A stretch of DNA of 64,000 nucleotides, taken from positions 1 to 64,000 of the forward strand of contig NZ_NINX01000043.1 of NCBI RefSeq assembly GCF_002188635.1, in the 5' to 3' direction. Origin of the DNA: Pigmentiphaga sp. NML030171 (GTDB taxonomy: Bacteria > Pseudomonadota > Gammaproteobacteria > Burkholderiales > Burkholderiaceae_B). The notes under the pieces were generated by a model. That model searched no databases. It was not told where the DNA came from and was given only the letters and a program-made list of their open reading frames with translations. Both the position numbers and the translations under genes were made by a program. Shown in pieces: positions 1 through 64,000 of this stretch (positions are counted from its first letter, which is position 1; every line of letters starts with the position of its first letter).

Positions 1-1199
1 GCCGGCGGCACCGGGGCTGGAGCCGGCGCCGGCATCGACGCGGCCACCGCGGGCGCCGCCTTCAAGGCGGCGGATCGCGGTGCCGGCGCGGGCGCTTCCT
101 GGGAAGCGCCCTGCGGTTCGGCCGTGAATGCCAGCATGCGCAGGCACGCCATCACGAACCCGGCGTATTCGTCGGGCGCCAACGCAAGCTCTGCGCGGCT
201 GTGCACGGCGATGGAATAGAACAGCTGGATCTCGTCGGCGGAAAATTCCCCGGCCAGCCGCTGGATGTCCGGCGCCAGCGGATCCTCTTCCGACACCGCG
301 CCCGGCACGCGCTGGGCCATGCCCATGCGCGACAGCATCACGGCCAGGTCGGCCAGCGCCCCGGCATACGACAGGCTGCGCGCCGCCAGCTCGTCGGCCA
401 CGCCCACCACCCCGACGCCGTCCGCCGCGCGGATCGCGTCGAGCAGGCGCACCAGGTGGCGCTGGTCGATCGTGCCCAGCATGCCGCGCACGGCCTCTTC
501 CGACAGGTTGCCGGCGCTGTAGGCGATGGCCTGGTCGGTCAGCGACAAGGCATCCCGCATGGAACCGCGCGCCGCCTGGCCGATCAGGCGCAGGGCCGGG
601 ATCTCGAACGGCAATTGTTCATGCGCCAGCACGTGCTCGAGGTGGCCGACGATGGCCTCCGGCGGCATCTGCTTGAGGTTGAACTGCAGGCAGCGGCTCA
701 GCACCGTGACGGGGATCTTCTGCGGATCGGTGGTGGCCAGGATGAACTTGACGTGGGGCGGCGGCTCTTCCAGCGTCTTGAGCATGGCGTTGAACGCATG
801 CCCGGTCAGCATGTGCACTTCGTCGATCATGTAGACCTTGAAGCGGCCGGAGGTGGGCGAATAGACCGCCTGCTCGAGCAGCTGCGTCATCTCGTCCACG
901 CCCCGATTCGACGCGGCGTCGAGCTCGAGGTAGTCGACGAAGCGGCCGGCATCGATCTCGGTGCACGCCCGGCACTGGCCGCACGGCGTGGCCGTGATCC
1001 CGGTCTCGCAATTGAGCGATTTGGCCAGGATGCGCGACAGCGTGGTCTTGCCCACCCCGCGCGTGCCCGTGAACAGCCAGGCGTGATGCAGGCGCTGCGT
1101 GGAAAGCGCGTGCGTCAGCGCACGCACCACGTGTTCTTGTCCGACCAGCGTATCGAATGAACGCGGCCGCCATTTACGAGCCAGCACCAGATATGTCAT
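1..1199 (-). CDS. dnaX: DNA polymerase III subunit gamma/tau, 3' end outside window
   Basis: Clamp-loader subunit of the replicative DNA polymerase. The gene enters from the left edge on the minus strand and begins at the ATG at 1199-1197 (MTYLVLARKWRP). The Walker A motif GTRGVGKTT lies near residue 45. It is followed by a zinc-finger cysteine set (C-x8-C-x2-C-x2-C form), the Walker B region YMIDEVHML, and the sensor/SRC segment LSRCLQFNLK. After about 360 residues the protein becomes an Ala/Pro-rich linker, which continues past base 1, so the tau-specific C-terminus is not visible. Directly upstream lies a copy of the intergenic repeat, then the ffs gene on the other strand. Family identity is certain; only the length is unknown. 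Confidence 0.97.
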   Translation of the reverse strand, partial: MTYLVLARKWRPRSFDTLVGQEHVVRALTHALSTQRLHHAWLFTGTRGVGKTTLSRILAKSLNCETGITATPCGQCRACTEIDAGRFVDYLELDAASNRGVDEMTQLLEQAVYSPTSGRFKVYMIDEVHMLTGHAFNAMLKTLEEPPPHVKFILATTDPQKIPVTVLSRCLQFNLKQMPPEAIVGHLEHVLAHEQLPFEIPALRLIGQAARGSMRDALSLTDQAIAYSAGNLSEEAVRGMLGTIDQRHLVRLLDAIRAADGVGVVGVADELAARSLSYAGALADLAVMLSRMGMAQRVPGAVSEEDPLAPDIQRLAGEFSADEIQLFYSIAVHSRAELALAPDEYAGFVMACLRMLAFTAEPQGASQEAPAPAPRSAALKAAPAVAASMPAPAPAPVPP

Positions 1200-1212
1200 G
1201 AAGGATATTGTA

Positions 1213-1328
1213 CCCCCCTACGCCCTTCGGGCGATGGGGAAACCCACCCCCTACGCGCTGACGCGCGCCCCCTCAAGGGGGCGATGCGGGTGGACCGGCA
1301 AAGCCGGATCCACCGCATCCTGGGCCTA
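1213..1328 (-). repeat. Intergenic GC-rich repeat, copy 1 (reverse orientation)
   Basis: First copy of a structured repeat found seven times in the window. It contains CCCCCCTACG next to the dnaX start, a GCGCTGACGCGC mini-hairpin, a CCCCCTCAAGGGGG hairpin, and a long imperfect stem (GATGCGGGTGGACCGGC pairing with GCCGGATCCACCGCATC). It faces copy 2 at 1409-1490, so the pair forms a large inverted repeat around the core at about 1360-1408. No coding potential is evident. Confidence 0.85.
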
Positions 1329-1408
1329 ACCCCTTTGCCCTGATTTTGGGGCACCCATTTACCGCTGCTGCCAGCGAAGCACCGGTGCCCCAACCCAAGA
1401 AACCGGCC

Positions 1409-1490
1409 CTAGACCCAGGGCACAGCGGATCCGGCTTTGCCGGTCCGCCAGTGCCGCCCCCTGGGGGGCGCCCGAAGGGCGTAGGGGGGG
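1409..1490 (+). repeat. Intergenic GC-rich repeat, copy 2 (forward orientation)
   Basis: Forward copy beginning CTAGACCCAGG and ending in a run of seven G. The G-run stops three bases before the TATAAT of the ffs promoter, so the repeat occupies the place of the -35 region. The preceding core (about 1360-1408, with CCAGCGAAGCAC and AACCCAAGAAAC) recurs at about 60863-60916 in the other composite palindrome. Confidence 0.85.
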
Positions 1491-1493
1491 TGC

Positions 1494-1499
1494 TATAAT
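1494..1499 (+). promoter_or_regulatory. ffs promoter -10 box
   Basis: A perfect TATAAT lies seven bases before the predicted 5' end of the 4.5S RNA. No TTGACA-like -35 exists at the right distance; that position (about 1471-1476) lies inside the repeat's CCCGAAGGGC segment. Confidence 0.75.
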
Positions 1500-1506
1500 T
1501 CTTATT

Positions 1507-1604
1507 GGCGGGCCCCTTCGCATGGCGGAGCGGTGAACCTGGTCAGGTCGGGAACGAAGCAGCCATAGCTGTAAACCGTCAGTGCCGAAGTCAGGCTCGC
1601 CACC
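1507..1604 (+). ncRNA. ffs: 4.5S signal recognition particle RNA, bacterial small type
   Basis: RNA component of the SRP, which binds Ffh and targets nascent membrane proteins. The conserved apical domain is visible as GGTCAGGTCGGGAACGAAGC followed by AGCC. The 5' end GGCGGGCC pairs (with G-U pairs) with GGCTCGCC near 1594-1602, closing a single hairpin of about 98 nt, normal for the small bacterial type. A TATAAT box sits just upstream. The dnaX-proximal position is common in proteobacteria. The ends are estimated from the terminal pairing. Confidence 0.93.
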
Positions 1605-1925
1605 CAATTCCCTTGTCCTGGGCTCTAAAAACCACACTAGCCGGACAGGCTCTTGGAAAAACCGCTTTTTTGCGGTTACCATTGGTTTATCTCGGGCTCT
1701 ACGCCGACCGATTCCGGCGCCTACCTGCCCCGCTCCCCTCGCGTTTCGCGCTTCCCACGCATCGCCCAGGGGTACTCCCGTCAGGATCCGCGCATATAAA
1801 AAAATTCCCCTCAGGGGTCTGGAATCCAAGCACACGCGCCCACATATATCTATCGAATCACATACCCGTTTACCGCGCACTGCACCACTCTTCCCGCGCT
1901 TTGCGCACACCTCAGAAGGAAAACC
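1605..1925. other. Gene-free region between ffs and trxA
   Basis: No credible gene is seen in these 321 bases. A small hairpin AACCGC-N6-GCGGTT (1660-1677) has a T-rich loop rather than a following T-tract, so it is only a weak terminator candidate for ffs. The stretch from about 1795 to 1920 is less GC-rich than its surroundings and probably carries the trxA promoter and leader. AGAAGGAAAACC just before 1926 supplies a ribosome-binding site. Confidence 0.6.
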
Positions 1926-2252
1926 ATGAGCGACGCGATCAAGCACGTGAGCGACTCCAGCTTCGATGCCGACGTACTTCAAGCCAATGAGCCTGTCCTG
2001 GTCGATTACTGGGCAGAATGGTGCGGTCCCTGCAAGATGATCGCCCCCATCCTGGAAGAGGCCGCCTCCCAGTACAAGGGCAAGCTGACGGTCGCCAAGC
2101 TGAACGTCGACGACAACAACGCCACGGCCGCCAAGTACGGCATCCGCGGCATTCCGACCCTGATGCTGTTCAAGAACGGCCAGGTCGTGGCCACCAAGGT
2201 GGGCGCGCTGTCCAAGTCGCAGCTCACCGCCTTCCTGGACAGCTCGCTGTAA
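1926..2252 (+). CDS. trxA: Thioredoxin 1
   Basis: Small cytoplasmic dithiol-disulfide oxidoreductase that donates electrons to ribonucleotide reductase, methionine sulfoxide reductases and other targets. The 108-residue protein has the exact family length. It carries the active-site motif [10 protein letters not shown] near residues 29-38, the following helix region, and the cis-proline segment [12 protein letters not shown] near residue 75. An AAGGAAAACC ribosome-binding site precedes the ATG. A hairpin terminator follows. The gene order trxA-rho is widespread in beta- and gammaproteobacteria. Confidence 0.98.
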
Positions 2253-2268
2253 GCAGGTAGCACGACAC

Positions 2269-2292
2269 GGACCGGCCCAGAGCCGGTCCTTT
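2269..2292 (+). terminator. Terminator after trxA
   Basis: GGACCGGC pairs with GCCGGTCC across a short loop and is followed by TTTCC. The T-tract is weak, so termination may be partial and allow read-through into rho. Confidence 0.6.
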
Positions 2293-2447
2293 CCGATCAA
2301 CCTTTACCACGCCCTCTCCTTGCGCACCGGCGGCGCGCCCCGGCCTCGGGATCCAGCCCTCCGCCCCAAGAGCACCAGACTCCCTGCGCAAAGTCCTCCC
2401 ACGAGGACGTGTCACCACCAAGAACTCCCCCCGGAGCTTTACCCGAG

Positions 2448-3704
2448 ATGCATCTCAATGAACTGAAGGCGCTGCACGTTTCGCAACTGCTGGAAATGGC
2501 CGCCACGCTCGAGATCGAGAATGCCAGCCGCCTGCGCAAGCAGGAGCTGATGTTTGCCATCATGAAGCGGCGCGCCAAGCAGGGCGAGCCAATCTTCGGC
2601 GATGGCGTACTGGAAGTGCTGCCCGACGGTTTCGGCTTCCTGCGTTCGCCCGAAACGTCCTACCTCGCCAGCACCGACGATATCTACATATCGCCTTCCC
2701 AGATCCGGCGCTTCAACCTGCATACCGGCGACTCCATCGAGGGCGAGGTCCGCACTCCCAAGGACGGCGAACGCTACTTCGCCCTGGTGAAGGTGGACAA
2801 GGTCAACGGCCAGGCGCCCGAGACCATGAAGCACCGCATCATGTTCGAGAACCTGACGCCGCTGCATCCGAACAAGCCGCTGCGCCTCGAACGCGACATC
2901 AAGAGCGAAGAAAACCTGACCGGCCGGATCATGGACATCTTCGCCCCCATCGGCAAGGGCCAGCGCGGCCTGCTGGTGGCAAGCCCGAAATCGGGCAAGA
3001 CGGTGATGATGCAGCACATCGCGCATGCCATCACCGCCAACCATCCCGACGTCACGATGATCGTCCTGATGATCGACGAACGTCCGGAAGAAGTGACCGA
3101 AATGCAGCGCTCGGTGCGCGGCGAAGTGGTCGCCTCCACCTTCGACGAACCCGCCACCCGCCACGTGCAGGTGGCCGAGATGGTCATCGAGAAGGCCAAG
3201 CGCCTGGTCGAGCTCAAGCACGACGTCGTCATCCTGCTCGACTCCATCACCCGCCTGGCCCGCGCCTACAACACCGTGGTGCCCGCCTCCGGCAAGGTCC
3301 TGACCGGCGGCGTCGACGCCAACGCCCTGCAGCGGCCCAAGCGCTTCTTCGGCGCGGCCCGCAACATCGAGGAAGGCGGCTCGCTCACCATCATCGGCAC
3401 CGCCCTGATCGAAACGGGCAGCCGCATGGACGACGTGATCTACGAAGAGTTCAAGGGCACCGGCAACAGCGAAGTCCACCTGGAACGCCGCCTGGCCGAG
3501 AAGCGCGTCTACCCCGCCATCAACCTGAACAAGTCCGGCACCCGCCGCGAAGAGCTGCTGATCAAGCCGGACGTGCTGCAGAAGGTGTGGGTGCTGCGCA
3601 AGTTCATCTTCGACATGGACGAGATCCAGTCCATGGAATTCATCCTGGACAAGATGCGCTCGACGAAGAACAACGCCGAGTTCTTCGACATGATGAAAAA
3701 ATAG
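2448..3704 (+). CDS. rho: Transcription termination factor Rho
   Basis: Hexameric RNA-dependent ATPase and helicase that terminates untranslated transcripts. The start at 2448 ([12 protein letters not shown]) is chosen because it matches the family N-terminus and has GGAG about 11 bases upstream; an in-frame ATG at 2409 would add 13 atypical residues. The 418-residue product matches the usual length. It has the N-terminal Rho domain, an RNA-binding cold-shock-like segment (GFGFLRSPE), the Walker A motif [10 protein letters not shown], the Walker B region [17 protein letters not shown], and the Q-loop/R-loop segment. The stop codon is followed one base later by a repeat copy. Confidence 0.98.
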
Positions 3705-3862
3705 GTCCCCCCTACGCGCTTCGCGCGCCCAGTATGGTGAGCCCCCAGCCGCTACGCGGCAGCCCCCCGAGGGGGCCGGGACCCGCCTTGGGGCGGCCCG
3801 GCGCCGGGTCCCGGGGGGCGATGCGGGTGGCCGGCGGAGCCGGATCCACCGCATCCTGGGGT
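3705..3862 (-). repeat. Intergenic GC-rich repeat, copy 3, abutting the rho stop
   Basis: The CCCCCCTACGCGC end begins two bases after the rho stop. The copy carries the CGCGCTTCGCGCG mini-hairpin, an extra insertion of about 60 bases rich in GGGCCGG/CCGGCCC stems (about 3740-3818), and the terminal GATGCGGGTGG...CCACCGCATCC stem. It could serve as a terminator or a 3'-end stabiliser for the rho message; no T-tract is present. Confidence 0.8.
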
Positions 3863-3979
3863 ACTACCAGGCTGGTGGGGCGTGGCGTTCTTGCATGCCG
3901 CCATCTCCCCCACCTCACTTCCGCCTTCCCCCACGTTTTCTGCCCTCCTTGCTCTCTTCCCGGCCAACTTCCGCCGGAG

Positions 3980-4212
3980 GCCGTCTCCTGGGCGGGCGCA
4001 GCCCCGTGGGCGCATTGGAGCCGCCGGTGTCGGCACGGTTGGCGGGGAAGCAAGGGCGCAGCTGTTTGAGCACGGCTTTCGGGGTAGCCCAGTGGGCTAC
4101 CCCGGTGCGAGTTCTGCGCCCGCCCCGCCAACCGTGCCGACACCGGGTAGTCCCGGCAACGCCGGGACCGGCTCCGTTGCGCCCACGGGGCTGCGCCCGC
4201 CCAGGAGACGGC
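3980..4212. repeat. 233-bp complex inverted repeat between rho and rpmE
   Basis: The outer arms 3980-4014 and 4178-4212 are perfect 35-base inverted copies (starting GCCGTCTCCTGGGCGGGCGC). A second pair, 4024-4047 and 4123-4146, is a perfect 24-base inverted match. A third pair is GGGCGCAG (4054) and CTGCGCCC (4114). The centre, 4081-4103, is a 10-bp hairpin with a three-base loop (GGGGTAGCCC, GGGCTACCCC). An extra hairpin TCCCGGC-AAC-GCCGGGA sits at 4151-4167, in the right arm only. No open reading frame looks real here. It resembles a REP/BIME-type or mini-transposon element of a different family from the other repeats. Confidence 0.9.
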
Positions 4213-4282
4213 CGGATAAAGAACCCGATCGCCTCGTCAAGCGATGCCTTTGAAGCGCAAAACGCCCAAAACATCGTACTGA

Positions 4283-4311
4283 TTGCACAAATCCGGGAAT
4301 CCCGCGATAAT
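4283..4311 (+). promoter_or_regulatory. Sigma-70 promoter for rpmE
   Basis: TTGCAC (4283-4288), a 17-base spacer, and GATAAT (4306-4311). Transcription would start near 4318 and give a leader of about 150 nt before the L31 start codon, long enough for regulation, though no known leader fold was recognised. Confidence 0.65.
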
Positions 4312-4470
4312 TTACGGCTTAGCTCTAGAAATTGGGCACGTTGTCGGGCCGGCGCTCCGTCCAGCAGTAAACACACGGAAGCCGCCATAAAGGAACCCCC
4401 CCTGGGGAAAACCGCCCCCAAGGCGCAAACCTTCGTCCGGCTGGCGACCCGCATACTCCCAAGGAAGACC

Positions 4471-4737
4471 ATGAAAGAAGGCATCCACCCCGAATACCGC
4501 GACGTCGTGTTCCAGGATCTGCAGACCGGCAACAAGTTCATTACCCGCTCGACCCTGAACACGCGCGAAACCATCGAACTCGATGGCAAGACCTACCCGC
4601 TGTTCAAGTGCGACGTGACCTCGGAATCGCACCCCTTCTACACCGGCGCGCAAACCCGCATCGTGGAAACCGGCCGCGTCGAGAAGTTCCGCGCCCGTTT
4701 CGCCCGCACCACCGGCGCCGGCAAGACGTCCGCCTGA
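4471..4737 (+). CDS. rpmE2: 50S ribosomal protein L31, type B
   Basis: Large-subunit ribosomal protein. The 88-residue product starts [16 protein letters not shown], the type-B signature, and lacks the paired CxxC zinc ligands of type-A L31; a single Cys is seen in [10 protein letters not shown]. Type-B forms are zinc-independent and in several bacteria are used under zinc shortage. AAGGAAGACC precedes the ATG. A strong terminator follows. No Zur-like palindrome was recognised in the leader, so a zinc response is not supported here, and this may be the only L31. Confidence 0.94.
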
Positions 4738-4758
4738 CGGCACCGTCCGCGCACCCAG

Positions 4759-4785
4759 AAGGCAGCCTGCGGGCTGCCTTTTTTC
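4759..4785 (+). terminator. Rho-independent terminator after L31
   Basis: AAGGCAGCC and GGCTGCCTT form a 9-bp stem with a short loop, followed by a run of T and then CTGCG. This is the best canonical terminator on the plus strand of the window. Confidence 0.9.
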
Positions 4786-4949
4786 TGCGCCCTGCTTGCG
4801 CTCGCCCGGCCGGGGTTCATGGCGCGGGAATCCGCCCGCCGCTGCAATTGCTTGCAATCCGGCTTCGCATTCCGCCATTTTTTGCGTGTCGCGGCCTGCC
4901 GGGACACTAGAATCCGTCTTGTCGCCTGTTAGGTAATCCCAGCGGTTCG

Positions 4950-6752
4950 ATGCCTCACCGATTCCCGTCGCCCTTCCATACGTCCATCCTGCCGCCCACC
5001 CCCGCGCGGCTGACCGCGCTCGCGGCAACCAAGCTGCCGCGCTGGGGCCTGCTGGCCCTGTGCCTGTTGTACATCGTGACCGGCCTGGTCATGCGCGAAC
5101 CCTGGAAGAGCGAAGACGTCATCGGCCTGGCGCAGATGTGGTCCGCCTACGATGGCGGCTGGGCGCAATGGCTGGCGCCCGAGGCGGCCGGCGTGGCGGT
5201 GTCGCAGGAAGGCCCCCTGGCGACGTGGGTGGGCGCGCTGTGCATGGCCGTCTTCTCGCCGCTGCTGGGGCACATCCTGGCGGCGCGCGTCCCCAACCTC
5301 ATCTGGTTCGGCATCGCCAGCACCAGCCTCTGGTACGGCGCCTACCTGCTGGGCCGGCGAGCCGAGGCCCAGCCGCTGGCGCTGCCCTTTGGCGGCCAGC
5401 CCGAACCGCGCGACTACGGCCGCATGCTGGCCGACGCCGCGCTGCTCCTGCTGCTGGCCACCCTGGGCATATTGTGGCGGTCCCACGAGACCTCCGCCGA
5501 GCCGGCCGCGCTCGCCTTCCACGCGCTCGCCTTCTATTCCCTCGCGCGGATGCTCGACCATCCCCGCTCCGGCGCGCTGACGCTGGGGCTTGCGCTGGGC
5601 GGCGCATTCCTGGCGCGAGGCTTCCCCGCCGTCATGCCGCAATTGCTGGCCGTCGCGGTCCTGGCCGGCACCAGCCCGGCGCTGCGGCCCGCCGTGCGCT
5701 GGATCGCGCTGCTGAGCCTGCCGCTGGGCCTGGCGCTGTCGCTGGCCTGGTGGATCGCCACCGCGCAGCTCCACCCCTATTGGATGAGCGGCTGGTGGCA
5801 CTGGAACGCCAGCGTGTTCGGGATGCTGACCCCGCGCGGACTGTCGGACGCGCTGCGCAACATGCCGTGGTTCCTGTGGCCCACCGGACCGCTCGCGCTG
5901 CTCGCGCTCTGGCGGTGGCGTGGATACCTGCTCTCGCCCCACGTGCAGATCCCGGCAGCGCTGATGCTGGCGGGCCTGGCCATGCTGCTCGCCACCCGCG
6001 AGCCGGTCGATGCGGAATACCTGGCGCTGGTCATCCCCTGCGCGATGCTGGGCGCACTCGCGCTGCCCACGCTGCGGCGGGGCCTGATCAACGCCCTGGA
6101 CTGGTTTGCCGTCATGGTGTTCTCGGCAACCGCCTGCGTGGTCTGGATGGGATGGATCGCCATCATGACCGGCGTACCGCCCAAGATCGCCCGCAACATC
6201 GCCCGCCAGACCCCGGGCTTCGACGCCGATTTCTCGCTGTTCGCCTTCACCGCCGCGGTCGCGGCCAGCCTGGCCTGGATCGCGCTGATCATCTGGCGCT
6301 TCCGCTCGCGCCCCACCGGGCTGTGGCGCGGAACGGTGCTGTCGGCGGGCGGCGTGGTCGCGTGCTGGCTGCTGATCATGACGTTGTGGCTGCCCTCGAT
6401 CAACTACAACAAGAGCTACCGCGAGGTCTCGAACGGCATGGCGCATGCCCTGGCCGCCGAGCGGGTCCGCACGGGCCGGCAGGAATGCGTGCGCAGCTCG
6501 GGCCTGGGGCTGTCGCAGCGCGCCTCGTTCGCGGTCTTCGACAACCTGCGCTTCGAGCTGTCCGGCGACTGCCCCCTCGTCCTGCTGCAAGGCAACGCCA
6601 GCGTACTGCGCAACGTGCTCCAGCGCGGCGAGTACGCCGGCAGCCGCGTGCTGTGGGAAGGCACCCGGGCGGCGGAATTCCGCCGCGCGCCCCAGTTCCG
6701 CGAGTATTTCATCCTGCTGCGCCCGGCCCCGGCCGGGCGTCCCGCCTCGTGA
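4950..6752 (+). CDS. ArnT-like GT-C fold membrane glycosyltransferase
   Basis: A 600-residue inner-membrane protein with roughly a dozen hydrophobic segments. After the first membrane segment the loop contains REPWKSED, resembling the acidic catalytic loop of GT-C enzymes (ArnT/PMT families), which move sugars from polyprenyl-phosphate donors to lipid A or proteins on the periplasmic side. The C-terminal 120 residues form a soluble domain with several Cys (RQECVRSS, SGDCPLVLL). The stop overlaps the next gene's GTG (GTGA), so the two are translationally coupled. Acceptor and donor cannot be inferred. Family call is good, specific function unknown. Confidence 0.8.
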   Translation: MPHRFPSPFHTSILPPTPARLTALAATKLPRWGLLALCLLYIVTGLVMREPWKSEDVIGLAQMWSAYDGGWAQWLAPEAAGVAVSQEGPLATWVGALCMAVFSPLLGHILAARVPNLIWFGIASTSLWYGAYLLGRRAEAQPLALPFGGQPEPRDYGRMLADAALLLLLATLGILWRSHETSAEPAALAFHALAFYSLARMLDHPRSGALTLGLALGGAFLARGFPAVMPQLLAVAVLAGTSPALRPAVRWIALLSLPLGLALSLAWWIATAQLHPYWMSGWWHWNASVFGMLTPRGLSDALRNMPWFLWPTGPLALLALWRWRGYLLSPHVQIPAALMLAGLAMLLATREPVDAEYLALVIPCAMLGALALPTLRRGLINALDWFAVMVFSATACVVWMGWIAIMTGVPPKIARNIARQTPGFDADFSLFAFTAAVAASLAWIALIIWRFRSRPTGLWRGTVLSAGGVVACWLLIMTLWLPSINYNKSYREVSNGMAHALAAERVRTGRQECVRSSGLGLSQRASFAVFDNLRFELSGDCPLVLLQGNASVLRNVLQRGEYAGSRVLWEGTRAAEFRRAPQFREYFILLRPAPAGRPAS

Positions 6753-8179
6753 GCGAAGCCGGGCTCGCGCTCCCATCCGGCTGGGGCGCGACCCTGCGCC
6801 GCATCCTGCAACAGGGCTGGCCGGTCCTGGTCGGCCAGTGGGCCAGCATGGCCTTCGGCGTGCTCGATACCGCGATGACGGGCCATGCCTCGCCCGTGGC
6901 ACTGGCCGCCATGGCGCTGGCGGTGTCCATCTACGTCACCGTGTTCATCGGCCTGACCGGCGTGCTGCACGCGCTGATTCCCATCGCCGCCCAGCACTTC
7001 GGCGGCCGCAGGCTGGCCGAGATCGGCCGCGCCTGGGGGCAGGCGGTCTGGCTGTCGCTGGGCCTGTCGGTGGTGGGCGGACTGGCGATGCTGTTTCCCG
7101 ATACCTGGCTGGCGATGTCCGGAGACGTGGACCCTGCCGTGCGCGCCCAGGTACGCGGCTACCTGGCCATGCTGATCGTCGCCCTGCCCGCCGCGCTGGT
7201 CTTCCGCACCGTCTACGCTCTGAACACCGCGGTATCGCGGCCCAAGGTCGTGATGATGATCAACATTGCCGGCATCGGGTTCAAGGCGCTGTTCAACTGG
7301 CTCTTCATCTACGGCAAGTTCGGCCTGCCCGCGCTGGGCGCGGTGGGGGCGGGACTGTCCACCGCCCTCGTCTTCTGGATAAGCGTGGGCCTGAGCGCCC
7401 TCGTCCTGCGCCGCGACCCGTTCTACCGGCAATTCGGCCTGCGCATCGGCCGTCCGGACAGAAAGACGCTGGGAGAGCTCCTGCGGCTGGGCCTGCCCAT
7501 GGGCGGCTCGTACCTGATCGAGGTCACGTCCTTCACGTTCATGGCGCTGCTGGTGGCGCGCGAGGGCGTCTACGCCACCGGCGGACACCAGATCATGGCC
7601 AACCTGGTCGCCCTGTGCTTCATGATGCCGCTGGCGCTGGGGGTGTCGACCGGCGCGCTCACGGCGCAGGCCATCGGCTCGGGAGATCCGCTGCGCGCAC
7701 GGCGCACGGGCGCGGCCGGACTGATGATCAGCACCACGGGCGCGCTGCTGACGATCGCGGCCGTGATGCTGGCGCGCGGCCCCATCGTCCAGGCCTACAC
7801 CAGCGATGCGCAGGTCGCCGTGGTGGCGCTGGGGTTGCTGGGCATGCTGGCCTTCTTCCACCTGTTCGATTCGCTGCAGTGCATGACCAGCTACCTGCTG
7901 CGCGCCTACAAGATGGCGGTCGGCCCCATGCTGATCCAGGCCGGCGCGCTGTGGGGCATCGGCCTGCTGGGAGGATGGTGGCTGGCATTCGGTCCGGGCG
8001 CCGGCGCGCTGCGCGGCGTGGTCGGGATGCTGATGCCCGGCGCGCCCACGGGCGCCGGGACCATGTGGTTGATGGCGACCTTCAGCATGGCGGTTTCGTC
8101 GCTCATGCTGCAATACGTCTACTGGCGGGTGGCCGCCCGGCGTCCGGCCACTCCCGCGGTGCCGCAGCCCAGGGCCTAG
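6749..8179 (+). CDS. MATE family efflux transporter
   Basis: A 476-residue inner-membrane antiporter expected to use Na+ or H+ gradients to expel organic cations or drugs. The GTG at 6749 overlaps the preceding stop by four bases and gives an N-terminus ([12 protein letters not shown]) just before the first MATE segment ([23 protein letters not shown]). Two repeated six-helix halves are visible; the second begins near [15 protein letters not shown]. The length is typical of NorM/MATE. Its stop overlaps the stop of the convergent orn gene. Coupling to a GT-C transferase is unusual for a drug pump and may hint at a lipid-linked role, but that is speculative. Confidence 0.92.
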
Positions 8180-8721
8180 ACGCGCAGGAAGTGCTCGCGG
8201 TAGTACTTGAGTTCGTCGATGGACTCGTAGATGTCGGCCAGCGCCTCATGCCGGCTTTTCTTCTCGAACCCCTTGTAGATCTCGGGCTTCCAGCGGCGGC
8301 AGAGCTCTTTCAGCGTGCTGACGTCCAGGTTGCGATAGTGGAAGAACGCCTCGAGCCGCGGCATGTAGCGGACCATGAAGCGGCGGTCCTGGCTGATGGT
8401 GTTGCCGCACAGGGGCGACTTGCCAGCCGGCACGTACTGGCCCAGGAACGCCAGCAGCTCGTCCTCGGCCTGGGCTTCGGTCAACGAGGAAGCCCTTACT
8501 TTGTCGATCAGCCCGCTGCGCCCATGGGTGGCCTTGTTCCAGTTGTCCATGCCGTCGAGCAGTTCGTCGGACTGGTGCAGGACCAGGACCGGCCCTTCGG
8601 CCACCACTTCGAGCTGGGCGTCGGTCACGACCACCGCGACTTCGATGATCCGTTCCTTTTCCGGATCCAGGCCCGTCATTTCCATGTCGAGCCAAACCAG
8701 GTGATTTTCGTTCAACGCCAT
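8176..8721 (-). CDS. orn: Oligoribonuclease
   Basis: DEDDh-family 3'-5' exonuclease that finishes RNA decay by degrading two- to five-nucleotide fragments, including pGpG from c-di-GMP. The start at 8721 ([17 protein letters not shown]) gives 181 residues, the family norm; the frame stays open 27 codons upstream but those residues are not family-like. Catalytic D/E are in [12 protein letters not shown], and the C-terminal H/D motif is in [18 protein letters not shown]. It converges on the MATE gene, with overlapping stops, and is divergent from the M48 peptidase gene. Confidence 0.97.
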
Positions 8722-8885
8722 ATAATCGGTGCTCCGGAACCATGCATGATCGCGCGCGCGGCGCCAGGACGGCGGCGCGGGCACAAATGGCAATTTTCTC
8801 ACAGGCTGGCGCCTCCTCTTTCCGAACCCGCACCGGGGTCCGTCGGGGCTTGTGCGTACGCCCCCCCTGACTACGAGCCGTCATT

Positions 8886-10172
8886 GTGTTTACCCTGCTG
8901 TTCGTCCTGATGCTGCTGGCCGGCGTTGCTACCCGGCTGTGGCTCTCCACCCGCCAGACCCGCCACGTCGCGCTGCACCGCGACCGCGTACCGCCCGAGT
9001 TCGCCGACCGCATCGGGGAAACCAGCCACAGGCGGGCGGCCGACTACACCATCGCCCGCATCCGCTTCGACATCGTGGCGCTGCTGTTCGATACGGCGGT
9101 GCTGATCGGCCTGACCCTGCTTGGTGGACTGCAGGCCCTGAACGAGCTGGCCGCCTCGCTGGCCTCGTCCGATTTCATCCGCCAGCTGCTGCTGGTGGCG
9201 ATGGCCGCAGCCCTGCTGTCGCTGCTGGACCTTCCCTTCACCCTGTGGCGGCAGTTCGTGCTCGAGGCCCGGTTCGGGTTCAACCGGATGACCTTGCGGC
9301 TGTTCGCTGCCGATACCATGAAGGGCCTCGCGCTGGCGGTGGTGTTCGGGTTGCCGCTGCTCTCGGCCCTGCTCTGGCTCATGGCGGGTGCCGGAACCTA
9401 CTGGTGGCTGTGGGGCTGGGGCCTGTGGATCGTCTTCAACCTTTCGGTCATGCTGCTTTTCCCCACCGTCATCGCGCCCTTGTTCAACAAGTTCACGCCG
9501 CTGGCCGACCAGGCGCTGGCCGAGCGCATCCAGGCGCTGGCCCGCCGCACCGGCTTCGCGCTGAACGGGCTTTTCGTCATGGACGGCTCGAAGCGGTCGG
9601 CGCACGGCAACGCCTATTTCACCGGCTTCGGCAAGAGCAAGCGCATCGTCTTCTTCGATACGCTGCTGGCCCGCCTGGCCCCCGAGGAAATCGAGGCCGT
9701 GCTGGCGCACGAGCTCGGCCACTTCAAGCACCGGCACATTCTCAAGCGCCTGGCGTTCAGCTTCGGCGTGTCGCTGGTGTTCTTCGCCCTGCTGGGCTGG
9801 CTGTCCAGGCAGGTGTGGTTCTACACCGGGCTCGGTACCATGCCCCTGCTGGGCGGACACAACGACGGCCTGGCCCTGATCCTGTTCTTCCTCGTGGCGC
9901 CGGTCTTCACCTTCGCCTTCATCCCGCTCGCGAGCTGGTACTCGCGCAAGCACGAGTTCGAGGCCGATCGCTTCGCCAGCGAGCAGACCGATCCCGCGAA
10001 CCTGGTCTCGGCGCTGGTCAAGCTCTACGACGACAACGCCGCCACCCTTACCCCCGACCTCGTGCATTCGGCCTTCTACGACTCGCACCCGCCCGCCGGC
10101 ATACGCATCGGCAGGCTGCGAGCCGCCGCGCCGCATGCCGCCCCGCTCGACCGTCTCCAGGAACCGGCATGA
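8886..10172 (+). CDS. M48 family membrane metalloprotease (Ste24/CAAX-protease like)
   Basis: A 428-residue integral membrane zinc peptidase. It starts at GTG 8886 ([13 protein letters not shown]). Zinc ligands are in [10 protein letters not shown] (H275 and H279) and the third ligand in EFEADRFA (near residue 358). About six or seven membrane segments surround the catalytic site, as in Ste24-type proteases. It is the first gene of a tight three-gene operon with phhB and rsgA, each joined by an ATGA overlap. Bacterial members are linked to membrane protein quality control; the substrate here is unknown. Confidence 0.93.
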
Positions 10173-10513
10173 ACCGCGTATTGAGTATCGAACAGCTGCG
10201 CTCGGGCCGCTGCGTGCCCATGAAGAACCGGGCGCCGATGAGCCCGGCCCACATCGACGAGCAGATCCACGTCCTGCCCATCTGGGCGCGGCGCGGCGAC
10301 GTCCTGGAGCGCGACTACGAATTCGCGGACTATGCCCGCACCATCGCCTTCGTGAACGCCGTGGCCGAGATCGCCGGGCAGGAGAACCACCACCCCGAGA
10401 TGCTGGTGGGTCACGGGCGGGTACGCGTGCACTACACCACGCACGAAATAGGCGGCATTTCCATCAACGACTTCATCTGTGCGGCCAAGATCGACGCGCG
10501 CTACGAACCATGA
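10169..10513 (+). CDS. phhB: Pterin-4a-carbinolamine dehydratase
   Basis: Recycles 4a-hydroxytetrahydrobiopterin made by aromatic amino acid hydroxylases. The 114-residue protein has the family core with the motif [22 protein letters not shown] carried in shortened form (ENHHPEM then VHYTTH). The usual Trp after HHPE is Met here, a tolerated variant. The ATG overlaps the M48 stop by four bases, and its own stop overlaps the rsgA ATG. No phenylalanine hydroxylase gene is in the window. Confidence 0.93.
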
Positions 10514-11439
10514 AGCCCCAGCGGCGCACTCCGGGGACTGGCCTGCAGGGCCGTGTCGTGGCCGCTTTCGGACGCCATTTCACGGTCGAGTGCGACGACG
10601 GCTCGACCCGCCAGTGCTACCCGCGCGGCAAGAAAGGCACCGCCGCCGTGGGCGACCGGGTCGAGGTGGCGCCCGAGGGCCCGGCAGAAGGCGCCATCCA
10701 GTCGGTGCTGCCACGCCGCAACCTGCTCTACCGCTCCGATGAAATGCGGACCAAGCAGTTCGCCGCCAACGTCGACCAGTTGCTCATCGTCGTGGCCACC
10801 GAGCCCGATTTCTCCGACGAACTGGTGGGACGAGCCCTGGTCGGGGCCTTCAATGCCGACATCGCTCCCATCGTCATCCTGAACAAGGTCGACCGCACGG
10901 CCGGCCTGGCGGCCGCGCGCCGCAAGCTGGCGCCCATCCAGGCACTCGGCGTACCGGTGCTGGAACTCAGCGCCCACGACGCCACCGCCACGCGGGCCGC
11001 CCTGGCGCCCAGGCTGGCCGGGCGCACGAGCCTGTTGCTGGGCCAGAGCGGCATGGGCAAGTCCACGCTGCTCAACGCCCTGGTCCCGGATGCCCTGGCC
11101 GCCACCCAGGAGCACTCTCAGGCGCTGGGCGCCGGCAAGCATACGACCACCAGCACGCGCCTGTATCACCTGCCCGCCACGCTGGCCGCCGGGGCCGACC
11201 TGATCGACTCGCCGGGATTCCAGGCCTTCGGCCTGCAGCACCTGGACGGCGCGCAGATCGTCAAGGGCTTCCCGGAATTCTCGCCCTACCTGGGACACTG
11301 CCGCTTCTACAACTGCACCCATATCCACGAACCGGGATGCGCCGTGCTGGAAGCCCTGGAGGCGGGCCGGATCGCGCCCCAGCGCCATGCGCTCTACGGC
11401 CGGCTGCTGGACGAACTGCAGCTCGGCCAACGCTATTGA
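10510..11439 (+). CDS. rsgA: Ribosome small subunit biogenesis GTPase RsgA
   Basis: Late 30S maturation GTPase of 309 residues with circularly permuted G motifs: an OB-fold N-terminal domain, NKVD (G4), then GQSGMGKST (G1), and DSPGF (G3). The C-terminal zinc knuckle is [14 protein letters not shown]. It is the last gene of the M48-phhB-rsgA operon. A small hairpin CTTCAG-AAC-CTGAAG follows the stop at 11442-11456 without a T-tract. Confidence 0.97.
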
Positions 11440-11547
11440 GCCTTCAGAACCTGAAGAAATATCCGATCGGCGAAACAATCGTTTGGCGTTATGGTGTTCG
11501 GCGGTACGCTCGGGGGAATCCTCCAAGCGTCCCTTCAGGAGCATTCC

Positions 11548-12375
11548 GTGGCATACGCGGCGATCCGGACACTGATAGAAAAGCTCTCCAGCCAGCCCGA
11601 CCTGCACGCTGCGCTGCGCCTGGCCCCCGACGGCACCGTCCTGGGCAGGTTCTACGAATTCGAACTGGCCAGCGGCTTCCAGCCGGTGGTCAGGATAGAT
11701 ACGCGGGCGGTGGCCGGCTATGACGCCTATGCCCGTTCGCACGCGACCGACGGCGACGTCATCAGCCCCTGGGGCCTGTTCTCGCGGGCCGCGGACGACG
11801 CGACGCTGGTACGGCTGGACCGGCTGTGCCGCCTGGTCCATACGCTGAATTATTTCTCGAAGGCCGACGCCCTCCACCCCTTGTATCTGCGCGTCCACGG
11901 CCGGCTGCTGGCCGCCATCACGCATGACCACGGGCAGGCGTTCCGCCGCATGGTCGAGGCGCTGGGCATCCCGCCCGCGCGCATCGTGTTGCAGTTGCCG
12001 GCCGAGGCCGCGCAGGACGTCCTGCTGGCCGGCATGATACTGGGCAACTACAAGAAGGCCGGCTTCCAGTCAGGCGTGCATGCCAACAACGTGGGCGAGG
12101 CGCAGTCGCTGCTGCACCTGCATGCGCCGGAGGTCATCAAGCTGGACCTGCGCACGGTGGCCGATCCCGAACGCGAACTGCCCCCGCTGCTGGAAACAGC
12201 CGCGGGACTTTCGTGCCAGGTGGTGTTCAAGCGTGTCGAGGACGAGGCCAGCCTGGCCCGCCTCGCGACGCTGGGCGCGCAATACGCCCAGGGCTATCTG
12301 TTCGGCGCGCCATCGGCTTCGCTGGCGTCGCCGTCCCCGCAGGCGGCAGCGGCTCCCGAGCCGCCCGCCGCCTAG
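11548..12375 (+). CDS. Degenerate EAL domain protein (no c-di-GMP hydrolysis expected)
   Basis: A 275-residue protein spanning a single EAL fold. The GTG at 11548 is chosen because AGGAG ends six bases before it; an ATG at 11491 would add 19 residues without a good site. The fold is recognisable from end to end, finishing in the typical YAQGYLFGAP. The active site is lost: GYEALLR is GYDAYAR, the DDFGTG motif is replaced by HANNVGEA, and the AEGVE glutamate is a lysine (FKRVED). It is probably a c-di-GMP sensor or a protein-protein module. The C-terminal tail is Ala/Pro-rich. Confidence 0.85.
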   Translation: MAYAAIRTLIEKLSSQPDLHAALRLAPDGTVLGRFYEFELASGFQPVVRIDTRAVAGYDAYARSHATDGDVISPWGLFSRAADDATLVRLDRLCRLVHTLNYFSKADALHPLYLRVHGRLLAAITHDHGQAFRRMVEALGIPPARIVLQLPAEAAQDVLLAGMILGNYKKAGFQSGVHANNVGEAQSLLHLHAPEVIKLDLRTVADPERELPPLLETAAGLSCQVVFKRVEDEASLARLATLGAQYAQGYLFGAPSASLASPSPQAAAAPEPPAA

Positions 12376-12390
12376 AGGCCGGCCTCGGGG

Positions 12391-12951
12391 CTAGCCGCGC
12401 GCGAGCAGGTCGGACATGTCGTCCGCGTGCTCTTCCTCGACCGCCAGGATTTCCTCCAGCATGCGGCGCGTGGTCGGGTCCTTGTCCCCCAGGTAGCGGA
12501 CCATGGCCCGGTAGCTGTCGATGGCGATGCGCTCGGCCACCAGGTTCTCCTTGATCATGCTTTCCAGCGTGTCGGCCTCCACGTACTGGGAATGGCTGCG
12601 CCGGGACAGGCTGTCGGGCGAAAAGTCCGGCTCGCCGCCGAGCTGCACGATGCGCTGGGCGATCTGGTCGGCGTGCTGCTGTTCCTGCGCGGCATGCTCG
12701 GCGAACTCGGCCGCGACCGGATCGGCATGGATGCCGCGCGCCATGAAATAGTGGCGCTTGTAGCGCAGCACACAGACCAGCTCGGTGGCAAGGGCCTCGT
12801 TTAGCATCTTGAGCACGACGTCGCGGTCGGCGCCGTAGTCCTGGGTCACCGCGCCCTCGTCCAGATGCTTGCGCGCCCGGGCGCGCATGGCCTCCACATC
12901 GATGGAAAACTTCTCGGCACTGGGGGCCTGCGGCTTGACTGCCTGCTCCAT
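12391..12951 (-). CDS. Ferritin-like domain protein (bacterioferritin-like)
   Basis: A 186-residue four-helix protein with a diiron-type pattern: an ATELVCVLRYKRHY helix, then EHAAQEQQHADQ, then ENLVAERIAIDSY, then EILAVEEEHADDM. These supply the E...ExxH pairs of ferritin/bacterioferritin folds. The N-terminal 40 residues are an unusual extension with charged residues. The start at 12951 has GAGAG upstream. Next gene upstream on the same strand is a TonB receptor stop-side neighbour, 68 bases away, so the two could share a transcript. Iron storage or detoxification is likely; no heme-ligand Met was identified. Confidence 0.85.
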   Translation of the reverse strand: MEQAVKPQAPSAEKFSIDVEAMRARARKHLDEGAVTQDYGADRDVVLKMLNEALATELVCVLRYKRHYFMARGIHADPVAAEFAEHAAQEQQHADQIAQRIVQLGGEPDFSPDSLSRRSHSQYVEADTLESMIKENLVAERIAIDSYRAMVRYLGDKDPTTRRMLEEILAVEEEHADDMSDLLARG

Positions 12952-13019
12952 ATTGCTCTCCTGTCTCGAGTGAAAACTCCATCCAGGATAGGCCGCGCCC
13001 CCGGTCACCGCTGTAACAA

Positions 13020-15101
13020 TCAGAACGTCAGCCGCACGCCCATGACGATGTTCCGCCCCATCAGCGGCGCGGCATTCTTGATGAACGACGTATGCCGGTA
13101 GGCGAGCTTGTTCGTGAGATTGTTGGCGCGGACGTAGATCTGGTAACGGGTCCCGCTCATGCGGCCCTCGTAGGCCGCGCCAAGGTTGAGCATCGTGTAG
13201 CCGGCCGTCTCGGTCTCGAACTCGGCCACCTTGTCCTGGCGACCCACGTACGACAGCTCGACGTCGCCGCTCCAGGCCTGCCAGCGCGCATCGAGCCGCG
13301 TGCCGATCCGGTAGGCCGGGATGCGCGGAAGATTGCCGCCGCCGTCCAGCTTGGCGCGCACGTAGTCGCCCATCAGCGAGACGGCGAAGATGCGGTCGAT
13401 CTGGTGGCGCACCTTGGCCTCCAGCCCGGTGAAGGTGGCATCGTGCTGCGTGTATTCCAGCAATTGCAGGTTCTGGTAGACGTCCAGCGTGCGTCCATAG
13501 ATGAAGTTGTCCATCTTGTTGTGGAACACCGAGACCGAGAACGTGGTGGGCCCGGCGAACTTGCGCAGCGTGAGGTCGATGTTGTTGGACGTTTCCTTCT
13601 TCAGGCTGGCGTTGCCGATCTCGTAGGTGGACGTAGCCAGATGCAGGCCGTTGGCATAGAGTTCCTCGGCGGTCGGCAGGCGGTGCGAGCGCGACGCCGA
13701 CACGCCCAGCGAATACTGCGGCGCGAACTTCCAGACGGCTCCGGCCGACACCGAAGTGCCGCGGTGGCGCGTGTCGGGCGCGCCACCCTGCACGTCGATG
13801 CGCTGCCATTCGTGCCGCAGCCCGCCCTCGAAGCGCCAATCGCCCACCGTGTATTCCTCGAGCATGAACAAACCGTTGTTGCGCGTGACGGTGGGCTGCA
13901 CGTAGGCTTCCTCGCCCAGGGCGCTGAAGGCGCGGCGCGTCGTCTGCGCGCCGATCACGCCCCGCAGTCCGCCTATGGGCGCGTGCTCCAGTTCGACGCG
14001 GCCGTCGTGCGCCTTGTTCTTGAACGTGGTGGCGACCGTGTCGCCCTCGATCTCGTCATGCTGGTAGTCGGTGAAGCCGGCGCGCACGCGCAGCCGGGTG
14101 AAGCCGGCGAAAGGATCGCGCAGTTCGCCGCGCACGTCCCACCGCTGGCTGCGCAGCTTCACGAAAGGTATGCCGTGGCTGTCGCCGTCCTCGTCGTGGC
14201 CATGGTCGTGGCCGTCCTCGTCGCCGTGATCGTGGCCATGTCCGTCGTCGGGGCAGTGCAGGTGCGTGCCATGCACATGGCAGCCCTCGTAGGCGTGGTC
14301 ATGGCCCGGCAGGCCGTAGCGGTTGCGCTGGCTGGTGTAGGCCAGCCCGATGTAGCCGCGATCGCCCACCCACGACAGTCCCACGCTGCCGGTCTCGGTG
14401 TGGTTGTACGAACCGTCCACGCGGTTGCCGCCGGCCCAGCCCCGGCCTACCTTGTAGTCGTTGGCGTTGCGCTTGAGCCCCTCGGCATGCAGGACCAGCC
14501 CCTTGCCGCCGGTGGTCAGCTCGAACGCGCCCGACGTCTCGCGCGGCCCGGTCGCGCCGCGCAGCTCCACGCTGCCTTCCACGGCGTTCTCCGGCATTTC
14601 GGTGGGAATCTTGTTGTCGAGCACGTTGACCACCCCGCCCATCGCCCCGCCGCCATACAGCAGCGCCGCCGGCCCGCGCAGCACTTCCACGCGCTGGGAC
14701 AGCATGGGCTCCAGGCCCACCGCATGATCGGGGCTGATGGTGGAGGCGTCCTGGACCTCGGCGCCGTCGGACACGATCTTGACCCGCGCGCCGTCCATGC
14801 CCCGGATGATGGGGCGGCTGGCGCCCGCGCCGAAATGCGATGAAGTGATACCCGGCTCCTGCTCCAGCGTCTCGCCCAGCGTGGCGGCGCGCTTGGTCAG
14901 CAAGTCGTTCTCGTCCAGCACCGTAACCGGCGCCGCCAGGTCCTGTTCGCTGCGCGACAGGGGCGTGGCGGATACGGTGACTTCCTTCAGGGTCTGCGGC
15001 GCGGGCGCGGTAGGCGTTTCCGCCTGTGCCCAGGCGGCCGCGGGCAGGCCCCAGGAAACACTCATCAATGCCAATACGAGGGGGTTCAGCCTTCCCAACA
15101 T
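13020..15101 (-). CDS. TonB-dependent outer-membrane receptor, His-rich, ZnuD-like (zinc uptake)
   Basis: A 693-residue outer-membrane transporter. The ATG at 15101 has AAGGAA eight bases upstream; a GTG one codon earlier is too close. A signal peptide ends near AAAWAQA. The plug domain carries RPIIRGMDGARVKI and RVEVLRGPAALLYGGGAMGGVVNV, and the barrel ends in the aromatic GVRLTF. Residues about 264-314 form a loop with 13 His plus many Asp/Glu and two Cys (GHDHGDEDGHDHGHDEDGD), like the metal-capturing loops of ZnuD receptors. Zinc, or possibly another divalent metal, is inferred. A 32-bp dyad lies upstream. Confidence 0.92.
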   Translation of the reverse strand: MLGRLNPLVLALMSVSWGLPAAAWAQAETPTAPAPQTLKEVTVSATPLSRSEQDLAAPVTVLDENDLLTKRAATLGETLEQEPGITSSHFGAGASRPIIRGMDGARVKIVSDGAEVQDASTISPDHAVGLEPMLSQRVEVLRGPAALLYGGGAMGGVVNVLDNKIPTEMPENAVEGSVELRGATGPRETSGAFELTTGGKGLVLHAEGLKRNANDYKVGRGWAGGNRVDGSYNHTETGSVGLSWVGDRGYIGLAYTSQRNRYGLPGHDHAYEGCHVHGTHLHCPDDGHGHDHGDEDGHDHGHDEDGDSHGIPFVKLRSQRWDVRGELRDPFAGFTRLRVRAGFTDYQHDEIEGDTVATTFKNKAHDGRVELEHAPIGGLRGVIGAQTTRRAFSALGEEAYVQPTVTRNNGLFMLEEYTVGDWRFEGGLRHEWQRIDVQGGAPDTRHRGTSVSAGAVWKFAPQYSLGVSASRSHRLPTAEELYANGLHLATSTYEIGNASLKKETSNNIDLTLRKFAGPTTFSVSVFHNKMDNFIYGRTLDVYQNLQLLEYTQHDATFTGLEAKVRHQIDRIFAVSLMGDYVRAKLDGGGNLPRIPAYRIGTRLDARWQAWSGDVELSYVGRQDKVAEFETETAGYTMLNLGAAYEGRMSGTRYQIYVRANNLTNKLAYRHTSFIKNAAPLMGRNIVMGVRLTF

Positions 15102-15202
15102 CACGGTTCCTTCTTCATGGATGGCGCAAAAATGCCGCAGGCCGCCGGCAAGGCAGATCCTTGCCGGCCGCGAGCGGCATTCTTGCTCAAAACCGAAGTT
15201 AA

Positions 15203-15234
15203 TGCAACTCTATTGCATATGCATAATGGTTGCA
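15203..15234. promoter_or_regulatory. Imperfect 32-bp palindrome upstream of the TonB receptor (candidate metal-regulator operator)
   Basis: TGCAAC and GTTGCA flank a central perfect GCATATGC; all share one centre between 15218 and 15219. The two 16-base halves agree at 12 positions. The site lies about 100 bases upstream of the receptor start and just past the end of the small ORF at 15260. A Zur-type (Fur family) operator is a reasonable guess from the receptor's nature, not from a known consensus. Confidence 0.5.
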
Positions 15235-15259
15235 CCTGAGGAACCCTGGCGGGTGCGGA

Positions 15260-15430
15260 TCAGAACGCCGAGCAATGCCCCCCGCTGGGAGCCTGCCCCG
15301 AGCCTATGGCCAGGATGGCGGGTTCCTTCCGATGGTTGACGGGACTGGAGTGGGTCCAGTCCCAGGCGAAGAAGGCGATCAGCACGGCCCAGAGCAGCAC
15401 GACGGCGGAAGTACGGGAAGTCATGTCCAT
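15260..15430 (-). CDS. Small single-span membrane protein, 56 residues
   Basis: Unrecognised short gene. It begins MDMTSRTSAVVLLWAVLIAF, has one hydrophobic segment (about residues 8-24) followed by a soluble tail with a Gly/Ser-rich end SGQAPSGGHCSAF. A G-rich stretch (GGGGG) precedes the first ATG; the second ATG two codons later is also possible. It starts nine bases after the YeeE/YedE stop on the same strand, which suggests the end of the sulfur operon. Alternatively it belongs with the TonB receptor downstream. Codon use fits the neighbours. The single His-Cys pair at the C-terminus is the only obvious functional hint. Confidence 0.6.
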   Translation of the reverse strand: MDMTSRTSAVVLLWAVLIAFFAWDWTHSSPVNHRKEPAILAIGSGQAPSGGHCSAF

Positions 15431-15439
15431 GTCCCCCGT

Positions 15440-16594
15440 TCACACGCCCAGCCGGCGGCGCAGGCGCACGCCGATCAGCGAGCCGGCGAAGGCCAGCACG
15501 ACCCAGATCCAGCCGTGCAGGCTACCCGTGGAAATGCCGCTGACCATGGCGCCAACGTTGCAGCCGAACGCCAGCCGCGAGCTGTAGCCCAGGAGGAAAC
15601 CCGCGACCAGCACGGCCGCCCACTGGCGGCCGGTCAGCGGCTTGCCGCTGGACGGCTTGCGGGCGGCGATCCACAGCGCGCCGGCCATGATGCCGATGTT
15701 GGTGATCGAGGTGACGTCCAGGAACACGCTCTGGTCCAGCGTGCGCAGGTTGCCCGCCTGGCTCCAGAAGGCGTTGGCGGCGGGATCGAACACGCCGGCC
15801 GCCGTCGCCACCTTGGCCGCCCACAGGCCGAAACCGTAGACCACGCCCCAGGGCTGGCCGGCCACCACCAGGTTCGCCACCGCCAGCAGGGCCAGGCCGA
15901 CGCCGGCCAGCAGCAGCTTGCGGTTCCAGGGAGAAGATGCGGCCGCCCCGCCCTTGCGGCTCCAGACCCAGGCCGCCAGGCCGAAAACGGCCAGGCCGGC
16001 GAAGGTCAGCGCCAACGCGCCGCCCGCTCCCCAGTCGCGGACCAGGCTGACCGGCGCGATGGCGCCCAGCGACAGCCAGCCGTGCAGGTGCACCGATCCC
16101 AAGAAACTGCCCAGCGCGAACAAGGGCAGCACGCCCATGTTCAGCGGAATGCCCAGTCCGGCCTTGTACAGCGTGCCCGACCCGCAGCCATCGGCGATCT
16201 GCATCGTGATGCCGAACACGAAGGCGCCGATCAGCAGGCTGATGCTGGGAGGGCCCAGGGCCGCGGCCAGGTCGCCGGGAAACTTCGCCAGGAGCGGAAT
16301 GGAAATGGCTGCCGCCACCGCCAGCAGCGCAATCTGGGCGAACACGCCGCTGGCGTCCCGGGCCTCGATCAACCGGCGCCAGCCGGTGGTGAAGCCGAAG
16401 CGCGCGCCGGCCAGCAGGCCGCCCATGCCGATGCCGATGACGAACAGCACCGACTGGCGCACGGTCACGAACCAGGCCAGCGCCAGCACGGCAAGCAGGA
16501 TCGCGGCCGTCAGCGGCCAGCGTGCATGGCCAAGCGCGGAGGACGCGGGAGAAGCGATGGCGGGCGAGCCCGCCTGGGAAAGCGTCGTTTGCAT
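15440..16594 (-). CDS. YeeE/YedE family sulfur-compound permease
   Basis: A 384-residue inner-membrane protein with about nine or ten hydrophobic segments. It carries the family Cys motifs DGCGSGTLYKAGLG and LAFGCNVGAMVSGI, and the GSLHGW motif. The family includes TsuA, which imports thiosulfate through a path of Cys residues. The neighbouring upstream gene on the same strand encodes a periplasmic rhodanese (27-base gap), which supports thiosulfate or persulfide handling. The length is near that of full-size YeeE/YedE proteins. Confidence 0.9.
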   Translation of the reverse strand: MQTTLSQAGSPAIASPASSALGHARWPLTAAILLAVLALAWFVTVRQSVLFVIGIGMGGLLAGARFGFTTGWRRLIEARDASGVFAQIALLAVAAAISIPLLAKFPGDLAAALGPPSISLLIGAFVFGITMQIADGCGSGTLYKAGLGIPLNMGVLPLFALGSFLGSVHLHGWLSLGAIAPVSLVRDWGAGGALALTFAGLAVFGLAAWVWSRKGGAAASSPWNRKLLLAGVGLALLAVANLVVAGQPWGVVYGFGLWAAKVATAAGVFDPAANAFWSQAGNLRTLDQSVFLDVTSITNIGIMAGALWIAARKPSSGKPLTGRQWAAVLVAGFLLGYSSRLAFGCNVGAMVSGISTGSLHGWIWVVLAFAGSLIGVRLRRRLGV

Positions 16595-16621
16595 CAGGGG
16601 GATTCCTTTCGTGCTGGCGCC

Positions 16622-17572
16622 TCAGGAGTTGCCGAACAACTTCTTGAATTTTTCCGAGATCTGGCTGGCCCGGCCCGGCACGTTGTCCATGGGCAAGGCC
16701 TGGTCCGCGTTGGTCCAGTCGGCCAGGGATTCCGGATACATGCGCACGTGCGGCAGCCCCGCCAGTTCGGACAGCGCGAACCAGTCGGTCGCCGCCCAGT
16801 GTCCGGTGTTGCAGAACGCGATGTTGTCGCCGCCCGCGTCCGGGAATTCCCGGGCGGCGATGGCGCGGGCCTCGGCGGCCGAGACGATCTGCGTGCTGCC
16901 GGGGGCGAACCAGACGCTGTGCGGAACGTTGGTGGCGCCGTGGATGGTGCCGGGCACCGAGGCCGTCGGGGCCTTGACCAGGCCTTCGAAGAAATTCTTG
17001 GGCCTCGCGTCGATCAAGCGGGTGCCGCCGCCGGTCGTGCCTGCCAGCACGTCGGCCTGGGTAGCCTTGATGGCGGTGTTCAGCCTGGGCTCGTAGCGGC
17101 TGGGGGCCGGCTGGGCCGGCGCGTCCTGGCTCAGGGGCTGCTGCGCCTGCTGCCAGGCCTGCATGCCGCCGTTCAGGATGGACAACTGGGTCAGGCCCAG
17201 GTATTTGAGCGTCCAGTAGACGCGGGCGGCGGCGCCGAAGTCGGTCACGTCCGCGCCCGAGGACACCACCACGGCATGGCGCTCGGGCGCCAGCCCGAGC
17301 TTGCGCACTTGCGCGGTCAGCTTGTCCAGCGGCGGCAGCGTGCCGGGGCTGTTGGCCGGTCCGCGCCAGGAGCCGTAGGGAGCGGACAAGGCGCCGGGGA
17401 TGTGGCCTTGCAGGTAATCGGCGGGCGGCCGGATGTCGATGACCGTGACCGAGGGCGAGGACAGCACCGCCTTCAGTTCGTCGGGCGACAGGATGGGGGA
17501 CGGGGCGGCCTGGGCGCCGGCCTGCGCGGCGAAGGCGATCAGCCAGGCGGAAAGAATGGCAAGGATTCTCAT
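16622..17572 (-). CDS. Periplasmic sulfurtransferase, tandem rhodanese domains
   Basis: A 316-residue exported protein. The ATG at 17572 gives a clean signal peptide (MRILAILSAWLIAFAAQAGA); the frame is open 11 codons further but that N-terminus is not signal-like. Two rhodanese domains are present. The first has no catalytic Cys (loop VVSSGADVTDFG). The second has the candidate catalytic Cys near residue 254 in FCNTGHWAATDW; the loop differs from the CxxxxRT/S of classical thiosulfate sulfurtransferases. The permease gene follows. The AT-rich dyad at 17654-17695 is about 80-120 bases upstream. Confidence 0.9.
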   Translation of the reverse strand: MRILAILSAWLIAFAAQAGAQAAPSPILSPDELKAVLSSPSVTVIDIRPPADYLQGHIPGALSAPYGSWRGPANSPGTLPPLDKLTAQVRKLGLAPERHAVVVSSGADVTDFGAAARVYWTLKYLGLTQLSILNGGMQAWQQAQQPLSQDAPAQPAPSRYEPRLNTAIKATQADVLAGTTGGGTRLIDARPKNFFEGLVKAPTASVPGTIHGATNVPHSVWFAPGSTQIVSAAEARAIAAREFPDAGGDNIAFCNTGHWAATDWFALSELAGLPHVRMYPESLADWTNADQALPMDNVPGRASQISEKFKKLFGNS

Positions 17573-17653
17573 GATGATTGCGCGCGGCGCGCAGGGAATG
17601 GGCATCCTGAGAATTTTAAGACCTGGCCAGGGGATGGCTCAGACCAAGCCCCC

Positions 17654-17695
17654 ATATTCATATAACATTAAATTATATGAAAGCGCTGTGAATAT
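17654..17695. promoter_or_regulatory. AT-rich dyad upstream of the rhodanese-YeeE operon (candidate persulfide-sensor operator)
   Basis: TTCATATA (17657-17664) and TATATGAA (17674-17681) are perfect inverted arms with a nine-base spacer. An outer pair, ATATTCA (17654) and TGAATAT (17689), extends the symmetry to the right. The surroundings are strongly GC-rich, so the contrast is striking. From memory, BigR/SqrR-type ArsR repressors of sulfide detoxification operons bind AT-rich dyads of this kind; no such regulator gene is in the window. Confidence 0.55.
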
Positions 17696-17779
17696 AGCTC
17701 CTGGCCATACGCCCGGAGGGCGCGGGCCAGGGCATCGGGCAACCCCGGCCGGGGCTGCCCGTAACGGCCGTGAACCGCC

Positions 17780-18559
17780 TCAGGCCGTGACGTGGAAGCC
17801 CACGCGGCCGAGATTCTGCATCTCGAGCTCGACCCAGGTACCGGCCACGAGCGCCTCGGCGGCGCTGGCGCCGCCGGCCATCACGATCGACCCCTCGGGC
17901 AGGATCTCGCCCGCCTGCGCCACCAGGCGCGCGGCCGCGACCAGCGAGCGCACGGGATGGCCCAGGATGGCGGCGGTGGTGCCGACCTGCTGGGCCTTGC
18001 CATTGCACGACATGATCAGGCCCAGGTTGGAGAAGTCGATGCTGGGCTTGTGCCAGGCTCCCAGCACCACACCCGACGACGAGGCGTTGTCCGCCACCAC
18101 GTCTTCCAGCGAGAACTTGAAGGCCTTGTAGCGCGAGTCGATGATCTCCAGCGCCGGGGCGATCGCCTCGACGGCGTCCAGGGCCTCGATGGGCGACACC
18201 ATGCCCGACAGCGGCTTGCGCAGCAGGAAGGCGATCTCGGGCTCGACGCGCGGATGCACGCGGGTCGACAGCTTCAGTTCGCCGCCCTCGTCCACGCGCA
18301 TGTCATGCGTCAGGCGGCCCCAGATCATGTCGTGCACGCCCATCTGGACCATCTTGGCGCGGCTGGTGAAGCCCATCTTCATGCCGATGCGTCGATGGCC
18401 GCGGTCGATGCGGCGCTGGATCAGCATGCGCTGCACTTCGTAGGCCTCGGCCAGCGTCAGCGGACGGCGTTCGACGAACTGCTCGGCGGCGCGCGGCGTG
18501 CTGGCGGCTTCGTCCAGCTCGCGGGCCACTTCGGGTAGGGACAACAGCGGACCGCTCAT
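17780..18559 (-). CDS. 4-oxalocrotonate decarboxylase
   Basis: Converts 2-oxohex-3-enedioate to 2-hydroxypenta-2,4-dienoate in meta-cleavage pathways (DmpH/XylI/NbaG type). The 259-residue protein has the FAH-like fold of the hydratase/decarboxylase family: [16 protein letters not shown], the metal-ligand segment [19 protein letters not shown], and the C-terminal [12 protein letters not shown]. The start at 18559 overlaps the stop of the hydratase gene upstream by four bases; these two enzymes form a complex in known systems. It is distinguished from the hydratase by sequence features such as [10 protein letters not shown]. Confidence 0.88.
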
Positions 18560-19377
18560 GCTTGCTCCTTCGCGCCAAACACCGCGCGCACCGAACCCAG
18601 TCCGGCGATGCGCGCTTCCAGAATCTCCTCTCCCTGCACCGCGACCATGGGGCCCAGCGCACCACTCAGCACCACGTCGCCGGCACGCAGCGGATTGCCA
18701 CGCTCGGCCATCTTGCGCGCCAGCCACAGGGCCGCGTTCAGCGGGTGGCCCAGGCACGCGGCGCCGGCGCCGATCGATACCTGGTCGCCATTGCGCTCCA
18801 TGACCATGCCGCACAGGCGGGCGTCGAAGTCGCCCAGCTTGACCGGCCGGTTGCCCAGCACGAACAGGCCGGACGAGGCGTTGTCGGCGATGGTGTCGAC
18901 GATGCTGATCTTCCAGTTGGCGATGCGGCTGTCGACGATCTCGATGGCCGGCACGGCATAGGCCACTGCCGAGATCAGTTCGGCCATGGTGGCCATGGGC
19001 TGGGCCAGGTCGCGCTCCATGACGAAGGCGATCTCGGCTTCGACCTTGGGCTGGATCAGGGTCGACAGCGGCACTTCCTCGCCGTCGCACACCGACATGT
19101 CGGCGAACAGCATGCCGTAGTCGGGCTGGTCCACGCCCAGCTGCGCCTGCACCGCCTTGGAGGTCAGGCCGATCTTGCGGCCGACCAGGCGGCGGCCCTG
19201 CTTGATCCAGTGGTCGGTATTGGCCTGCTGCACCGCGTACGCGGCGTCCAGGTCGCCGGCCGGCAATTGATCCCGGATCGGATCGATCGCGACGCGGCTT
19301 TCATGAGCACTGCGCAGGCGTTGCGCAAGCCCGGCGATCGCCTCGGCGGCGACGCCCCCCTGTCCTATCTGCCCCAT
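18556..19377 (-). CDS. 2-oxopent-4-enoate hydratase (2-hydroxypenta-2,4-dienoate hydratase)
   Basis: Adds water to 2-hydroxypenta-2,4-dienoate to give 4-hydroxy-2-oxovalerate (DmpE/XylJ/NbaH type). The 273-residue protein shows [18 protein letters not shown], the metal-binding segment [23 protein letters not shown], and ENAS-like [11 protein letters not shown]. It is the first gene of a two-gene operon with the decarboxylase. A perfect dyad operator sits 44-70 bases upstream of its start. The next enzyme, an aldolase for 4-hydroxy-2-oxovalerate, is not in the window. Confidence 0.88.
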
Positions 19378-19420
19378 GGGTAGTCCTGTTTGGAAGTTGG
19401 AGAAAAGAGAAAAACACCTT

Positions 19421-19446
19421 TATGCCGTATACGTACGAATATACGG
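19421..19446. promoter_or_regulatory. Putative MarR operator upstream of the hydratase operon
   Basis: CCGTATA (19425-19431) and TATACGG (19440-19446) are perfect 7-bp inverted arms with an eight-base spacer. The first 16 bases (TATGCCGTATACGTAC) recur with one difference at 20131-20146, upstream of the HMSD gene on the other side of marR. Confidence 0.7.
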
Positions 19447-19477
19447 GAGAAACCTGCGCGCGGACAATGCCGGCGGT

Positions 19478-19984
19478 TCATGGCCCCACTCCGGCCATCA
19501 ATTTGAGGCATTTGACGAACAACGCCCGATATTCGGGCGGGAGGGCCGCGATGATGGCTTCTTCGACCTCCCGGTCGCGGGGCAGCACGCGCTCGAGCAC
19601 GTCCACGCCCGCCTGGGTGATGGTGACGGCATACGCACGCTTGTCGTCCGCCGAGCGCCGGCGCCGCAGGTACCCCTTGCGCACCAGGCGGTTGATCATG
19701 TCGGCCAGCGAATTGCGGTCCAGCGCGATGTCCTCGGCCAGCTGATTCTGCGTGGCGCCCGGATGCTTGCAGACGGTGATCAGCAGCGCCTTCTGGCGCG
19801 GCGTCAGGTCCTCGTCGTGGAAGGTCTGCATGAACAGGGCCTCGGCGCGAAAATGCGCGCGCCGCAGCAGGTGCGACACGACGTCCGTGAGCTCGAACGC
19901 CCGCACGGCATCCGTGCAAGGCACGGTTTCCGGTTCGGGAGACGGCGCGGCGGGCGGGCGTCGCAAGGCGGAGGATCGGGTCAT
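19478..19984 (-). CDS. MarR family regulator of the meta-cleavage genes
   Basis: A 168-residue winged-helix repressor. The DNA-binding region is GATQNQLAEDIALDRNSLADMINRLVRKGYLRRRRSADDKRAYAVTIT in outline (helix residues QNQLAEDIALDRNSLADMI and the wing RRRSADDKRA). An N-terminal Pro-rich tail precedes the dimerisation helix. It is placed between the hydratase/decarboxylase operon and the divergent HMSD gene, and the same 16-base motif lies at both promoters. A role sensing an aromatic ligand and repressing both units is inferred. Confidence 0.9.
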   Translation of the reverse strand: MTRSSALRRPPAAPSPEPETVPCTDAVRAFELTDVVSHLLRRAHFRAEALFMQTFHDEDLTPRQKALLITVCKHPGATQNQLAEDIALDRNSLADMINRLVRKGYLRRRRSADDKRAYAVTITQAGVDVLERVLPRDREVEEAIIAALPPEYRALFVKCLKLMAGVGP

Positions 19985-20130
19985 GGTGGCGAGCCGGAGC
20001 GGACTTGAGATCTTAACTGATGTCGCGCGCCCGGCCAGCGGCGCCCTGGCGTTTCTTCGAACCGGCTATGGCTGGCACCGAAGTTGTTATGCCCCCGGGG
20101 ATGGACCGGTCGCGCGAAATTCCACTATAT

Positions 20131-20151
20131 TATGACGTATACGTACTATAC
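20131..20151. promoter_or_regulatory. Putative MarR operator upstream of the HMSD gene
   Basis: TATGACGTATACGTAC repeats the site at 19421 with one mismatch. It contains the perfect palindrome ACGTATACGT (20135-20144) and the arms GTATA and TATAC. It lies 20-40 bases before the HMSD start, where a repressor would block initiation. Confidence 0.7.
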
Positions 20152-20170
20152 CTCAACGGAACCCAGCACC

Positions 20171-21628
20171 ATGTCGGTCAAATCCCTGCGCAACTTCATC
20201 GGCGGCCGCTTCGAAGACGGCATCCGCACCTTCGACAAACTCAACCCCGCCAACGGCGAACTGGTGGCGCGCGTGCACGAAGCCAGCCGCGACCAGGTGA
20301 ACGCCGCGGTGGCGGCGGCCCGCCAGGCCTTGCCGGCCTGGGCGGCGCTGCCGGTCAACCAGCGCACGGACTACCTGTACGCGCTGGCCGACGGCATCGA
20401 ACGCCGCTTCGACGATTTCCTGGCGGCGGAGATCGGCGACACCGGCAAGCCCGTGGGCTGGGCCAGCCAGATCGACATCCCGCGCGGCGCGGCCAACTTC
20501 CGCGCCTTCGCCGAGATCGCCCGCACGCTGGACATGGAAAGCTTCATGACCGATACGCCGGACGGCCGGCAGGCGCTGAACTACGCCTACCGCAAGCCGC
20601 TGGGCGTGGTGGGCGTCATCTCGCCGTGGAACCTGCCGCTGCTGCTGTTCACCTGGAAGGTCGCGCCCGCGCTGGCCTTCGGCAACACCGTGGTGGCCAA
20701 GCCTTCCGAGGTCACGCCTTCCACCGCCACCCTGCTGGCCGAAGTGGCGGCCGAGGTCGGCCTGCCCGCCGGCGTGTTCAACGTGGTCCACGGCTTCGGC
20801 CCGAATTCGGCCGGCGAATTCATCACTACCCACCCTGACATCGACGGCATCACCTTCACCGGCGAATCGGCCACCGGCAGCACCATCATGAAGGCGGTCG
20901 CGCCGGGCGTGAAGCCGGTATCGTTCGAACTGGGCGGCAAGAACGCCGCGCTGGTGTTCGAGGACGCCGACTTCGACGCGGCCGTCGCCGGCGTGGCCCG
21001 CTCGGTCTTCGCCAACTGCGGCCAGGTCTGCCTGTGCACCGAGCGCGTCTACGTCCAGCGGCCGATCTACGACCGCTTCGTCGCCGCCCTGAAGCTCGAA
21101 GCCGAGAAACTGGTGCTGGGCCGCCCCATGGACAGCGCCACCACCATGGGCCCGCTGGTGTCGCACGAGCACCGCGAGAAGGTGCTGTCCTACCTGCGCC
21201 TGGCGGTCGAGGAAGGCGCCACCGTGGTCACCGGCGGCGGCGTGCCGACCTTCGGCGACGAGCGCGACCAGGGCGCCTACATCCAGCCGACCATCTGGAC
21301 CGGCCTGCCCGAGACCGCCCGCTGCATCAAGGAAGAGGTGTTCGGCCCGGTCTGCCACATCGCCCCCTTCGATACCGAGGAAGAAGCCATCCGGCTGGCC
21401 AACGACACCCACTACGGGCTGGCGGCGGCCGTCTGGACCACCAACCTGACCCGCGGCCATCGCGTGGCCCAGGCCATGCAGGTGGGCCTGGCGTGGGTGA
21501 ACTGCTGGTTCCTGCGCGACCTGCGCACGCCCTTCGGCGGCAGCGGCCTGTCGGGCATAGGGCGTGAAGGCGGCCGCCACTCGCTGCATTTCTATACCGA
21601 GCCGACCAACGTCTGCGTGAAGCTGTAG
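20171..21628 (+). CDS. 2-hydroxymuconate semialdehyde dehydrogenase (HMSD), copy 1
   Basis: NAD-dependent oxidation of the ring-cleavage semialdehyde to 4-oxalocrotonate or its amino analogue (DmpC/XylG/AmnC/NbaE group). The 485-residue protein has PWNLPLLL, the cofactor region KPSEVTPSTAT and FTGESATG, the catalytic Glu in FELGGKNAA, and the catalytic Cys in NCGQVCLCTERVYVQRP. The ATG at 20171 has only a weak GGAA upstream. It is divergent from marR and followed by a LysR gene nine bases after the stop. A second copy is at 56575-58029. Confidence 0.9.
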   Translation: MSVKSLRNFIGGRFEDGIRTFDKLNPANGELVARVHEASRDQVNAAVAAARQALPAWAALPVNQRTDYLYALADGIERRFDDFLAAEIGDTGKPVGWASQIDIPRGAANFRAFAEIARTLDMESFMTDTPDGRQALNYAYRKPLGVVGVISPWNLPLLLFTWKVAPALAFGNTVVAKPSEVTPSTATLLAEVAAEVGLPAGVFNVVHGFGPNSAGEFITTHPDIDGITFTGESATGSTIMKAVAPGVKPVSFELGGKNAALVFEDADFDAAVAGVARSVFANCGQVCLCTERVYVQRPIYDRFVAALKLEAEKLVLGRPMDSATTMGPLVSHEHREKVLSYLRLAVEEGATVVTGGGVPTFGDERDQGAYIQPTIWTGLPETARCIKEEVFGPVCHIAPFDTEEEAIRLANDTHYGLAAAVWTTNLTRGHRVAQAMQVGLAWVNCWFLRDLRTPFGGSGLSGIGREGGRHSLHFYTEPTNVCVKL

Positions 21629-21636
21629 GCGCGCGA

Positions 21637-22650
21637 ATGGGCGATAATCGCAGGGGAATGTCCCCTGCGGCCGCCATGTCCAACTTCCGTCTGACTCCCA
21701 ACGCGCTGGGGCACAAGCTCAAGCTGCACCAACTCCAGATCTTCGAGCGGGTGCTCGAGCGCCGGTCGCTGTCGCGCGCGGCCAATGAACTGAACCTGAC
21801 GCAGCCCAGCGTCACCAAGGCCATCTACGAGCTGGAGAAGTTCGTGGGCGCGCCGCTGTTCGAGCGGTCCAACCGCGGCGTGGTCCCGACCGAGCTGGCT
21901 CACCTGCTGGGCCGGCGGGTCAAGACGCTGATGGCCGAGCTGCGCTACATGACCGACGAGCTCAACGCCGCGCTGACGGGGGAAAGCGGACACGTCATCG
22001 TCGGCACCCTGATCGCCGCGTCGGCCAAGCTGCTGCCCGAGGCGATCTCGATGCTGATGCGGGAGCACCCGGGCATCCGCGTCACCGTCTCCGAAGGCCC
22101 CTCGTCGCAGCTCTTCCCCGCCCTGGCCACGGGCGACCTCGACATCGTGGTGGGACGCCTGCCCGAGCGCGACATCGCGCTGGGCTATGCCTATCCGCTC
22201 ACCCACCACACGCTGTACGAAGAAAAACTGCATGCCGTCGTCGGCGCCCATCACCCGCTGGCGCACGCGGAAAACCTGGAACTGGGCCAGTTGATGGATC
22301 TGCCCTGGATCCTGCCCTCCGCCGAATCGCCGCTGCGCTCCGCGGTGGAGCAGAGCTTCCACCGCACCGGGCTGGGCATCCCGCCCCGCCACATTGAATC
22401 CCTGTCGCTGCTGACCAACCTGGGCATCCTGCTGCGCGGCGAGGCCATCGCCCTGATGCCGCAGGACGCCGCCGCGCAGTTTCTGGACCACGGACTGCTC
22501 AAGCTCCTGCCGCTGGCCGAATTCGGCCTGTTCGGACGCGTGGGCTACTCGGTGCGGGCGAATCGGCAGCTCACGCCCGCCAGCCAGCACCTGATCGAAT
22601 ACCTGCATCGCATCTGCGACCTGCGCCGGACCGGGGCCCAGGCGGACTGA
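21637..22650 (+). CDS. LysR family regulator
   Basis: Transcription factor of up to 337 residues. The winged-helix domain is clear (LQIFERVLERRSLSRAANEL, QPSVTKAIYELE), followed by a periplasmic-binding-like effector domain (GHVIVGTLIAASAKLLPEAI). The KLHQLQIFERV form resembles the GbpR/PcaQ branch that responds to aromatic acids or sugar acids. Several starts are possible: 21637, 21658 and 21676, none with a strong ribosome-binding site; 21676 (MSNFRLTPNAL) fits the family best. It follows HMSD by nine bases on the same strand and may be co-transcribed. Confidence 0.87.
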   Translation: MGDNRRGMSPAAAMSNFRLTPNALGHKLKLHQLQIFERVLERRSLSRAANELNLTQPSVTKAIYELEKFVGAPLFERSNRGVVPTELAHLLGRRVKTLMAELRYMTDELNAALTGESGHVIVGTLIAASAKLLPEAISMLMREHPGIRVTVSEGPSSQLFPALATGDLDIVVGRLPERDIALGYAYPLTHHTLYEEKLHAVVGAHHPLAHAENLELGQLMDLPWILPSAESPLRSAVEQSFHRTGLGIPPRHIESLSLLTNLGILLRGEAIALMPQDAAAQFLDHGLLKLLPLAEFGLFGRVGYSVRANRQLTPASQHLIEYLHRICDLRRTGAQAD

Positions 22651-22670
22651 AGCGGCGGATCCCGCGCCAC

Positions 22671-22687
22671 GATATCGAACGGATATC
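22671..22687. promoter_or_regulatory. LysR-type operator upstream of the Bug receptor
   Basis: ATATCGAACGGATAT fits ATATC-N5-GATAT, which contains T-N11-A. The reverse complement of the site at 24651-24666 matches this 16-base stretch at 15 positions. It is about 85-100 bases before the Bug start codon. Confidence 0.65.
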
Positions 22688-22769
22688 AATCGCTTCCAAT
22701 TTTGTATTGGCCAGGCGCGCGAGCCCTGCGCAGAATCTCCCTCACCCAGATCCTCACGAAGGAGTCCTC

Positions 22770-23741
22770 ATGCGAGCGCCGATCACGTTTGCCCTGGCTG
22801 CATCCATCCTCTTCGTCTGCCCGGCCCAGGCAGTCTCCACCGCGCCGCCCTTTCCCGCCAAGCCGATCACCATCGTCGTTCCCCTGACCGCGGGCGGCCC
22901 GGTCGACATCCTGGCCCGGCTGGTGGCCGAAAAGATGGCGGCGGAATTCAAGCAACCGGTCATCGTCGAGAACAGACCGGGGGGCGGCGGCAACATCGGC
23001 GCAGAACAGGTTGCACGCGCCCGTCCCGATGGCTACACCATCCTGTGCGCAACGGACACGCCCATGACCGTCAACCCGTTCATCTACAAACGCTTGACGT
23101 TTTCCGCCGCACGCGACCTGACACCGGTATCGCTGGCGGCCACCTTCGCCCAGATGCTGGTGGTGAATCCCGCCATGCCGGCAACCACGCTGGAGCAGTT
23201 CATGGCGCTGGCCAGGCAGCGGCCCGTGACGTTCGCATCCGGCGGCAACGGCAGCCCCGGCCACCTGACCGGCATGTATTTCGCGGACAAGTCGGGCATC
23301 CCGCTCACCCATGTTCCGTACAAGGGCAACTCGCAGGCCGTGGGCGATCTGCTGGGCGGCCAGGTCGACGCCGGCTTCCTGGCGACACCGGGCGTCCTGC
23401 CTCACATCAAGGCGGGCAAGCTGAAAGCCATTGCCGTCTCCAGCGCCAACCGCTCGCCGCTGTCGCCCGCTACGCCCACGTTCTCCGAGGCCGGCCTGCC
23501 GGGCTTCGAAGCCATGTTCGCGATGCTGCACATGGCGCCGGCCGGCACACCGCCCGAGGTGATCGATACCCTGAACCGCGCCATCGACCGGGCACTGCGG
23601 GCCGACGACGTGCGGGCCAGGCTCTCGGCCCTGGACATCGCGCCCGGCGGAGGCTCGCCCGCGCAGGCCGGCGCCTATCTGGCACGCTACCGTGCGCTCT
23701 GGGGCGGCATGGCGGCGAAACTGGATCTGCAGGTCGACTGA
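22770..23741 (+). CDS. Bug/TctC-type periplasmic solute receptor
   Basis: A 323-residue exported binding protein. The ATG at 22770 is preceded by AAGGAG; a signal peptide ends near CPAQA. Family motifs include FPAKPITIVVPLTAGGPVD and IGAEQVARARPDGYT, then HVPYKGNSQAVGDLLGGQVDAGF. Ligands of the family are organic acids, amides and other small carboxylates. No TctA/TctB membrane genes are nearby, typical for the expanded Bug sets in Bordetella. A LysR-type site upstream shared with the FAD/Fe-S cluster suggests its ligand is that cluster's substrate. Confidence 0.93.
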   Translation: MRAPITFALAASILFVCPAQAVSTAPPFPAKPITIVVPLTAGGPVDILARLVAEKMAAEFKQPVIVENRPGGGGNIGAEQVARARPDGYTILCATDTPMTVNPFIYKRLTFSAARDLTPVSLAATFAQMLVVNPAMPATTLEQFMALARQRPVTFASGGNGSPGHLTGMYFADKSGIPLTHVPYKGNSQAVGDLLGGQVDAGFLATPGVLPHIKAGKLKAIAVSSANRSPLSPATPTFSEAGLPGFEAMFAMLHMAPAGTPPEVIDTLNRAIDRALRADDVRARLSALDIAPGGGSPAQAGAYLARYRALWGGMAAKLDLQVD

Positions 23742-23756
23742 CCGGCCACGCGGCCC

Positions 23757-24647
23757 TCAGGCGGGCAACATCCCGAGAAACGCTTCCAGCACACGGGAAT
23801 TGTTGTCCACCCGCCAGGCCGCGGAAATCTCCATGACCCCGGGCTCGGCGCACGGGATGAACAGCAGTTGGTCCTGCCATCCCGCCACGCAACAGGCAGG
23901 CGCCAACGCCACGCCCGTGCCCGCGGCCACGAGCGAAAGCATCACCGGAATCTGCGCGGCTTCGCGGATGTGTTCCGGCACGTAGCCGGCGCCGTGGCAC
24001 AGCTCCAGCACCTGGTCGTAATAACCGCGCGCCGGATACCGCGACAGCGTGATGAGCGTCTCGCCGTCCAGGTCGCGCAGCGCCAGGCGACGGCGACGCG
24101 CCAGCCGGTGGCCGTTCGGCAGCGCGATCTCCATGGGATCCTCCCGCAAGGTGCGCAACTGCAGTTCGCTGCCATCGACCCTGAGCGGCCCCCAGCGCCC
24201 CGGCACGTCGACCAGCGCCACGTCCAGCGCGCCATTGGCCACCGCATGCGTCTGCTCGGCCGAGGACATCTGGCGCAGATCCAGCTCCACTCCCGGATAG
24301 CCCTCGCGAAACCGGCCCAGGAAGGGCGTGATGAGCGGCAGCATGGCCGCGCTCATGAAACCGATGGCCAGCCTGCCCTGGGCGCCCCGCGCGAGGCGCT
24401 GGGCTTCATCCACCGCCTGCTCGACGGCCTTCAGGATGACACGCGCCCGTATCAGGAAAGCCTCCCCCGCCTCGGTCAGCGTCACCTTGCGGAACCGCCG
24501 GTCGAACAGATCGAAGCCCAGCCTGGCTTCCAGCACCTGGATCTGCTGGCTCAGGGGCGGCTGGGAAATGTGCAGGCGTTCCGCGGCCTTGCTGAAATGC
24601 CTTTCCTCTGCCACGGCGACGAAGTAGCGCAGGTGCCGGAACTCCAT
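23757..24647 (-). CDS. LysR family regulator, divergent from the FAD/Fe-S operon
   Basis: A 296-residue regulator starting MEFRHLRYFVAVAEERHFSKAAE, a typical CatR/BenM-like N-terminus, with the recognition helix QPPLSQQIQVLE. The effector domain follows (GRLAIGFMSAAMLPLITPFL). GGTATGGAG near the start. It is 66 bases from the divergent Fe-S gene and contains the ATATC-N5-GATAT box four bases before its own start, consistent with autorepression and with control of both the divergent operon and the Bug gene. Confidence 0.93.
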   Translation of the reverse strand: MEFRHLRYFVAVAEERHFSKAAERLHISQPPLSQQIQVLEARLGFDLFDRRFRKVTLTEAGEAFLIRARVILKAVEQAVDEAQRLARGAQGRLAIGFMSAAMLPLITPFLGRFREGYPGVELDLRQMSSAEQTHAVANGALDVALVDVPGRWGPLRVDGSELQLRTLREDPMEIALPNGHRLARRRRLALRDLDGETLITLSRYPARGYYDQVLELCHGAGYVPEHIREAAQIPVMLSLVAAGTGVALAPACCVAGWQDQLLFIPCAEPGVMEISAAWRVDNNSRVLEAFLGMLPA

Positions 24648-24650
24648 ACC

Positions 24651-24666
24651 ATATCCATTCGATATC
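24651..24666. promoter_or_regulatory. LysR-type operator in the divergent promoter
   Basis: ATATCCATTCGATAT (T-N11-A) sits between the LysR gene and the Fe-S oxidoreductase gene. Its reverse complement agrees with the site at 22671 over 15 of 16 bases. A second GATATC occurs at 24689-24694. Confidence 0.65.
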
Positions 24667-24713
24667 AAAACCGATGAAATATATATTAGATATCTGGAAC
24701 GACCGGGGCAACA

Positions 24714-26108
24714 ATGGCTTTCACCAATACCCTCGGCGTTGCCACCATGAAAACCGCGTTCACGATTCGCCAGTTGGAAGACCCCGGGATCGCCGAGGCG
24801 GACCGCATCCTCCAGGACTGCGTGCACTACGGTTTCTGTGTCTCCGTCTGTCCGACTTACGTCCTGACGCGGGACGAGAACGAATCCCCCCGAGGCCGCA
24901 TCGACCTGATCAAGGAGATGCTCGAATCGGACCAGCCGCCCCGGCCCGCCACCGTCAGGCACATCGACGGATGCCTGTCCTGCCTGTCGTGCATGTCCAC
25001 CTGCGCAGCCAGCGTGGACTACGCGCACCTGGTGGACACCGCGCGCAGCCACATCGAGGAACACTACCGCCGCCCCCTGGCCGACCGGCTCATGCGCGGC
25101 CTGGTGGCGGCGGTCATTCCGCGCCCCGCCCTCATGCGGCTCGCGCTCCGGGCCGCCCGCCTTGCCGGACCCATCGCACCGCTGCTGCCCGGACGGCTGC
25201 GGGGCATGGTCGAGCTTGCCCCAGCCCGCCGCGCCGCGGCGCCAGCCATCCCCACGGGTCGGTTGCTGCCCGCCGAAGGGCAGGCGCGGCGGCGGGTGGC
25301 GCTCATTCCCGGTTGCGCGCAACAGGCCCTGGCGCCTCACCTGAACGAAGCGAGCATCCGCCTGCTGCGCCGGCATGGCTGCGACGTCGTGGTTCCCGCC
25401 ATGTCATGCTGCGGCGCCCTGACCTTGCACATGGGCAAGACCGGGCCCGCCCGCCGCGCGGCCGCCCAGACCCTGTCCACACTGGGCCGCCTCCAGCGCG
25501 AATTCGACCTGGACGCAATCATCGTCAACGCCTCGGGCTGCGGCACGACCATGAAGGATTACGCGCACCTGATGGCCGGCGAGCCGCAGGCCGATGAGGC
25601 CGCCGCCATCGGAGGGCGAGTCCGGGACATCACCGAGGTCCTGCTGGACCTGGGCCTGAATCCTCCGGTGCGCCGCACCGGCTTGCGGGTCGCTTATCAC
25701 GACGCATGCTCGCTGCAGCATGGGCAGAAGGTGGTCCAGCCGCCGCGCCAATTGCTCCGACAGGCCGGATTCGAGGTGCTCGACATTCCGGAGCGCCATT
25801 TCTGCTGCGGCTCGGCCGGCACCTACAACATGCTGCAACCGGACACCGCCGCCGAACTGGGCCGCCGCAAGGCCGGCCATATCGCCAGCACGGGCGCGCA
25901 CGTGGCCTGCGCCGGCAACCTGGGCTGCCTCGAGCAGTTGCAGCGGCATGCCTCTTTGCCGCTGCTCCACACCGTGGAACTGCTGGACTGGGCCACCGGG
26001 GGTCCCGTCCCAGCCTCCCTGGAAACCCTTGGTGCCATCCCGCCCGCGGCCGCCCCCGAGGCGACCGAGGCCAACATGGCGACGGCCGACGAAGACACGC
26101 TGTGGTGA
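24714..26108 (+). CDS. GlcF-like Fe-S subunit with two CCG domains
   Basis: Electron-transfer subunit of a two-part flavin/Fe-S oxidoreductase. The 464-residue product resembles glycolate oxidase subunit GlcF, somewhat longer than usual. The second ferredoxin motif is intact (CLSCLSCMSTC). The first, expected as CxxCxxCxxxCP, reads CVHYGFCVSVCP, so Tyr39 replaces the second Cys. Two CCG domains follow (MSCCGALTLHMG and HFCCGSAGTYN). An alternative start at 24747 (MKTAFT) is equally plausible. The partner FAD subunit begins 50 bases after the stop. The acceptor is unknown. Confidence 0.87.
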   Translation: MAFTNTLGVATMKTAFTIRQLEDPGIAEADRILQDCVHYGFCVSVCPTYVLTRDENESPRGRIDLIKEMLESDQPPRPATVRHIDGCLSCLSCMSTCAASVDYAHLVDTARSHIEEHYRRPLADRLMRGLVAAVIPRPALMRLALRAARLAGPIAPLLPGRLRGMVELAPARRAAAPAIPTGRLLPAEGQARRRVALIPGCAQQALAPHLNEASIRLLRRHGCDVVVPAMSCCGALTLHMGKTGPARRAAAQTLSTLGRLQREFDLDAIIVNASGCGTTMKDYAHLMAGEPQADEAAAIGGRVRDITEVLLDLGLNPPVRRTGLRVAYHDACSLQHGQKVVQPPRQLLRQAGFEVLDIPERHFCCGSAGTYNMLQPDTAAELGRRKAGHIASTGAHVACAGNLGCLEQLQRHASLPLLHTVELLDWATGGPVPASLETLGAIPPAAAPEATEANMATADEDTLW

Positions 26109-26157
26109 CCGTCGCCACGACGCCCCCTACCCGTTTCGACCCAGACGGAATCCGACG

Positions 26158-27672
26158 ATGACCGACTCCCTGACCGATTTCCTTTCCGCGATGCACGACC
26201 TGCTGGGCCCCGACTGGGTGAACACGGCACCCGACACGCTGTATCGCTACGGAGAGAACACCCTGCCCGGCGGCAACCGTCCGCCCGCCGCGGTGCTCTA
26301 TCCTTCCTCGACGGCCGAGGTCCAGGCCATCGTCAAGGCCGCCAACCGCCACGGCGTCGCCCTCCACCCCATCAGCTCGGGCAACAACATCGGCCTGGGT
26401 ACCCGCTCGGCCATGCAGGCGGGCCAGGTCGTCGTCGATCTCGGACGCCGCATGAATCGCATCCTGGAGGTCAACGACACGCTCTGCTATGCCGAGATCG
26501 AGCCGGGCGTGTCCTACCAGGCGCTCCATGACGAACTCGTGCGGCGGGGCAATCACCTGATGAGCGATTGCACCTCGGGCCCGCCCCAGGGCTCCGTACT
26601 CGGCAACGCCATGGACCGCGGCGCGGGCTACACCCCGTCCTTCGATCATTTCGGCGCCATTTGCGGCATGGAGATCGTGCTGGGCAACGGCGAGGTCATC
26701 CGCACCGGCGACGGCGGCATGGACAGCAGCCGGATGTGGCATGTCTCCAAATATTCGTTCGGCCCCGCGCTGGACGGCCTGTTCGTGCAATCGAACTTCG
26801 GCATCGTGACGCGGGCGGGCATCTGGCTGCAGATGCGCCCTCCCGCCATGAAGACTTTCCACTTCAGCTTTCCCGACGACGCCGACCTGGGCGACATCCT
26901 GGACCTGGTGCGGCCGCTGAAACTGACCAATCTCGTCCCCAGCCTGTTCCGGGTCGCCAATGACCTGTGGCTGATCGCCGAACACGAAACCCATCCGGAA
27001 TATGCCCGGACCCAGGGCAGGACCGCGCTGTCGGACAGCGCGCGCCGCGAGCTCCAGGCACGGCACGGGCTGGGCGCCTGGGTTGCCTCCGGCGCGGTCT
27101 ACGGCGCCTCGGCCCAGGCGCTCGACCCCGTCGTCGACAGGATACGCAGGCATTTCTGCAAATCCGGCCGGGCACGCTACATCAGCGACGAGGAGGCGGA
27201 CGCGCTACCCGGCCTGTCGACGGCGAAATCGGTGTTCTACGGCATCCCGTCTTCGCAGGAACTCAGGCAGTGCAAATGGCGTCCGGGAGGCGGGCTGACC
27301 ACCTTCACGCCCGGCACGCCGCTCGTCGGCGAACAAGCCCTGCGCCTGCAGGACCTGGCCCGCGCCATCCTGGCCCGCCACGGCCTGGAGTACATCTCGA
27401 TGTGGGTATGCGCGGCGCGCTTCGCCCGCGGCCTGCACCAGATCGTCTTCAACCGCGAGAACCCCGAGGAACGTCAACGAGCGGACGACGCCTACCTGGA
27501 GCTGGCCCGCTCGTTCGCCGAGGCCGGCTACTCCGTGGGACGCTCGCCCATCGACTACCAGGCCCTGCATTTCGGCCAGTTGTCGCCCGAGGTACGCGCT
27601 CTCCAGGCCGGCATCAAGGATCTGTTCGATCCGCGCCACGTCCTTTCCCCCGCCCGCTACGGCCTGTCCTGA
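26158..27672 (+). CDS. FAD-linked oxidase, VAO/4-cresol-dehydrogenase type
   Basis: A 504-residue flavoprotein of the PCMH/VAO fold. The N-terminal FAD-binding segment has HPISSGNNIGLGTRSA and later CTSGPPQGSVLGNAMDRGAGYTP in outline; the cytochrome-linked 4-cresol dehydrogenase branch shares these features. The C-terminal substrate domain ends near DPRHVLSPARYGLS. No signal peptide. Lying directly after a GlcF-like Fe-S gene, it probably forms a GlcD/GlcF-style pair that oxidises a hydroxy acid or a phenolic alcohol. A cytochrome partner, usual for 4-cresol dehydrogenase, is missing. Confidence 0.87.
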   Translation: MTDSLTDFLSAMHDLLGPDWVNTAPDTLYRYGENTLPGGNRPPAAVLYPSSTAEVQAIVKAANRHGVALHPISSGNNIGLGTRSAMQAGQVVVDLGRRMNRILEVNDTLCYAEIEPGVSYQALHDELVRRGNHLMSDCTSGPPQGSVLGNAMDRGAGYTPSFDHFGAICGMEIVLGNGEVIRTGDGGMDSSRMWHVSKYSFGPALDGLFVQSNFGIVTRAGIWLQMRPPAMKTFHFSFPDDADLGDILDLVRPLKLTNLVPSLFRVANDLWLIAEHETHPEYARTQGRTALSDSARRELQARHGLGAWVASGAVYGASAQALDPVVDRIRRHFCKSGRARYISDEEADALPGLSTAKSVFYGIPSSQELRQCKWRPGGGLTTFTPGTPLVGEQALRLQDLARAILARHGLEYISMWVCAARFARGLHQIVFNRENPEERQRADDAYLELARSFAEAGYSVGRSPIDYQALHFGQLSPEVRALQAGIKDLFDPRHVLSPARYGLS

Positions 27673-27682
27673 AGGGAAATCC

Positions 27683-29251
27683 ATGCAACCCAATTTCGTC
27701 TTCCTGATCGCCGACCAGTTGCGCGCCGACCACCTGGGCGCCTACGGCAACACGGTCGTCCGCACCCCGCACATCGACACGCTGGCGCGCGGCGGAACGC
27801 GGTGGGACGCCTGCTACGTCGCTTCTCCCATCTGCATGCCCAACCGGGCCAGCCTGATGACCGGGCGCATGCCCCTGACCCATGGCGTCCGCCACAACGG
27901 GATCCCGCTCGACATGCGCGCCGCGACCTTCGTCGACGCGCTGCGACGCGCCGGCTACGCCACCGCGATGATAGGCAAGTCGCACCTGCAGAACATGACC
28001 GGCCGCCCGGCGTTCTATCCGCCCCCCGAAGCGCGATTCGAACGCGAGGCATTCGAGCCCGGCGACGGACGCTATGACCAGGAATGGATGCCGTCCTGGC
28101 GCGACGACCCGGCCCAGGACACGGCCCTGCCCTTCTACGGTTTCGACCACGTCGACCTGACCATCGAGCACGGCGACGACATATGGGGCCACTATCGCCG
28201 CTGGGCCCGCGAACAACGCTCCGACATCGACGCGCTGATCGGCCCGGAACATGCCGAGCCGGCGCCCGGCTACGCCCTGGCGGACTGCGGCCAGGCCTGG
28301 CGCACACGGGTCCCGGAAGACCTGTACTCGACCGCCTATATCGCCCGGCGGGCCGAGGAGCGCCTGGGCGAGTTCGCCCGCGCAGGCCGCCCGTTCTTCC
28401 TGAAATGCTCCTTTCCCGACCCGCACCACCCGTTCACGCCGCCGGGGCGCTACTGGTCCATGTACGACCCGGACGACATGCCCCTGCCTGCCTCCTTCGC
28501 GCCGCACGACGCGCCTCCGCCCCACCTGGCCTGGCTGCTCGCCCGGCGCGACGAAGGCGCCGCGGTCAAGCACACCCAGGTGATGTTCGGCTGCACCGAG
28601 CGCGAGGCGCGAGAGGCGATCGCGCTCAACTACGGCTCGATCTCCTTCATCGACGACGCCATCGGCCGCATTCTCGGCGCGCTCCGGGCCCATGGGCTGG
28701 AGCGCGATACCGTGGTCGTCCTGACCGCCGACCATGGCGACTACATGGGCGACCACCAGCTCCTGCTCAAGGGCCCCCTGCACTATGAAGGCCTGATCCG
28801 GGTGCCGCTCCTCTGGTGCGACCCGGCCGGATCCGGCACGGCCACGCGGACCGAACTCGCCAGCACCGTGGACCTGGCACCGACGATACTCGCCCGCGCC
28901 GGCGTCCCCGCCTACCACGGCATGCAGGGCCGGTCCCTGCTGCCGCTGCTTCAAGGCGAGCGGCCGGACTGGCGCGACGCGCTGCTGATCGAGGAAGAAG
29001 GCCAGCGCACCTATTGCGGCTTTCCCGACCGGATACGCATGCGCACGCTGATCTCGCCGCCCTACCGGCTGAGCGTGTACGAAGGCGTGGGCTGGGCCGA
29101 ACTCTACGACCGCGGCCGCGACCCGCACGAAATGCGCAATTGCTGGAACGACCCGGCCTACGCCGACATCCGGACCGGATTGCTGCACCGGCTCGCCCAG
29201 GAAATGATCGCGTGTTCGGAGACCAGCCCTTACCCCTCGGCCGTGGCCTGA
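27683..29251 (+). CDS. Sulfatase / phosphonate monoester hydrolase family enzyme
   Basis: A 522-residue hydrolase of the alkaline phosphatase superfamily. The formylglycine motif is C51-M-P-N-R with ASLMTGR after it. Metal ligands are at the N-terminal DQLRADHLG and in the C-terminal half in LTADHGDYMGDHQLLLKG. The N-terminus has no signal peptide, so it is cytoplasmic. The gene starts 10 bases after the FAD oxidase stop. It resembles the PMH group that hydrolyses phosphonate and sulfate esters with one site. A sulfate or phosphonate ester substrate that releases the compound used by the FAD/Fe-S pair is possible. Confidence 0.9.
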   Translation: MQPNFVFLIADQLRADHLGAYGNTVVRTPHIDTLARGGTRWDACYVASPICMPNRASLMTGRMPLTHGVRHNGIPLDMRAATFVDALRRAGYATAMIGKSHLQNMTGRPAFYPPPEARFEREAFEPGDGRYDQEWMPSWRDDPAQDTALPFYGFDHVDLTIEHGDDIWGHYRRWAREQRSDIDALIGPEHAEPAPGYALADCGQAWRTRVPEDLYSTAYIARRAEERLGEFARAGRPFFLKCSFPDPHHPFTPPGRYWSMYDPDDMPLPASFAPHDAPPPHLAWLLARRDEGAAVKHTQVMFGCTEREAREAIALNYGSISFIDDAIGRILGALRAHGLERDTVVVLTADHGDYMGDHQLLLKGPLHYEGLIRVPLLWCDPAGSGTATRTELASTVDLAPTILARAGVPAYHGMQGRSLLPLLQGERPDWRDALLIEEEGQRTYCGFPDRIRMRTLISPPYRLSVYEGVGWAELYDRGRDPHEMRNCWNDPAYADIRTGLLHRLAQEMIACSETSPYPSAVA

Positions 29252-29298
29252 ACCGCCTGGCGCCTCGTCCATCGCCATGGCGGGCCGGCTCGCCATAG

Positions 29299-30920
<1,622 letters not shown>

Positions 30921-30949
30921 ACTTAAAACGTAAGTCCAAGGAACCGCCC

Positions 30950-32125
30950 ATGACTTTGCAGCGCCCGGTCCCGGCCCTGGTGGCCAGCCTTTGCCTCGCG
31001 TTCGGCGTCACCGCCGCCGCGCACGCCGACATCAAGATCGGCTTCCTGGCCACGATGTCCGGACCCGGCGGCACGCTGGGCCAAGACCAGTACGACGGTT
31101 TCATGCTGGGCGTGGAAGCCGCCGGCGGCAAACTGGGCGGGCAGGCAGTCAAGATCATCCAGGAAGACGACCAGCTCAAGCCCGAGGTGGGCCGCCAGGC
31201 CGCCAAGAAGCTGATCGAGCGCGACCGCGTGCAGCTCATCACCGGCCTGAGCTTCTCGAACGTGCTGATGGCGGTCTATCGCGACGTCATCAACAGCGGC
31301 ACCTTCCTGCTGGTGAACAACGCCGGCCCCAGCCAGATCGCCGGTTCGATGTGCTCGCCGCTGTATTTCTCCACGTCCTGGCAGAACGACCAGCAGCACG
31401 AGGCCATGGGCAAGTACGCCCAGCAGAAAGGCTACAAGCGCGTCGCCCTGATGGCGCCGAACTACCAGGCCGGCCGCGAGGCGCTGACGGGCTTCAAGCG
31501 CTACTTCAAGGGCGAAGTCCTGAGCGAGACCTACACCCAGGTCAACCAGCCCGACTACTCGGTGGAAATCACCCAGCTGCGCACCGCCAGCCCCGACGCC
31601 GTGTTCATCTTCTATCCCGGCGGCATGGGCGTGAATTTCGTCAAGCAATACCACCAGGCCGGCCTGCTGGGCAAGGTACCGCTGCTGTCGGGTTCCACGG
31701 TGGACGGCACGACCCTGCCGGCGCTGCAGGACCTGGCGCTGGGCGTGATGTCGGGCGGGCCATGGTCGCCCGACCTGCCCAATGCGGCCAACCGCAGCTT
31801 CGTCGAGCAGTTCCGCAAGAAATACGGGCGCATCCCCTCGCACTACGCGGCCTATGGCTACGACTCCGCGCAGGCCCTGAATGCCGCGCTCAAGGCCACC
31901 GGCGGCCGCCTGGACGACAAGAAAGCCTTCGAACAGGCAATGGTCAAGGCGAATTTCCCCTCAGTGCGGGGCAACTTCAAATTTAACAATAATCACTTCC
32001 CCGTATCGAACTACTACGCATTCGAAGTGGTGCGCGACCCCGCGGGCGGCGTGACGCTGGCCACGCGGGAAACCGTGTTCCCGGACCACCAGGACCCCTA
32101 CCATGGGGAATGCAAGCTGAAATAA
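30950..32125 (+). CDS. Branched-chain-type ABC substrate-binding protein A
   Basis: A 391-residue exported receptor (Peripla_BP_6 family). AAGGAA precedes the ATG at 30950; a signal peptide ends at AAAHA. The mature protein starts DIKIGFLATMSGPGGTLGQDQYDGFMLGV, and it ends with ECKLK. It is 30 bases after the MBL gene, so it probably belongs to the 3-HAO operon. No LivHMGF genes are adjacent. It is closely related to the next gene and to the receptor at 55174-56337, whose transporter it might share. Confidence 0.93.
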   Translation: MTLQRPVPALVASLCLAFGVTAAAHADIKIGFLATMSGPGGTLGQDQYDGFMLGVEAAGGKLGGQAVKIIQEDDQLKPEVGRQAAKKLIERDRVQLITGLSFSNVLMAVYRDVINSGTFLLVNNAGPSQIAGSMCSPLYFSTSWQNDQQHEAMGKYAQQKGYKRVALMAPNYQAGREALTGFKRYFKGEVLSETYTQVNQPDYSVEITQLRTASPDAVFIFYPGGMGVNFVKQYHQAGLLGKVPLLSGSTVDGTTLPALQDLALGVMSGGPWSPDLPNAANRSFVEQFRKKYGRIPSHYAAYGYDSAQALNAALKATGGRLDDKKAFEQAMVKANFPSVRGNFKFNNNHFPVSNYYAFEVVRDPAGGVTLATRETVFPDHQDPYHGECKLK

Positions 32126-32216
32126 CCGTCCGGCACCGGCGTCGCGCCGCCGACCGCAGTATCCCGGGGGCCGGGCATCCGGCCTCATCCACCCCGCAGG
32201 CAAGCCAGGAGTCCGC

Positions 32217-33383
32217 ATGAAAACCGCCAAACTGATAGCCATCGCATCGATACTGCAAGCGGCCTTCGCCGCCCCCTCCTTCGCCGCCGTCAAGATCGGC
32301 TTCGTCTCCACGCTGTCCGGTCCGGGTTCGGTGCTGGGGCAGGACCAGTACGACGGCTTCATGCTGGCCGTGGAACAGGGCCAGGGCAAGCTGGGCGGGG
32401 TCGACGTCCAGGTCCTGAAGGAAGACGACCAGATGAAGCCCGAGGTCGGCCTGCAGGTCGTGCGCCAGTTGCTCGAGCGCGAGAAGGTCCCCCTCATCAC
32501 CGGCCTGATCTACTCGAACGTCATGATGGCGGTCCACCGTCCCATCACCAGCGCGGAGGTCTTCCTGGTCGGCTCGAACGCCGGCCCCACCCCGATCACG
32601 GGCAAGGGCTGCTCGCCCTACTTCTTCTCCACCTCGTGGAACAACGATCAGTTGCACGAGGCCGGCGGCGAGCTCGCCAACAAGATGGGCATCAAGAAGA
32701 TCCAGTTGCTGGCCGCCAACTACCAGGCCGGCAAGGACGCCATGGAAGGGTTCAAGCGAACCTTCAAGGGCCAGGTGGTGGGCGAGACCTTCACCCAGGT
32801 CAACCAGCCCGACTACTCGGTCGAGATCTCCGCCCTGGCCTCCAGCAAGCCCGAGGCCATCTACACCTTCTATCCGGGCAGCATGGGCGTGAACTTCGTC
32901 AAGCAGTACCGGCAGGCCGGCATGTTCGACAAGGTCCGCATGCTGTCGACCTCGACCATCGACGGCTCCACCCTGCCCGCCCTGCAGGACGCCGCGCTGG
33001 GCGCGGTCACGGCCGCTCCGTATTCGCCCGACCTCGACAATCCGGCCAACAAGAAATTCGCCGAGGCCTTCCGCAAGAAGTACAACCGCGAACCCTCGAT
33101 GTATGCGGCGCAATCCTACGACGCCGCCAGCCTGATCGCCTCGGCCCTGGCCAAGACCAAGGGCAATGTGTCCGACAAGGCCGCGTTCCGCGCGGCGCTG
33201 CGGGAAGCCAAGTTCGATTCCGTGCGCGGCTCCTTCGCGTTCAACACCAACCAGTTCCCGATCGCGCCGTTCTACCGGGTCGACGTGGCCAAGGACGCCA
33301 ACGGCAAGCCGGCGTTCGTGACCAAGGGGGTGATCTACGAGCACAGCAAGGACTCGTATGCGGGCGAATGCCAGATGAAGTGA
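32217..33383 (+). CDS. Branched-chain-type ABC substrate-binding protein B
   Basis: A 388-residue paralogue of the preceding receptor, with the same VKIGFVSTLSGPGSVLGQDQ start after a signal peptide (FAAPSFAA) and the same C-terminal ECQMK. The Cys in GKGCSPYFFSTSW aligns with the equivalent Cys in the other two paralogues. It lies 91 bases downstream of the first copy. Tandem duplication followed by divergence in ligand is the simple reading. Aromatic acids are common ligands of this subgroup. Confidence 0.93.
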   Translation: MKTAKLIAIASILQAAFAAPSFAAVKIGFVSTLSGPGSVLGQDQYDGFMLAVEQGQGKLGGVDVQVLKEDDQMKPEVGLQVVRQLLEREKVPLITGLIYSNVMMAVHRPITSAEVFLVGSNAGPTPITGKGCSPYFFSTSWNNDQLHEAGGELANKMGIKKIQLLAANYQAGKDAMEGFKRTFKGQVVGETFTQVNQPDYSVEISALASSKPEAIYTFYPGSMGVNFVKQYRQAGMFDKVRMLSTSTIDGSTLPALQDAALGAVTAAPYSPDLDNPANKKFAEAFRKKYNREPSMYAAQSYDAASLIASALAKTKGNVSDKAAFRAALREAKFDSVRGSFAFNTNQFPIAPFYRVDVAKDANGKPAFVTKGVIYEHSKDSYAGECQMK

Positions 33384-33415
33384 TGCTGGCCCCCGTGGCA
33401 TCGCCATGGGTTGCA

Positions 33416-33421
33416 TACAAT
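33416..33421 (+). promoter_or_regulatory. Putative -10 box for the 33471 glycosyltransferase
   Basis: TACAAT lies about 50 bases before the GTG at 33471. A hairpin GTGGGCC-GCCC-GGCCCAC follows in the leader (33430-33447). No convincing -35 was seen. Confidence 0.4.
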
Positions 33422-33470
33422 AGGACCCCGTGGGCCGCCCGGCCCACGGTTTCATCCTAGCCCAGACATC

Positions 33471-34415
33471 GTGCCGCCCAACAAGGACTCCCTGGCGAAA
33501 GTCGCCCTGGTCACCTCTCCCGCCATCGGCGATTCGCTGCTGTCGATGACGGTGGCCCACAACCTGCGCCGGTCCGGATCGGCGGTCACCGTCTTCGGTC
33601 CCCATGTTCATGCACTGCGGCGCTGGTTTCCCGGCATCGACATCCAGCCCGGGCTGTCGCCCGACGGCGCCGGCCTCGCGCTGGAAGCCTTCGGCACCGT
33701 CATCCAGCTGCACGACCACAGGCCGCTCCCGGACTTCACCGGACTTCACCCCCGCGCCATGGTCCTGGAAGACTTGTGCCGCATGCGCTCGCCCAAGTCC
33801 ATGGCCACCCGGCTGACCGAGTTCTGCCGGAACGGCCTGGGGCTGGTGGACGCGGAAAAACACAACGGCCTCCAGCCTCCCGCCGGCCTCGCCCATCGAC
33901 TGCATGCCTCGCGCGTGGTCATCCACCCCGCCGCCAGCACGCCGGACAAGTGCTGGCTGCCCGCGCGTTTCATCGCCCTGGCCAGCCGTCTGCGCGACGA
34001 GGGATTCGATCCGCAATTCATCGTCGGCCCCGCGGAACGCCCGCAATGGGAACCCCTGCTGCGCGCGCAAGGGCTGGGGCTGCCGGATCTCGGCGGCCTG
34101 GACAACGTCGCCGCCTGGGTATTCGAATCGGGCTGGTTCATCGGCAACGACTCGGGCATCGGCCATCTGGCCTCCAACCTCCATGTCCCGACCCTGTCGC
34201 TGTTCATGCGCCAGGGAGGCGCCAGGACCTGGCGACCCGACTGGGGGCCGGGACAGGTGCTGATCGGCAGCGCCGGCATACCCACCGGCCGGCTCAAGGA
34301 AAAGCTGTGGAAGTACGTGCTGACGCCTGGCCGGGTCGCCCGGGCCTTCGCGCGCCTGCGGGGCCAGGAAACGGTGCAGGCCGCAGGCCTGCCCGGGATC
34401 ACGCTGCTTCGCTGA
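33471..34415 (+). CDS. Glycosyltransferase family 9 protein
   Basis: A 314-residue GT9 enzyme, the heptosyltransferase class acting on LPS inner core. The GTG at 33471 is preferred; an in-frame TTG upstream would run through the promoter. The N-terminal SPAIGDSLLSMTVAHNL matches the GDSLL-type start. The C-terminal half has FIGNDSGIGHLASNLHVPTLSLFM, the nucleotide-sugar-binding part. It converges on msbA with a 17-base overlap of the 3' ends. Donor and acceptor are unknown. Confidence 0.85.
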   Translation: MPPNKDSLAKVALVTSPAIGDSLLSMTVAHNLRRSGSAVTVFGPHVHALRRWFPGIDIQPGLSPDGAGLALEAFGTVIQLHDHRPLPDFTGLHPRAMVLEDLCRMRSPKSMATRLTEFCRNGLGLVDAEKHNGLQPPAGLAHRLHASRVVIHPAASTPDKCWLPARFIALASRLRDEGFDPQFIVGPAERPQWEPLLRAQGLGLPDLGGLDNVAAWVFESGWFIGNDSGIGHLASNLHVPTLSLFMRQGGARTWRPDWGPGQVLIGSAGIPTGRLKEKLWKYVLTPGRVARAFARLRGQETVQAAGLPGITLLR

Positions 34416-36150
34416 ACTGCATCTTGTAGAGCGTCGCGTACAGGCCCTCCGCAGCCAGCAGGTCCGCATGGGAACCCTGTTCGACGATGCGCCCCTGGTC
34501 CAGCACGATGATGCGGTCGGCGTTCTGCACCGTGGTCAGCCTGTGGGCGATGACCAGCGTCGTGCGCCCCGCCATCAGGCGCTCCAGCGACGCCTGGACC
34601 TGGCGCTCGGATTCGTTGTCCAGGGCCGAGGTGGCCTCGTCCAGGATCAGGATGGGCGCGTCCTTGATCAGCGCCCGCGCGATGGCCAGGCGCTGCCGCT
34701 GGCCGCCCGACAGCCGGGCGGCGTTCTCGCCCACCTGGCTGTGCATGCCCCGCGGCAGCGAATCGACGAATTCAAGCAGGTTCGCATCGGCCAGCGCCTG
34801 GCGGATGGCCGCTTCCGACGGCTCGGTATTCGCGCCGTAGCTCACATTGGCGGCGATGGTGTCGTCGAACAGCACCACATCCTGGCTCACGAGCGAGATC
34901 GCGTCGCGCAGGCTGGTCAGCGTCAATTCGTCGATGGGAATGCCGTCCACCCGGATCGATCCCGCCGTGGGCAGCGCGAAGCGGGGCAGCATGGAGACCA
35001 GCGTGGTCTTGCCGCTGCCGGACCGCCCGATGAAAGCCACCGTCTGGCCCGGCTCCACCGTGAACGAGATCTGCTCCAGCGTGTCGCGGCCGGCGTCGGG
35101 AAAGCGATGGGACACCCGCTCGAACTCGATATGCCCGCGCGCCGGCCTGGGCAGCTGACGCACGCCGTCATCGCGTTCGGGTTCCTCGTCCACCAGCGCG
35201 AACACGCTTTCCGCGGACACCAGCATGCGCTGCATGGGGCTGGCGACATTGGCCAGCCGCTTGAGCGGATCGAGCATCTGCAGCATGGCGGTCACGAAAG
35301 CGGCGAAGCCGCCCACGGTGATCTGGTTGGCGCCCGACTGCCCGAGCGCGGTCGACACCACGACCGCCAGCGCCACGGCGGCGATGGCCTGGGTGATGGG
35401 CGCCGAGGCCGCGCCGGCCACCGTGTTGCGCATCGCGAAGCGCCGCAGCCGGCCGTTGATGTGCAGGAAGCGCTCTTCCTCGTGGGCATAGCCGCTGAAC
35501 AGCTTGATGACCCGCTGGCCATCGATGGCCTCGCTCACCACCCGGGTCAGCTCGCCGTTCATGGTGATGGTCTCGCGGTTGATGCGGCGGATGCGGCGCG
35601 CGATGGCGCGCATGATGAAGGTGGACAGCGGAAAGGCCACCAGCGCGATCAGGGTCAGCTTCCACGACAGGTAGAACAGCACGCAGGCCAGCGAGATCAC
35701 GATCAGGGTCTCGCGCACCAGCACCGTGATGACCTCGGTGGCCAGCTGCATGACGTTGGTGGCGTCGACCACGAAGCGGTTCAGCAGGACCGACGACCCC
35801 ATGCGCTTGAAATAGCCGTCGGGCAGGCGCAACAGGCGGTCGAACATCTCGCGCCGCAGGTCCGCCAGCACGTGGTTGGCGGACCAGGCCATGAGATAGT
35901 CGCTCAGGAAATTGAACGCGCCGCGCACCAGGAAGATGCCGACGATGGCCAGCGGGATCTTCCATACATAGTCCGGATTCTGGCCGTTGAAGCCGCCGTC
36001 GAGCAGCGGCTTCATCAGTATGGCCAGCAGCGGCTGGGAAGCGGCCACGCCGACCAGGAACAACATGCCGAGGGCCAGCGCCTTCCAGTATTTCAGGACA
36101 CGGCTATAGACGCGGCGCCACAGTTCGGATTTGACGGGTTGGGAGTTCAC
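34399..36150 (-). CDS. msbA: Lipid A export ABC transporter MsbA
   Basis: Homodimeric flippase that moves core-lipid A across the inner membrane. The 583-residue fusion has an N-terminal six-helix membrane domain and a C-terminal ATPase: Walker A GRSGSGKTT, signature LSGGQRQRLAIARAL, Walker B ILILDEATSALD, and H-loop VIAHRLTT. The length equals MsbA of E. coli. It is divergent from the LPS glycosyltransferase operon and shares its promoter region, so core synthesis and export are arranged back to back. Confidence 0.96.
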   Translation of the reverse strand: MNSQPVKSELWRRVYSRVLKYWKALALGMLFLVGVAASQPLLAILMKPLLDGGFNGQNPDYVWKIPLAIVGIFLVRGAFNFLSDYLMAWSANHVLADLRREMFDRLLRLPDGYFKRMGSSVLLNRFVVDATNVMQLATEVITVLVRETLIVISLACVLFYLSWKLTLIALVAFPLSTFIMRAIARRIRRINRETITMNGELTRVVSEAIDGQRVIKLFSGYAHEEERFLHINGRLRRFAMRNTVAGAASAPITQAIAAVALAVVVSTALGQSGANQITVGGFAAFVTAMLQMLDPLKRLANVASPMQRMLVSAESVFALVDEEPERDDGVRQLPRPARGHIEFERVSHRFPDAGRDTLEQISFTVEPGQTVAFIGRSGSGKTTLVSMLPRFALPTAGSIRVDGIPIDELTLTSLRDAISLVSQDVVLFDDTIAANVSYGANTEPSEAAIRQALADANLLEFVDSLPRGMHSQVGENAARLSGGQRQRLAIARALIKDAPILILDEATSALDNESERQVQASLERLMAGRTTLVIAHRLTTVQNADRIIVLDQGRIVEQGSHADLLAAEGLYATLYKMQFSEAA

Positions 36151-36214
36151 AAGGTGCTCGTGGTGGGCCCGGCCGCGGGTGGCGCGCGATTCGCGCTACG
36201 GCAGGCCCGCCGCT

Positions 36215-36238
36215 TACAATAGAAAGCTTCCGATTGTA
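36215..36238. promoter_or_regulatory. Divergent paired -10 boxes between msbA and the LPS operon
   Basis: TACAAT (36215-36220, plus strand) and its inverted copy ATTGTA (36233-36238, minus strand) are separated by 12 bases. Each is 60-85 bases upstream of its gene's start. The -35 regions would overlap the opposite start region, so the two promoters may compete. Confidence 0.5.
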
Positions 36239-36279
36239 CGCGCAGCCGCCACGCCCGACCTGCCTTGTTGACGTCCTCG

Positions 36280-37239
36280 ATGCCTGAAGCCGATCCCGTA
36301 CACGTCCGGCTGCCCAACTGGGTGGGCGACGCCTGCATGTGCCTGCCCGCGCTGGAAATGATCCGGCATGCCGGGCATCCCCTGGTCCTGCACGGACGCC
36401 CCTGGGCGCGCGAACTGCTCGAAGGGCTGTCTCCCGCGGGGTTCGTCCCGCTGGGCAAGGCGTTCGGGCCCAACCTGGCCGCCACCCGGCAGGCGGCGCG
36501 CGCGGGCGGCAAGCTCCGCGGCGTGGTCTTTCCCAACTCGCTTTCCAGCGCCGCGCTGTTCCGGCTGGCCGGCATCCGCGCGGCCGGCTATCGCGGCGAC
36601 GGACGGGCGCTGTTCCTGCGCTGGGCCCTGCCCAAGCCACGGGGGCTCCATGAAGTGGAAATCTTCCACCACCTGGCGCGCGAGACGCTGCGGCGCTGGC
36701 ATCCGGGCATCGACCTGCCGGCCGCCCCCGGCCCGCGGCTGGAGCTGCCCTTGACGCCCGCGCACCGGGACACGGCCGATCGCGTGCTGGCCGATGCCGG
36801 CATCGGCCGCCCCTTCGTTCTGCTGGCCCCGGTCGCGACCGGCCTGCACCACGGGCGGCCCAAGGCGTGGCCCTTGTTCGCCGATCTGTCCCGGGCGCTA
36901 GCCGCCCAGGGGGTGGCATGCGTGGTCTGCCCTCCGCCCCACGAAACAGACGCCACCCGCCAGGCTGCCCCGGCGGCGACCGTGCTGCCGCCCCTGGGGC
37001 TGGGCGCCTTCGCCGCCCTGACCGCCAGCGCCGCGGCGGTCGTCTGCAACGACTCGGGCACCTCCCACGTCGCCGCGGCGGCCGGCGCGCGCCAGATCAC
37101 CCTGTTCGGCGTCACGCGCCGGGAACGCACCGGCCCCTGGTCGCCCGAAGCGATCTGCCTGGGCGCCGAAGGCCAATGGCCCGCCCTGCCCGACGTGCTC
37201 GACGCGATACGGCGCCTGGTGTCCTCTTCTTCGACATGA
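36280..37239 (+). CDS. Glycosyltransferase family 9, heptosyltransferase-like
   Basis: A 319-residue GT9 enzyme at the head of the LPS core operon. The ATG at 36280 (MPEADPVHVRLPNWVGDACM) shows the RxPNWVGDxxM start of WaaF-like heptosyltransferases II. The C-terminal domain has VVCNDSGTSHVAAAAGARQITLFG, the ADP-sugar region. Its stop overlaps the next ATG (ATGA). The call as WaaF-like rests on the N-terminal motif; the precise sugar is inferred. Confidence 0.88.
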   Translation: MPEADPVHVRLPNWVGDACMCLPALEMIRHAGHPLVLHGRPWARELLEGLSPAGFVPLGKAFGPNLAATRQAARAGGKLRGVVFPNSLSSAALFRLAGIRAAGYRGDGRALFLRWALPKPRGLHEVEIFHHLARETLRRWHPGIDLPAAPGPRLELPLTPAHRDTADRVLADAGIGRPFVLLAPVATGLHHGRPKAWPLFADLSRALAAQGVACVVCPPPHETDATRQAAPAATVLPPLGLGAFAALTASAAAVVCNDSGTSHVAAAAGARQITLFGVTRRERTGPWSPEAICLGAEGQWPALPDVLDAIRRLVSSSST

Positions 37240-38393
37240 GCCCCATGCCCGCCCGCGCCCCCCGACGAGTGCTGGTCATCGCCCTGCGCTATCTCGGCGA
37301 CGTCCTGCTCACCACCCCGCTGCCCCATGCGCTGCGCGCACGCTACCCGGACTGCCAGGTCGACATGCTGGTGTTCCGCGGAACCGAGGGCATGCTGGAG
37401 AACAACCCGGACGTCCACCAGGTCTTCACCATTGCCGAACGCCCGGCCAAGGGCGAAGTCCGCGCCATGGTCCGCCGGCTCTGGCGCCGCTACGATCTCG
37501 CGCTGGTCCCGCAGCCCGGCGACAAGCCCCATCTGTTCGGCCTGACATCGGCGCGGGTACGCGTCGGACTGGTGCCGCCCGAGGCCGGCCATGCCTGGTG
37601 GAAGCGGCTGTCGCTGCGCCATCCGCTGGTCATCGACGAGCACATGCACCGCGTGCACGAGAACGAAAGGGTGGCCGCCCTGCTGGACCTTGCGCCCGCG
37701 CGCACGCTCGTGCCGCCCACGGCCCACGTCCTGCGCGACGCCTGGGGCGCCCGGCTGGCCGCCCTGGCGCCCGAAGCGCCCCCCTTCGATGCACGCCGGC
37801 CCTATGCGGTCATCCACCCCTCTCCGCGCTGGCGCTACAAGCAGTGGCACGCCGAGGGCTGGCGCGGCCTGTTCGCCAGCCTGCACGCGCGCGGCCTGCA
37901 ACTGGTCCTGAGCGGAGGGCCCGGCGAAACCGAGTCGCAGTATCTCGACAGCCTGCTGGAGGGCCTGGACGAAAACGTCCGGCAGGCCATCGTCCGGGTC
38001 CAGGGCCGGCTGAGCCTGGCCGAACTGGCCGACCTGCTGCGCCATGCCACGGTCTACGCCGGCCCCGACACCGCCACCACGCACCTGGCGGCGGCCTGTG
38101 GCACGCCCACGCTGGCACTGTTCGGTCCCACCGACCCGCGGCAATGGGGTCCGAGCCCCGCCGCAGGACTGGATCAGCCGTGGTCCAAGGCCGCGCCGCG
38201 GCAGATACGCGGCAACGTGCTCATGCTGCAGGAACTGGTCCGCGATTGCGTGCCCTGTCAGCGCGAAGGGTGCGACCGGCATCGCGGCAGCCACAGCGAC
38301 TGCCTGGACGGGCTCGCGACCGCCACCGTGGTCGCCGCGGCGCAGTCCCTGGTGGACGCCGCCGTGCCGGCCGGGCAGGGAGCCGGCGCATGA
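37236..38393 (+). CDS. Glycosyltransferase family 9, core heptosyltransferase
   Basis: A 385-residue GT9 enzyme: VLVIALRYLGDVLLTTPL at the N-terminus and YAGPDTATTHLAAACGTPTLALFGPTDP in the C-terminal half, the classical heptosyltransferase signature (WaaQ/RfaQ branch). A Cys-rich C-terminal segment (DCVPCQREGCDRHRGSHSDC) is typical of that branch. The ATG at 37236 overlaps the previous stop; a second ATG at 37245 is possible. Its stop overlaps the next ATG in turn. Confidence 0.92.
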   Translation: MSPMPARAPRRVLVIALRYLGDVLLTTPLPHALRARYPDCQVDMLVFRGTEGMLENNPDVHQVFTIAERPAKGEVRAMVRRLWRRYDLALVPQPGDKPHLFGLTSARVRVGLVPPEAGHAWWKRLSLRHPLVIDEHMHRVHENERVAALLDLAPARTLVPPTAHVLRDAWGARLAALAPEAPPFDARRPYAVIHPSPRWRYKQWHAEGWRGLFASLHARGLQLVLSGGPGETESQYLDSLLEGLDENVRQAIVRVQGRLSLAELADLLRHATVYAGPDTATTHLAAACGTPTLALFGPTDPRQWGPSPAAGLDQPWSKAAPRQIRGNVLMLQELVRDCVPCQREGCDRHRGSHSDCLDGLATATVVAAAQSLVDAAVPAGQGAGA

Positions 38394-39466
38394 AGCTGGC
38401 GATCGCCTGCCATCGTTTCGGCTACGGCGGGGGCATGGAGCGCTACGCCATGGACCTAGTCAAGGGCCTGCGCCAGCTCGGCATCCGCCCGGTCGTCTTC
38501 GCCCGCAGCTTCGATACGGACATCCCGGAATACGCGTTCATCGAACCGGTGCGTATCGCGGTCCGGGCCCTGCCGGGCAAACTGCGCGATCACTATTTCT
38601 CCTGGCGCCTGCGAACGCTGAAGGCCGCCCATGGCGTTGACCTGCTGATCGGCTGCAGCCGCACGGCCGTCTCCGACGTGGCCATCTGCGGCGGCACGCA
38701 CCTGGGACATCTGGCCCATGCGAACCGGCGGCCCACGCGCTGGGACCGCTGGCAGATCCGGCTCGAACGCGCACACTACGCCCAGGCGCACCTGGTGCTG
38801 GCGCATTCGCGCATGATGGCCGACGAACTGCGCCGCTACTACGACGTGCCGCAGGCGCGGATACGCGTACTGTACCCACCGGTGGACGTGGACACATTCA
38901 GCCCCGTGGACGCCGCGCGGCGGGCCGAGCTTCGCCGCGAACTGGGCATTCCGGAAGGCACCACCGCCTTCCTGTTTCCCTCCACCGGCCACGAACGCAA
39001 GGGCTATCCGATGCTGGAAGCCTGCTTCGGCGCGACCGACCTGCCGGTTTCGCTGCTGGTGGCCGGCCGGCCGGTGGAGCCGCGTTCCCCGAAGATCCGC
39101 TACGTCGGCTACCGCCAGGACATCGCCGACTGCTATCGGGCGGCCGACTACACCATCCTGGCCTCGCGCTACGAACCCTTCGGCCTGGTCGGGCCGGAAT
39201 CGGTGCTGTGCGGCACGCCCACCGTGCTGCCCCGCGGCATAGGCAGCACCGAGGCGCTGTCCGAGGAAGCTTGCCTGGCCTTCGACGTCGATGCGCCGGC
39301 GTCGCTCGCGGATGCCGTCAGGCGGGCAGAATCGCGGGCACGGGAAGGCCGTGCCCGCCTGGCAAGCCCGCTGAGCCATCTCTCCTACGCCCCCGACACC
39401 CGCGCCCATGTCGAGGCCCTCCTGGACCTGTCCGCATTCCTGCGCTCTCCTTCCGAGGTTTCATGA
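38390..39466 (+). CDS. Glycosyltransferase family 4, LPS core
   Basis: A 358-residue GT-B retaining enzyme. It begins MKLAIACHRFGYGGGMERYAMDL, the GGxE/MER signature of WaaG-like enzymes. The donor-binding region includes STGHERKGYPMLEAC and ASRYEPFGLVGPESVLCGTPTV, the EPFGLVxxE motif. It is in the middle of the LPS operon with ATGA overlaps on both sides. Adding glucose or another hexose to the heptose region is likely. Confidence 0.9.
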   Translation: MKLAIACHRFGYGGGMERYAMDLVKGLRQLGIRPVVFARSFDTDIPEYAFIEPVRIAVRALPGKLRDHYFSWRLRTLKAAHGVDLLIGCSRTAVSDVAICGGTHLGHLAHANRRPTRWDRWQIRLERAHYAQAHLVLAHSRMMADELRRYYDVPQARIRVLYPPVDVDTFSPVDAARRAELRRELGIPEGTTAFLFPSTGHERKGYPMLEACFGATDLPVSLLVAGRPVEPRSPKIRYVGYRQDIADCYRAADYTILASRYEPFGLVGPESVLCGTPTVLPRGIGSTEALSEEACLAFDVDAPASLADAVRRAESRAREGRARLASPLSHLSYAPDTRAHVEALLDLSAFLRSPSEVS

Positions 39467-40767
39467 GCCGTTCCATGCCCCAGCACGGCGGGCTCCCTGT
39501 CCCGCTGCTGTTTCTTTCCGCATTGGCCGTTTCCCTGGTACCCGCCCTCGCGCTGTGGATGCGGGGAAGCGCCAACCAATTGCTGTTCCTGCTCCTGCTC
39601 TTCGCCCTGGTCGGCACCGCGTGGCGGGGCCGCCTGGCGCCCCGGGATCGTTTCGTTCCCGTCGTCCGCCGGTACTGGCCGGTCTGGGCCGCGCTGGCTG
39701 CGCAGTTTCTCGCCGCCTGTGTCAGCACCGTCGTGGTGGGCCTGCGCGATGCGCGCGTGTTCGACGACCCCAGCGTGCTCGATACCCCGCTGCGCATGGC
39801 CCTGTTCGGTCCGCTGCTGTGGCTGCTGCTGAACGTGCCGTCGCGCTGGCTCAGGCAGATCCAATGGGGCTGCGTGGCCGGCGCATTGATCGGTGCCGGC
39901 ATCCTCCACTACCAGATCGGCCTGTCGCCCGAGGGCCGCCCCGCACAGATCCTGTTCTCCAACCTGCTGCCGTTCAGCAACATCACGCTCCTGCTGGGCC
40001 TGTTCTCGCTGCTGACCCTGGGCTGGTCCGATCGCGCCACGGTGCGGGGCCGGATCGGCATCGCGCTGAAGCTGCTGGGCGGCGCGGCGGGCCTGTACGT
40101 CGCCTATGCCTCCGGCACGCGCGGCGGCTGGCTGGCGCTGGGGGCCTTCGCGCTGGTGTTCTTCTTCCTGATGTCGGGCAGCGTCTGGCGCAAGCTCCTG
40201 GCCATGGCGGCGCTTGCCTGTGCGGTGCTGGCCGTGTACCACGCCAGCGACCTCGTCAACCAGCGCGTGGACGAGGCCTATACGGAGATACAGGAGTATC
40301 GCAAGGGCCAGGCCCTCGACTCATCGGTGGGCAACCGCCTGCAGCTCTGGTCCGCGGCGCTGGAAGTGTTCGAGGCCCATCCGCTGGTCGGCGTGAGCCG
40401 GCAGGACTACCGCCGCACGATGCGCGAGGCGGCCAGGCAGGGATTGATCACCAAGCACGCCGCCGAGTTCCGGCACTCGCACAACGAGTTCCTGTTCAAC
40501 CTGGCCACGCTCGGCATCCTGGGCGGGTTGGCGATCGCGGCGGCCTGGCTGGTGCCCGCCTTCTTCTTCGCGCGGGCCACGCGCCGTGGCGGCCGCGATG
40601 AAAGAATCGCCGGCACCATGGGCCTGCTGCTGGCGATCGGCTTCCTGGTATTCGGCATGACCGAGGTCATGTTCGCGATGTCGATGGTCGCCGCGTTCTA
40701 CACCCTGATGATCGCGGCGCTGATGGCCATCGTGATACGCGCCGGCCGGCACGAGCCGGCCGCCTAG
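39463..40767 (+). CDS. waaL: O-antigen ligase-like membrane protein
   Basis: A 434-residue inner-membrane protein with about 11 or 12 hydrophobic segments and the large periplasmic loop typical of Wzy/WaaL proteins. The loop includes GNRLQLWSAALEVFEAHPLVGV and the FRHSHNEFLFNLATLGILGG segment, where the conserved His of O-antigen ligases lies. It is the last gene of the LPS operon, with its ATG overlapping the GT4 stop. It ends three bases before the convergent dnaE stop. Ligase rather than polymerase is inferred from the operon. Confidence 0.87.
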   Translation: MSRSMPQHGGLPVPLLFLSALAVSLVPALALWMRGSANQLLFLLLLFALVGTAWRGRLAPRDRFVPVVRRYWPVWAALAAQFLAACVSTVVVGLRDARVFDDPSVLDTPLRMALFGPLLWLLLNVPSRWLRQIQWGCVAGALIGAGILHYQIGLSPEGRPAQILFSNLLPFSNITLLLGLFSLLTLGWSDRATVRGRIGIALKLLGGAAGLYVAYASGTRGGWLALGAFALVFFFLMSGSVWRKLLAMAALACAVLAVYHASDLVNQRVDEAYTEIQEYRKGQALDSSVGNRLQLWSAALEVFEAHPLVGVSRQDYRRTMREAARQGLITKHAAEFRHSHNEFLFNLATLGILGGLAIAAAWLVPAFFFARATRRGGRDERIAGTMGLLLAIGFLVFGMTEVMFAMSMVAAFYTLMIAALMAIVIRAGRHEPAA

Positions 40768-40770
40768 GCC

Positions 40771-43700
40771 CTAGTACTCCAGCCCGACGTCGGCCGGCTG
40801 CCCCGTCAGCTTGCCCAGTTGCTGGATCAGCACGTCGGGCACCCGTACCCGCCAGTCCTCGCTCAGGCGCACCACGCACTTGGCATCGCCGCGGTTGTAG
40901 ACGATCTCGACCGGCGTACCCGGGAAGCCGTTCTCGGGGTCGGCGCGATGCGGGTTGAGGACTTCACGCAGGGAGTCCGCGTGCGCGTTGCCGTTCAGGC
41001 GGATGGACAGCGCGCGGGCCTTGGCCTCGCGCGCCATCTGCAGGTCGAACAGTTCGTCGGCCACGATACGCATGCCGCCGGAGTACTCGTCGTTGCTGAC
41101 CTTGCCGGAGACGATCAGCAACTGGTCTTCGCGCAGCCGGCTGCGGTGCCGCTCGTACAGCTCGTTGAACACCGAGATCTCGACCTGCGCCGTGCCATCG
41201 TCAAGCACGGCGAACACCATCTTCCCGCGCCGTGTCATCTGCGTGCGCACGGCCGACAGGATGCCCGCCATCCATTGCAGGTCGCGGCTGGGCTGCAGGT
41301 TGGACAGGGGGGTGCGCACGAACCGGCGGACTTCGGTGCGATAGGCGTCGAACAGGTGGCCGCTGAAGTAGAAACCCAGCGCGGTCTTTTCCTGGCCGAG
41401 GCGCTCGCGCTCGTCCCAGGGCTCGACATCGGCCAGCTCGCCCGCCAGGTCGGCGTGGTCGTCGCCGCCGAACAGCGACACCTGACTGGCCGCGCGGGCG
41501 GCCTGTTCCGCGGCGTCCATCGCCGTACCCAGGGTCGCCAGGACCGCGGCGCGGTTGGGCGACAGCGTGTCGAAGGCGCCGGCCTTGATCAGGGCCTCGA
41601 TGGCGCGGCGGTTCACCACGTGGCGATCGATGCGCCGGCAGAAATCGAACAGGTCGGTGAACGGCCCCTTCTCGGCCCGCGCGCGCAGGATTTCCTCGAC
41701 CGCGCTCTGCCCGGTGCCCTTGACCGCCCCCAGCCCGTAGCGGATGGTGCGCGGCGGCTGCCCGCGCGCCGAATATTCGTCCAGCACCGGCTCGAAGCGG
41801 TAATTGGACAGGTTGATGTCGGGGGGCAGCACCTTGACCTTGTTGGCCACCGTGTCGGCCCAGAATATCTGGACCTTGTCGGTGTCGTCCATGTCGGACA
41901 ACATGGTGGCGGCCATGAACTCGGCCGGATGGTGGGCCTTGAGCCAGGCCGTCTGGTAGGCGATCAGCGCGTAGGCCGCGGTATGCGACTTGTTGAAGCC
42001 GTATTCCGCGAACTTCTCCATCAGGTTGAACAGCGTGACCGCGATCTCGGGGTCATAGCCCTTCTTTTCCGCGCCCGACTGGAAGATCTCGCGGTGCTTG
42101 GCCATTTCCTCGGGCTTCTTCTTGCCCATGGCCCGGCGCAGCATGTCGGCGCCGCCCAGCGTGTAGCCGCCGATGATCTGCGAGATCAGCATCACCTGTT
42201 CCTGGTAGACGATGACCCCGTACGTGCTCTTGAGGACCGGTTCCAGGTCCGGGTGGAAGTATTCGGCCTTGGCGCGGCCGTGCTTGCGGTTGACGAAATC
42301 GTCCACCATGCCCGAGCCCAGCGGGCCCGGCCGGTACAGGGCCAGCACGGCGATGATGTCTTCGAAGTTGCTGGGGCGCAGCTTCTTGAGCAGTTCCTTC
42401 ATGCCGCGCGATTCCAGCTGGAACACGGCGGTGGTGTTGCCGTCGCTCAGCAGCTTGTAGGAATCGAGGTCGTCCAGCGGCAGCGCCATGACGTCGAAGT
42501 CGCGCATGCCCTCGTTGAACTCGCGCACGTAGCGCACGGCCCAGTCGAGAATGGTCAGGTTGCGCAGGCCCAGGAAGTCGAACTTCACCAGGCCCACGGC
42601 TTCCACGTCGTCCTTGTCGAACTGCGACACCGCGATGTGGCTTTGGCCAGGCTGGCAGTACAGCGGGCAGAAATCGGTCAGCTTGCCCGGGGCGATCAGC
42701 ACGCCGCCGGCGTGCATGCCGATGTTCCGCGTCAGTCCCTCGAGCGGCTGGGCCAGGTCGATCAGCGCGTGCGCTTCCTCGTCGTTGTCGTAGCGCTCCT
42801 TGAAGGCGGGCTCTTCGTTCAGCGCCCGCTCCAGGCTCCAGGGGTCGGCCGGCGAGTGCGGGATGATCTTGGACAGGCCGTCGCAGAACAGGTAAGGCAG
42901 GTCCAGCACCCGCCCCGCGTCGCGGATGACCGCCTTGGCGCCCAGCGTACCGAAGGTGGCGATCTGGCTGACCGCGTCGCGCCCGTATTTCTGCTTGACG
43001 TACTCGATGACCTTGTCGCGGTTGTCCTGGCAGAAATCGATATCGAAGTCGGGCATGGAGACCCGCTCCGGGTTCAGGAAGCGCTCGAACAGCAAGTCGT
43101 AGCGGATCGGATCGATATCGGTGATGCCCAGGCTGAACGCGACCAGCGAGCCTGCGCCCGATCCCCGGCCCGGCCCCACCGGCACGCCATTGTTCTTGCC
43201 CCAGTTGATGAAGTCCTGAACGATCAGGAAGTAGCCAGGAAAGCCCATGTCGATGATGGTCTGGCATTCCTTGTCCAGCCGCTGGTCGTATTCCTCCTGG
43301 TGCGCGGCGCGTTCCTTCTCGTCCGGGAAGAGCTGCGCCATGCGGCGCGCCAGGCCCTCCTTGGACAGTTGCACCAGGTATTCGGCCAGCGTCACGCCCT
43401 CGGGCGTGGGGAAATTGGGCAGCTTGGGATTGCCCAGTTCCAGCGTCAGGTTGCAGCGCGTGGCGATCGCCACCGTATTGGCCAGCGCCGAGGGCACGTC
43501 AGCGAAGCGTTCGGCCATTTCCTGCGAGGACAGCAGGTACTGCTCTTCCGTGTAGAGCCGTTGGCGGCGCGGATTGGCCAGGATCTCGCCTTCGGCGATG
43601 CAGACGCGGGCCTCGTGGGCGCGGAAGTCGTCGCGTTCGAGGAACTGTACCGGGTGCGTGGCGACCACCGGCGCGCCGCATTCGGCCGCCAGCCGCATCG

Positions 43701-44262
43701 CGGCCTGCACGTAGGTCTCGTCGCCTTCGCGGCCGGCGCGCTGCAGCTCGATGTAGTAGCCGCCCGGAAACACCTTCAGCCAGTGCCGCGCGAACGCCAG
43801 CGCCGCGTCGTGGTTGCCGGCCTCCAGCGCCTGGCCCACGTCGCCCTGGCGTCCGCCGGACAGGGCGATGAGCCCCGCGCCGTAGGTCTCGAGCCATTCG
43901 GGCCGGATCTCGCCGCGGCCGCGATGCTGGTTGGTCAGGAAGGCCTGCGTCAGCAGTTCGCACAGGTTCAGGTAGCCGGCGCGATCGCGCACCAGCAGCA
44001 GCATCCGGTAGGGCTTGTCGCGGTCGGCGTCGTTGGACACCCAGACGTCGCAGCCGGCGATGGCCTTGATGCCCTTGCCCCGCGCCGCCTTGTAGAACTT
44101 GATCAACCCGAACAGGTTGGAAAGATCGGTCAGCGCGATGGCCGGCTGTTCCAGCGCGGCGACTTTCTTGACCAGGTCGGGGATGCGGACGATGCCGTCC
44201 GACACCGAGAACTCGGAGTGGACGCGCAGGTGGACGAATGGGGGGGTAGGCGACTGGGACAT
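40771..44262 (-). CDS. dnaE: DNA polymerase III subunit alpha
   Basis: Catalytic subunit of the replicative polymerase, 1163 residues, matching DnaE1. The N-terminal PHP domain starts VHLRVHSEFSVSDGIVRI. The polymerase active site carries GRGSGAGSLVAFSLGITDIDP and the catalytic aspartates in MPDFDIDFCQDNR. Further on are the fingers (ALYRPGPLGSGMVDDFV) and GFNKSHTAAYALIAYQTAW, the HhH region, and an OB fold (MAGILSAVRTQMTRRGKMVF). A very long reading frame on the opposite strand is a compositional shadow. Confidence 0.98.
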   Translation of the reverse strand: MSQSPTPPFVHLRVHSEFSVSDGIVRIPDLVKKVAALEQPAIALTDLSNLFGLIKFYKAARGKGIKAIAGCDVWVSNDADRDKPYRMLLLVRDRAGYLNLCELLTQAFLTNQHRGRGEIRPEWLETYGAGLIALSGGRQGDVGQALEAGNHDAALAFARHWLKVFPGGYYIELQRAGREGDETYVQAAMRLAAECGAPVVATHPVQFLERDDFRAHEARVCIAEGEILANPRRQRLYTEEQYLLSSQEMAERFADVPSALANTVAIATRCNLTLELGNPKLPNFPTPEGVTLAEYLVQLSKEGLARRMAQLFPDEKERAAHQEEYDQRLDKECQTIIDMGFPGYFLIVQDFINWGKNNGVPVGPGRGSGAGSLVAFSLGITDIDPIRYDLLFERFLNPERVSMPDFDIDFCQDNRDKVIEYVKQKYGRDAVSQIATFGTLGAKAVIRDAGRVLDLPYLFCDGLSKIIPHSPADPWSLERALNEEPAFKERYDNDEEAHALIDLAQPLEGLTRNIGMHAGGVLIAPGKLTDFCPLYCQPGQSHIAVSQFDKDDVEAVGLVKFDFLGLRNLTILDWAVRYVREFNEGMRDFDVMALPLDDLDSYKLLSDGNTTAVFQLESRGMKELLKKLRPSNFEDIIAVLALYRPGPLGSGMVDDFVNRKHGRAKAEYFHPDLEPVLKSTYGVIVYQEQVMLISQIIGGYTLGGADMLRRAMGKKKPEEMAKHREIFQSGAEKKGYDPEIAVTLFNLMEKFAEYGFNKSHTAAYALIAYQTAWLKAHHPAEFMAATMLSDMDDTDKVQIFWADTVANKVKVLPPDINLSNYRFEPVLDEYSARGQPPRTIRYGLGAVKGTGQSAVEEILRARAEKGPFTDLFDFCRRIDRHVVNRRAIEALIKAGAFDTLSPNRAAVLATLGTAMDAAEQAARAASQVSLFGGDDHADLAGELADVEPWDERERLGQEKTALGFYFSGHLFDAYRTEVRRFVRTPLSNLQPSRDLQWMAGILSAVRTQMTRRGKMVFAVLDDGTAQVEISVFNELYERHRSRLREDQLLIVSGKVSNDEYSGGMRIVADELFDLQMAREAKARALSIRLNGNAHADSLREVLNPHRADPENGFPGTPVEIVYNRGDAKCVVRLSEDWRVRVPDVLIQQLGKLTGQPADVGLEY

Positions 44263-44331
44263 GCCGGCATTTTAGCCTCTCGGCGCAGGGTCCGGGACAC
44301 CCCCTGCGCCCCCTTTCCCCGCGGGCAGGCC

Positions 44332-45303
44332 CTACTCCTTCTCGATGCCCGCGGCCTGGATGACCCGGCTCCATTTGTCCAGTTCGGAGCGGCCGAAAGC
44401 CGCCAGTTCCGCGGGCGTGCTGTAGGACATCTCCAGCCCCAGGCCGACCAGGCGTTCGCGCACGGCCGGATCGCGCGTGGTCTTCTCCAGCGCACGGCTG
44501 AGCCGCTCGATCACCGGCGCGGGGGTACCCGCCGGCGCATACAGCGCATACCAGGCCAGCAGCTCGAATCCGGGATACTGCTCGGCGATGGGCGGCACCT
44601 CGGGCAGCAGCGGCCACGGCCTGGCGGAACTGATGCCCAGCGCGCGGACCTTGCCGGCCTTGACCTGCTGGGTGCCCGTCACGATGTCGGTGAACATGAC
44701 CGAGACGTGGCCGGCCATGACGTCGTTCAATCCCAGCGGAATGCTCTTGTAGGGCACGTGCAGCATCTGGATGCCAGCGGCGGTCGTGAGCATCGCGCCC
44801 GGCACCAGGGTGCCGGCACTGCCCGAGGCATAGGACAGCTTGCCGGGCTGTGCCTTGGCCAGCTTGACCAGATCGGCCAGGGTCCTGACCGGCAGCGCGG
44901 GATTGGCGACCAGCAAGGCCGGCGTGTAGGCCACGCGCCCCACCGGCGCGAAGTCCTTGACGGGGTCGTAGCCCGGCGTCTTCATCAGGGCGGGATTGGC
45001 CGCCTGGGTGGTCTGCGTGGTGAAGAACAGGGTGTACCCGTCGGCAGCGGCCCGCGCCGCCGCCTGGGCCGCGATGGCGCCCTGCGCGCCGGCGCGGTTC
45101 TCGATCACCAGCGGCTGGCCCAGTTCGCGCGACAGCGCCTCGCCGACGATGCGGGCGGTCGTGTCCACGCCGCTGCCGGGTCCGAACGGCACCAGCACGG
45201 TCACGGGACGATGGGGATAGGAATCGGCCGCCATGGCGCCCGCCGCGCCGAGCGCGGCCAGGGAAGCCAGGGCGTACGCGCCCATGCGGATGCTCTTGGT
45301 CAT
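44332..45303 (-). CDS. Bug/TctC-type periplasmic solute receptor
   Basis: A 323-residue exported binding protein. The signal peptide ends AAGAMAA; the mature part begins DSYPHRPVTVLVPFGPGSGVDTTARI. Other family features are AAQAAARAAADGYTLFF and MLHVPYKSIPLGLNDVMAGHVSVMF. It lies 19 bases downstream of an alpha/beta hydrolase gene on the same strand, so its ligand may be released by that enzyme. No TctAB genes are nearby. Confidence 0.93.
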   Translation of the reverse strand: MTKSIRMGAYALASLAALGAAGAMAADSYPHRPVTVLVPFGPGSGVDTTARIVGEALSRELGQPLVIENRAGAQGAIAAQAAARAAADGYTLFFTTQTTQAANPALMKTPGYDPVKDFAPVGRVAYTPALLVANPALPVRTLADLVKLAKAQPGKLSYASGSAGTLVPGAMLTTAAGIQMLHVPYKSIPLGLNDVMAGHVSVMFTDIVTGTQQVKAGKVRALGISSARPWPLLPEVPPIAEQYPGFELLAWYALYAPAGTPAPVIERLSRALEKTTRDPAVRERLVGLGLEMSYSTPAELAAFGRSELDKWSRVIQAAGIEKE

Positions 45304-45322
45304 GTTGTCTCCGGTTTATGGT

Positions 45323-46303
45323 TCAAGGGTGCCGCGGGTCGAGCGCGTCCAGCCAGCGCAGCACCCGGTCGGCGATGAGACCGCTGTTGCGGTCCATCAT
45401 CAGGAAATGGGAATTGCCGCGCACGCCTTCTGCGGGCAGGTCCAGGGACTCGACCGCCGCGCCACTGCGCGCCAGCACGGCGGCGTACGCGTCCACCGTG
45501 GCGCGATATCGGCGCCAGACAGGGTGGTCGCCGATATGGTCGCCCCACACGATCAGGTGCGGCGGGATCGCCGCCGGCGGGGCGGCAGGCGCACCGGAAG
45601 GTTCGAGCGCAACCACGGCGCGCACGGACTCGGGCCGCTCCTGGGCCGCCAGCAGTGCAAACCCGCCGCCCTGGCTGTGCCCGACGACGATGCAAGGCCC
45701 CACCCGATCCAGCAGCGCGCGGTAGGCGGCGCTGGTGACGGCCTCGTGGCCGGCCCAGCGCGGCACCCATTGACGCGCGAACTGATCGAAGGCGCCGACC
45801 GGGAACTGCTGCGCGGCGTGGGCCAGGCGGGCGGCCGGATCCGTGCGGTAGCCGTGGGCCGGCCCCATCCGGAACATGTCCCAGGCCTCGTCCATGGTGC
45901 GGAACAGCGGCGCACCGGCATACAACTCGGGAAAGCGCGCCCAGGAAGCGCGGCCGCGCTCCACGGCGTCGGACACATAGACGTCGTATCCCGCGCCCAG
46001 GAAGCGCCACAGCCAGCCCGGACGCCCGTCGGGAGTCGTCTCCCAGTTGGCGCCCGTCATGCCACCGCCGTGCCAGAACAGCACGGGCAGCGCGTGCCGT
46101 GGCCGCGCCAGCCGGTAGGCCTGCACGTACATCTGGCCGACGACATGGTCGCCGTTGGGATCGACCGGCCTGGGCTCGGCCCCCTGCGCCAGGCGCCTGG
46201 CCTCGGTGGGCAGGCCGCGCAGCGTGCGCACCTCGCCCCCCACGTGGAAGCTTTCGATCGCGCGCAGGCAGATCTCGTCCGGGGCCGGTTCAGTTGCGGG
46301 CAT
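45323..46303 (-). CDS. Alpha/beta hydrolase, esterase-like
   Basis: A 326-residue cytoplasmic hydrolase with the nucleophile elbow GHSQGGG, an oxyanion region PVLFWHGGGMTGANWE, and a catalytic His in GNSHFLMMDRN. An acidic residue is likely in VWGDHIGDHP. Its start overlaps the stop of the small tautomerase-like gene by 14 bases. With the Bug gene downstream it makes a three-gene unit. The substrate is probably an ester of an organic acid. Confidence 0.88.
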   Translation of the reverse strand: MPATEPAPDEICLRAIESFHVGGEVRTLRGLPTEARRLAQGAEPRPVDPNGDHVVGQMYVQAYRLARPRHALPVLFWHGGGMTGANWETTPDGRPGWLWRFLGAGYDVYVSDAVERGRASWARFPELYAGAPLFRTMDEAWDMFRMGPAHGYRTDPAARLAHAAQQFPVGAFDQFARQWVPRWAGHEAVTSAAYRALLDRVGPCIVVGHSQGGGFALLAAQERPESVRAVVALEPSGAPAAPPAAIPPHLIVWGDHIGDHPVWRRYRATVDAYAAVLARSGAAVESLDLPAEGVRGNSHFLMMDRNSGLIADRVLRWLDALDPRHP

Positions 46304-46616
46304 GGAGAAAATCCTGGTCCTCGGAAAAGCAGCGTATGCGGGGCACGGCGCCGAAGCAGGCGCCCAGGGCGTCCTCCATGGCCGCCATGAAACGCGCGAC
46401 GACCTGGGCGTCGCGGCGTTCGTTGCGGCGGAACTGGACCTCCAGGTAGACGGGGCAGCCGCGCGGGACGGCGTGCGCCGCCACCACCACCAGTTGCACC
46501 TGGGCGGCCTGCGCGCCCAACAAGTCCACGCAGGCGCGCTCGGTGGCGCTGCCCAGCGGATCGAGCGGCGCGCCGGCCAGCAAGGGACTGGAAACGAAAG
46601 CTTTGATGACGGGCAT
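46290..46616 (-). CDS. Tautomerase/MIF-superfamily-like protein, 108 residues
   Basis: A small protein beginning MPVIKAFVSSPLLAG, with Pro directly after Met as in the tautomerase superfamily, where this Pro is the catalytic base. The middle holds a beta-strand (VQLVVVAAHAV) and CPVYLEVQFRRNERR. The length is near MIF or CHMI-like members. The start at 46616 is chosen for this Pro. It heads the hydrolase-Bug unit and is divergent from the LysR gene. The family call rests on the N-terminal Pro and size, so it is moderate. Confidence 0.65.
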   Translation of the reverse strand: MPVIKAFVSSPLLAGAPLDPLGSATERACVDLLGAQAAQVQLVVVAAHAVPRGCPVYLEVQFRRNERRDAQVVARFMAAMEDALGACFGAVPRIRCFSEDQDFLHARN

Positions 46617-46700
46617 GGCGATCACGAACGAAAGATGACGACCATGATGCCGACGGCCAATAATGAAATCCAGTGCAAATTATTGCGATATTATTGCGTC

Positions 46701-47615
46701 ATGCGCACCAATTGCGACCTTCCCGACCTCCAGGCCTTCTGCGCCCTCGTGCGCTGCGGCGGCTTCAACAAGACCGCCGACCTGCTGGCGCTCTCGCCCT
46801 CGGCGTTGAGCCGGCGCATCAGCAAACTGGAGGAAGCCCTGGGGGGACGCCTGGTCGAACGCACCACGCGCACCATGGTGCTGACGCCGCTGGGCCTGGC
46901 CCTGCACGAGCGCCTGGCGCCGCTGCTGGACAGCCTGGACGACTGCCTGGCCGGAACCGCACGCATGGCGCGCGGCGAAGGCGGCCAGATGACCGTGGCC
47001 TGCATCACCACCGTGGCGTATTCCTTGTTCCCCGCAGCCCTGTCGCGCCTGCGGCAGCGGCATCCCGACGTGCGCGTGGATCTGCGCGACGACACGGGGG
47101 CGCGCGTGCGCGATGCCGTGCTGCGGCGGGAAGCCGAGTTCGGCATCACGGTTCTGTGGGAAGACGAACCCGAGCTGGCCTGCCAGTCGCTGCGCGACGA
47201 CCCCTACGTGCTGGCATGCGCTCCCGGCCACCCGATGGCCGCGCGCGCCCAGGCGGCCTGGGCCGACCTGGCGGGGCAGCGGGTGCTGGCCCTGCGCCGC
47301 AGCAGCGCCAACCGCCAGCAGATCGACGCCGCTCTGGCCGTGGCGGGCGTGCCCGCGCCCTGGTTCGACGAGGTGGAGCACCTGTCGTCCATGATCGGAT
47401 TCCTGGAACACGGCGGGTGGATGGCGGTGCTGCCCCGCCTGGCGCTGGCAGCGACGACCCGGGTCGCCACCATCCCCTTGACGGCCCCGACCATCGCGCG
47501 CCGCATCTGCCTCGTGCGGCGGCGCGACACGACGCTGAGCCGGCCCGCGCGTGCCCTGTGGGACGAACTGGCGCGCAGCATCGCGGCCCCGCCGTCCGCG
47601 CCTGCTCCCGCCTGA
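46701..47615 (+). CDS. LysR family regulator of the hydrolase/Bug unit
   Basis: A 304-residue regulator, MRTNCDLPDLQAFCALVRCGGFNKTADLL, with the helix SPSALSRRISKLEEALGGRLVE. Divergent from the tautomerase-hydrolase-Bug genes with 84 bases between. The intergenic region has GCAA-N4-TTGC (46675-46686) and a direct repeat TATTGCG, suitable LysR contact sites. The frame remains open upstream of 46701, but MRTN is the natural domain start. Confidence 0.92.
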   Translation: MRTNCDLPDLQAFCALVRCGGFNKTADLLALSPSALSRRISKLEEALGGRLVERTTRTMVLTPLGLALHERLAPLLDSLDDCLAGTARMARGEGGQMTVACITTVAYSLFPAALSRLRQRHPDVRVDLRDDTGARVRDAVLRREAEFGITVLWEDEPELACQSLRDDPYVLACAPGHPMAARAQAAWADLAGQRVLALRRSSANRQQIDAALAVAGVPAPWFDEVEHLSSMIGFLEHGGWMAVLPRLALAATTRVATIPLTAPTIARRICLVRRRDTTLSRPARALWDELARSIAAPPSAPAPA

Positions 47616-47619
47616 CCGG

Positions 47620-48111
47620 TCAGGCCGCTTCTCCCGTCCCGCCGTCGCGCGCAGCCCGCAGCGACCGCATGAGCTTGTCCAGCAGCGCGTCGAGCTGGTG
47701 CAATTCCTGTTCGCTGAAATCGCCGAACATCACCTCGCGCTCATGGCCGCCGCCGATGCGGTCGGCCTGCTCGCGCACGCGGCGTCCACGGGCGGTCAGG
47801 GTCAGCTCGAACGCCCGCGCATCGCGCGCGCTGATGCTGCGCTCGGCCAGGCCGAGTTCGATCAGCCGCGACACGACCTTGGACAACACGGTCTTTTCTA
47901 TGAAGGTCGCGGCCTGCAGGGCCGACACGCTGATGCCGGGCGCATCGCCGATCTGGCGCAACACCCGCAGGTCGCGCACCACCAGCCCGAGTTCCTTCCG
48001 ATAGAGCTCGTTGACCTGCCGCACCGCCTCGCTCTTGATGAGATCGAGCTTGTAGGTGAAGTAGGTCTCGAGTTTCTTGGTCACGGCGGTCTCGTGCGGG
48101 CGGCGGGGCAT
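47620..48111 (-). CDS. MarR family regulator
   Basis: A 163-residue winged-helix regulator: ISVSALQAATFIEKTVLSKVVSRLIELGLAERSISARDARAFELTLT in outline (recognition part EKTVLSKVVSRLIE, wing RSISARDARAFE). Divergent from the M20 amidohydrolase gene. The TTTCAA-N3-TTGAAA dyad lies between the two genes and probably is its operator. Confidence 0.92.
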   Translation of the reverse strand: MPRRPHETAVTKKLETYFTYKLDLIKSEAVRQVNELYRKELGLVVRDLRVLRQIGDAPGISVSALQAATFIEKTVLSKVVSRLIELGLAERSISARDARAFELTLTARGRRVREQADRIGGGHEREVMFGDFSEQELHQLDALLDKLMRSLRAARDGGTGEAA

Positions 48112-48161
48112 CGCGGCATTGTATGCCGCGCCTCGCCAGCGGGGTAAATACTGAGTGCAAT

Positions 48162-48176
48162 TTTCAATAGTTGAAA
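48162..48176. promoter_or_regulatory. Putative MarR operator in the marR/M20 intergenic region
   Basis: TTTCAATAGTTGAAA is a perfect 6-bp dyad with a three-base centre. It is 38-52 bases before the M20 start and about 50 bases before the MarR start, and is AT-rich compared with its surroundings. Confidence 0.6.
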
Positions 48177-48213
48177 TAGCATCCTATTTTTCGCTTCAGA
48201 CGATAGGATTGCA

Positions 48214-49368
48214 ATGAAAATCGAGGTCTCGGACACGCACGCCCAGGACATGACCACATGGCGGCGCACGCTCCACCGCAACCCCGAACTCGGCTTCGAG
48301 GAACACGAGACGGCGGCCTTCGTCGCCGAACGCCTGCGTGAATGGGGCATCGAAACCCATGCCGGCATCGGCGGAACGGGCGTGGTCGGCGTCATCCACG
48401 GCGCGCAGGGTCCCGGCCGCAACCTCGGCCTGCGCGCCGACATGGACGCGCTGCCCATGCAGGAACAGACCGGGCTGCCCTACCAGTCGGTGCGTCCCAA
48501 CCGCTTCCATGGCTGCGGCCACGACGGCCATACCGCCATCCTGCTGGGCGTGGCTCGCCATTTCGCGTCGAACCGCGACTTCCGCGGCACGCTGAACCTG
48601 ATCTTCCAGCCTGCCGAGGAAACGCTGCGCGGCGGCTCGACCATGATCCAGGACGGCCTGTTCGAACGCTTTCCGTGCGACGAACTCTACGGCCTGCACA
48701 ACCACCCCCCGCTGGAGCCCGGCCGCGTCGGCGTGCGCAACGGCGCCACGCTGTCGGCCTGCGACCTGTTCCGCATCCGCATCCACGGCGTCGGCGGCCA
48801 TGCCGCCAGCCCGCACCGCACGGTGGATCCCGTGGTGGTCGGCAGCGCGCTGGTGCAGTCGCTGCAGACCATCGTCAGCCGCTCGGTGGATCCGCTGCAG
48901 ACCGCGGTGGTCAGCGTCTGCCAGTTCCACGCCGGTACCGCCATCAACGTCATTGCCGACCAGGCCGTGCTGGAGGGCACGGTGCGCACGCTGGACCACG
49001 GCGTGCAGGCGGAGGTCCTCAAGCGACTGAAGGAAATCTGCGCCGGCGCCGAACAGGCCCACCGCTGCCGCATCGAGTTCGAGCATCTGCAGACCTCCCC
49101 CGCCACCATCAACAACGCCGAACAGGCGCAGGTCGTACGCGAGGCCGCGCTGGCCGTCGTCGGCCCGGACGGCCTGGAGCCCGACATTCCGCCGCTGATG
49201 GCCTCCGAGGACTTCGCCTACATGCTGCAGGAAAAACCCGGCTGCTACTTCTTCCTGGGCAATGGCGGCCACATGTGCCACCACCCCAAGTTCGATTTCA
49301 ACGACGACGTGCTGCCCGTCGGCATGTCGATGATGATCGAGATCGCGCGCCGCCGTCTGGTGGCCTGA
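48214..49368 (+). CDS. M20 family amidohydrolase (N-acyl amino acid / hippurate hydrolase type)
   Basis: A 384-residue metal-dependent amidase. Metal ligands are in FHGCGHDGHTAILLG, the acidic residues in FQPAEETLRGG, and the later His in YGLHNHPPLEPG and HMCHHPKFDFNDDVLP. These are standard for the M20D aminoacylase/hippuricase group. The gene is divergent from a MarR gene and followed 21 bases later by a Bug receptor. A route taking up an N-acylated or N-aroyl amino acid and freeing the acid is likely. Confidence 0.92.
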   Translation: MKIEVSDTHAQDMTTWRRTLHRNPELGFEEHETAAFVAERLREWGIETHAGIGGTGVVGVIHGAQGPGRNLGLRADMDALPMQEQTGLPYQSVRPNRFHGCGHDGHTAILLGVARHFASNRDFRGTLNLIFQPAEETLRGGSTMIQDGLFERFPCDELYGLHNHPPLEPGRVGVRNGATLSACDLFRIRIHGVGGHAASPHRTVDPVVVGSALVQSLQTIVSRSVDPLQTAVVSVCQFHAGTAINVIADQAVLEGTVRTLDHGVQAEVLKRLKEICAGAEQAHRCRIEFEHLQTSPATINNAEQAQVVREAALAVVGPDGLEPDIPPLMASEDFAYMLQEKPGCYFFLGNGGHMCHHPKFDFNDDVLPVGMSMMIEIARRRLVA

Positions 49369-49389
49369 CCCCAAACCGAGGACTCCGCC

Positions 49390-50367
49390 ATGCACGCATC
49401 CCGCTACCTTGCCGCCCCCGTCCTGGGGCTCCTCATGCTTGCCGCCGCGCCGGCGCAGGCCCAGACCGCCTACCCCACGCGCCCCATCCACCTGATCGTC
49501 AACGGTGCGCCGGGCAGCCTGCCCGACCTGTTCGCCCGCCCCATCGCCGAGAAGATGCGGACATCCCTGGGGCAGGCCGTGGTGATCGACAACCGCCCCG
49601 GCGCGGGCGGCCTGCTCGCCATGACGAACCTGAAGAACAGCGCCGCCGACGGCTACACGCTGGCGGTGGTCACCAACGCGCATGCCGTCTGGAACCAGTA
49701 TCTGTTCAGCAAGCTGCCCTACCACCCGCAGGCCGACCTCCAGGCCGTCAGCCCCATCGCCGTCATCCCCATGGTGCTGACCGCCAGCCCCGCCCTGCCC
49801 GCCGGCTCGCTCAAGGAACTGGTCGCGCTGGCCAAGGCCAGGCCCGGGGTGCTGAACTACGCCTCCTCCAGCACCGGCTCGCCGCCTCACGTCCTGTTCG
49901 AGATGTTCAAGCTGCAGACCGGGGCCGACATCCTCCACGTCCCGTTCAAGTCGGGCCCCGACGCGCTCAACTCCACCATCAGCGACCGGACCCAGCTCTA
50001 CCTGGCCGGCTCCGCCCTGATCGAGCCGCAGGTCAAGGACGGCCGGCTCAAGGCCCTGGCCGTGAACACCCGGGAACGCCTGCCCGGCCTGCCCGGCGTC
50101 CCCACCTTCGCCGAGCAGGGCTACCAGGGCCTGGAAGACACCGTCTGGCTGGGAGTCGTGGCCCAGGCCGGCGTGCCCGCCGACATCGTCCAGCGGCTGA
50201 ATCGCGAGATCGCCAAGGCGGTCCGGGCCGAGGACATGAAGAAGCTCTACGACGCGCACGGCTCGGTGGTCTACACCTCCAGCCCGGAGGAGTTCGCCGC
50301 GCGCATCAAGGCCGATCATGCGCTGTGGGGGCCGGTGATCAGGAAGGCGAACATTTCACTCGACTGA
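49390..50367 (+). CDS. Bug/TctC-type periplasmic solute receptor
   Basis: A 325-residue exported protein; signal peptide ends APAQA. The mature protein begins QTAYPTRPIHLIVNGAPGSLPDLFARP, slightly unlike the standard VPFPPGG loop because NGAPGS replaces it. Later features are HVPFKSGPDALNSTISD and FAEQGYQGLEDTVWLGVVA. It forms an operon with the M20 hydrolase. Third orphan Bug receptor in the window. Confidence 0.92.
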   Translation: MHASRYLAAPVLGLLMLAAAPAQAQTAYPTRPIHLIVNGAPGSLPDLFARPIAEKMRTSLGQAVVIDNRPGAGGLLAMTNLKNSAADGYTLAVVTNAHAVWNQYLFSKLPYHPQADLQAVSPIAVIPMVLTASPALPAGSLKELVALAKARPGVLNYASSSTGSPPHVLFEMFKLQTGADILHVPFKSGPDALNSTISDRTQLYLAGSALIEPQVKDGRLKALAVNTRERLPGLPGVPTFAEQGYQGLEDTVWLGVVAQAGVPADIVQRLNREIAKAVRAEDMKKLYDAHGSVVYTSSPEEFAARIKADHALWGPVIRKANISLD

Positions 50368-50398
50368 CCGGCCAAGCGGAAATCCCGCGCTGAAATGC

Positions 50399-50431
50399 AA
50401 AGGCCCCGGCGGCGCATGCCCCGAGGCCCTT
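50399..50431. terminator. Possible bidirectional terminator between convergent genes
   Basis: AAAGGCCCCGG and CCGAGGCCCTT form a stem with one bulge between the Bug (plus) and SDR (minus) genes. T-tracts are short on both strands, so confidence is limited. Confidence 0.4.
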
Positions 50432-50450
50432 GTCGATCACCGCGCGATGC

Positions 50451-51230
50451 CTACTCCCGGGCCGCGCCCGGGACTTCCACCGTATAGTTCAGCGCCAGGC
50501 GGCCGCCGTCGACGAATACCGTCTGCCCGGTCACGTAGCTGGCGTCCTCGCTGGCCAGGAACACCGCAGCGCCGGCCACTTCTTCCGGCCGCCCCAGCCG
50601 CGTCATCGGGATGCGCGACAACACCGTGTGCAGCGCCTTGGGATTGTCGGTGATGGTCGACATGATGTCGGTATCGATGCTGCCCGGCCCCAGCGCATTG
50701 ACGCGTACGCCGTGCGGCGCCATCGCCAGCGCCATGGCCTTGGTCATCTGCCGCACCGCGCCCTTGCTGGCGCCGTAGGCCAGCTGGTTGGACATCGCCA
50801 GCTCGGCCGTCATCGACGACAGCGTGATGATGCTGCCGCCGCGTCCACCCCGCACCATGGCCTTGGCGGCGGCCTGGGCCACGAGGAAGGTCCCGCGGAC
50901 GTTGACGTTCATCACGAAGTCCAGGTCCTCCAGCGTCACGTCCAGGAACTCGGCGGCGCGGATCACGCCGGCATTGCAGACGCAGATGTCCAGCCCGCCG
51001 AACTCGCGCTCGCACAGCGCCACCATCTCGGCCACCTGGGCCGGATCGGTGACGTCACCGCGCATCGCGCGCGCCGGGCCGGGCATGGCCGCCAAGGCCT
51101 CGCCCTCGACCTTCTCGGCGCGATCCACCAGCACCACGTTGGCGCCTTCCTGGCTATACCGCTTGGCGATCGCCAGCCCGATACCGCCCGCGGCGCCGGT
51201 CACCAGCGCCGTCTTGTCCTTCAACCTCAT
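50451..51230 (-). CDS. Short-chain dehydrogenase/reductase
   Basis: A 259-residue classical SDR. NAD(P)-binding motif TGAAGGIG, NAG motif CNAGVIR, catalytic Ser in TLSSMTAEL and YGASK (Tyr-x3-Lys). Asp in VLVDRAEK at the end of the second strand suggests NAD rather than NADP. The start at 51230 has GGAG upstream. It follows livF by about 140 bases with a repeat copy between, so it may be the last gene of the LIV/ring-cleavage operon or a separate unit. Substrate unknown. Confidence 0.92.
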   Translation of the reverse strand: MRLKDKTALVTGAAGGIGLAIAKRYSQEGANVVLVDRAEKVEGEALAAMPGPARAMRGDVTDPAQVAEMVALCEREFGGLDICVCNAGVIRAAEFLDVTLEDLDFVMNVNVRGTFLVAQAAAKAMVRGGRGGSIITLSSMTAELAMSNQLAYGASKGAVRQMTKAMALAMAPHGVRVNALGPGSIDTDIMSTITDNPKALHTVLSRIPMTRLGRPEEVAGAAVFLASEDASYVTGQTVFVDGGRLALNYTVEVPGAARE

Positions 51231-51293
51231 TGCTACTCCAATCGATCCCATGACTACAAGCGGGAAAAACGCCGGCCATCGTCAGCCGGATGG

Positions 51294-51369
51294 TGCCCCG
51301 GGGGCACGGCGGATCCGGCTTTGCCGGTCCGTCAGTGCCGCCCCCTTGAGGGGGCGTAGGGGGTGGGTC
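51294..51369 (+). repeat. Intergenic GC-rich repeat, copy 4, abutting the livF stop
   Basis: The short form has GGATCCGGCTTTGCCGGTCC and CCCCCTTGAGGGGG hairpins, and ends in GTAGGGGGTGGGTC directly before the livF stop (read on the minus strand, the C-rich end follows the stop by three bases). The CGCGC mini-hairpin is missing in this copy. Confidence 0.85.
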
Positions 51370-52065
51370 CTAGACGCCGACGTACTGGGCGATCAGCTCG
51401 GGACGTGCCGAGAGTTCCGGCGACGTGCCGCGCCAGACCGTCACGCCCTTGTCCAGGATGAAGTTGCGGTCGGACAAGCGCAGCAGGGCCTTGGTGTTCT
51501 TGTCCACCACGATCATGGTCAGGCCTTCCTGCTTGAGCTGGGCCAGCACGCTCCAGATCTCGGCGCGCACGATGGGGGCCAGGCCCTCGGTGGCTTCGTC
51601 CAGCACCAGCAGGCGGGGGTTGGTCATCAGCGCGCGGCCGATGGCCAGCATCTGCTGCTCGCCACCCGACAACTGCGTGCCGAGGTTGGAGCGCCGCTCC
51701 TTCAGGCGCGGGAACAGGCCGTAGATCTTGTCCAGCGTCCAGGCCGAGGCGTCGGTGCGCTTGGACGTGGCGATCAGGTTTTCCTCCACGGTCAGCGTGG
51801 GGAATATCTGGCGCCCTTCCGGCACCAGCGACAGTCCCAGCCGGCCCACGCGGTACGGCGCCATGCCGTTCAGCGTCTGCCCGTCGAAAGTGATGCTGCC
51901 GGCCGCCGGCTTGAGCAGGCCGAACAGGCAGTTGATCACCGTCGTGCGCCCCATGCCGTTACGGCCGATCAGGCCCACGACCTCGCCGCGCTTGACCTCC
52001 ATGTCGATGTCGAACAGTGCCTGGCAGGAACCGTACTTGGCCGCCAGTCCTTGTATGGAAAGCAT
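51370..52065 (-). CDS. livF: Branched-chain-type ABC transporter ATPase LivF
   Basis: A 231-residue ATPase of the LIV family. Signature LSGGEQQMLAIGRAL, Walker B LLVLDEATEGLAP, and H-loop region MIVVDKN instead of the usual VEQN/H form. The Walker A motif reads GRNGMGRTT, so residue 40 is Arg where Lys binds the nucleotide phosphates. The H-loop His is also absent, though this is common in LivF (which often has VEQN). It is the last gene of the LivH-M-G-F set, followed by a repeat. Confidence 0.93.
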   Translation of the reverse strand: MLSIQGLAAKYGSCQALFDIDMEVKRGEVVGLIGRNGMGRTTVINCLFGLLKPAAGSITFDGQTLNGMAPYRVGRLGLSLVPEGRQIFPTLTVEENLIATSKRTDASAWTLDKIYGLFPRLKERRSNLGTQLSGGEQQMLAIGRALMTNPRLLVLDEATEGLAPIVRAEIWSVLAQLKQEGLTMIVVDKNTKALLRLSDRNFILDKGVTVWRGTSPELSARPELIAQYVGV

Positions 52066-52080
52066 GCGTGAACTCCTGCC

Positions 52081-52832
<752 letters not shown>

Positions 52833-52836
<4 letters not shown>

Positions 52837-53843
52837 TGCGATTCTCCCGCGGAAACGGCGGCGACCTTGGGCGCCGCGGCAGGCGCCGCGGACGGCGCCG
52901 GGGCGGACGCTTCGCGCGGGCGGATCAGCCACGCGAAGCCGTTCCTGGTCAGCAGAGCGATCACGACGATGACCGGCCCCATGATCAGCATCCAGTGCTG
53001 GGTCAGGCCCTTGAAGAACTCTTCCATGACCAGGAAGGCGATCGCGCCCACGATGGGACCGGTGATCGTGCCCAGCCCGCCGATGACCAGCATGACGATC
53101 AGTTCGCCCGACACCGGCCACGACATGTAGCTGGGCGAGGCGAAGGCCGTCAGGTTCGCCAGCAGGAGGCCCGCCAGCCCGGTCAGCACGCCGGACAGGA
53201 CGTAGGCGGCCAGCTGCACGCGGAAGACCGAGTAGCCGAAGGCGTTGACGCGGCGGGGGTTGATGTGGGTGGCCTGCAGCACCATGCCGAACGGCGACTT
53301 CTTGAGCCGCGCCAGGAACACCGTGACCGCCAGCAGCACGGCCCAGGCCGCCCAGTAGACCTCGGAACTGCCCGACAGCTCGAACAGCCCGAAGTTGCTC
53401 GGCTCATTGATGTTCAGGCCATCGTCGCCGCCGAAGGTGGTCATGCTGACCATCAGGAAGTAGAACATCTGGGCAAAGGCCAGCGTGATCATGATGAAGC
53501 CGATGCCCGAGGTGCGCAGGCATACGGTGCCCACGACCAGGCCGACCAGCGCGCACACGACCACGGCGGTCAGCAGTTGCAGCCAGCCATCGCTGATGCC
53601 GTAGTAGCTGAGTATGCCCACGGCATAGCAGCCCAGGCCGATGAACATGGCATGGCCGAAGCTGACCAGGCCGGCGAATCCCAGCACGAGGTTCAGCGCG
53701 CAGGCGGCCAGCGCATAGATCAGCACGCGGGCGAAGAACGTCACGTAGAACGGCTCGCCTATCGCCTGCGCGACGAACGGCACGGCCGCCAGGATTATGA
53801 ACAGGACCGGGATCATCCAGGCCCCGAATTTGACGCGATTCAT
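52833..53843 (-). CDS. livM: Branched-chain-type ABC transporter permease LivM
   Basis: A 336-residue membrane protein with roughly nine or ten segments and the family pattern LVLGFAGLVSFGHAMFIGLG and LRTSGIGFIMITLAFAQMF, then GLGTITGPIVGAIAF. The C-terminal tail is long and rich in Ala/Pro (SAPAPSAAPAAAPKVAAVS). Overlaps livG by four bases. Separated from livH by a repeat copy (120 bases). Confidence 0.94.
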
Positions 53844-53879
53844 ATCGTCTACCTTGCAGGAATATCAGTTACCGCCGCA

Positions 53880-53963
53880 ACCAGACCCAGGGCACCGCGG
53901 ATCCGGCTCCGCCGGTCCGTCAGTGCCGCCCCCTGGGGGGCGCGCGAAGCGCGTAGGGGGGGC
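53880..53963 (+). repeat. Intergenic GC-rich repeat, copy 5, abutting the livH stop
   Basis: Short form with GCGGATCCGGCTCCGCCGG hairpin, CCCCCTGGGGGG, and CGCGCGAAGCGCG mini-hairpin; it ends in a G-run immediately before the livH stop, that is, the C-rich end follows the stop by one base on the minus strand. It lies inside the transport operon. Confidence 0.85.
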
Positions 53964-54878
53964 CTACTTCTTGTTCAGGATGCCATTGGGGCGGAAAGCC
54001 AGCACCAGCGCCATCAGCACATAGATCAGCATGGAGGCCATGGCCGGGCCGACGGCGTTGGCCGAGGCGGGCTGCATGAACGAGCCGAGCAGGTGCGGAA
54101 TGTAGGCGCGCCCCAGCGTATCGATCACGGCGATGATCATCGCCGCCACCAATGCGCCGCGGATGGACCCGATACCGCCCACCACGATGACCACCAGCGC
54201 AAGGATCAGGACCGGTTCGCCCATGCCGGACTGCACCGACAGGATGGGCCCGGCCAGCGCGCCAGCCAGTCCCGCCAGCCCCGCCCCGAGCATGAACAGC
54301 AGTTTCTTGAGCAGGTCGATGTTCACGCCCAGCACGCTGACCATGGGCGAATTGCTGGCGCCGGCGCGGATCAGCATGCCGAAGCGCGTCTTCTGGATCA
54401 GGTACCAGGCACCCAGCGCCACCAGCACGCCGACCGCGATGATCAGGATCCGGTAGACGGGATACTGCGACCCGAACAGCGTCACGGCGCCGTCCAGCGC
54501 CGACGGAATGGCCGCGTAGTAGGGACGGTTGCCGAAGATGACGATGGCCAGCTCGTTGAAGAACATCATCAGGCCGAAGGTCGCGAGCACCTGGTACAGG
54601 TGGTCGTGCCGGTACAGCGGCTTGGCGACCAGGTGCTCCAGCAGCAGCCCCACCAGCCCGGCCGAGATGATGGCCGCGGCGATGGCGAAGATGAAGGACC
54701 CGCTCGCGTTGTAGGTGGCGGCGCCGATGAACGCGCCGACCATGTACAGCGAACCGTGCGCGAGATTGATGAAATTCATGATGCCGAAGATCAGGGTCAA
54801 CCCTGATGACAGCAGGAACAACAAGACGCCGAGCTGCACACCATTGAGCAACTGCGACAAAAACAGCGAACTATTCAT
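53964..54878 (-). CDS. livH: Branched-chain-type ABC transporter permease LivH
   Basis: A 304-residue membrane protein with about eight segments and family motifs GVQLGVLLFLLSSGLTLIFGIMNFINLAHG (start region, shortened here to LTLIFGIMNFINLAHG) and IGSIRGALVAAMIIAVID. Lies between the receptor gene and livM, each gap occupied by a repeat copy. Confidence 0.94.
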   Translation of the reverse strand: MNSSLFLSQLLNGVQLGVLLFLLSSGLTLIFGIMNFINLAHGSLYMVGAFIGAATYNASGSFIFAIAAAIISAGLVGLLLEHLVAKPLYRHDHLYQVLATFGLMMFFNELAIVIFGNRPYYAAIPSALDGAVTLFGSQYPVYRILIIAVGVLVALGAWYLIQKTRFGMLIRAGASNSPMVSVLGVNIDLLKKLLFMLGAGLAGLAGALAGPILSVQSGMGEPVLILALVVIVVGGIGSIRGALVAAMIIAVIDTLGRAYIPHLLGSFMQPASANAVGPAMASMLIYVLMALVLAFRPNGILNKK

Positions 54879-55050
54879 TGACAGACTTCCGTGTCAAAAC
54901 CCGGGTCTTCCCCGCATACCCGGTTCTTTCGTTCTTAGTGCCCATGCACTCCCCGATCCCGTGGCGGCGATCGCCACCCAGCATACCGGCGCCCGCCCCC
55001 ATCATCCATCGGTGCCACCCCTGAAAGGGAAGCCCCAACCCAGGATAAGG

Positions 55051-55173
55051 GACCTAGACCCAGGATGCGGTGGATCCGGCTCCGCCGGTCCACCCGCATC
55101 GCCCCCTTGAGGGGGCGCCCGAAGGGCGTAGGGGGTGGGCTTTCCTTGCGCGCGTAAGCGCGTAGGGGGGGGT
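55051..55173 (+). repeat. Intergenic GC-rich repeat, copy 6, abutting the receptor stop
   Basis: Full form: CTAGACCCAGGATGCGG, the long stem GATGCGGTGGATCCGGC with GCCGGTCCACCCGCATC, CCCCCTTGAGGGGG, GCCCGAAGGGC, then a second G-run and GCGCGTAAGCGC before the final G-run. The C-rich end follows the receptor stop by one base on the minus strand. Partial core sequence (CCCCAACCCAGG) precedes it at about 55034. Confidence 0.85.
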
Positions 55174-56337
55174 CTACATCTTGCATTCAGCCGCGTACGC
55201 GTCCTTGTGGTCCGTCAGGACCTGCGACAGTTGCTTGTAGCCCACGCCGTCGCCGTTCTTGACGATCTCGTAGGCGTAGTAGTGCTGGATGGGCATGTTG
55301 TTGGTGTTGAAGGCGAACTTGCCACGGGCCGTGGGGAACTTGGAGCCGGCTTCCTTGACGGCGGCCGCGAAGGCCTTCTTGTTCGACACCTTGCCGCCCA
55401 GCTTGGTGATGGCGGCATCCAGCAGGTAGGCGGCGTCATAGGCGGCCACCGCGTACTCGGTGGGGGGACGCTTGTACTTGGCTTCGTAGCCCGACACGAA
55501 TTTCTTGTTCTGCGGATTGTCGAGCACCGGCGCCCACGGCGTGCCGTAGATCGAACCGACCGCCTGCTGCTTGAGCGCGGCCAGCGAGTTGGAATCGATC
55601 AGGCTCTCGGACAGGAACGGCAGCTTGCCCATCAGGCCGGCCTGGTTCAACTGGCGCACGAAGTTCACGCCCACGCCGCCGGGATAGAACACGAACAGGG
55701 CATCCGGCTTGGCGCTCTGGACGGCGGCGATCTCGGCCGCGTAGTCGAGCTGGCCCAGCGGGGTGTAGACCTCGTTCTGGATCGCGCCGCCGTAGAAGCG
55801 CTTGAAGCCGGCCAGCTTGTCCTTGCCGGCCTGGTAGTTCGACGTCATCAGGTAGACGTTCTTGTAGCCCTGTTCCTTGGCGTACTTGCCCATGGCTTCG
55901 GACATGCCGTCGTTCTGCCACCCCATCACGAACAGGTTGGCCATGCAGCCCTTGCCGGCGATCGGGGCCGGACCGGCGTTGGTCGACAGCGCGACGACGC
56001 CCGAATCCTTGATGCGGCGGGTCTCGGCCATCAGCACGTTCGAGAAGCCCAGCCCGACGATGGCGTCGACCTTGTCGCGCTCGATGAACTTCTGGACGAT
56101 CTGCGCGCCGACGTCCGGCTTGAGCTGGTCATCCTCGCGCAGCACGGTCACGGGCTGGCCGCCCAGCTTGCCGCCCAGTTGCTCGACAGCCAGCATGAAG
56201 CCGTCGTACTGGTCCTGGCCCAGCGCCGCCATGGGGCCCGACAGCACCCCGGAAAAACCGATCTTGACCTCGGCGTGCGCGGCGCCGGCAACCATCAGGG
56301 CCGCCGCGACCAGTACGGCGGTTTGCTTCTTCATCAT
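55174..56337 (-). CDS. Branched-chain-type ABC substrate-binding protein C
   Basis: A 387-residue exported receptor: signal peptide to GAAHA, then EVKIGFSGVLSGPMAALGQDQYDGFMLAV and C-terminal AAECKM. It precedes livH and has all membrane and ATPase partners after it, so it is the receptor of this transporter. It is a paralogue of the two orphan receptors at 30950 and 32217. Its placement after the tautomerase and HMSD genes suggests an aromatic or ring-derived acid as ligand. Confidence 0.94.
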   Translation of the reverse strand: MMKKQTAVLVAAALMVAGAAHAEVKIGFSGVLSGPMAALGQDQYDGFMLAVEQLGGKLGGQPVTVLREDDQLKPDVGAQIVQKFIERDKVDAIVGLGFSNVLMAETRRIKDSGVVALSTNAGPAPIAGKGCMANLFVMGWQNDGMSEAMGKYAKEQGYKNVYLMTSNYQAGKDKLAGFKRFYGGAIQNEVYTPLGQLDYAAEIAAVQSAKPDALFVFYPGGVGVNFVRQLNQAGLMGKLPFLSESLIDSNSLAALKQQAVGSIYGTPWAPVLDNPQNKKFVSGYEAKYKRPPTEYAVAAYDAAYLLDAAITKLGGKVSNKKAFAAAVKEAGSKFPTARGKFAFNTNNMPIQHYYAYEIVKNGDGVGYKQLSQVLTDHKDAYAAECKM

Positions 56338-56372
56338 CGACTATGTCTCCTTCGTCGGGAAATAGCGGGAAA

Positions 56373-56564
56373 TCAGCGCCCCAGCGCCTTGGCGGTCTTG
56401 CCGCCTATCCCGAAATTCGTCTTGGGCACTTCGACCAGCACCACGCGCACGGACTCGCGGGGAGCGCCGATGGCGCGGTGGGTCGCTTCGGTCAACTCCT
56501 CGATCAGGGCCGCGCGCTGTTCGTCGGTGCGGCCCTCCATCATTTGCACCTGGATGAGGGGCAT
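56373..56564 (-). CDS. 4-oxalocrotonate tautomerase
   Basis: Isomerises 2-hydroxymuconate to 2-oxohex-3-enedioate. The 63-residue protein, after Met removal, has Pro1, Arg11, Arg39 and Phe50, the four known 4-OT catalytic positions (PLIQVQMMEGR, ESVRVVL, NFGIGG). The length is exact for the family. It starts 11 bases after the HMSD stop, so it is next in the ring-cleavage operon. Confidence 0.93.
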   Translation of the reverse strand: MPLIQVQMMEGRTDEQRAALIEELTEATHRAIGAPRESVRVVLVEVPKTNFGIGGKTAKALGR

Positions 56565-56574
56565 GGCGAGCTCC

Positions 56575-58029
56575 TTACAGTTTCACGCAGACGTTGCGCA
56601 GTTCGGTGTAGAACTCCAGCGAGTGCACCCCGCCCTCGCGGCCGATGCCCGACTGCTTGGCGCCGCCGAACGACGTGCGCAGGTCGCGCAGGAACCACGA
56701 GTTGACCCAGCAGATACCGACGTTCAAGGCCTTGCCCAGGCGATGGGCGGTCCCCACGTTCTGCGTCCACACCGTGGCGGCCAGGCCGTACGGCGTGTCG
56801 TTGGCCATCTTGATGACTTCTTCCTCGGTGTCGAAGGGCGTGATGTGGCAGCAGGGTCCGAAGATCTCCTCGCGGATCACGGCGGCCGTCTCGGGCAGGC
56901 CGGTCCAGATCGTGGGCTGCACCCAGGCGCCCTCGGACATCTTGCCGGGCATGTCGGGCACGCCGCCGCCGGTGACGATGGTGGCGCCTTCCTCGCGGGC
57001 CTTGGCGTAATAGCTCAGGACCTTCTCGCGATGCACCTGCGAGACCAGCGGACCGAAATTGGTGGCGTGGTCGTGCGGATCGCCCAGCTTGAACGACTCG
57101 GCCTTGGCCTTGAGCGCGGCAACGAACTTCTCGAAGATGGGGCGCTGCACGTAGACGCGCTCGGTACCCAGGCACACCTGGCCGCTGTTCTCGAACGCGG
57201 AACGGGCGATGCCGGCGACAGCCTTGTCGAAATCGGCGTCGGCGAACACGATGCCGGGGTTCTTGCCGCCCAGTTCGAACGACACCGGGCGCACGCCCTT
57301 GGCGGCGGCCTTCATGATGGCTTCGCCGGTACGGGTCTCGCCGGTGAAGGTAATGCCGTCCACGTCGGGATGCTGGGTCAGGAATTCGCCGGCGGAGTCC
57401 GGGCCGAAACCGTGGACGACGTTGTAGACGCCGGGCGGCACGCCGACCTCGTTCATCACCTCGCCCAGCAGCGTGGCGGTAGCCGGGGTTTCCTCGGACG
57501 GCTTGACCACGACGGTGTTGCCGCAGGCCAGGGCCGGGCCGACCTTCCAGGTCATCAGGAGCAGCGGCAGGTTCCACGGGCAGACCACGCCGATGACGCC
57601 GCGCGGCACGCGTACCGCGTAGTTCAGCGCGAAGCCGTTGTCAGGAGTCTCCATGTCGAAGCTTTCGCCCGGCACATTGCGGATCAGGTCGGCGAAGACC
57701 TTGAAGTTGGCGGCGCCGCGAGGGATGTCGACATGGCTGGCGAGCACGTGGGGCTTGCCGGTATCGGCCATCTCGGCCGCCAGGAAATCGTCGAACCGGC
57801 GGTTGATGCCGTCGGCGATGGCGTGCAGCATTTCCACCCGCTGCTGCACTTTCATGGTCGCCCACGGGCCCGACAGGGCGGCGCGCGCGGCCTTGACGGC
57901 GGCATCGACTTCGGCACGGCCGGCCTCGTGCACGGGACCGATCAGGCTGTTGTCGACGGGGTTGCGGTTCTCGAAGGTCTTGCCGGTGGCGACCCACTGG
58001 CCGTTGATGAAATTCTTGAATTCGTTCAT
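56575..58029 (-). CDS. 2-hydroxymuconate semialdehyde dehydrogenase (HMSD), copy 2
   Basis: A 484-residue aldehyde dehydrogenase of the same group as the copy at 20171. Features are CPWNLPLLLMTWKVGPAL, KPSEETPATATLLG, FTGETRTGEAIMKA, catalytic Glu in ELGGKNPG, and catalytic Cys in SGQVCLGTERVYVQRP. The start at 58029 (MNEFKNFINGQW) fits the family; the frame is open further upstream but runs into the class II aldolase-like gene. Together with 4-OT and the extradiol enzyme it marks an oxalocrotonate branch. The paralogues may act on different semialdehydes. Confidence 0.92.
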   Translation of the reverse strand: MNEFKNFINGQWVATGKTFENRNPVDNSLIGPVHEAGRAEVDAAVKAARAALSGPWATMKVQQRVEMLHAIADGINRRFDDFLAAEMADTGKPHVLASHVDIPRGAANFKVFADLIRNVPGESFDMETPDNGFALNYAVRVPRGVIGVVCPWNLPLLLMTWKVGPALACGNTVVVKPSEETPATATLLGEVMNEVGVPPGVYNVVHGFGPDSAGEFLTQHPDVDGITFTGETRTGEAIMKAAAKGVRPVSFELGGKNPGIVFADADFDKAVAGIARSAFENSGQVCLGTERVYVQRPIFEKFVAALKAKAESFKLGDPHDHATNFGPLVSQVHREKVLSYYAKAREEGATIVTGGGVPDMPGKMSEGAWVQPTIWTGLPETAAVIREEIFGPCCHITPFDTEEEVIKMANDTPYGLAATVWTQNVGTAHRLGKALNVGICWVNSWFLRDLRTSFGGAKQSGIGREGGVHSLEFYTELRNVCVKL

Positions 58030-58039
58030 GGCTGTATTC

Positions 58040-58741
58040 TCAGATGACGTTTGCAAATTCGGGATCGCCGTCGCACAGGTATTCCCACATGCGTTCGAAG
58101 ATGCGGCCTGCGCCGGTGGCACGGCGGGCCGCCTCTTCCGGCGACAGCGTCGGGCCGTCGGCCAATCCGGCCGCGCGCAGTTGCAGCTCGATGCGCGCGG
58201 CGTCTTCCAGGTACCAGTTCAGCACCACCGCCTGCTCGATATTGGGCGCGGCTACCACCGCGCCGTTGCCGCGCATGACCACGGCCGCGGCGGTGCCCAG
58301 CTTCGCGGCCACGCCGGCGGCCTGCTCGTCGGTGCGGATCAGTTGCGGATCGTCCCAGAGCGGGACGGCCGGCGAGAAATACGAGCCCATGCCATGGCGC
58401 GGCGCCGGCGTCACGCGCGCGGACGACAGGGTCATCACGTCGCGCGGCATGCTGCGGATCACCGCCCCGACCTCGGGCCGCAAGCGATAGATGTGCTGGT
58501 GGATGCGGACTTCCCCCAGCACGCCTTCGGGCAGTTCGCCGCGAACCGGGACCACGGTGCCGTCCTCGTGCGGACCGATCATGCCCATGGGCTTGGCGGC
58601 GCACACCAGGAAACGGTCGGCATCCAGCCGCAGGCTGCAATGGCCGTAGGCATGGACCAGGTTGGCGCGCGCCAGGGCGCGGGCAGCCGCCCGCACCAGG
58701 CTCTGCTGCCGGGCGGTCGGTGCGTTGTCGTGCTGGCTCAA
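58040..58741 (-). CDS. Class II aldolase/adducin-family protein lacking the metal histidines
   Basis: A 233-residue protein. A TTG start at 58741 overlaps the preceding stop (TTGA) and has GGAG eight bases upstream; an ATG at 58777 is possible but would overlap the previous gene more. The fold is clear: ARANLVHAYGHCSLRL, GEVRIHQHIYRLRPEVGAV. Aligned to L-fuculose-phosphate aldolase, Glu77 is kept but the HxH pair is R96 and M98 (VIRSMPRD), and the third His is N159 (RGNGAV). Family members include sugar aldolases and dihydroxyphthalate decarboxylases. With its metal site altered, its chemistry is uncertain. Confidence 0.82.
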   Translation of the reverse strand: MSQHDNAPTARQQSLVRAAARALARANLVHAYGHCSLRLDADRFLVCAAKPMGMIGPHEDGTVVPVRGELPEGVLGEVRIHQHIYRLRPEVGAVIRSMPRDVMTLSSARVTPAPRHGMGSYFSPAVPLWDDPQLIRTDEQAAGVAAKLGTAAAVVMRGNGAVVAAPNIEQAVVLNWYLEDAARIELQLRAAGLADGPTLSPEEAARRATGAGRIFERMWEYLCDGDPEFANVI

Positions 58742-59601
58742 GTCTTGAACTCCGGAATATCGGGTTTGGATCCCCACATGCAGAACGACGACGGGATGGC
58801 AGGGAAAGTGCGGGGACGGTAGGTCTTCTCGTCCTCTTCCGTGATCAGGCGCACGCCCGTCGAGTATTCGTAGATCATGCCGTCCGGTCCCTCGAAATAC
58901 AGGAACATCGCGCCCGAGGTCGGATGGCGGCCCGGGCCGAAGCGGATGGGGATGCGCTTCTCCAGCAGGATGTAATAGGCCCGCATCACGTCGTCGATGC
59001 TCTCGACCTGATGGTTGATGTGCTGCACGCCGGGGTAGCTGGACGGGAACAGCGCGATCTTGTGATGCACTTCGTCGATGCGCAGCAGGGGCGCTTCGCC
59101 GATGCGGTCGCTGACCTTGGCGCTGAGCAGCTGGGTCCAGAAGGCTTCGTCGCGGCGGGGATTCAGGGTGCGCAGGCCGATGTGGCTGAATCCCGTGATG
59201 CCCGCGTCGCGCGACGGGAAATAGCGGCGGCCGCTATGGTGCGGCGCATGGACCAGGTCGACGCTGTTGCCCGACGGGTCCTTGAAGTTGATGAAGTCGC
59301 GCACGTGGCGCTTCTCGGCTTCCTCGACGCTGCCGCGGGTGGCCGCGTAGCCCGACTGCTCCAGCAGCACCATGGCCTGGTCGAGTTCTTCGGGCGTGTC
59401 GACCTCGAAGGCCGAGGTGTGGTCACGCGGATCACCTTCGAAATAGCAGAGCGTGTGATCGCGGCTGTCGGACTTCAGGTAGACCGCCTTGCCGACGCGG
59501 CGGGCCACTTCCAGACCCAGGACTTCGGTTGCATAGCGCACCGAACCTTCCAGGTCGGGCGTGCCCAGCCGCACGTAGCGGATGTCGTGTAGATGAATCA
59601 C
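58738..59601 (-). CDS. Extradiol ring-cleavage dioxygenase (VOC, catechol 2,3-dioxygenase type)
   Basis: A 287-residue two-domain VOC enzyme. The GTG at 59601 has GGAG six bases upstream. Iron ligands are H140 (GFSHIGL), H197 (INHQVES) and E245 (MIYEYSTG), positioned as in BphC/catechol 2,3-dioxygenases. The first domain lacks them. It opens the ring operon with the class II aldolase-like gene, HMSD and 4-OT behind it. The ring substrate, probably a catechol or 2-aminophenol-type compound, is unknown. Confidence 0.9.
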   Translation of the reverse strand: MIHLHDIRYVRLGTPDLEGSVRYATEVLGLEVARRVGKAVYLKSDSRDHTLCYFEGDPRDHTSAFEVDTPEELDQAMVLLEQSGYAATRGSVEEAEKRHVRDFINFKDPSGNSVDLVHAPHHSGRRYFPSRDAGITGFSHIGLRTLNPRRDEAFWTQLLSAKVSDRIGEAPLLRIDEVHHKIALFPSSYPGVQHINHQVESIDDVMRAYYILLEKRIPIRFGPGRHPTSGAMFLYFEGPDGMIYEYSTGVRLITEEDEKTYRPRTFPAIPSSFCMWGSKPDIPEFKT

Positions 59602-59665
59602 CGGTGTCTCCAGCTGGGGGCCGTGAAAGCCCCCTGCACTTTCGTAGGCGGACACGATACGCCAC

Positions 59666-59688
59666 AAAATATCGGTTGGAAATATTTT
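59666..59688. promoter_or_regulatory. AT-rich dyad in the ring operon / gntR intergenic region
   Basis: AAAATAT and ATATTTT are perfect 7-bp arms with a nine-base spacer, 65-87 bases upstream of the extradiol start. A second short dyad CTAGA-A-TCTAG is at 59741-59751, nearer the gntR start. Either could be the GntR operator. Confidence 0.5.
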
Positions 59689-59791
59689 TATCGAGATTTT
59701 ATGGATTTCCCTAATGCCCGGGGATTTCATCGAGAATCGACTAGAATCTAGCCATCGCTCATGAGAGGGGGCACCCAGCCGCCCGAGACGC

Positions 59792-60538
59792 ATGCCTGGA
59801 ATCCCATTGGAACTACCGCCCCTGGCCCACGCAGCCGCCCCCACCACGCTCGTGGGCACGGCCTATGCCGCCCTGCGGCGCGACATCATCGAAGGCAAGC
59901 TTGCGCCGGGCTCGCGCCTGCGCGTGGAACACCTGAAGGATTCCTATGGAGTCGGCGCCGGCACGCTGCGCGAGGCGCTGTCGCTGCTGGTGTCCGATGC
60001 GCTGGTGGTCTCCCACGGCCAGCGCGGCTTCCATGTCACGCCCATCTCCATGGAAGATTTCCTGGACATCACCCGCAATCGCATCCTGCTGGAGTGCGAA
60101 GCGCTGCGGCAGGCCATCCAGGCCGGCGACGACGTCTGGGAAAGCCGCATCATCGCCGCCTTCCACCGCCTGAGCCGGGCCGAGGAACGCCTTGCCACGA
60201 ATCCGGTCAACCGCTTCGACGAGTGGGAAGACCGCAACCGCGAGTTCCACCAGGCGCTGATCAGCGCCTGTACGTCACGCTGGATGCACCACTTCCTGGG
60301 CATCCTGTACCAGCAGGCGGAGCGCTACCGGCGGCTGGTCGTCACGCGCAAGCCCATTCCGCGCGACGTGCACGACGAGCACCGCAACATCCTGGAGGCC
60401 TCGCTGGCGCGGGACGGCGAACGCGCCGGCCAATTGCTGTCCGAGCACATCAGCACGACCTACGAGGCGGTCAAGCACCTGCCGGCGGACCTGTTCACGA
60501 ACGTCACGCCCATCGCCGACGGCGCGGCGGCGCCGTAG
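59792..60538 (+). CDS. GntR family regulator (FCD subfamily)
   Basis: A 248-residue regulator. The winged-helix N-terminus is AYAALRRDIIEGKLAPGSRLRVEHLKDSYGV in outline (core RDIIEGKLAPGSRL, and GTLREALSLLVSDALV), followed by the all-helical FCD effector domain with metal-binding style residues (DITRNRILLECEAL, HQALISACTSRWM, DEHRNILEASLARD). Divergent from the extradiol operon, which it probably represses until the aromatic substrate or a ring product is present. Confidence 0.93.
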   Translation: MPGIPLELPPLAHAAAPTTLVGTAYAALRRDIIEGKLAPGSRLRVEHLKDSYGVGAGTLREALSLLVSDALVVSHGQRGFHVTPISMEDFLDITRNRILLECEALRQAIQAGDDVWESRIIAAFHRLSRAEERLATNPVNRFDEWEDRNREFHQALISACTSRWMHHFLGILYQQAERYRRLVVTRKPIPRDVHDEHRNILEASLARDGERAGQLLSEHISTTYEAVKHLPADLFTNVTPIADGAAAP

Positions 60539-60595
60539 GGCTCCGCCCGGGGACTTTGCCCTCCCCCGTATTACGCCTGCCTATCAAACGGACAT

Positions 60596-60624
60596 AAAAA
60601 AGGCGGTGCCCAAAGACACCGCCC
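60596..60624 (-). terminator. Rho-independent terminator for the minus-strand Rieske operon
   Basis: Read on the minus strand: GGCGGTG-N8-CACCGCC (60602-60623) followed by six T (60601-60596). It lies between gntR and the repeat, 370 bases beyond the reductase stop, so the repeat would be transcribed before termination. Confidence 0.8.
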
Positions 60625-60644
60625 GACTCCCGCCCCCCTCGGCC

Positions 60645-60995
60645 CCAGGATGCGGTGGATCCGGCTCCGCCGGTCGGGGAAACCCACCCCCAAGCGGCCT
60701 TCGGCCGCGCCCCTCAAGGGGCGGCACTAGCGGACCGGCAGGAGAGCCCACCCCACGCGGCCTATGGCCGCGCCCCTCAAGGGGCGGCACTAGCGGACCG
60801 GCAAAGCCGGATCCGCGGCGCCCTGGATCTAGTACCGGTTTTTTGGTACGCCACACCGTTACTACCGCTGGCAGCCAGCGAAGCACGGCTGCCACAACCC
60901 AAGAAACGGGTACTAGACCCAGGATGCGGTGGATCCGGCTCCGCCGGTCCACCCGCATCGCCCCCTGGGGGGCGCGCGTCAGCGCGTAGGGGGGG
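60645..60995. repeat. Composite of the intergenic GC-rich repeat (copy 7), abutting the reductase stop
   Basis: A forward fragment (60648-60675), two tandem reverse units (about 60680-60830, sharing GGGGCGGCACTAGCGGACCGG), a core (about 60831-60916) and one full forward unit ending at 60995. The core shares CCAGCGAAGCAC and ACAACCCAAGAAAC with the core at about 1360-1408, and its outer bases TCTAGTACC and GGTACTAGA are inverted. The C-rich end follows the reductase stop with no gap. The area from 60625 to 60995 holds no gene. Confidence 0.85.
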
Positions 60996-61952
60996 TCAAA
61001 TATCCAACACCAGCTTGGCGCCCTTGCAGCCCGACACGCAGACCATCATGGTCTTGTTCGACTCGCGCTCGCGCTCGGTCAGCACCGAGTCGCGATGCTC
61101 GGGCGTGCCTTCCAGCACGGCGGTCTCGCACGCGCCGCACACGCCTTCGCGGCAGCTGTAGTCGGCGTCGACGCCGGCTTCCAGCAGCGCATCGAGCAGC
61201 GACATCCCGGCCGGCACGTCGATGGTCTTGCCCGACTTGGCCAGCTCGACCTGGTAGCTGCCTTCCTGCGAGGCCGTGACTTCGCCGGCGGCAGCGAAGC
61301 GTTCGATGTGCACGTTCTGGTAGCCCAGTTCCTTGCAGGTGGCCTCGAAGGCGTCCAGCATGGGCGTGGGGCCACAGCAGTAGAAATGGGTGTCCGCCGG
61401 CTGCGAGCCCAGCAGCTCGCGCAGGTTGGGCGGGCCGCCGGCCTGGTCGTCGAAGCGCGTCGTGACCTTGCCGCCCGAGGCCACCAGCTCGTCGACGAAC
61501 GCCGCCTCGCTCTTGGTGCGCGCGCAATAGACCAGTTCCACCGGCTTGCCAATGGCGCGCAGGCGGTTGTACATGCAGAAGATGGGCGTCACGCCGATGC
61601 CGCCGGCCAGCAGCACCGACTTGGCCGCCGACTCGTCCAGCTCGAAGTTGTTGCGCGGCGGCGCGATCTTGATGGTCGAGCCCACGCGCAGCTGCTCGTG
61701 CACGAAGCGCGAACCGCCGCGGCTGTTACGGTCGTTCAGCACGCCCACCACGTAGCGATGCCGCTCTTCGGGCGAGTTGAACAGCGAATAGCTGCGCACC
61801 AGGCCGTTGGGCAGATGCAGGTCGATGTGGGAGCCCGCGGCGAAGGCAGGCAGTTCTTCGCCCGTGGGCGAGCGGAACTCGACACTGATGATGCCCTGCG
61901 CTTCAAGGCGGATGGCGTGAACCAGTACCGTAAGGAGTGAGCTGCTGTTCAT
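60996..61952 (-). CDS. Rieske oxygenase reductase (FMN/NADH plus plant-type 2Fe-2S)
   Basis: A 318-residue phthalate-dioxygenase-reductase-type protein. It has a flavin domain (RSYSLFNSPEE), an NAD domain (LLAGGIGVTPIFCMYNRL, FYCCGPTPML) and a C-terminal ferredoxin with CREGVCGAC and a fourth Cys in MVCVSGC. It passes electrons from NADH to the Rieske oxygenase encoded upstream. The start at 61952 has no clear ribosome-binding site, but the domain edge matches. Ends at the repeat. Confidence 0.93.
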   Translation of the reverse strand: MNSSSLLTVLVHAIRLEAQGIISVEFRSPTGEELPAFAAGSHIDLHLPNGLVRSYSLFNSPEERHRYVVGVLNDRNSRGGSRFVHEQLRVGSTIKIAPPRNNFELDESAAKSVLLAGGIGVTPIFCMYNRLRAIGKPVELVYCARTKSEAAFVDELVASGGKVTTRFDDQAGGPPNLRELLGSQPADTHFYCCGPTPMLDAFEATCKELGYQNVHIERFAAAGEVTASQEGSYQVELAKSGKTIDVPAGMSLLDALLEAGVDADYSCREGVCGACETAVLEGTPEHRDSVLTERERESNKTMMVCVSGCKGAKLVLDI

Positions 61953-61972
61953 GAAAAGGTCGGAAAAAACGG

Positions 61973-62392
61973 TTATGCGTCGGCACGCAGGGCGATGTCG
62001 AGCCGCGCAAACGCATCGATCTCCACGGTCAGACCGGGAAAAACGAGGCCACGCACCTCGACCAACGTGGAACACGGATAAGGCGCCCGGAAGAACTCCT
62101 TGCGGGCCCTTCCGACTTCATCCTTGTCCTGGATGTTCGTCACGTAAATCACCAGTTTATAAATATTTTGCACCCCTCCGCCAGCGGCCTCGACCAAAGC
62201 GCGGATTTTGCCTAGCACAATCAGGGTTTGTTCGTAGGTGCCCAGCGGTGCGGCGGCCGTGGATTCAGGGTTGGCCGTCATGCCCGACATCGAGATTTCA
62301 TTGCCCAGGACCAGGCAATTGGACCAGGTGGCCGTCTCGCGCTCGGGCACCGACGGCGCGATGACGCGGCGCGCCGCCGCGCCGCCGCTCAT
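61973..62392 (-). CDS. RidA/YjgF family protein without the catalytic arginine
   Basis: A 139-residue protein of the Rid fold. Members near ring-cleavage genes include 2-aminomuconate deaminases, and others hydrolyse reactive enamines. The usual Arg in PxRSxVEV is a Ser here (YPCSTLVEV), so classic imine hydrolysis is doubtful. Other fold features, such as GEISMSGMTAN and KLVIYVTNIQD, are present. It sits between the Rieske oxygenase and its reductase. Confidence 0.87.
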   Translation of the reverse strand: MSGGAAARRVIAPSVPERETATWSNCLVLGNEISMSGMTANPESTAAAPLGTYEQTLIVLGKIRALVEAAGGGVQNIYKLVIYVTNIQDKDEVGRARKEFFRAPYPCSTLVEVRGLVFPGLTVEIDAFARLDIALRADA

Positions 62393-62450
62393 CGCCGCCT
62401 CCAGGCGCCGCGGATTCCCCGGACGGGGAATCCATGCCCGGCACGGCGGC

Positions 62451-63470
62451 TCACGCCGTCTTTCCTTTCAGTTGCTCGAACTGCTCGGTCGCCAGGTTGC
62501 GCAGGTGGCGGCGCAGGCGGACCAGCCCGATGTCGTGCTGGTACAGGTTCTCGCGCTGGTTGGCGTCCGGTTCCATGACTTCCAGCACTTCGCGGTCCTG
62601 CTCCAGCACCGCCCAGTGGCGCGCTTCCAGCCGGTTGCGGTACAGGAACTGCCACGCATGGCGCTGCCAGCCCGAGACCTTGCGGCAGCGCCAGTGGAAC
62701 ACGGCGGCCAGGTTCTCGGAAATGGGCGTGTAGGTGCCGACGATGGCGAAGCTGCCGCCGGGGCCGCCGGTGGCGGGATACGGGATCTCGAGCCGCAGCC
62801 AGTGCAGGCCGGTATTGGCCCACTCGGTCCAGTCGAAGTTCACGCCGCGCTGGCCCTTCTTCTCGAACACGAAGCCGTGCTCGGTGTCGCGCACGCCGAA
62901 CTCCGCCACCGAGGAACCTTCGGCCATCGAGTGCGACTGCTTGTGCAGGTAGGTCCCGTGCATCGGGTCCATGACGTTGTCGATGACGTAGCGATAGTCG
63001 CCGCGCCACTCGGTGTAGCACAGGAAAGAGGCGAACTCGTCCGAGACCAGTTCTTCCGGCAGCGTGAAATCGGGAGCCTCGTCCACGTTGTTGGCCGAGT
63101 TGTACAGGAACACCGCGCCGTTGCGCTCGACCACGTGGAAGGAACGCGCGGCGCGCTTGCCTTCCAGGCTGCAGCCGGGGCTGCCCGGCACGTTGGTCAC
63201 CACGCCGTCGGCGCGCACCTGCACGCCGTGGTAGCCGCAGGCGATGCGGTCGCCCAGCAGGATGCCGCGCGACAGCGGCGCGCCACGGTGCGGGCAGTGG
63301 TCTTCCAGCGCGTACAGCTTGCCGGCTTCGTCGCGCCAGAACACCAGCTTCATGCCCAGGCGGCGCAGCGACACGGGCTTGTCGGTAATGAAATTGGACG
63401 GACAGATCGCGTACCAGGTGTCTTTCAGGCCGTTCGCGAGCAGGGTGTCGGGGCTATCGATCTTGATCAT
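62451..63470 (-). CDS. Rieske non-heme iron oxygenase, terminal oxygenase alpha subunit
   Basis: A 339-residue aromatic-ring dioxygenase/demethylase-type subunit. Rieske ligands: C59, H61, C78, H81 (CPHRG and CGYHG). Mononuclear iron motif: DNVMDPMHGTYLH. The size and single-subunit form match class IA enzymes (phthalate dioxygenase, vanillate demethylase, carnitine oxygenase), which use a reductase of the type encoded at 60996. The start at 63470 matches the family N-terminus. Substrate unknown; ring hydroxylation preceding the extradiol enzyme is suggested. Confidence 0.94.
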   Translation of the reverse strand: MIKIDSPDTLLANGLKDTWYAICPSNFITDKPVSLRRLGMKLVFWRDEAGKLYALEDHCPHRGAPLSRGILLGDRIACGYHGVQVRADGVVTNVPGSPGCSLEGKRAARSFHVVERNGAVFLYNSANNVDEAPDFTLPEELVSDEFASFLCYTEWRGDYRYVIDNVMDPMHGTYLHKQSHSMAEGSSVAEFGVRDTEHGFVFEKKGQRGVNFDWTEWANTGLHWLRLEIPYPATGGPGGSFAIVGTYTPISENLAAVFHWRCRKVSGWQRHAWQFLYRNRLEARHWAVLEQDREVLEVMEPDANQRENLYQHDIGLVRLRRHLRNLATEQFEQLKGKTA

Positions 63471-63480
63471 GGCGGACTCC

Positions 63481-63711
63481 TCAGGCGGTCTCGGCCAGGC
63501 GGGCCAGTTCGGATTGCAGCAGTTCCTCGGTCCAGGGCACGCCGTTGGGGGCCGGGGGGCCGGCATGGTTCAGGTAGTCGACGATGGGAGCCAGTTCATG
63601 CTTGCCCGCCGCGAACGCGCGCTCGAGCGAATCGCCCAGCAGGCTTTCCCATTCCGTGGGAGTACGGCGCCGCGCCTGATGCGGTTCCAGATAACGGTCT
63701 TCTTGCATCAT
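63481..63711 (-). CDS. Small protein accompanying the Rieske oxygenase, 76 residues
   Basis: A small acidic-basic protein MMQEDRYLEPHQARRRTPTE ending ELLQSELARLAETA. I associate this type with the "recombinase-like helix-turn-helix" proteins annotated beside Rieske genes, but cannot confirm it. GGAGG precedes the two adjacent start codons ATGATG; either may be used. It begins at the stop of the previous gene and ends ten bases before the oxygenase ATG, so it is part of that operon. Confidence 0.75.
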   Translation of the reverse strand: MMQEDRYLEPHQARRRTPTEWESLLGDSLERAFAAGKHELAPIVDYLNHAGPPAPNGVPWTEELLQSELARLAETA

Positions 63712-64000
63712 TTACCTCCGTTGCGTACGCGTTCGCGGATGCGTTCGCGAACGGGAACAAAGTCATAAGTGGGATAGCACTCGGTGCGGAACACGCCCCA
63801 GGCCGAGCGCTCGAGCTCGACATTGACCGTGGCCAGCAGATGCGGCGGCACCTCGAGCGTCACGATCTGCCCCAGCCCCATCGCCACGGTCCAGGACACG
63901 ATCTTCACGCCCTCGGGCGGGAACCGTTCCCACCAGTCGGCTTCTTTCAGCTTGGTCTGGACCGCGTCCAGATTGTTCGACTGATCGTGCTTGAGCAGCA
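63708..64000 (-). CDS. Hypothetical protein, 5' end outside window
   Basis: C-terminal part of at least 97 residues, running off the right edge without a stop upstream. It includes DWWERFPPEGVKIVSWTVAM, then LEVPPHLLATVNVELERSAW, then RTECYPTYDFVPVRERIRER. It has a compact beta-alpha pattern like small ferredoxin-fold proteins, but no family was recognised. Its stop overlaps the ATGATG start of the next gene. It appears to be an accessory gene of the Rieske operon. Confidence 0.7.
   Translation of the reverse strand, partial: LLKHDQSNNLDAVQTKLKEADWWERFPPEGVKIVSWTVAMGLGQIVTLEVPPHLLATVNVELERSAWGVFRTECYPTYDFVPVRERIRERVRNGGK

What the first reader, a model, noticed from the sequence alone, without database searches (positions are those of the whole stretch)
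1213..60995. A family of GC-rich intergenic repeats with a fixed orientation to gene ends
Seven copies (1213, 1409, 3705, 51294, 53880, 55051, 60645) share a layered layout: a C-run/TACG next to the gene, a CGCGC mini-hairpin, CCCCCNNNGGGGG, and GATGCGG...CCGCATC. In five of seven, the C-rich end is 0-3 bp from a stop codon and points away from that gene. The two others flank the dnaX start and the ffs promoter. The strict placement is not what random insertion would give. I recall similar repeats in Bordetella and Achromobacter, but no described function.
Basis: partly seen in the sequence, partly recalled or inferred. Interest (0 to 1): 0.75.

Follow-up and report, generated by a model that had tools for sequence, protein, structure and literature searches.

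The report
Palindromic repeats abutting gene stop codons
Bacteria of the genus Pigmentiphaga carry hundreds of copies of a GC-rich, self-folding DNA repeat that usually begins within a few letters of a gene's stop codon and points away from the gene; it is a relative in kind of the well-known REP repeats of E. coli, with an unusually strict position and pairing rule.

Summary
A covariance model from the window copies finds 116 distinct copies in 1.23 Mb of the host genome (genus Pigmentiphaga by inference, not Bordetella or Achromobacter). Of 109 outermost C-run ends, 80 face a stop codon; 55 of these start 0-8 nt after the stop and 13 were scored as carrying the stop inside the element. Uniform placement predicts about 8-13% at 0-8 nt. 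A second genus of the family shows the same rule (17 of 20 at 0-9 nt, read by eye). The unit is an ~85-nt hairpin array, alone or as outward-facing doublets with a conserved ~80-nt palindromic spacer; none of 26 doublets has two arms of one stem subtype (one arm untyped). A T plus purine tract precedes the C-run, and TAG is over-represented there. This is a REP/BIME/REPIN-like family, probably kin of the Bordetella Bor-1 repeats, without a RAYT transposase. Best reading: a formerly mobile miniature element whose hairpins, starting ~14 nt after the stop, now form the 3' UTR of the upstream mRNA. It is not an intrinsic terminator. Function is inferred: covariation comes largely from subtypes, and at orthologous loci most changes break pairs.

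The parts
1213..1492 (.). Doublet between dnaX and ffs: extra 5' C-run/mini-hairpin unit (about 1213-1233), core 1243-1329 (+, GATGC subtype), palindromic spacer 1330-1408, core 1409-1492 (-, GGCAC subtype)
1207..1212 (-). TACAAT, a -10-like hexamer on the dnaX strand directly outside the C-run (G-run on this strand)
   Evidence: consensus match only
1494..1499 (+). TATAAT, a -10-like hexamer upstream of ffs, 3 nt outside the G-run of the minus-strand copy
   Evidence: Rfam ffs at 1507-1604
3702..3857 (+). rho stop TAG (3702-3704), outer C-run at 3707, mini-hairpin, then an extended copy (model match 3801-3857)
51293..51372 (-). Solo copy; C-run 2 nt after the TAG (51370-51372) of an ABC ATPase gene; empty in G003 and G006
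53881..53966 (-). Solo copy, C-run 1 nt after the TAG (53964-53966) of a BPD_transp_2 permease gene; G009 has another subtype at the same site; no copy in G002, G004, G005, G007 and G010
55054..55176 (-). Solo copy with an extra 5' C-run unit; outer C-run 1 nt after the TAG (55174-55176) of the periplasmic binding-protein gene
60639..60998 (.). Composite: half-arm, truncated 5' half (60684-60738 +), core 60747-60832 (+), spacer, core 60913-60997 (-), C-run directly after the TGA of the gene 60996-61952 (-)

Best explanation
A REP/BIME-like family of non-autonomous palindromic elements. The unit, read from the gene outward, is: [T + purine tract]-[C-run]-TACG-mini-hairpin-CCCCC..GGGGG hairpin-16-bp main stem-CTGG(GTCTAG). 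It occurs as solos and as outward-facing heterotypic doublets of ~250 nt. Shown: anatomy, dispersal, direction, placement at stop codons, the heterotypic rule, sharing of most sites between species, and no RAYT in the genomes searched. Inferred: copies spread in the past by a mobility system not now recognisable. Insertion or retention favours gene ends, where the T-purine junction keeps or makes a stop codon. Each copy is transcribed as the 3' UTR of the upstream gene, with its first hairpin starting ~14 nt after the stop, where it acts on the message: blocking 3' exonucleases and possibly slowing terminating ribosomes, as reported for stop-proximal REPs of E. coli. It is not itself an intrinsic terminator.
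For: 116 distinct copies in 1.228 Mb. Placement: 80 of 109 outer ends face a stop; 55 at 0-8 nt, 13 scored with the stop inside the element (one of these, C45:303716, is a mis-set end; the model puts that copy 4 nt after the stop), 12 farther; uniform null P(0-8 nt) 7.6% tandem, 13.3% convergent. Direction: solos between co-directional genes face the stop 32 to 10. Regions occupied: convergent 23 of 174, tandem 52 of 757, divergent 5 of 171. Junction: TAG 34 of 61 vs 231 of 1013 control stops, p=1e-7; purine run mean 3.55 (n=109) vs 1.41 (n=303). Doublets: of 36 neighbour pairs within 400 nt 29 are + -, none - +; 26 of 26 heterotypic, one with an untyped arm. Second genus: 17 of 20 stop-facing first-in-array ends at 0-9 nt (read by eye). 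Stop to first hairpin: median 14 nt, 57 of 61 parsed. Six element-sense folds have z -2.4 to -5.4 against shuffles; the one antisense fold has z -1.8.
Against: No expression data. G.U vs A.C mismatches give no consistent sense-strand preference (helix 4 34:23, but 10:23 without one column pair; helix 1 1:22; helix 2 1:1; helix 3 22:5). In same-subtype orthologs one-sided unpaired changes outnumber compensated ones (14 vs 2 in 25 comparisons taken by eye). No Y1_Tnp in own genome and only a 31-position match in 1 of 10 congeners. No gene recurs between copies except weak paralogue pairs of at most 43% identity; the 34 genes were not annotated. In the doublet flanks that I read by eye I saw no target duplication; no script tested this. 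The 5' flank and 3' end do not covary as a closing stem.
Confidence: 0.5

Rival explanations
1. A purely selfish or relic element: insertion is near random, selection removes copies from genes, promoters and 5' regions, and what survives sits at compact gene ends; no function.
For: Gaps at the four empty sites look short. 4 of 37 anchored clusters are empty in a species about 94% identical, one more keeps only a fragment (C3:57846) and one is replaced by a 9.3-kb block. Changed pairs are mostly unpaired, not compensated, at orthologous loci.
Against: Uniform placement in element-free spacers gives 8-13% at 0-8 nt, observed 55 of 80. In the 32 end/start solos the other end lies a median 83 nt from the next start. 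Same bias in another genus.
Confidence: 0.27
2. DNA-level function (nucleoid, gyrase or IHF site, or recombination node); the hairpins matter as DNA, and gene ends are merely permissive.
For: No consistent RNA-strand asymmetry in mismatches. Arm subtypes are swapped between species at 1243/1409 and C55:229689/229853. The heterotypic rule fits avoidance of long perfect palindromes, an idea stated for REP dimers.
Against: Does not explain the directional, few-nucleotide link to stop codons. Divergent regions are avoided (5 of 171).
Confidence: 0.15
3. Transcription terminators for the upstream gene.
For: Strong GC hairpins right after the stop; enriched between convergent genes. All five doublets with 97-105-nt spacers enclose an intrinsic-terminator-like hairpin.
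Against: No U tract directly follows the core. U-tract terminator-like hairpins co-occur rather than being replaced: within 200 nt in 12 of 33 convergent element ends vs 39 of 302 without; between co-directional genes there is no difference, 6 of 36 vs 54 of 283. Copies sit inside an operon (window 51-55 kb). In L289 the copy lies after a terminator-like hairpin with a U8 tract.
Confidence: 0.08

Closest known systems
REP sequences with GTAG/CGTC tags, and their dimers (PMC3733652; passages read)
   Same: Small palindromes, many copies, mostly between co-directional and convergent genes; dimers with tags outside and conserved spacers; some families only as heterodimers; in two species most convergent ones lie within 20 bp of both 3' ends; GTAG termini often give the TAG stop.
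   Different: Unit ~85 nt with three hairpins and a C-run, not 20-40 nt with a fixed GTAG tag; stop-to-C-run distance varies (0-8 nt in 55 of 80); no full RAYT in the genus genomes searched.
REPINs (PMC3116915; passages read)
   Same: Inverted doublets with a spacer form one hairpin unit; singlets may be remnants.
   Different: No RAYT found; doublet arms of different subtypes; doublets score higher than solos (bits 91.7 vs 85.4, p=6e-4) but their pairwise identity is not higher (0.789 vs 0.796). The paper's abstract calls doublets randomly distributed in extragenic space; here placement is strict.
Bor / Bor-1 repeats of Bordetella (PMC1590033, PMC2267715; passages read)
   Same: Bordetella belongs to the same bacterial family; Bor-1 is a 93-117-nt intergenic stem-loop family with 128-196 copies; Bor is said to share some similarity with E. 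coli REPs and to lie close to coding regions.
BRE, beta-proteobacterial repeat element (PMC3110155; section 14 and passages read)
   Same: ~90 nt, GC-rich, mostly intergenic, tandem arrays; the genus of G015 also has tandem copies of the present family.
   Different: 8-22 copies per Bordetella genome, 69% GC on average; sequence not compared; the lexA locus of 7 searched genomes gave no model hit.
REPs within 15 nt of stop codons with effects on translation and mRNA life (PMC12306157; abstract and passages)
   Same: Distance class: first hairpin median 14 nt after the stop.
   Different: The effects are reported from E. coli; nothing was measured here.

Membership tests
REP (GTAG-tagged) | short palindrome, many intergenic copies | tested here: met
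   116 copies in 1.228 Mb, one lying inside a called gene; unit longer than usual
REP (GTAG-tagged) | unpaired GTAG tetranucleotide at one end | tested here: inconclusive
   GTAG within 12 nt of the C-run in 20 of 55 near-stop ends vs 93 of 1013 controls, but not at a fixed distance
REP/REPIN | RAYT (Y1_Tnp) in the genome, flanked by copies | tested here: not met
   no PF01797 match in own genome; 1 of 11 genus genomes (own included) has a 31-position match
REPIN / BIME | inverted doublets with conserved spacer | tested here: met
   29 of 36 neighbour pairs + -; among 23 doublets with both arms over 60 bits, 16 have spacers of 79-81 nt
BIME (heterotypic arms) | doublets combine different unit types | tested here: met
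   26 of 26 own (one arm untyped) and 15 of 15 in relatives, many orthologous to own; permutation 0 of 20000 for own
Bor-1 (Bordetella) | sequence match to the Bor consensus | not testable with these tools
BRE | sequence match; copies beside lexA in Bordetella | tested here: inconclusive
   no hit in 7 lexA loci; none of these genomes is known to be a Bordetella
Classical MITE (e.g. Correia) | target-site duplication | tested here: inconclusive
   none seen by eye in the doublet flanks printed; no script, and whole-site empties were found only for solos
Intrinsic terminator | hairpin followed directly by U tract | tested here: not met
   core ends CTGGGTCTAG with no U tract directly after it; terminator-like hairpins found elsewhere in some of the same gaps
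Rfam families | match above gathering score | tested here: not met
   only RF00169 in the window

The most novel reading that the evidence does not exclude
A mobile palindrome that recognises gene ends: its insertion chemistry joins a purine tract to a T at or within the stop codon (T+RR = TAA/TAG/TGA), so each directional insertion keeps or creates a stop and installs a ready-made 3' UTR. At two of four empty sites the stop is TGA at the codon where the occupied site has TAG (C55:149506, C7:65044; read by eye), and in L289 GAGTAGAGG precedes the C-run although it is not the stop.
Probability: 0.18. Interest if true: 0.72.

Novelty: new variant of a known kind. Interest (0 to 1): 0.45.

Why it matters
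REP-like repeats are common non-coding DNA in many bacteria, and why they sit at gene ends is unsettled. This family gives an unusually clean case: hundreds of copies (extrapolated), a sharp position and direction rule kept in two genera, a two-type rule for doublets without exception so far, species with empty sites, and no RAYT. It makes 'targeted insertion or selected 3' UTR part?' directly testable.

Tried and rejected
Gene finding: two first attempts failed by learning antisense frames; the seeded caller was used, and ten window genes give Pfam matches in the called frames (one was given a longer start than called).

Closing stem from stop codon/purine tract to the 3' CTAG end, suggested by single folds: rejected, real partners pair no better than shuffled ones (66 copies). 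RNA-strand selection from G.U vs A.C: no consistent preference. Tuned spacing from stop to hairpin: no compensation between distance and C-run length. Transposase partner: nothing found. A plasmid hit under a 'transposase' proved to be one diverged copy inside a frame whose only Pfam match is HTH_Tnp_1 at its start. A first automatic typing of stems was wrong and replaced. In one search (51 rows) some rows with many differences compare different arms of arrays; only the 25 same-subtype rows with 6 or fewer differences are used, taken by eye.

Limits: one search scored only 150 of 4732 first-look candidates; the copy number (~430) is extrapolated from 29 copies in 396,504 bases of C3 and C1. 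Stretches were mostly chosen because strong hits lie there, except the rest of C7. Of 116 copies there are 112 distinct outer ends; 3 were dropped because another copy lies between them and the gene; one outer end (C45:303716) is set wrongly by the motif rule. The -10 offsets (0-1) were chosen after looking. The second-genus sample is the 22 loci shown in the listing, from five of its six genomes; of 37 hits 3 weak ones were left out, and of those 34, 20 were used (8 inner array members, 4 start-facing and 2 duplicates left out), with distances read by eye. One overlapping weak pair (L149) was left out of the 15 relatives' doublets. That a cluster is occupied in G003 was judged from spans, alignments and model hits, not by one script.
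Full report
WHAT WAS CHECKED. A covariance model (R1, 84 positions, 25 pairs) finds seven full copies and several partial ones in the window. In 1,228,346 bases taken as stretches, 118 matches at E<=0.01 are 116 distinct copies. Contigs C3 and C1:1-200000, taken without regard to hits inside them, hold 29 in 396,504 bases, about 430 per genome by extrapolation.

HOST. Congener G003 has the contig lengths of P. kullae K24. The window is therefore from Pigmentiphaga (inference; its own record is not shown). A genome announcement gives 5.86 Mb for strain NML030171 (abstract only), which fits but is not proof. Copies are in 9 of 10 congeners, in 4 of 26 genomes from other genera of the family, and in none of 24 genomes from other families of the order (strict filters). 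One diverged copy lies on a Methylibium plasmid, so the family or a relative does occur outside; no phage record matched.

ANATOMY. From the gene outward: T + purine tract, C-run (median 7), TAC(G), a small GC hairpin, CCCCC/GGGGG hairpin, a 16-bp main stem with two bulges, CTGG(GTCTAG). Main stems fall into subtypes GGCRC (50), GATGC (39), GAAAC (12) and others or untyped (15) of 116. The 16 doublets with 79-81-nt spacers align over their whole length with a palindromic spacer. Of 36 neighbour pairs within 400 nt, 29 have both C-runs outward and none inward. No doublet has two arms of one subtype: 26 of 26 heterotypic (one arm untyped; permutation 0 of 20000) and 15 of 15 in relatives, many of them orthologous. 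The same behaviour is described for some REP dimers.

PLACEMENT. Genes were called with a codon-usage caller seeded from three window genes. Of 109 outermost C-run ends, 80 face a stop and 29 a start. The 80 stop distances are: 13 scored as inside the element (mostly TGA or TAA in the mini-hairpin loop; one, C45:303716, is a mis-set end that belongs at 4 nt), 55 at 0-8 nt, 6 at 10-17 nt, 6 at 49-276 nt. Uniform placement in element-free gaps predicts 7.6% (tandem) or 13.3% (convergent) at 0-8 nt; 55 of 80 against 13.3% gives p=6e-30. Solos (n=50): 32 end/start, 10 start/end, 6 end/end, 2 start/start. In the 32, the C-run lies a median 2 nt from the stop and the other end a median 83 nt from the next start. 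Convergent gaps are occupied most (23 of 174), tandem 52 of 757, divergent least (5 of 171). Doublets can fill the whole gap between convergent stops, for example 5 and 0 nt at C45:267398-267668.

JUNCTION. Adjacent stops are TAG 34, TGA 14, TAA 13, against TGA 672, TAG 231, TAA 110 in 1013 control genes (p=1e-7). The nucleotides between stop and C-run are 71% purine against 46% after control stops. Purine runs before the C-run average 3.55 at 109 ends against 1.41 at 303 other C-runs of six or more, and a T precedes them in 55 of 61 near-stop ends. Start-facing ends sometimes abut a -10-like hexamer (6 of 29 against 1 of 67 stop-facing ends at offset 0-1, p=0.003, offsets chosen after looking), including dnaX; at ffs the hexamer is 3 nt away.

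OTHER SPECIES. Of 38 clusters of C7, C3 and C55:100001-270372 compared with G003, 37 could be anchored. Four are empty there (C7:51293, C7:65044, C3:139156, C55:149506), one keeps only a fragment (C3:57846) and one is replaced by a 9.3-kb block. At 51293 the same TAG stands at the empty site in G003 and G006. At 65044 and 149506 the empty site has TGA at the codon that is TAG in the occupied gene. At 139156 the TGA of the empty site is absent and the called gene ends inside the element (alignments read by eye). Elsewhere subtypes change, singles become doublets or arms are swapped, in the alignments I read mostly with the outer junction unchanged. In five genomes of a second genus, where copies are diverged and often tandem, 17 of 20 stop-facing first-in-array ends lie 0-9 nt from the stop, one has the stop inside, and two are farther (read by eye).

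STRUCTURE EVIDENCE. Family-wide, 96.3% of cells pair, 11 of 25 pairs show changes on both sides, and none of 500 shuffles reaches any of the five measures; slid partners fail. The alignment was fitted to the model and the copies are related, so this overstates the independent evidence. Against a simple RNA reading: subtypes carry much of this signal; G.U and A.C mismatches give no consistent strand preference; and in 25 same-subtype orthologous comparisons with 6 or fewer differences (taken by eye) I count 14 one-sided changes without a pair in one species, 5 one-sided with the pair kept, 2 compensated and 1 double change without a pair. So the stems are real and palindromic, but selection on the RNA fold at single loci is not shown.

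MECHANISM. Not an intrinsic terminator: no U tract directly after the core. U-tract terminator-like hairpins occur beside copies (12 of 33 convergent element ends against 39 of 302 without; no difference between co-directional genes, 6 of 36 against 54 of 283; inside genes 23 of 552), and all five doublets with 97-105-nt spacers enclose one. The first hairpin starts a median 14 nt after the stop (57 of 61 parsed). For E. coli, REPs within 15 nt of an open reading frame are discussed as acting on translation, many as able to stall ribosomes at the stop, and REPs in 3' UTRs as prolonging mRNA life (PMC12306157, abstract and passages). The two-step reading, old mobility plus present 3'-UTR effect, is my best explanation at 0.5; function is inferred throughout. 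The tmRNA link and the malE-malF precedent are recalled and not from a call.

KNOWN RELATIVES. In two species most convergent REPs lie within 20 bp of both 3' ends, and GTAG termini often give the TAG stop. REPINs are inverted doublets thought to be moved by RAYTs. Bor-1 is a 93-117-nt intergenic family of Bordetella with 128-196 copies. BRE is a ~90-nt tandem repeat. The RAYT test fails here, so I do not file it as a REPIN. It works like a REP/BIME and is probably kin of Bor-1, which I could not test by sequence. Two paper searches, for Pigmentiphaga with palindromic repeats and for later work on BRE, listed no title on this family.

Noticed in passing
window 3979-4213: A separate 235-nt inverted repeat (45-nt arms, 96% complementary), absent at the orthologous place in G003, with five longer and one 57-nt similar stretch elsewhere in the fetched 1.23 Mb: a second, unrelated palindromic family.
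   Followed up: partly
G000:C7:128985-129251: Where the own genome has a doublet between convergent genes, G003 and G008 have a 9.3-kb block; no model hit lies in it in G003.
   Followed up: no
window 1243-1492; G000:C55:229689-229938: The two arm subtypes are swapped relative to G003 while the site is the same: the interior seems to have inverted between the arms.
   Followed up: partly
G000:C45:267398-267668, 281137-281408, 303744-304008; C55:27952-28221; C7:85702-85980: Five doublets with 97-105-nt spacers enclose an intrinsic-terminator-like hairpin between convergent genes.
   Followed up: partly
G000, e.g. C45:276158, C54:263877, C7:122155: When the C-run faces a start codon at 4-8 nt (7 of 29 start-facing ends), its complement, a G-run, lies where a Shine-Dalgarno sequence would be.
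   Followed up: no
G000, GAAAC-subtype copies: Eleven of twelve GAAAC-stem copies are doublet arms, while solos are mostly GGCRC and GATGC.
   Followed up: partly
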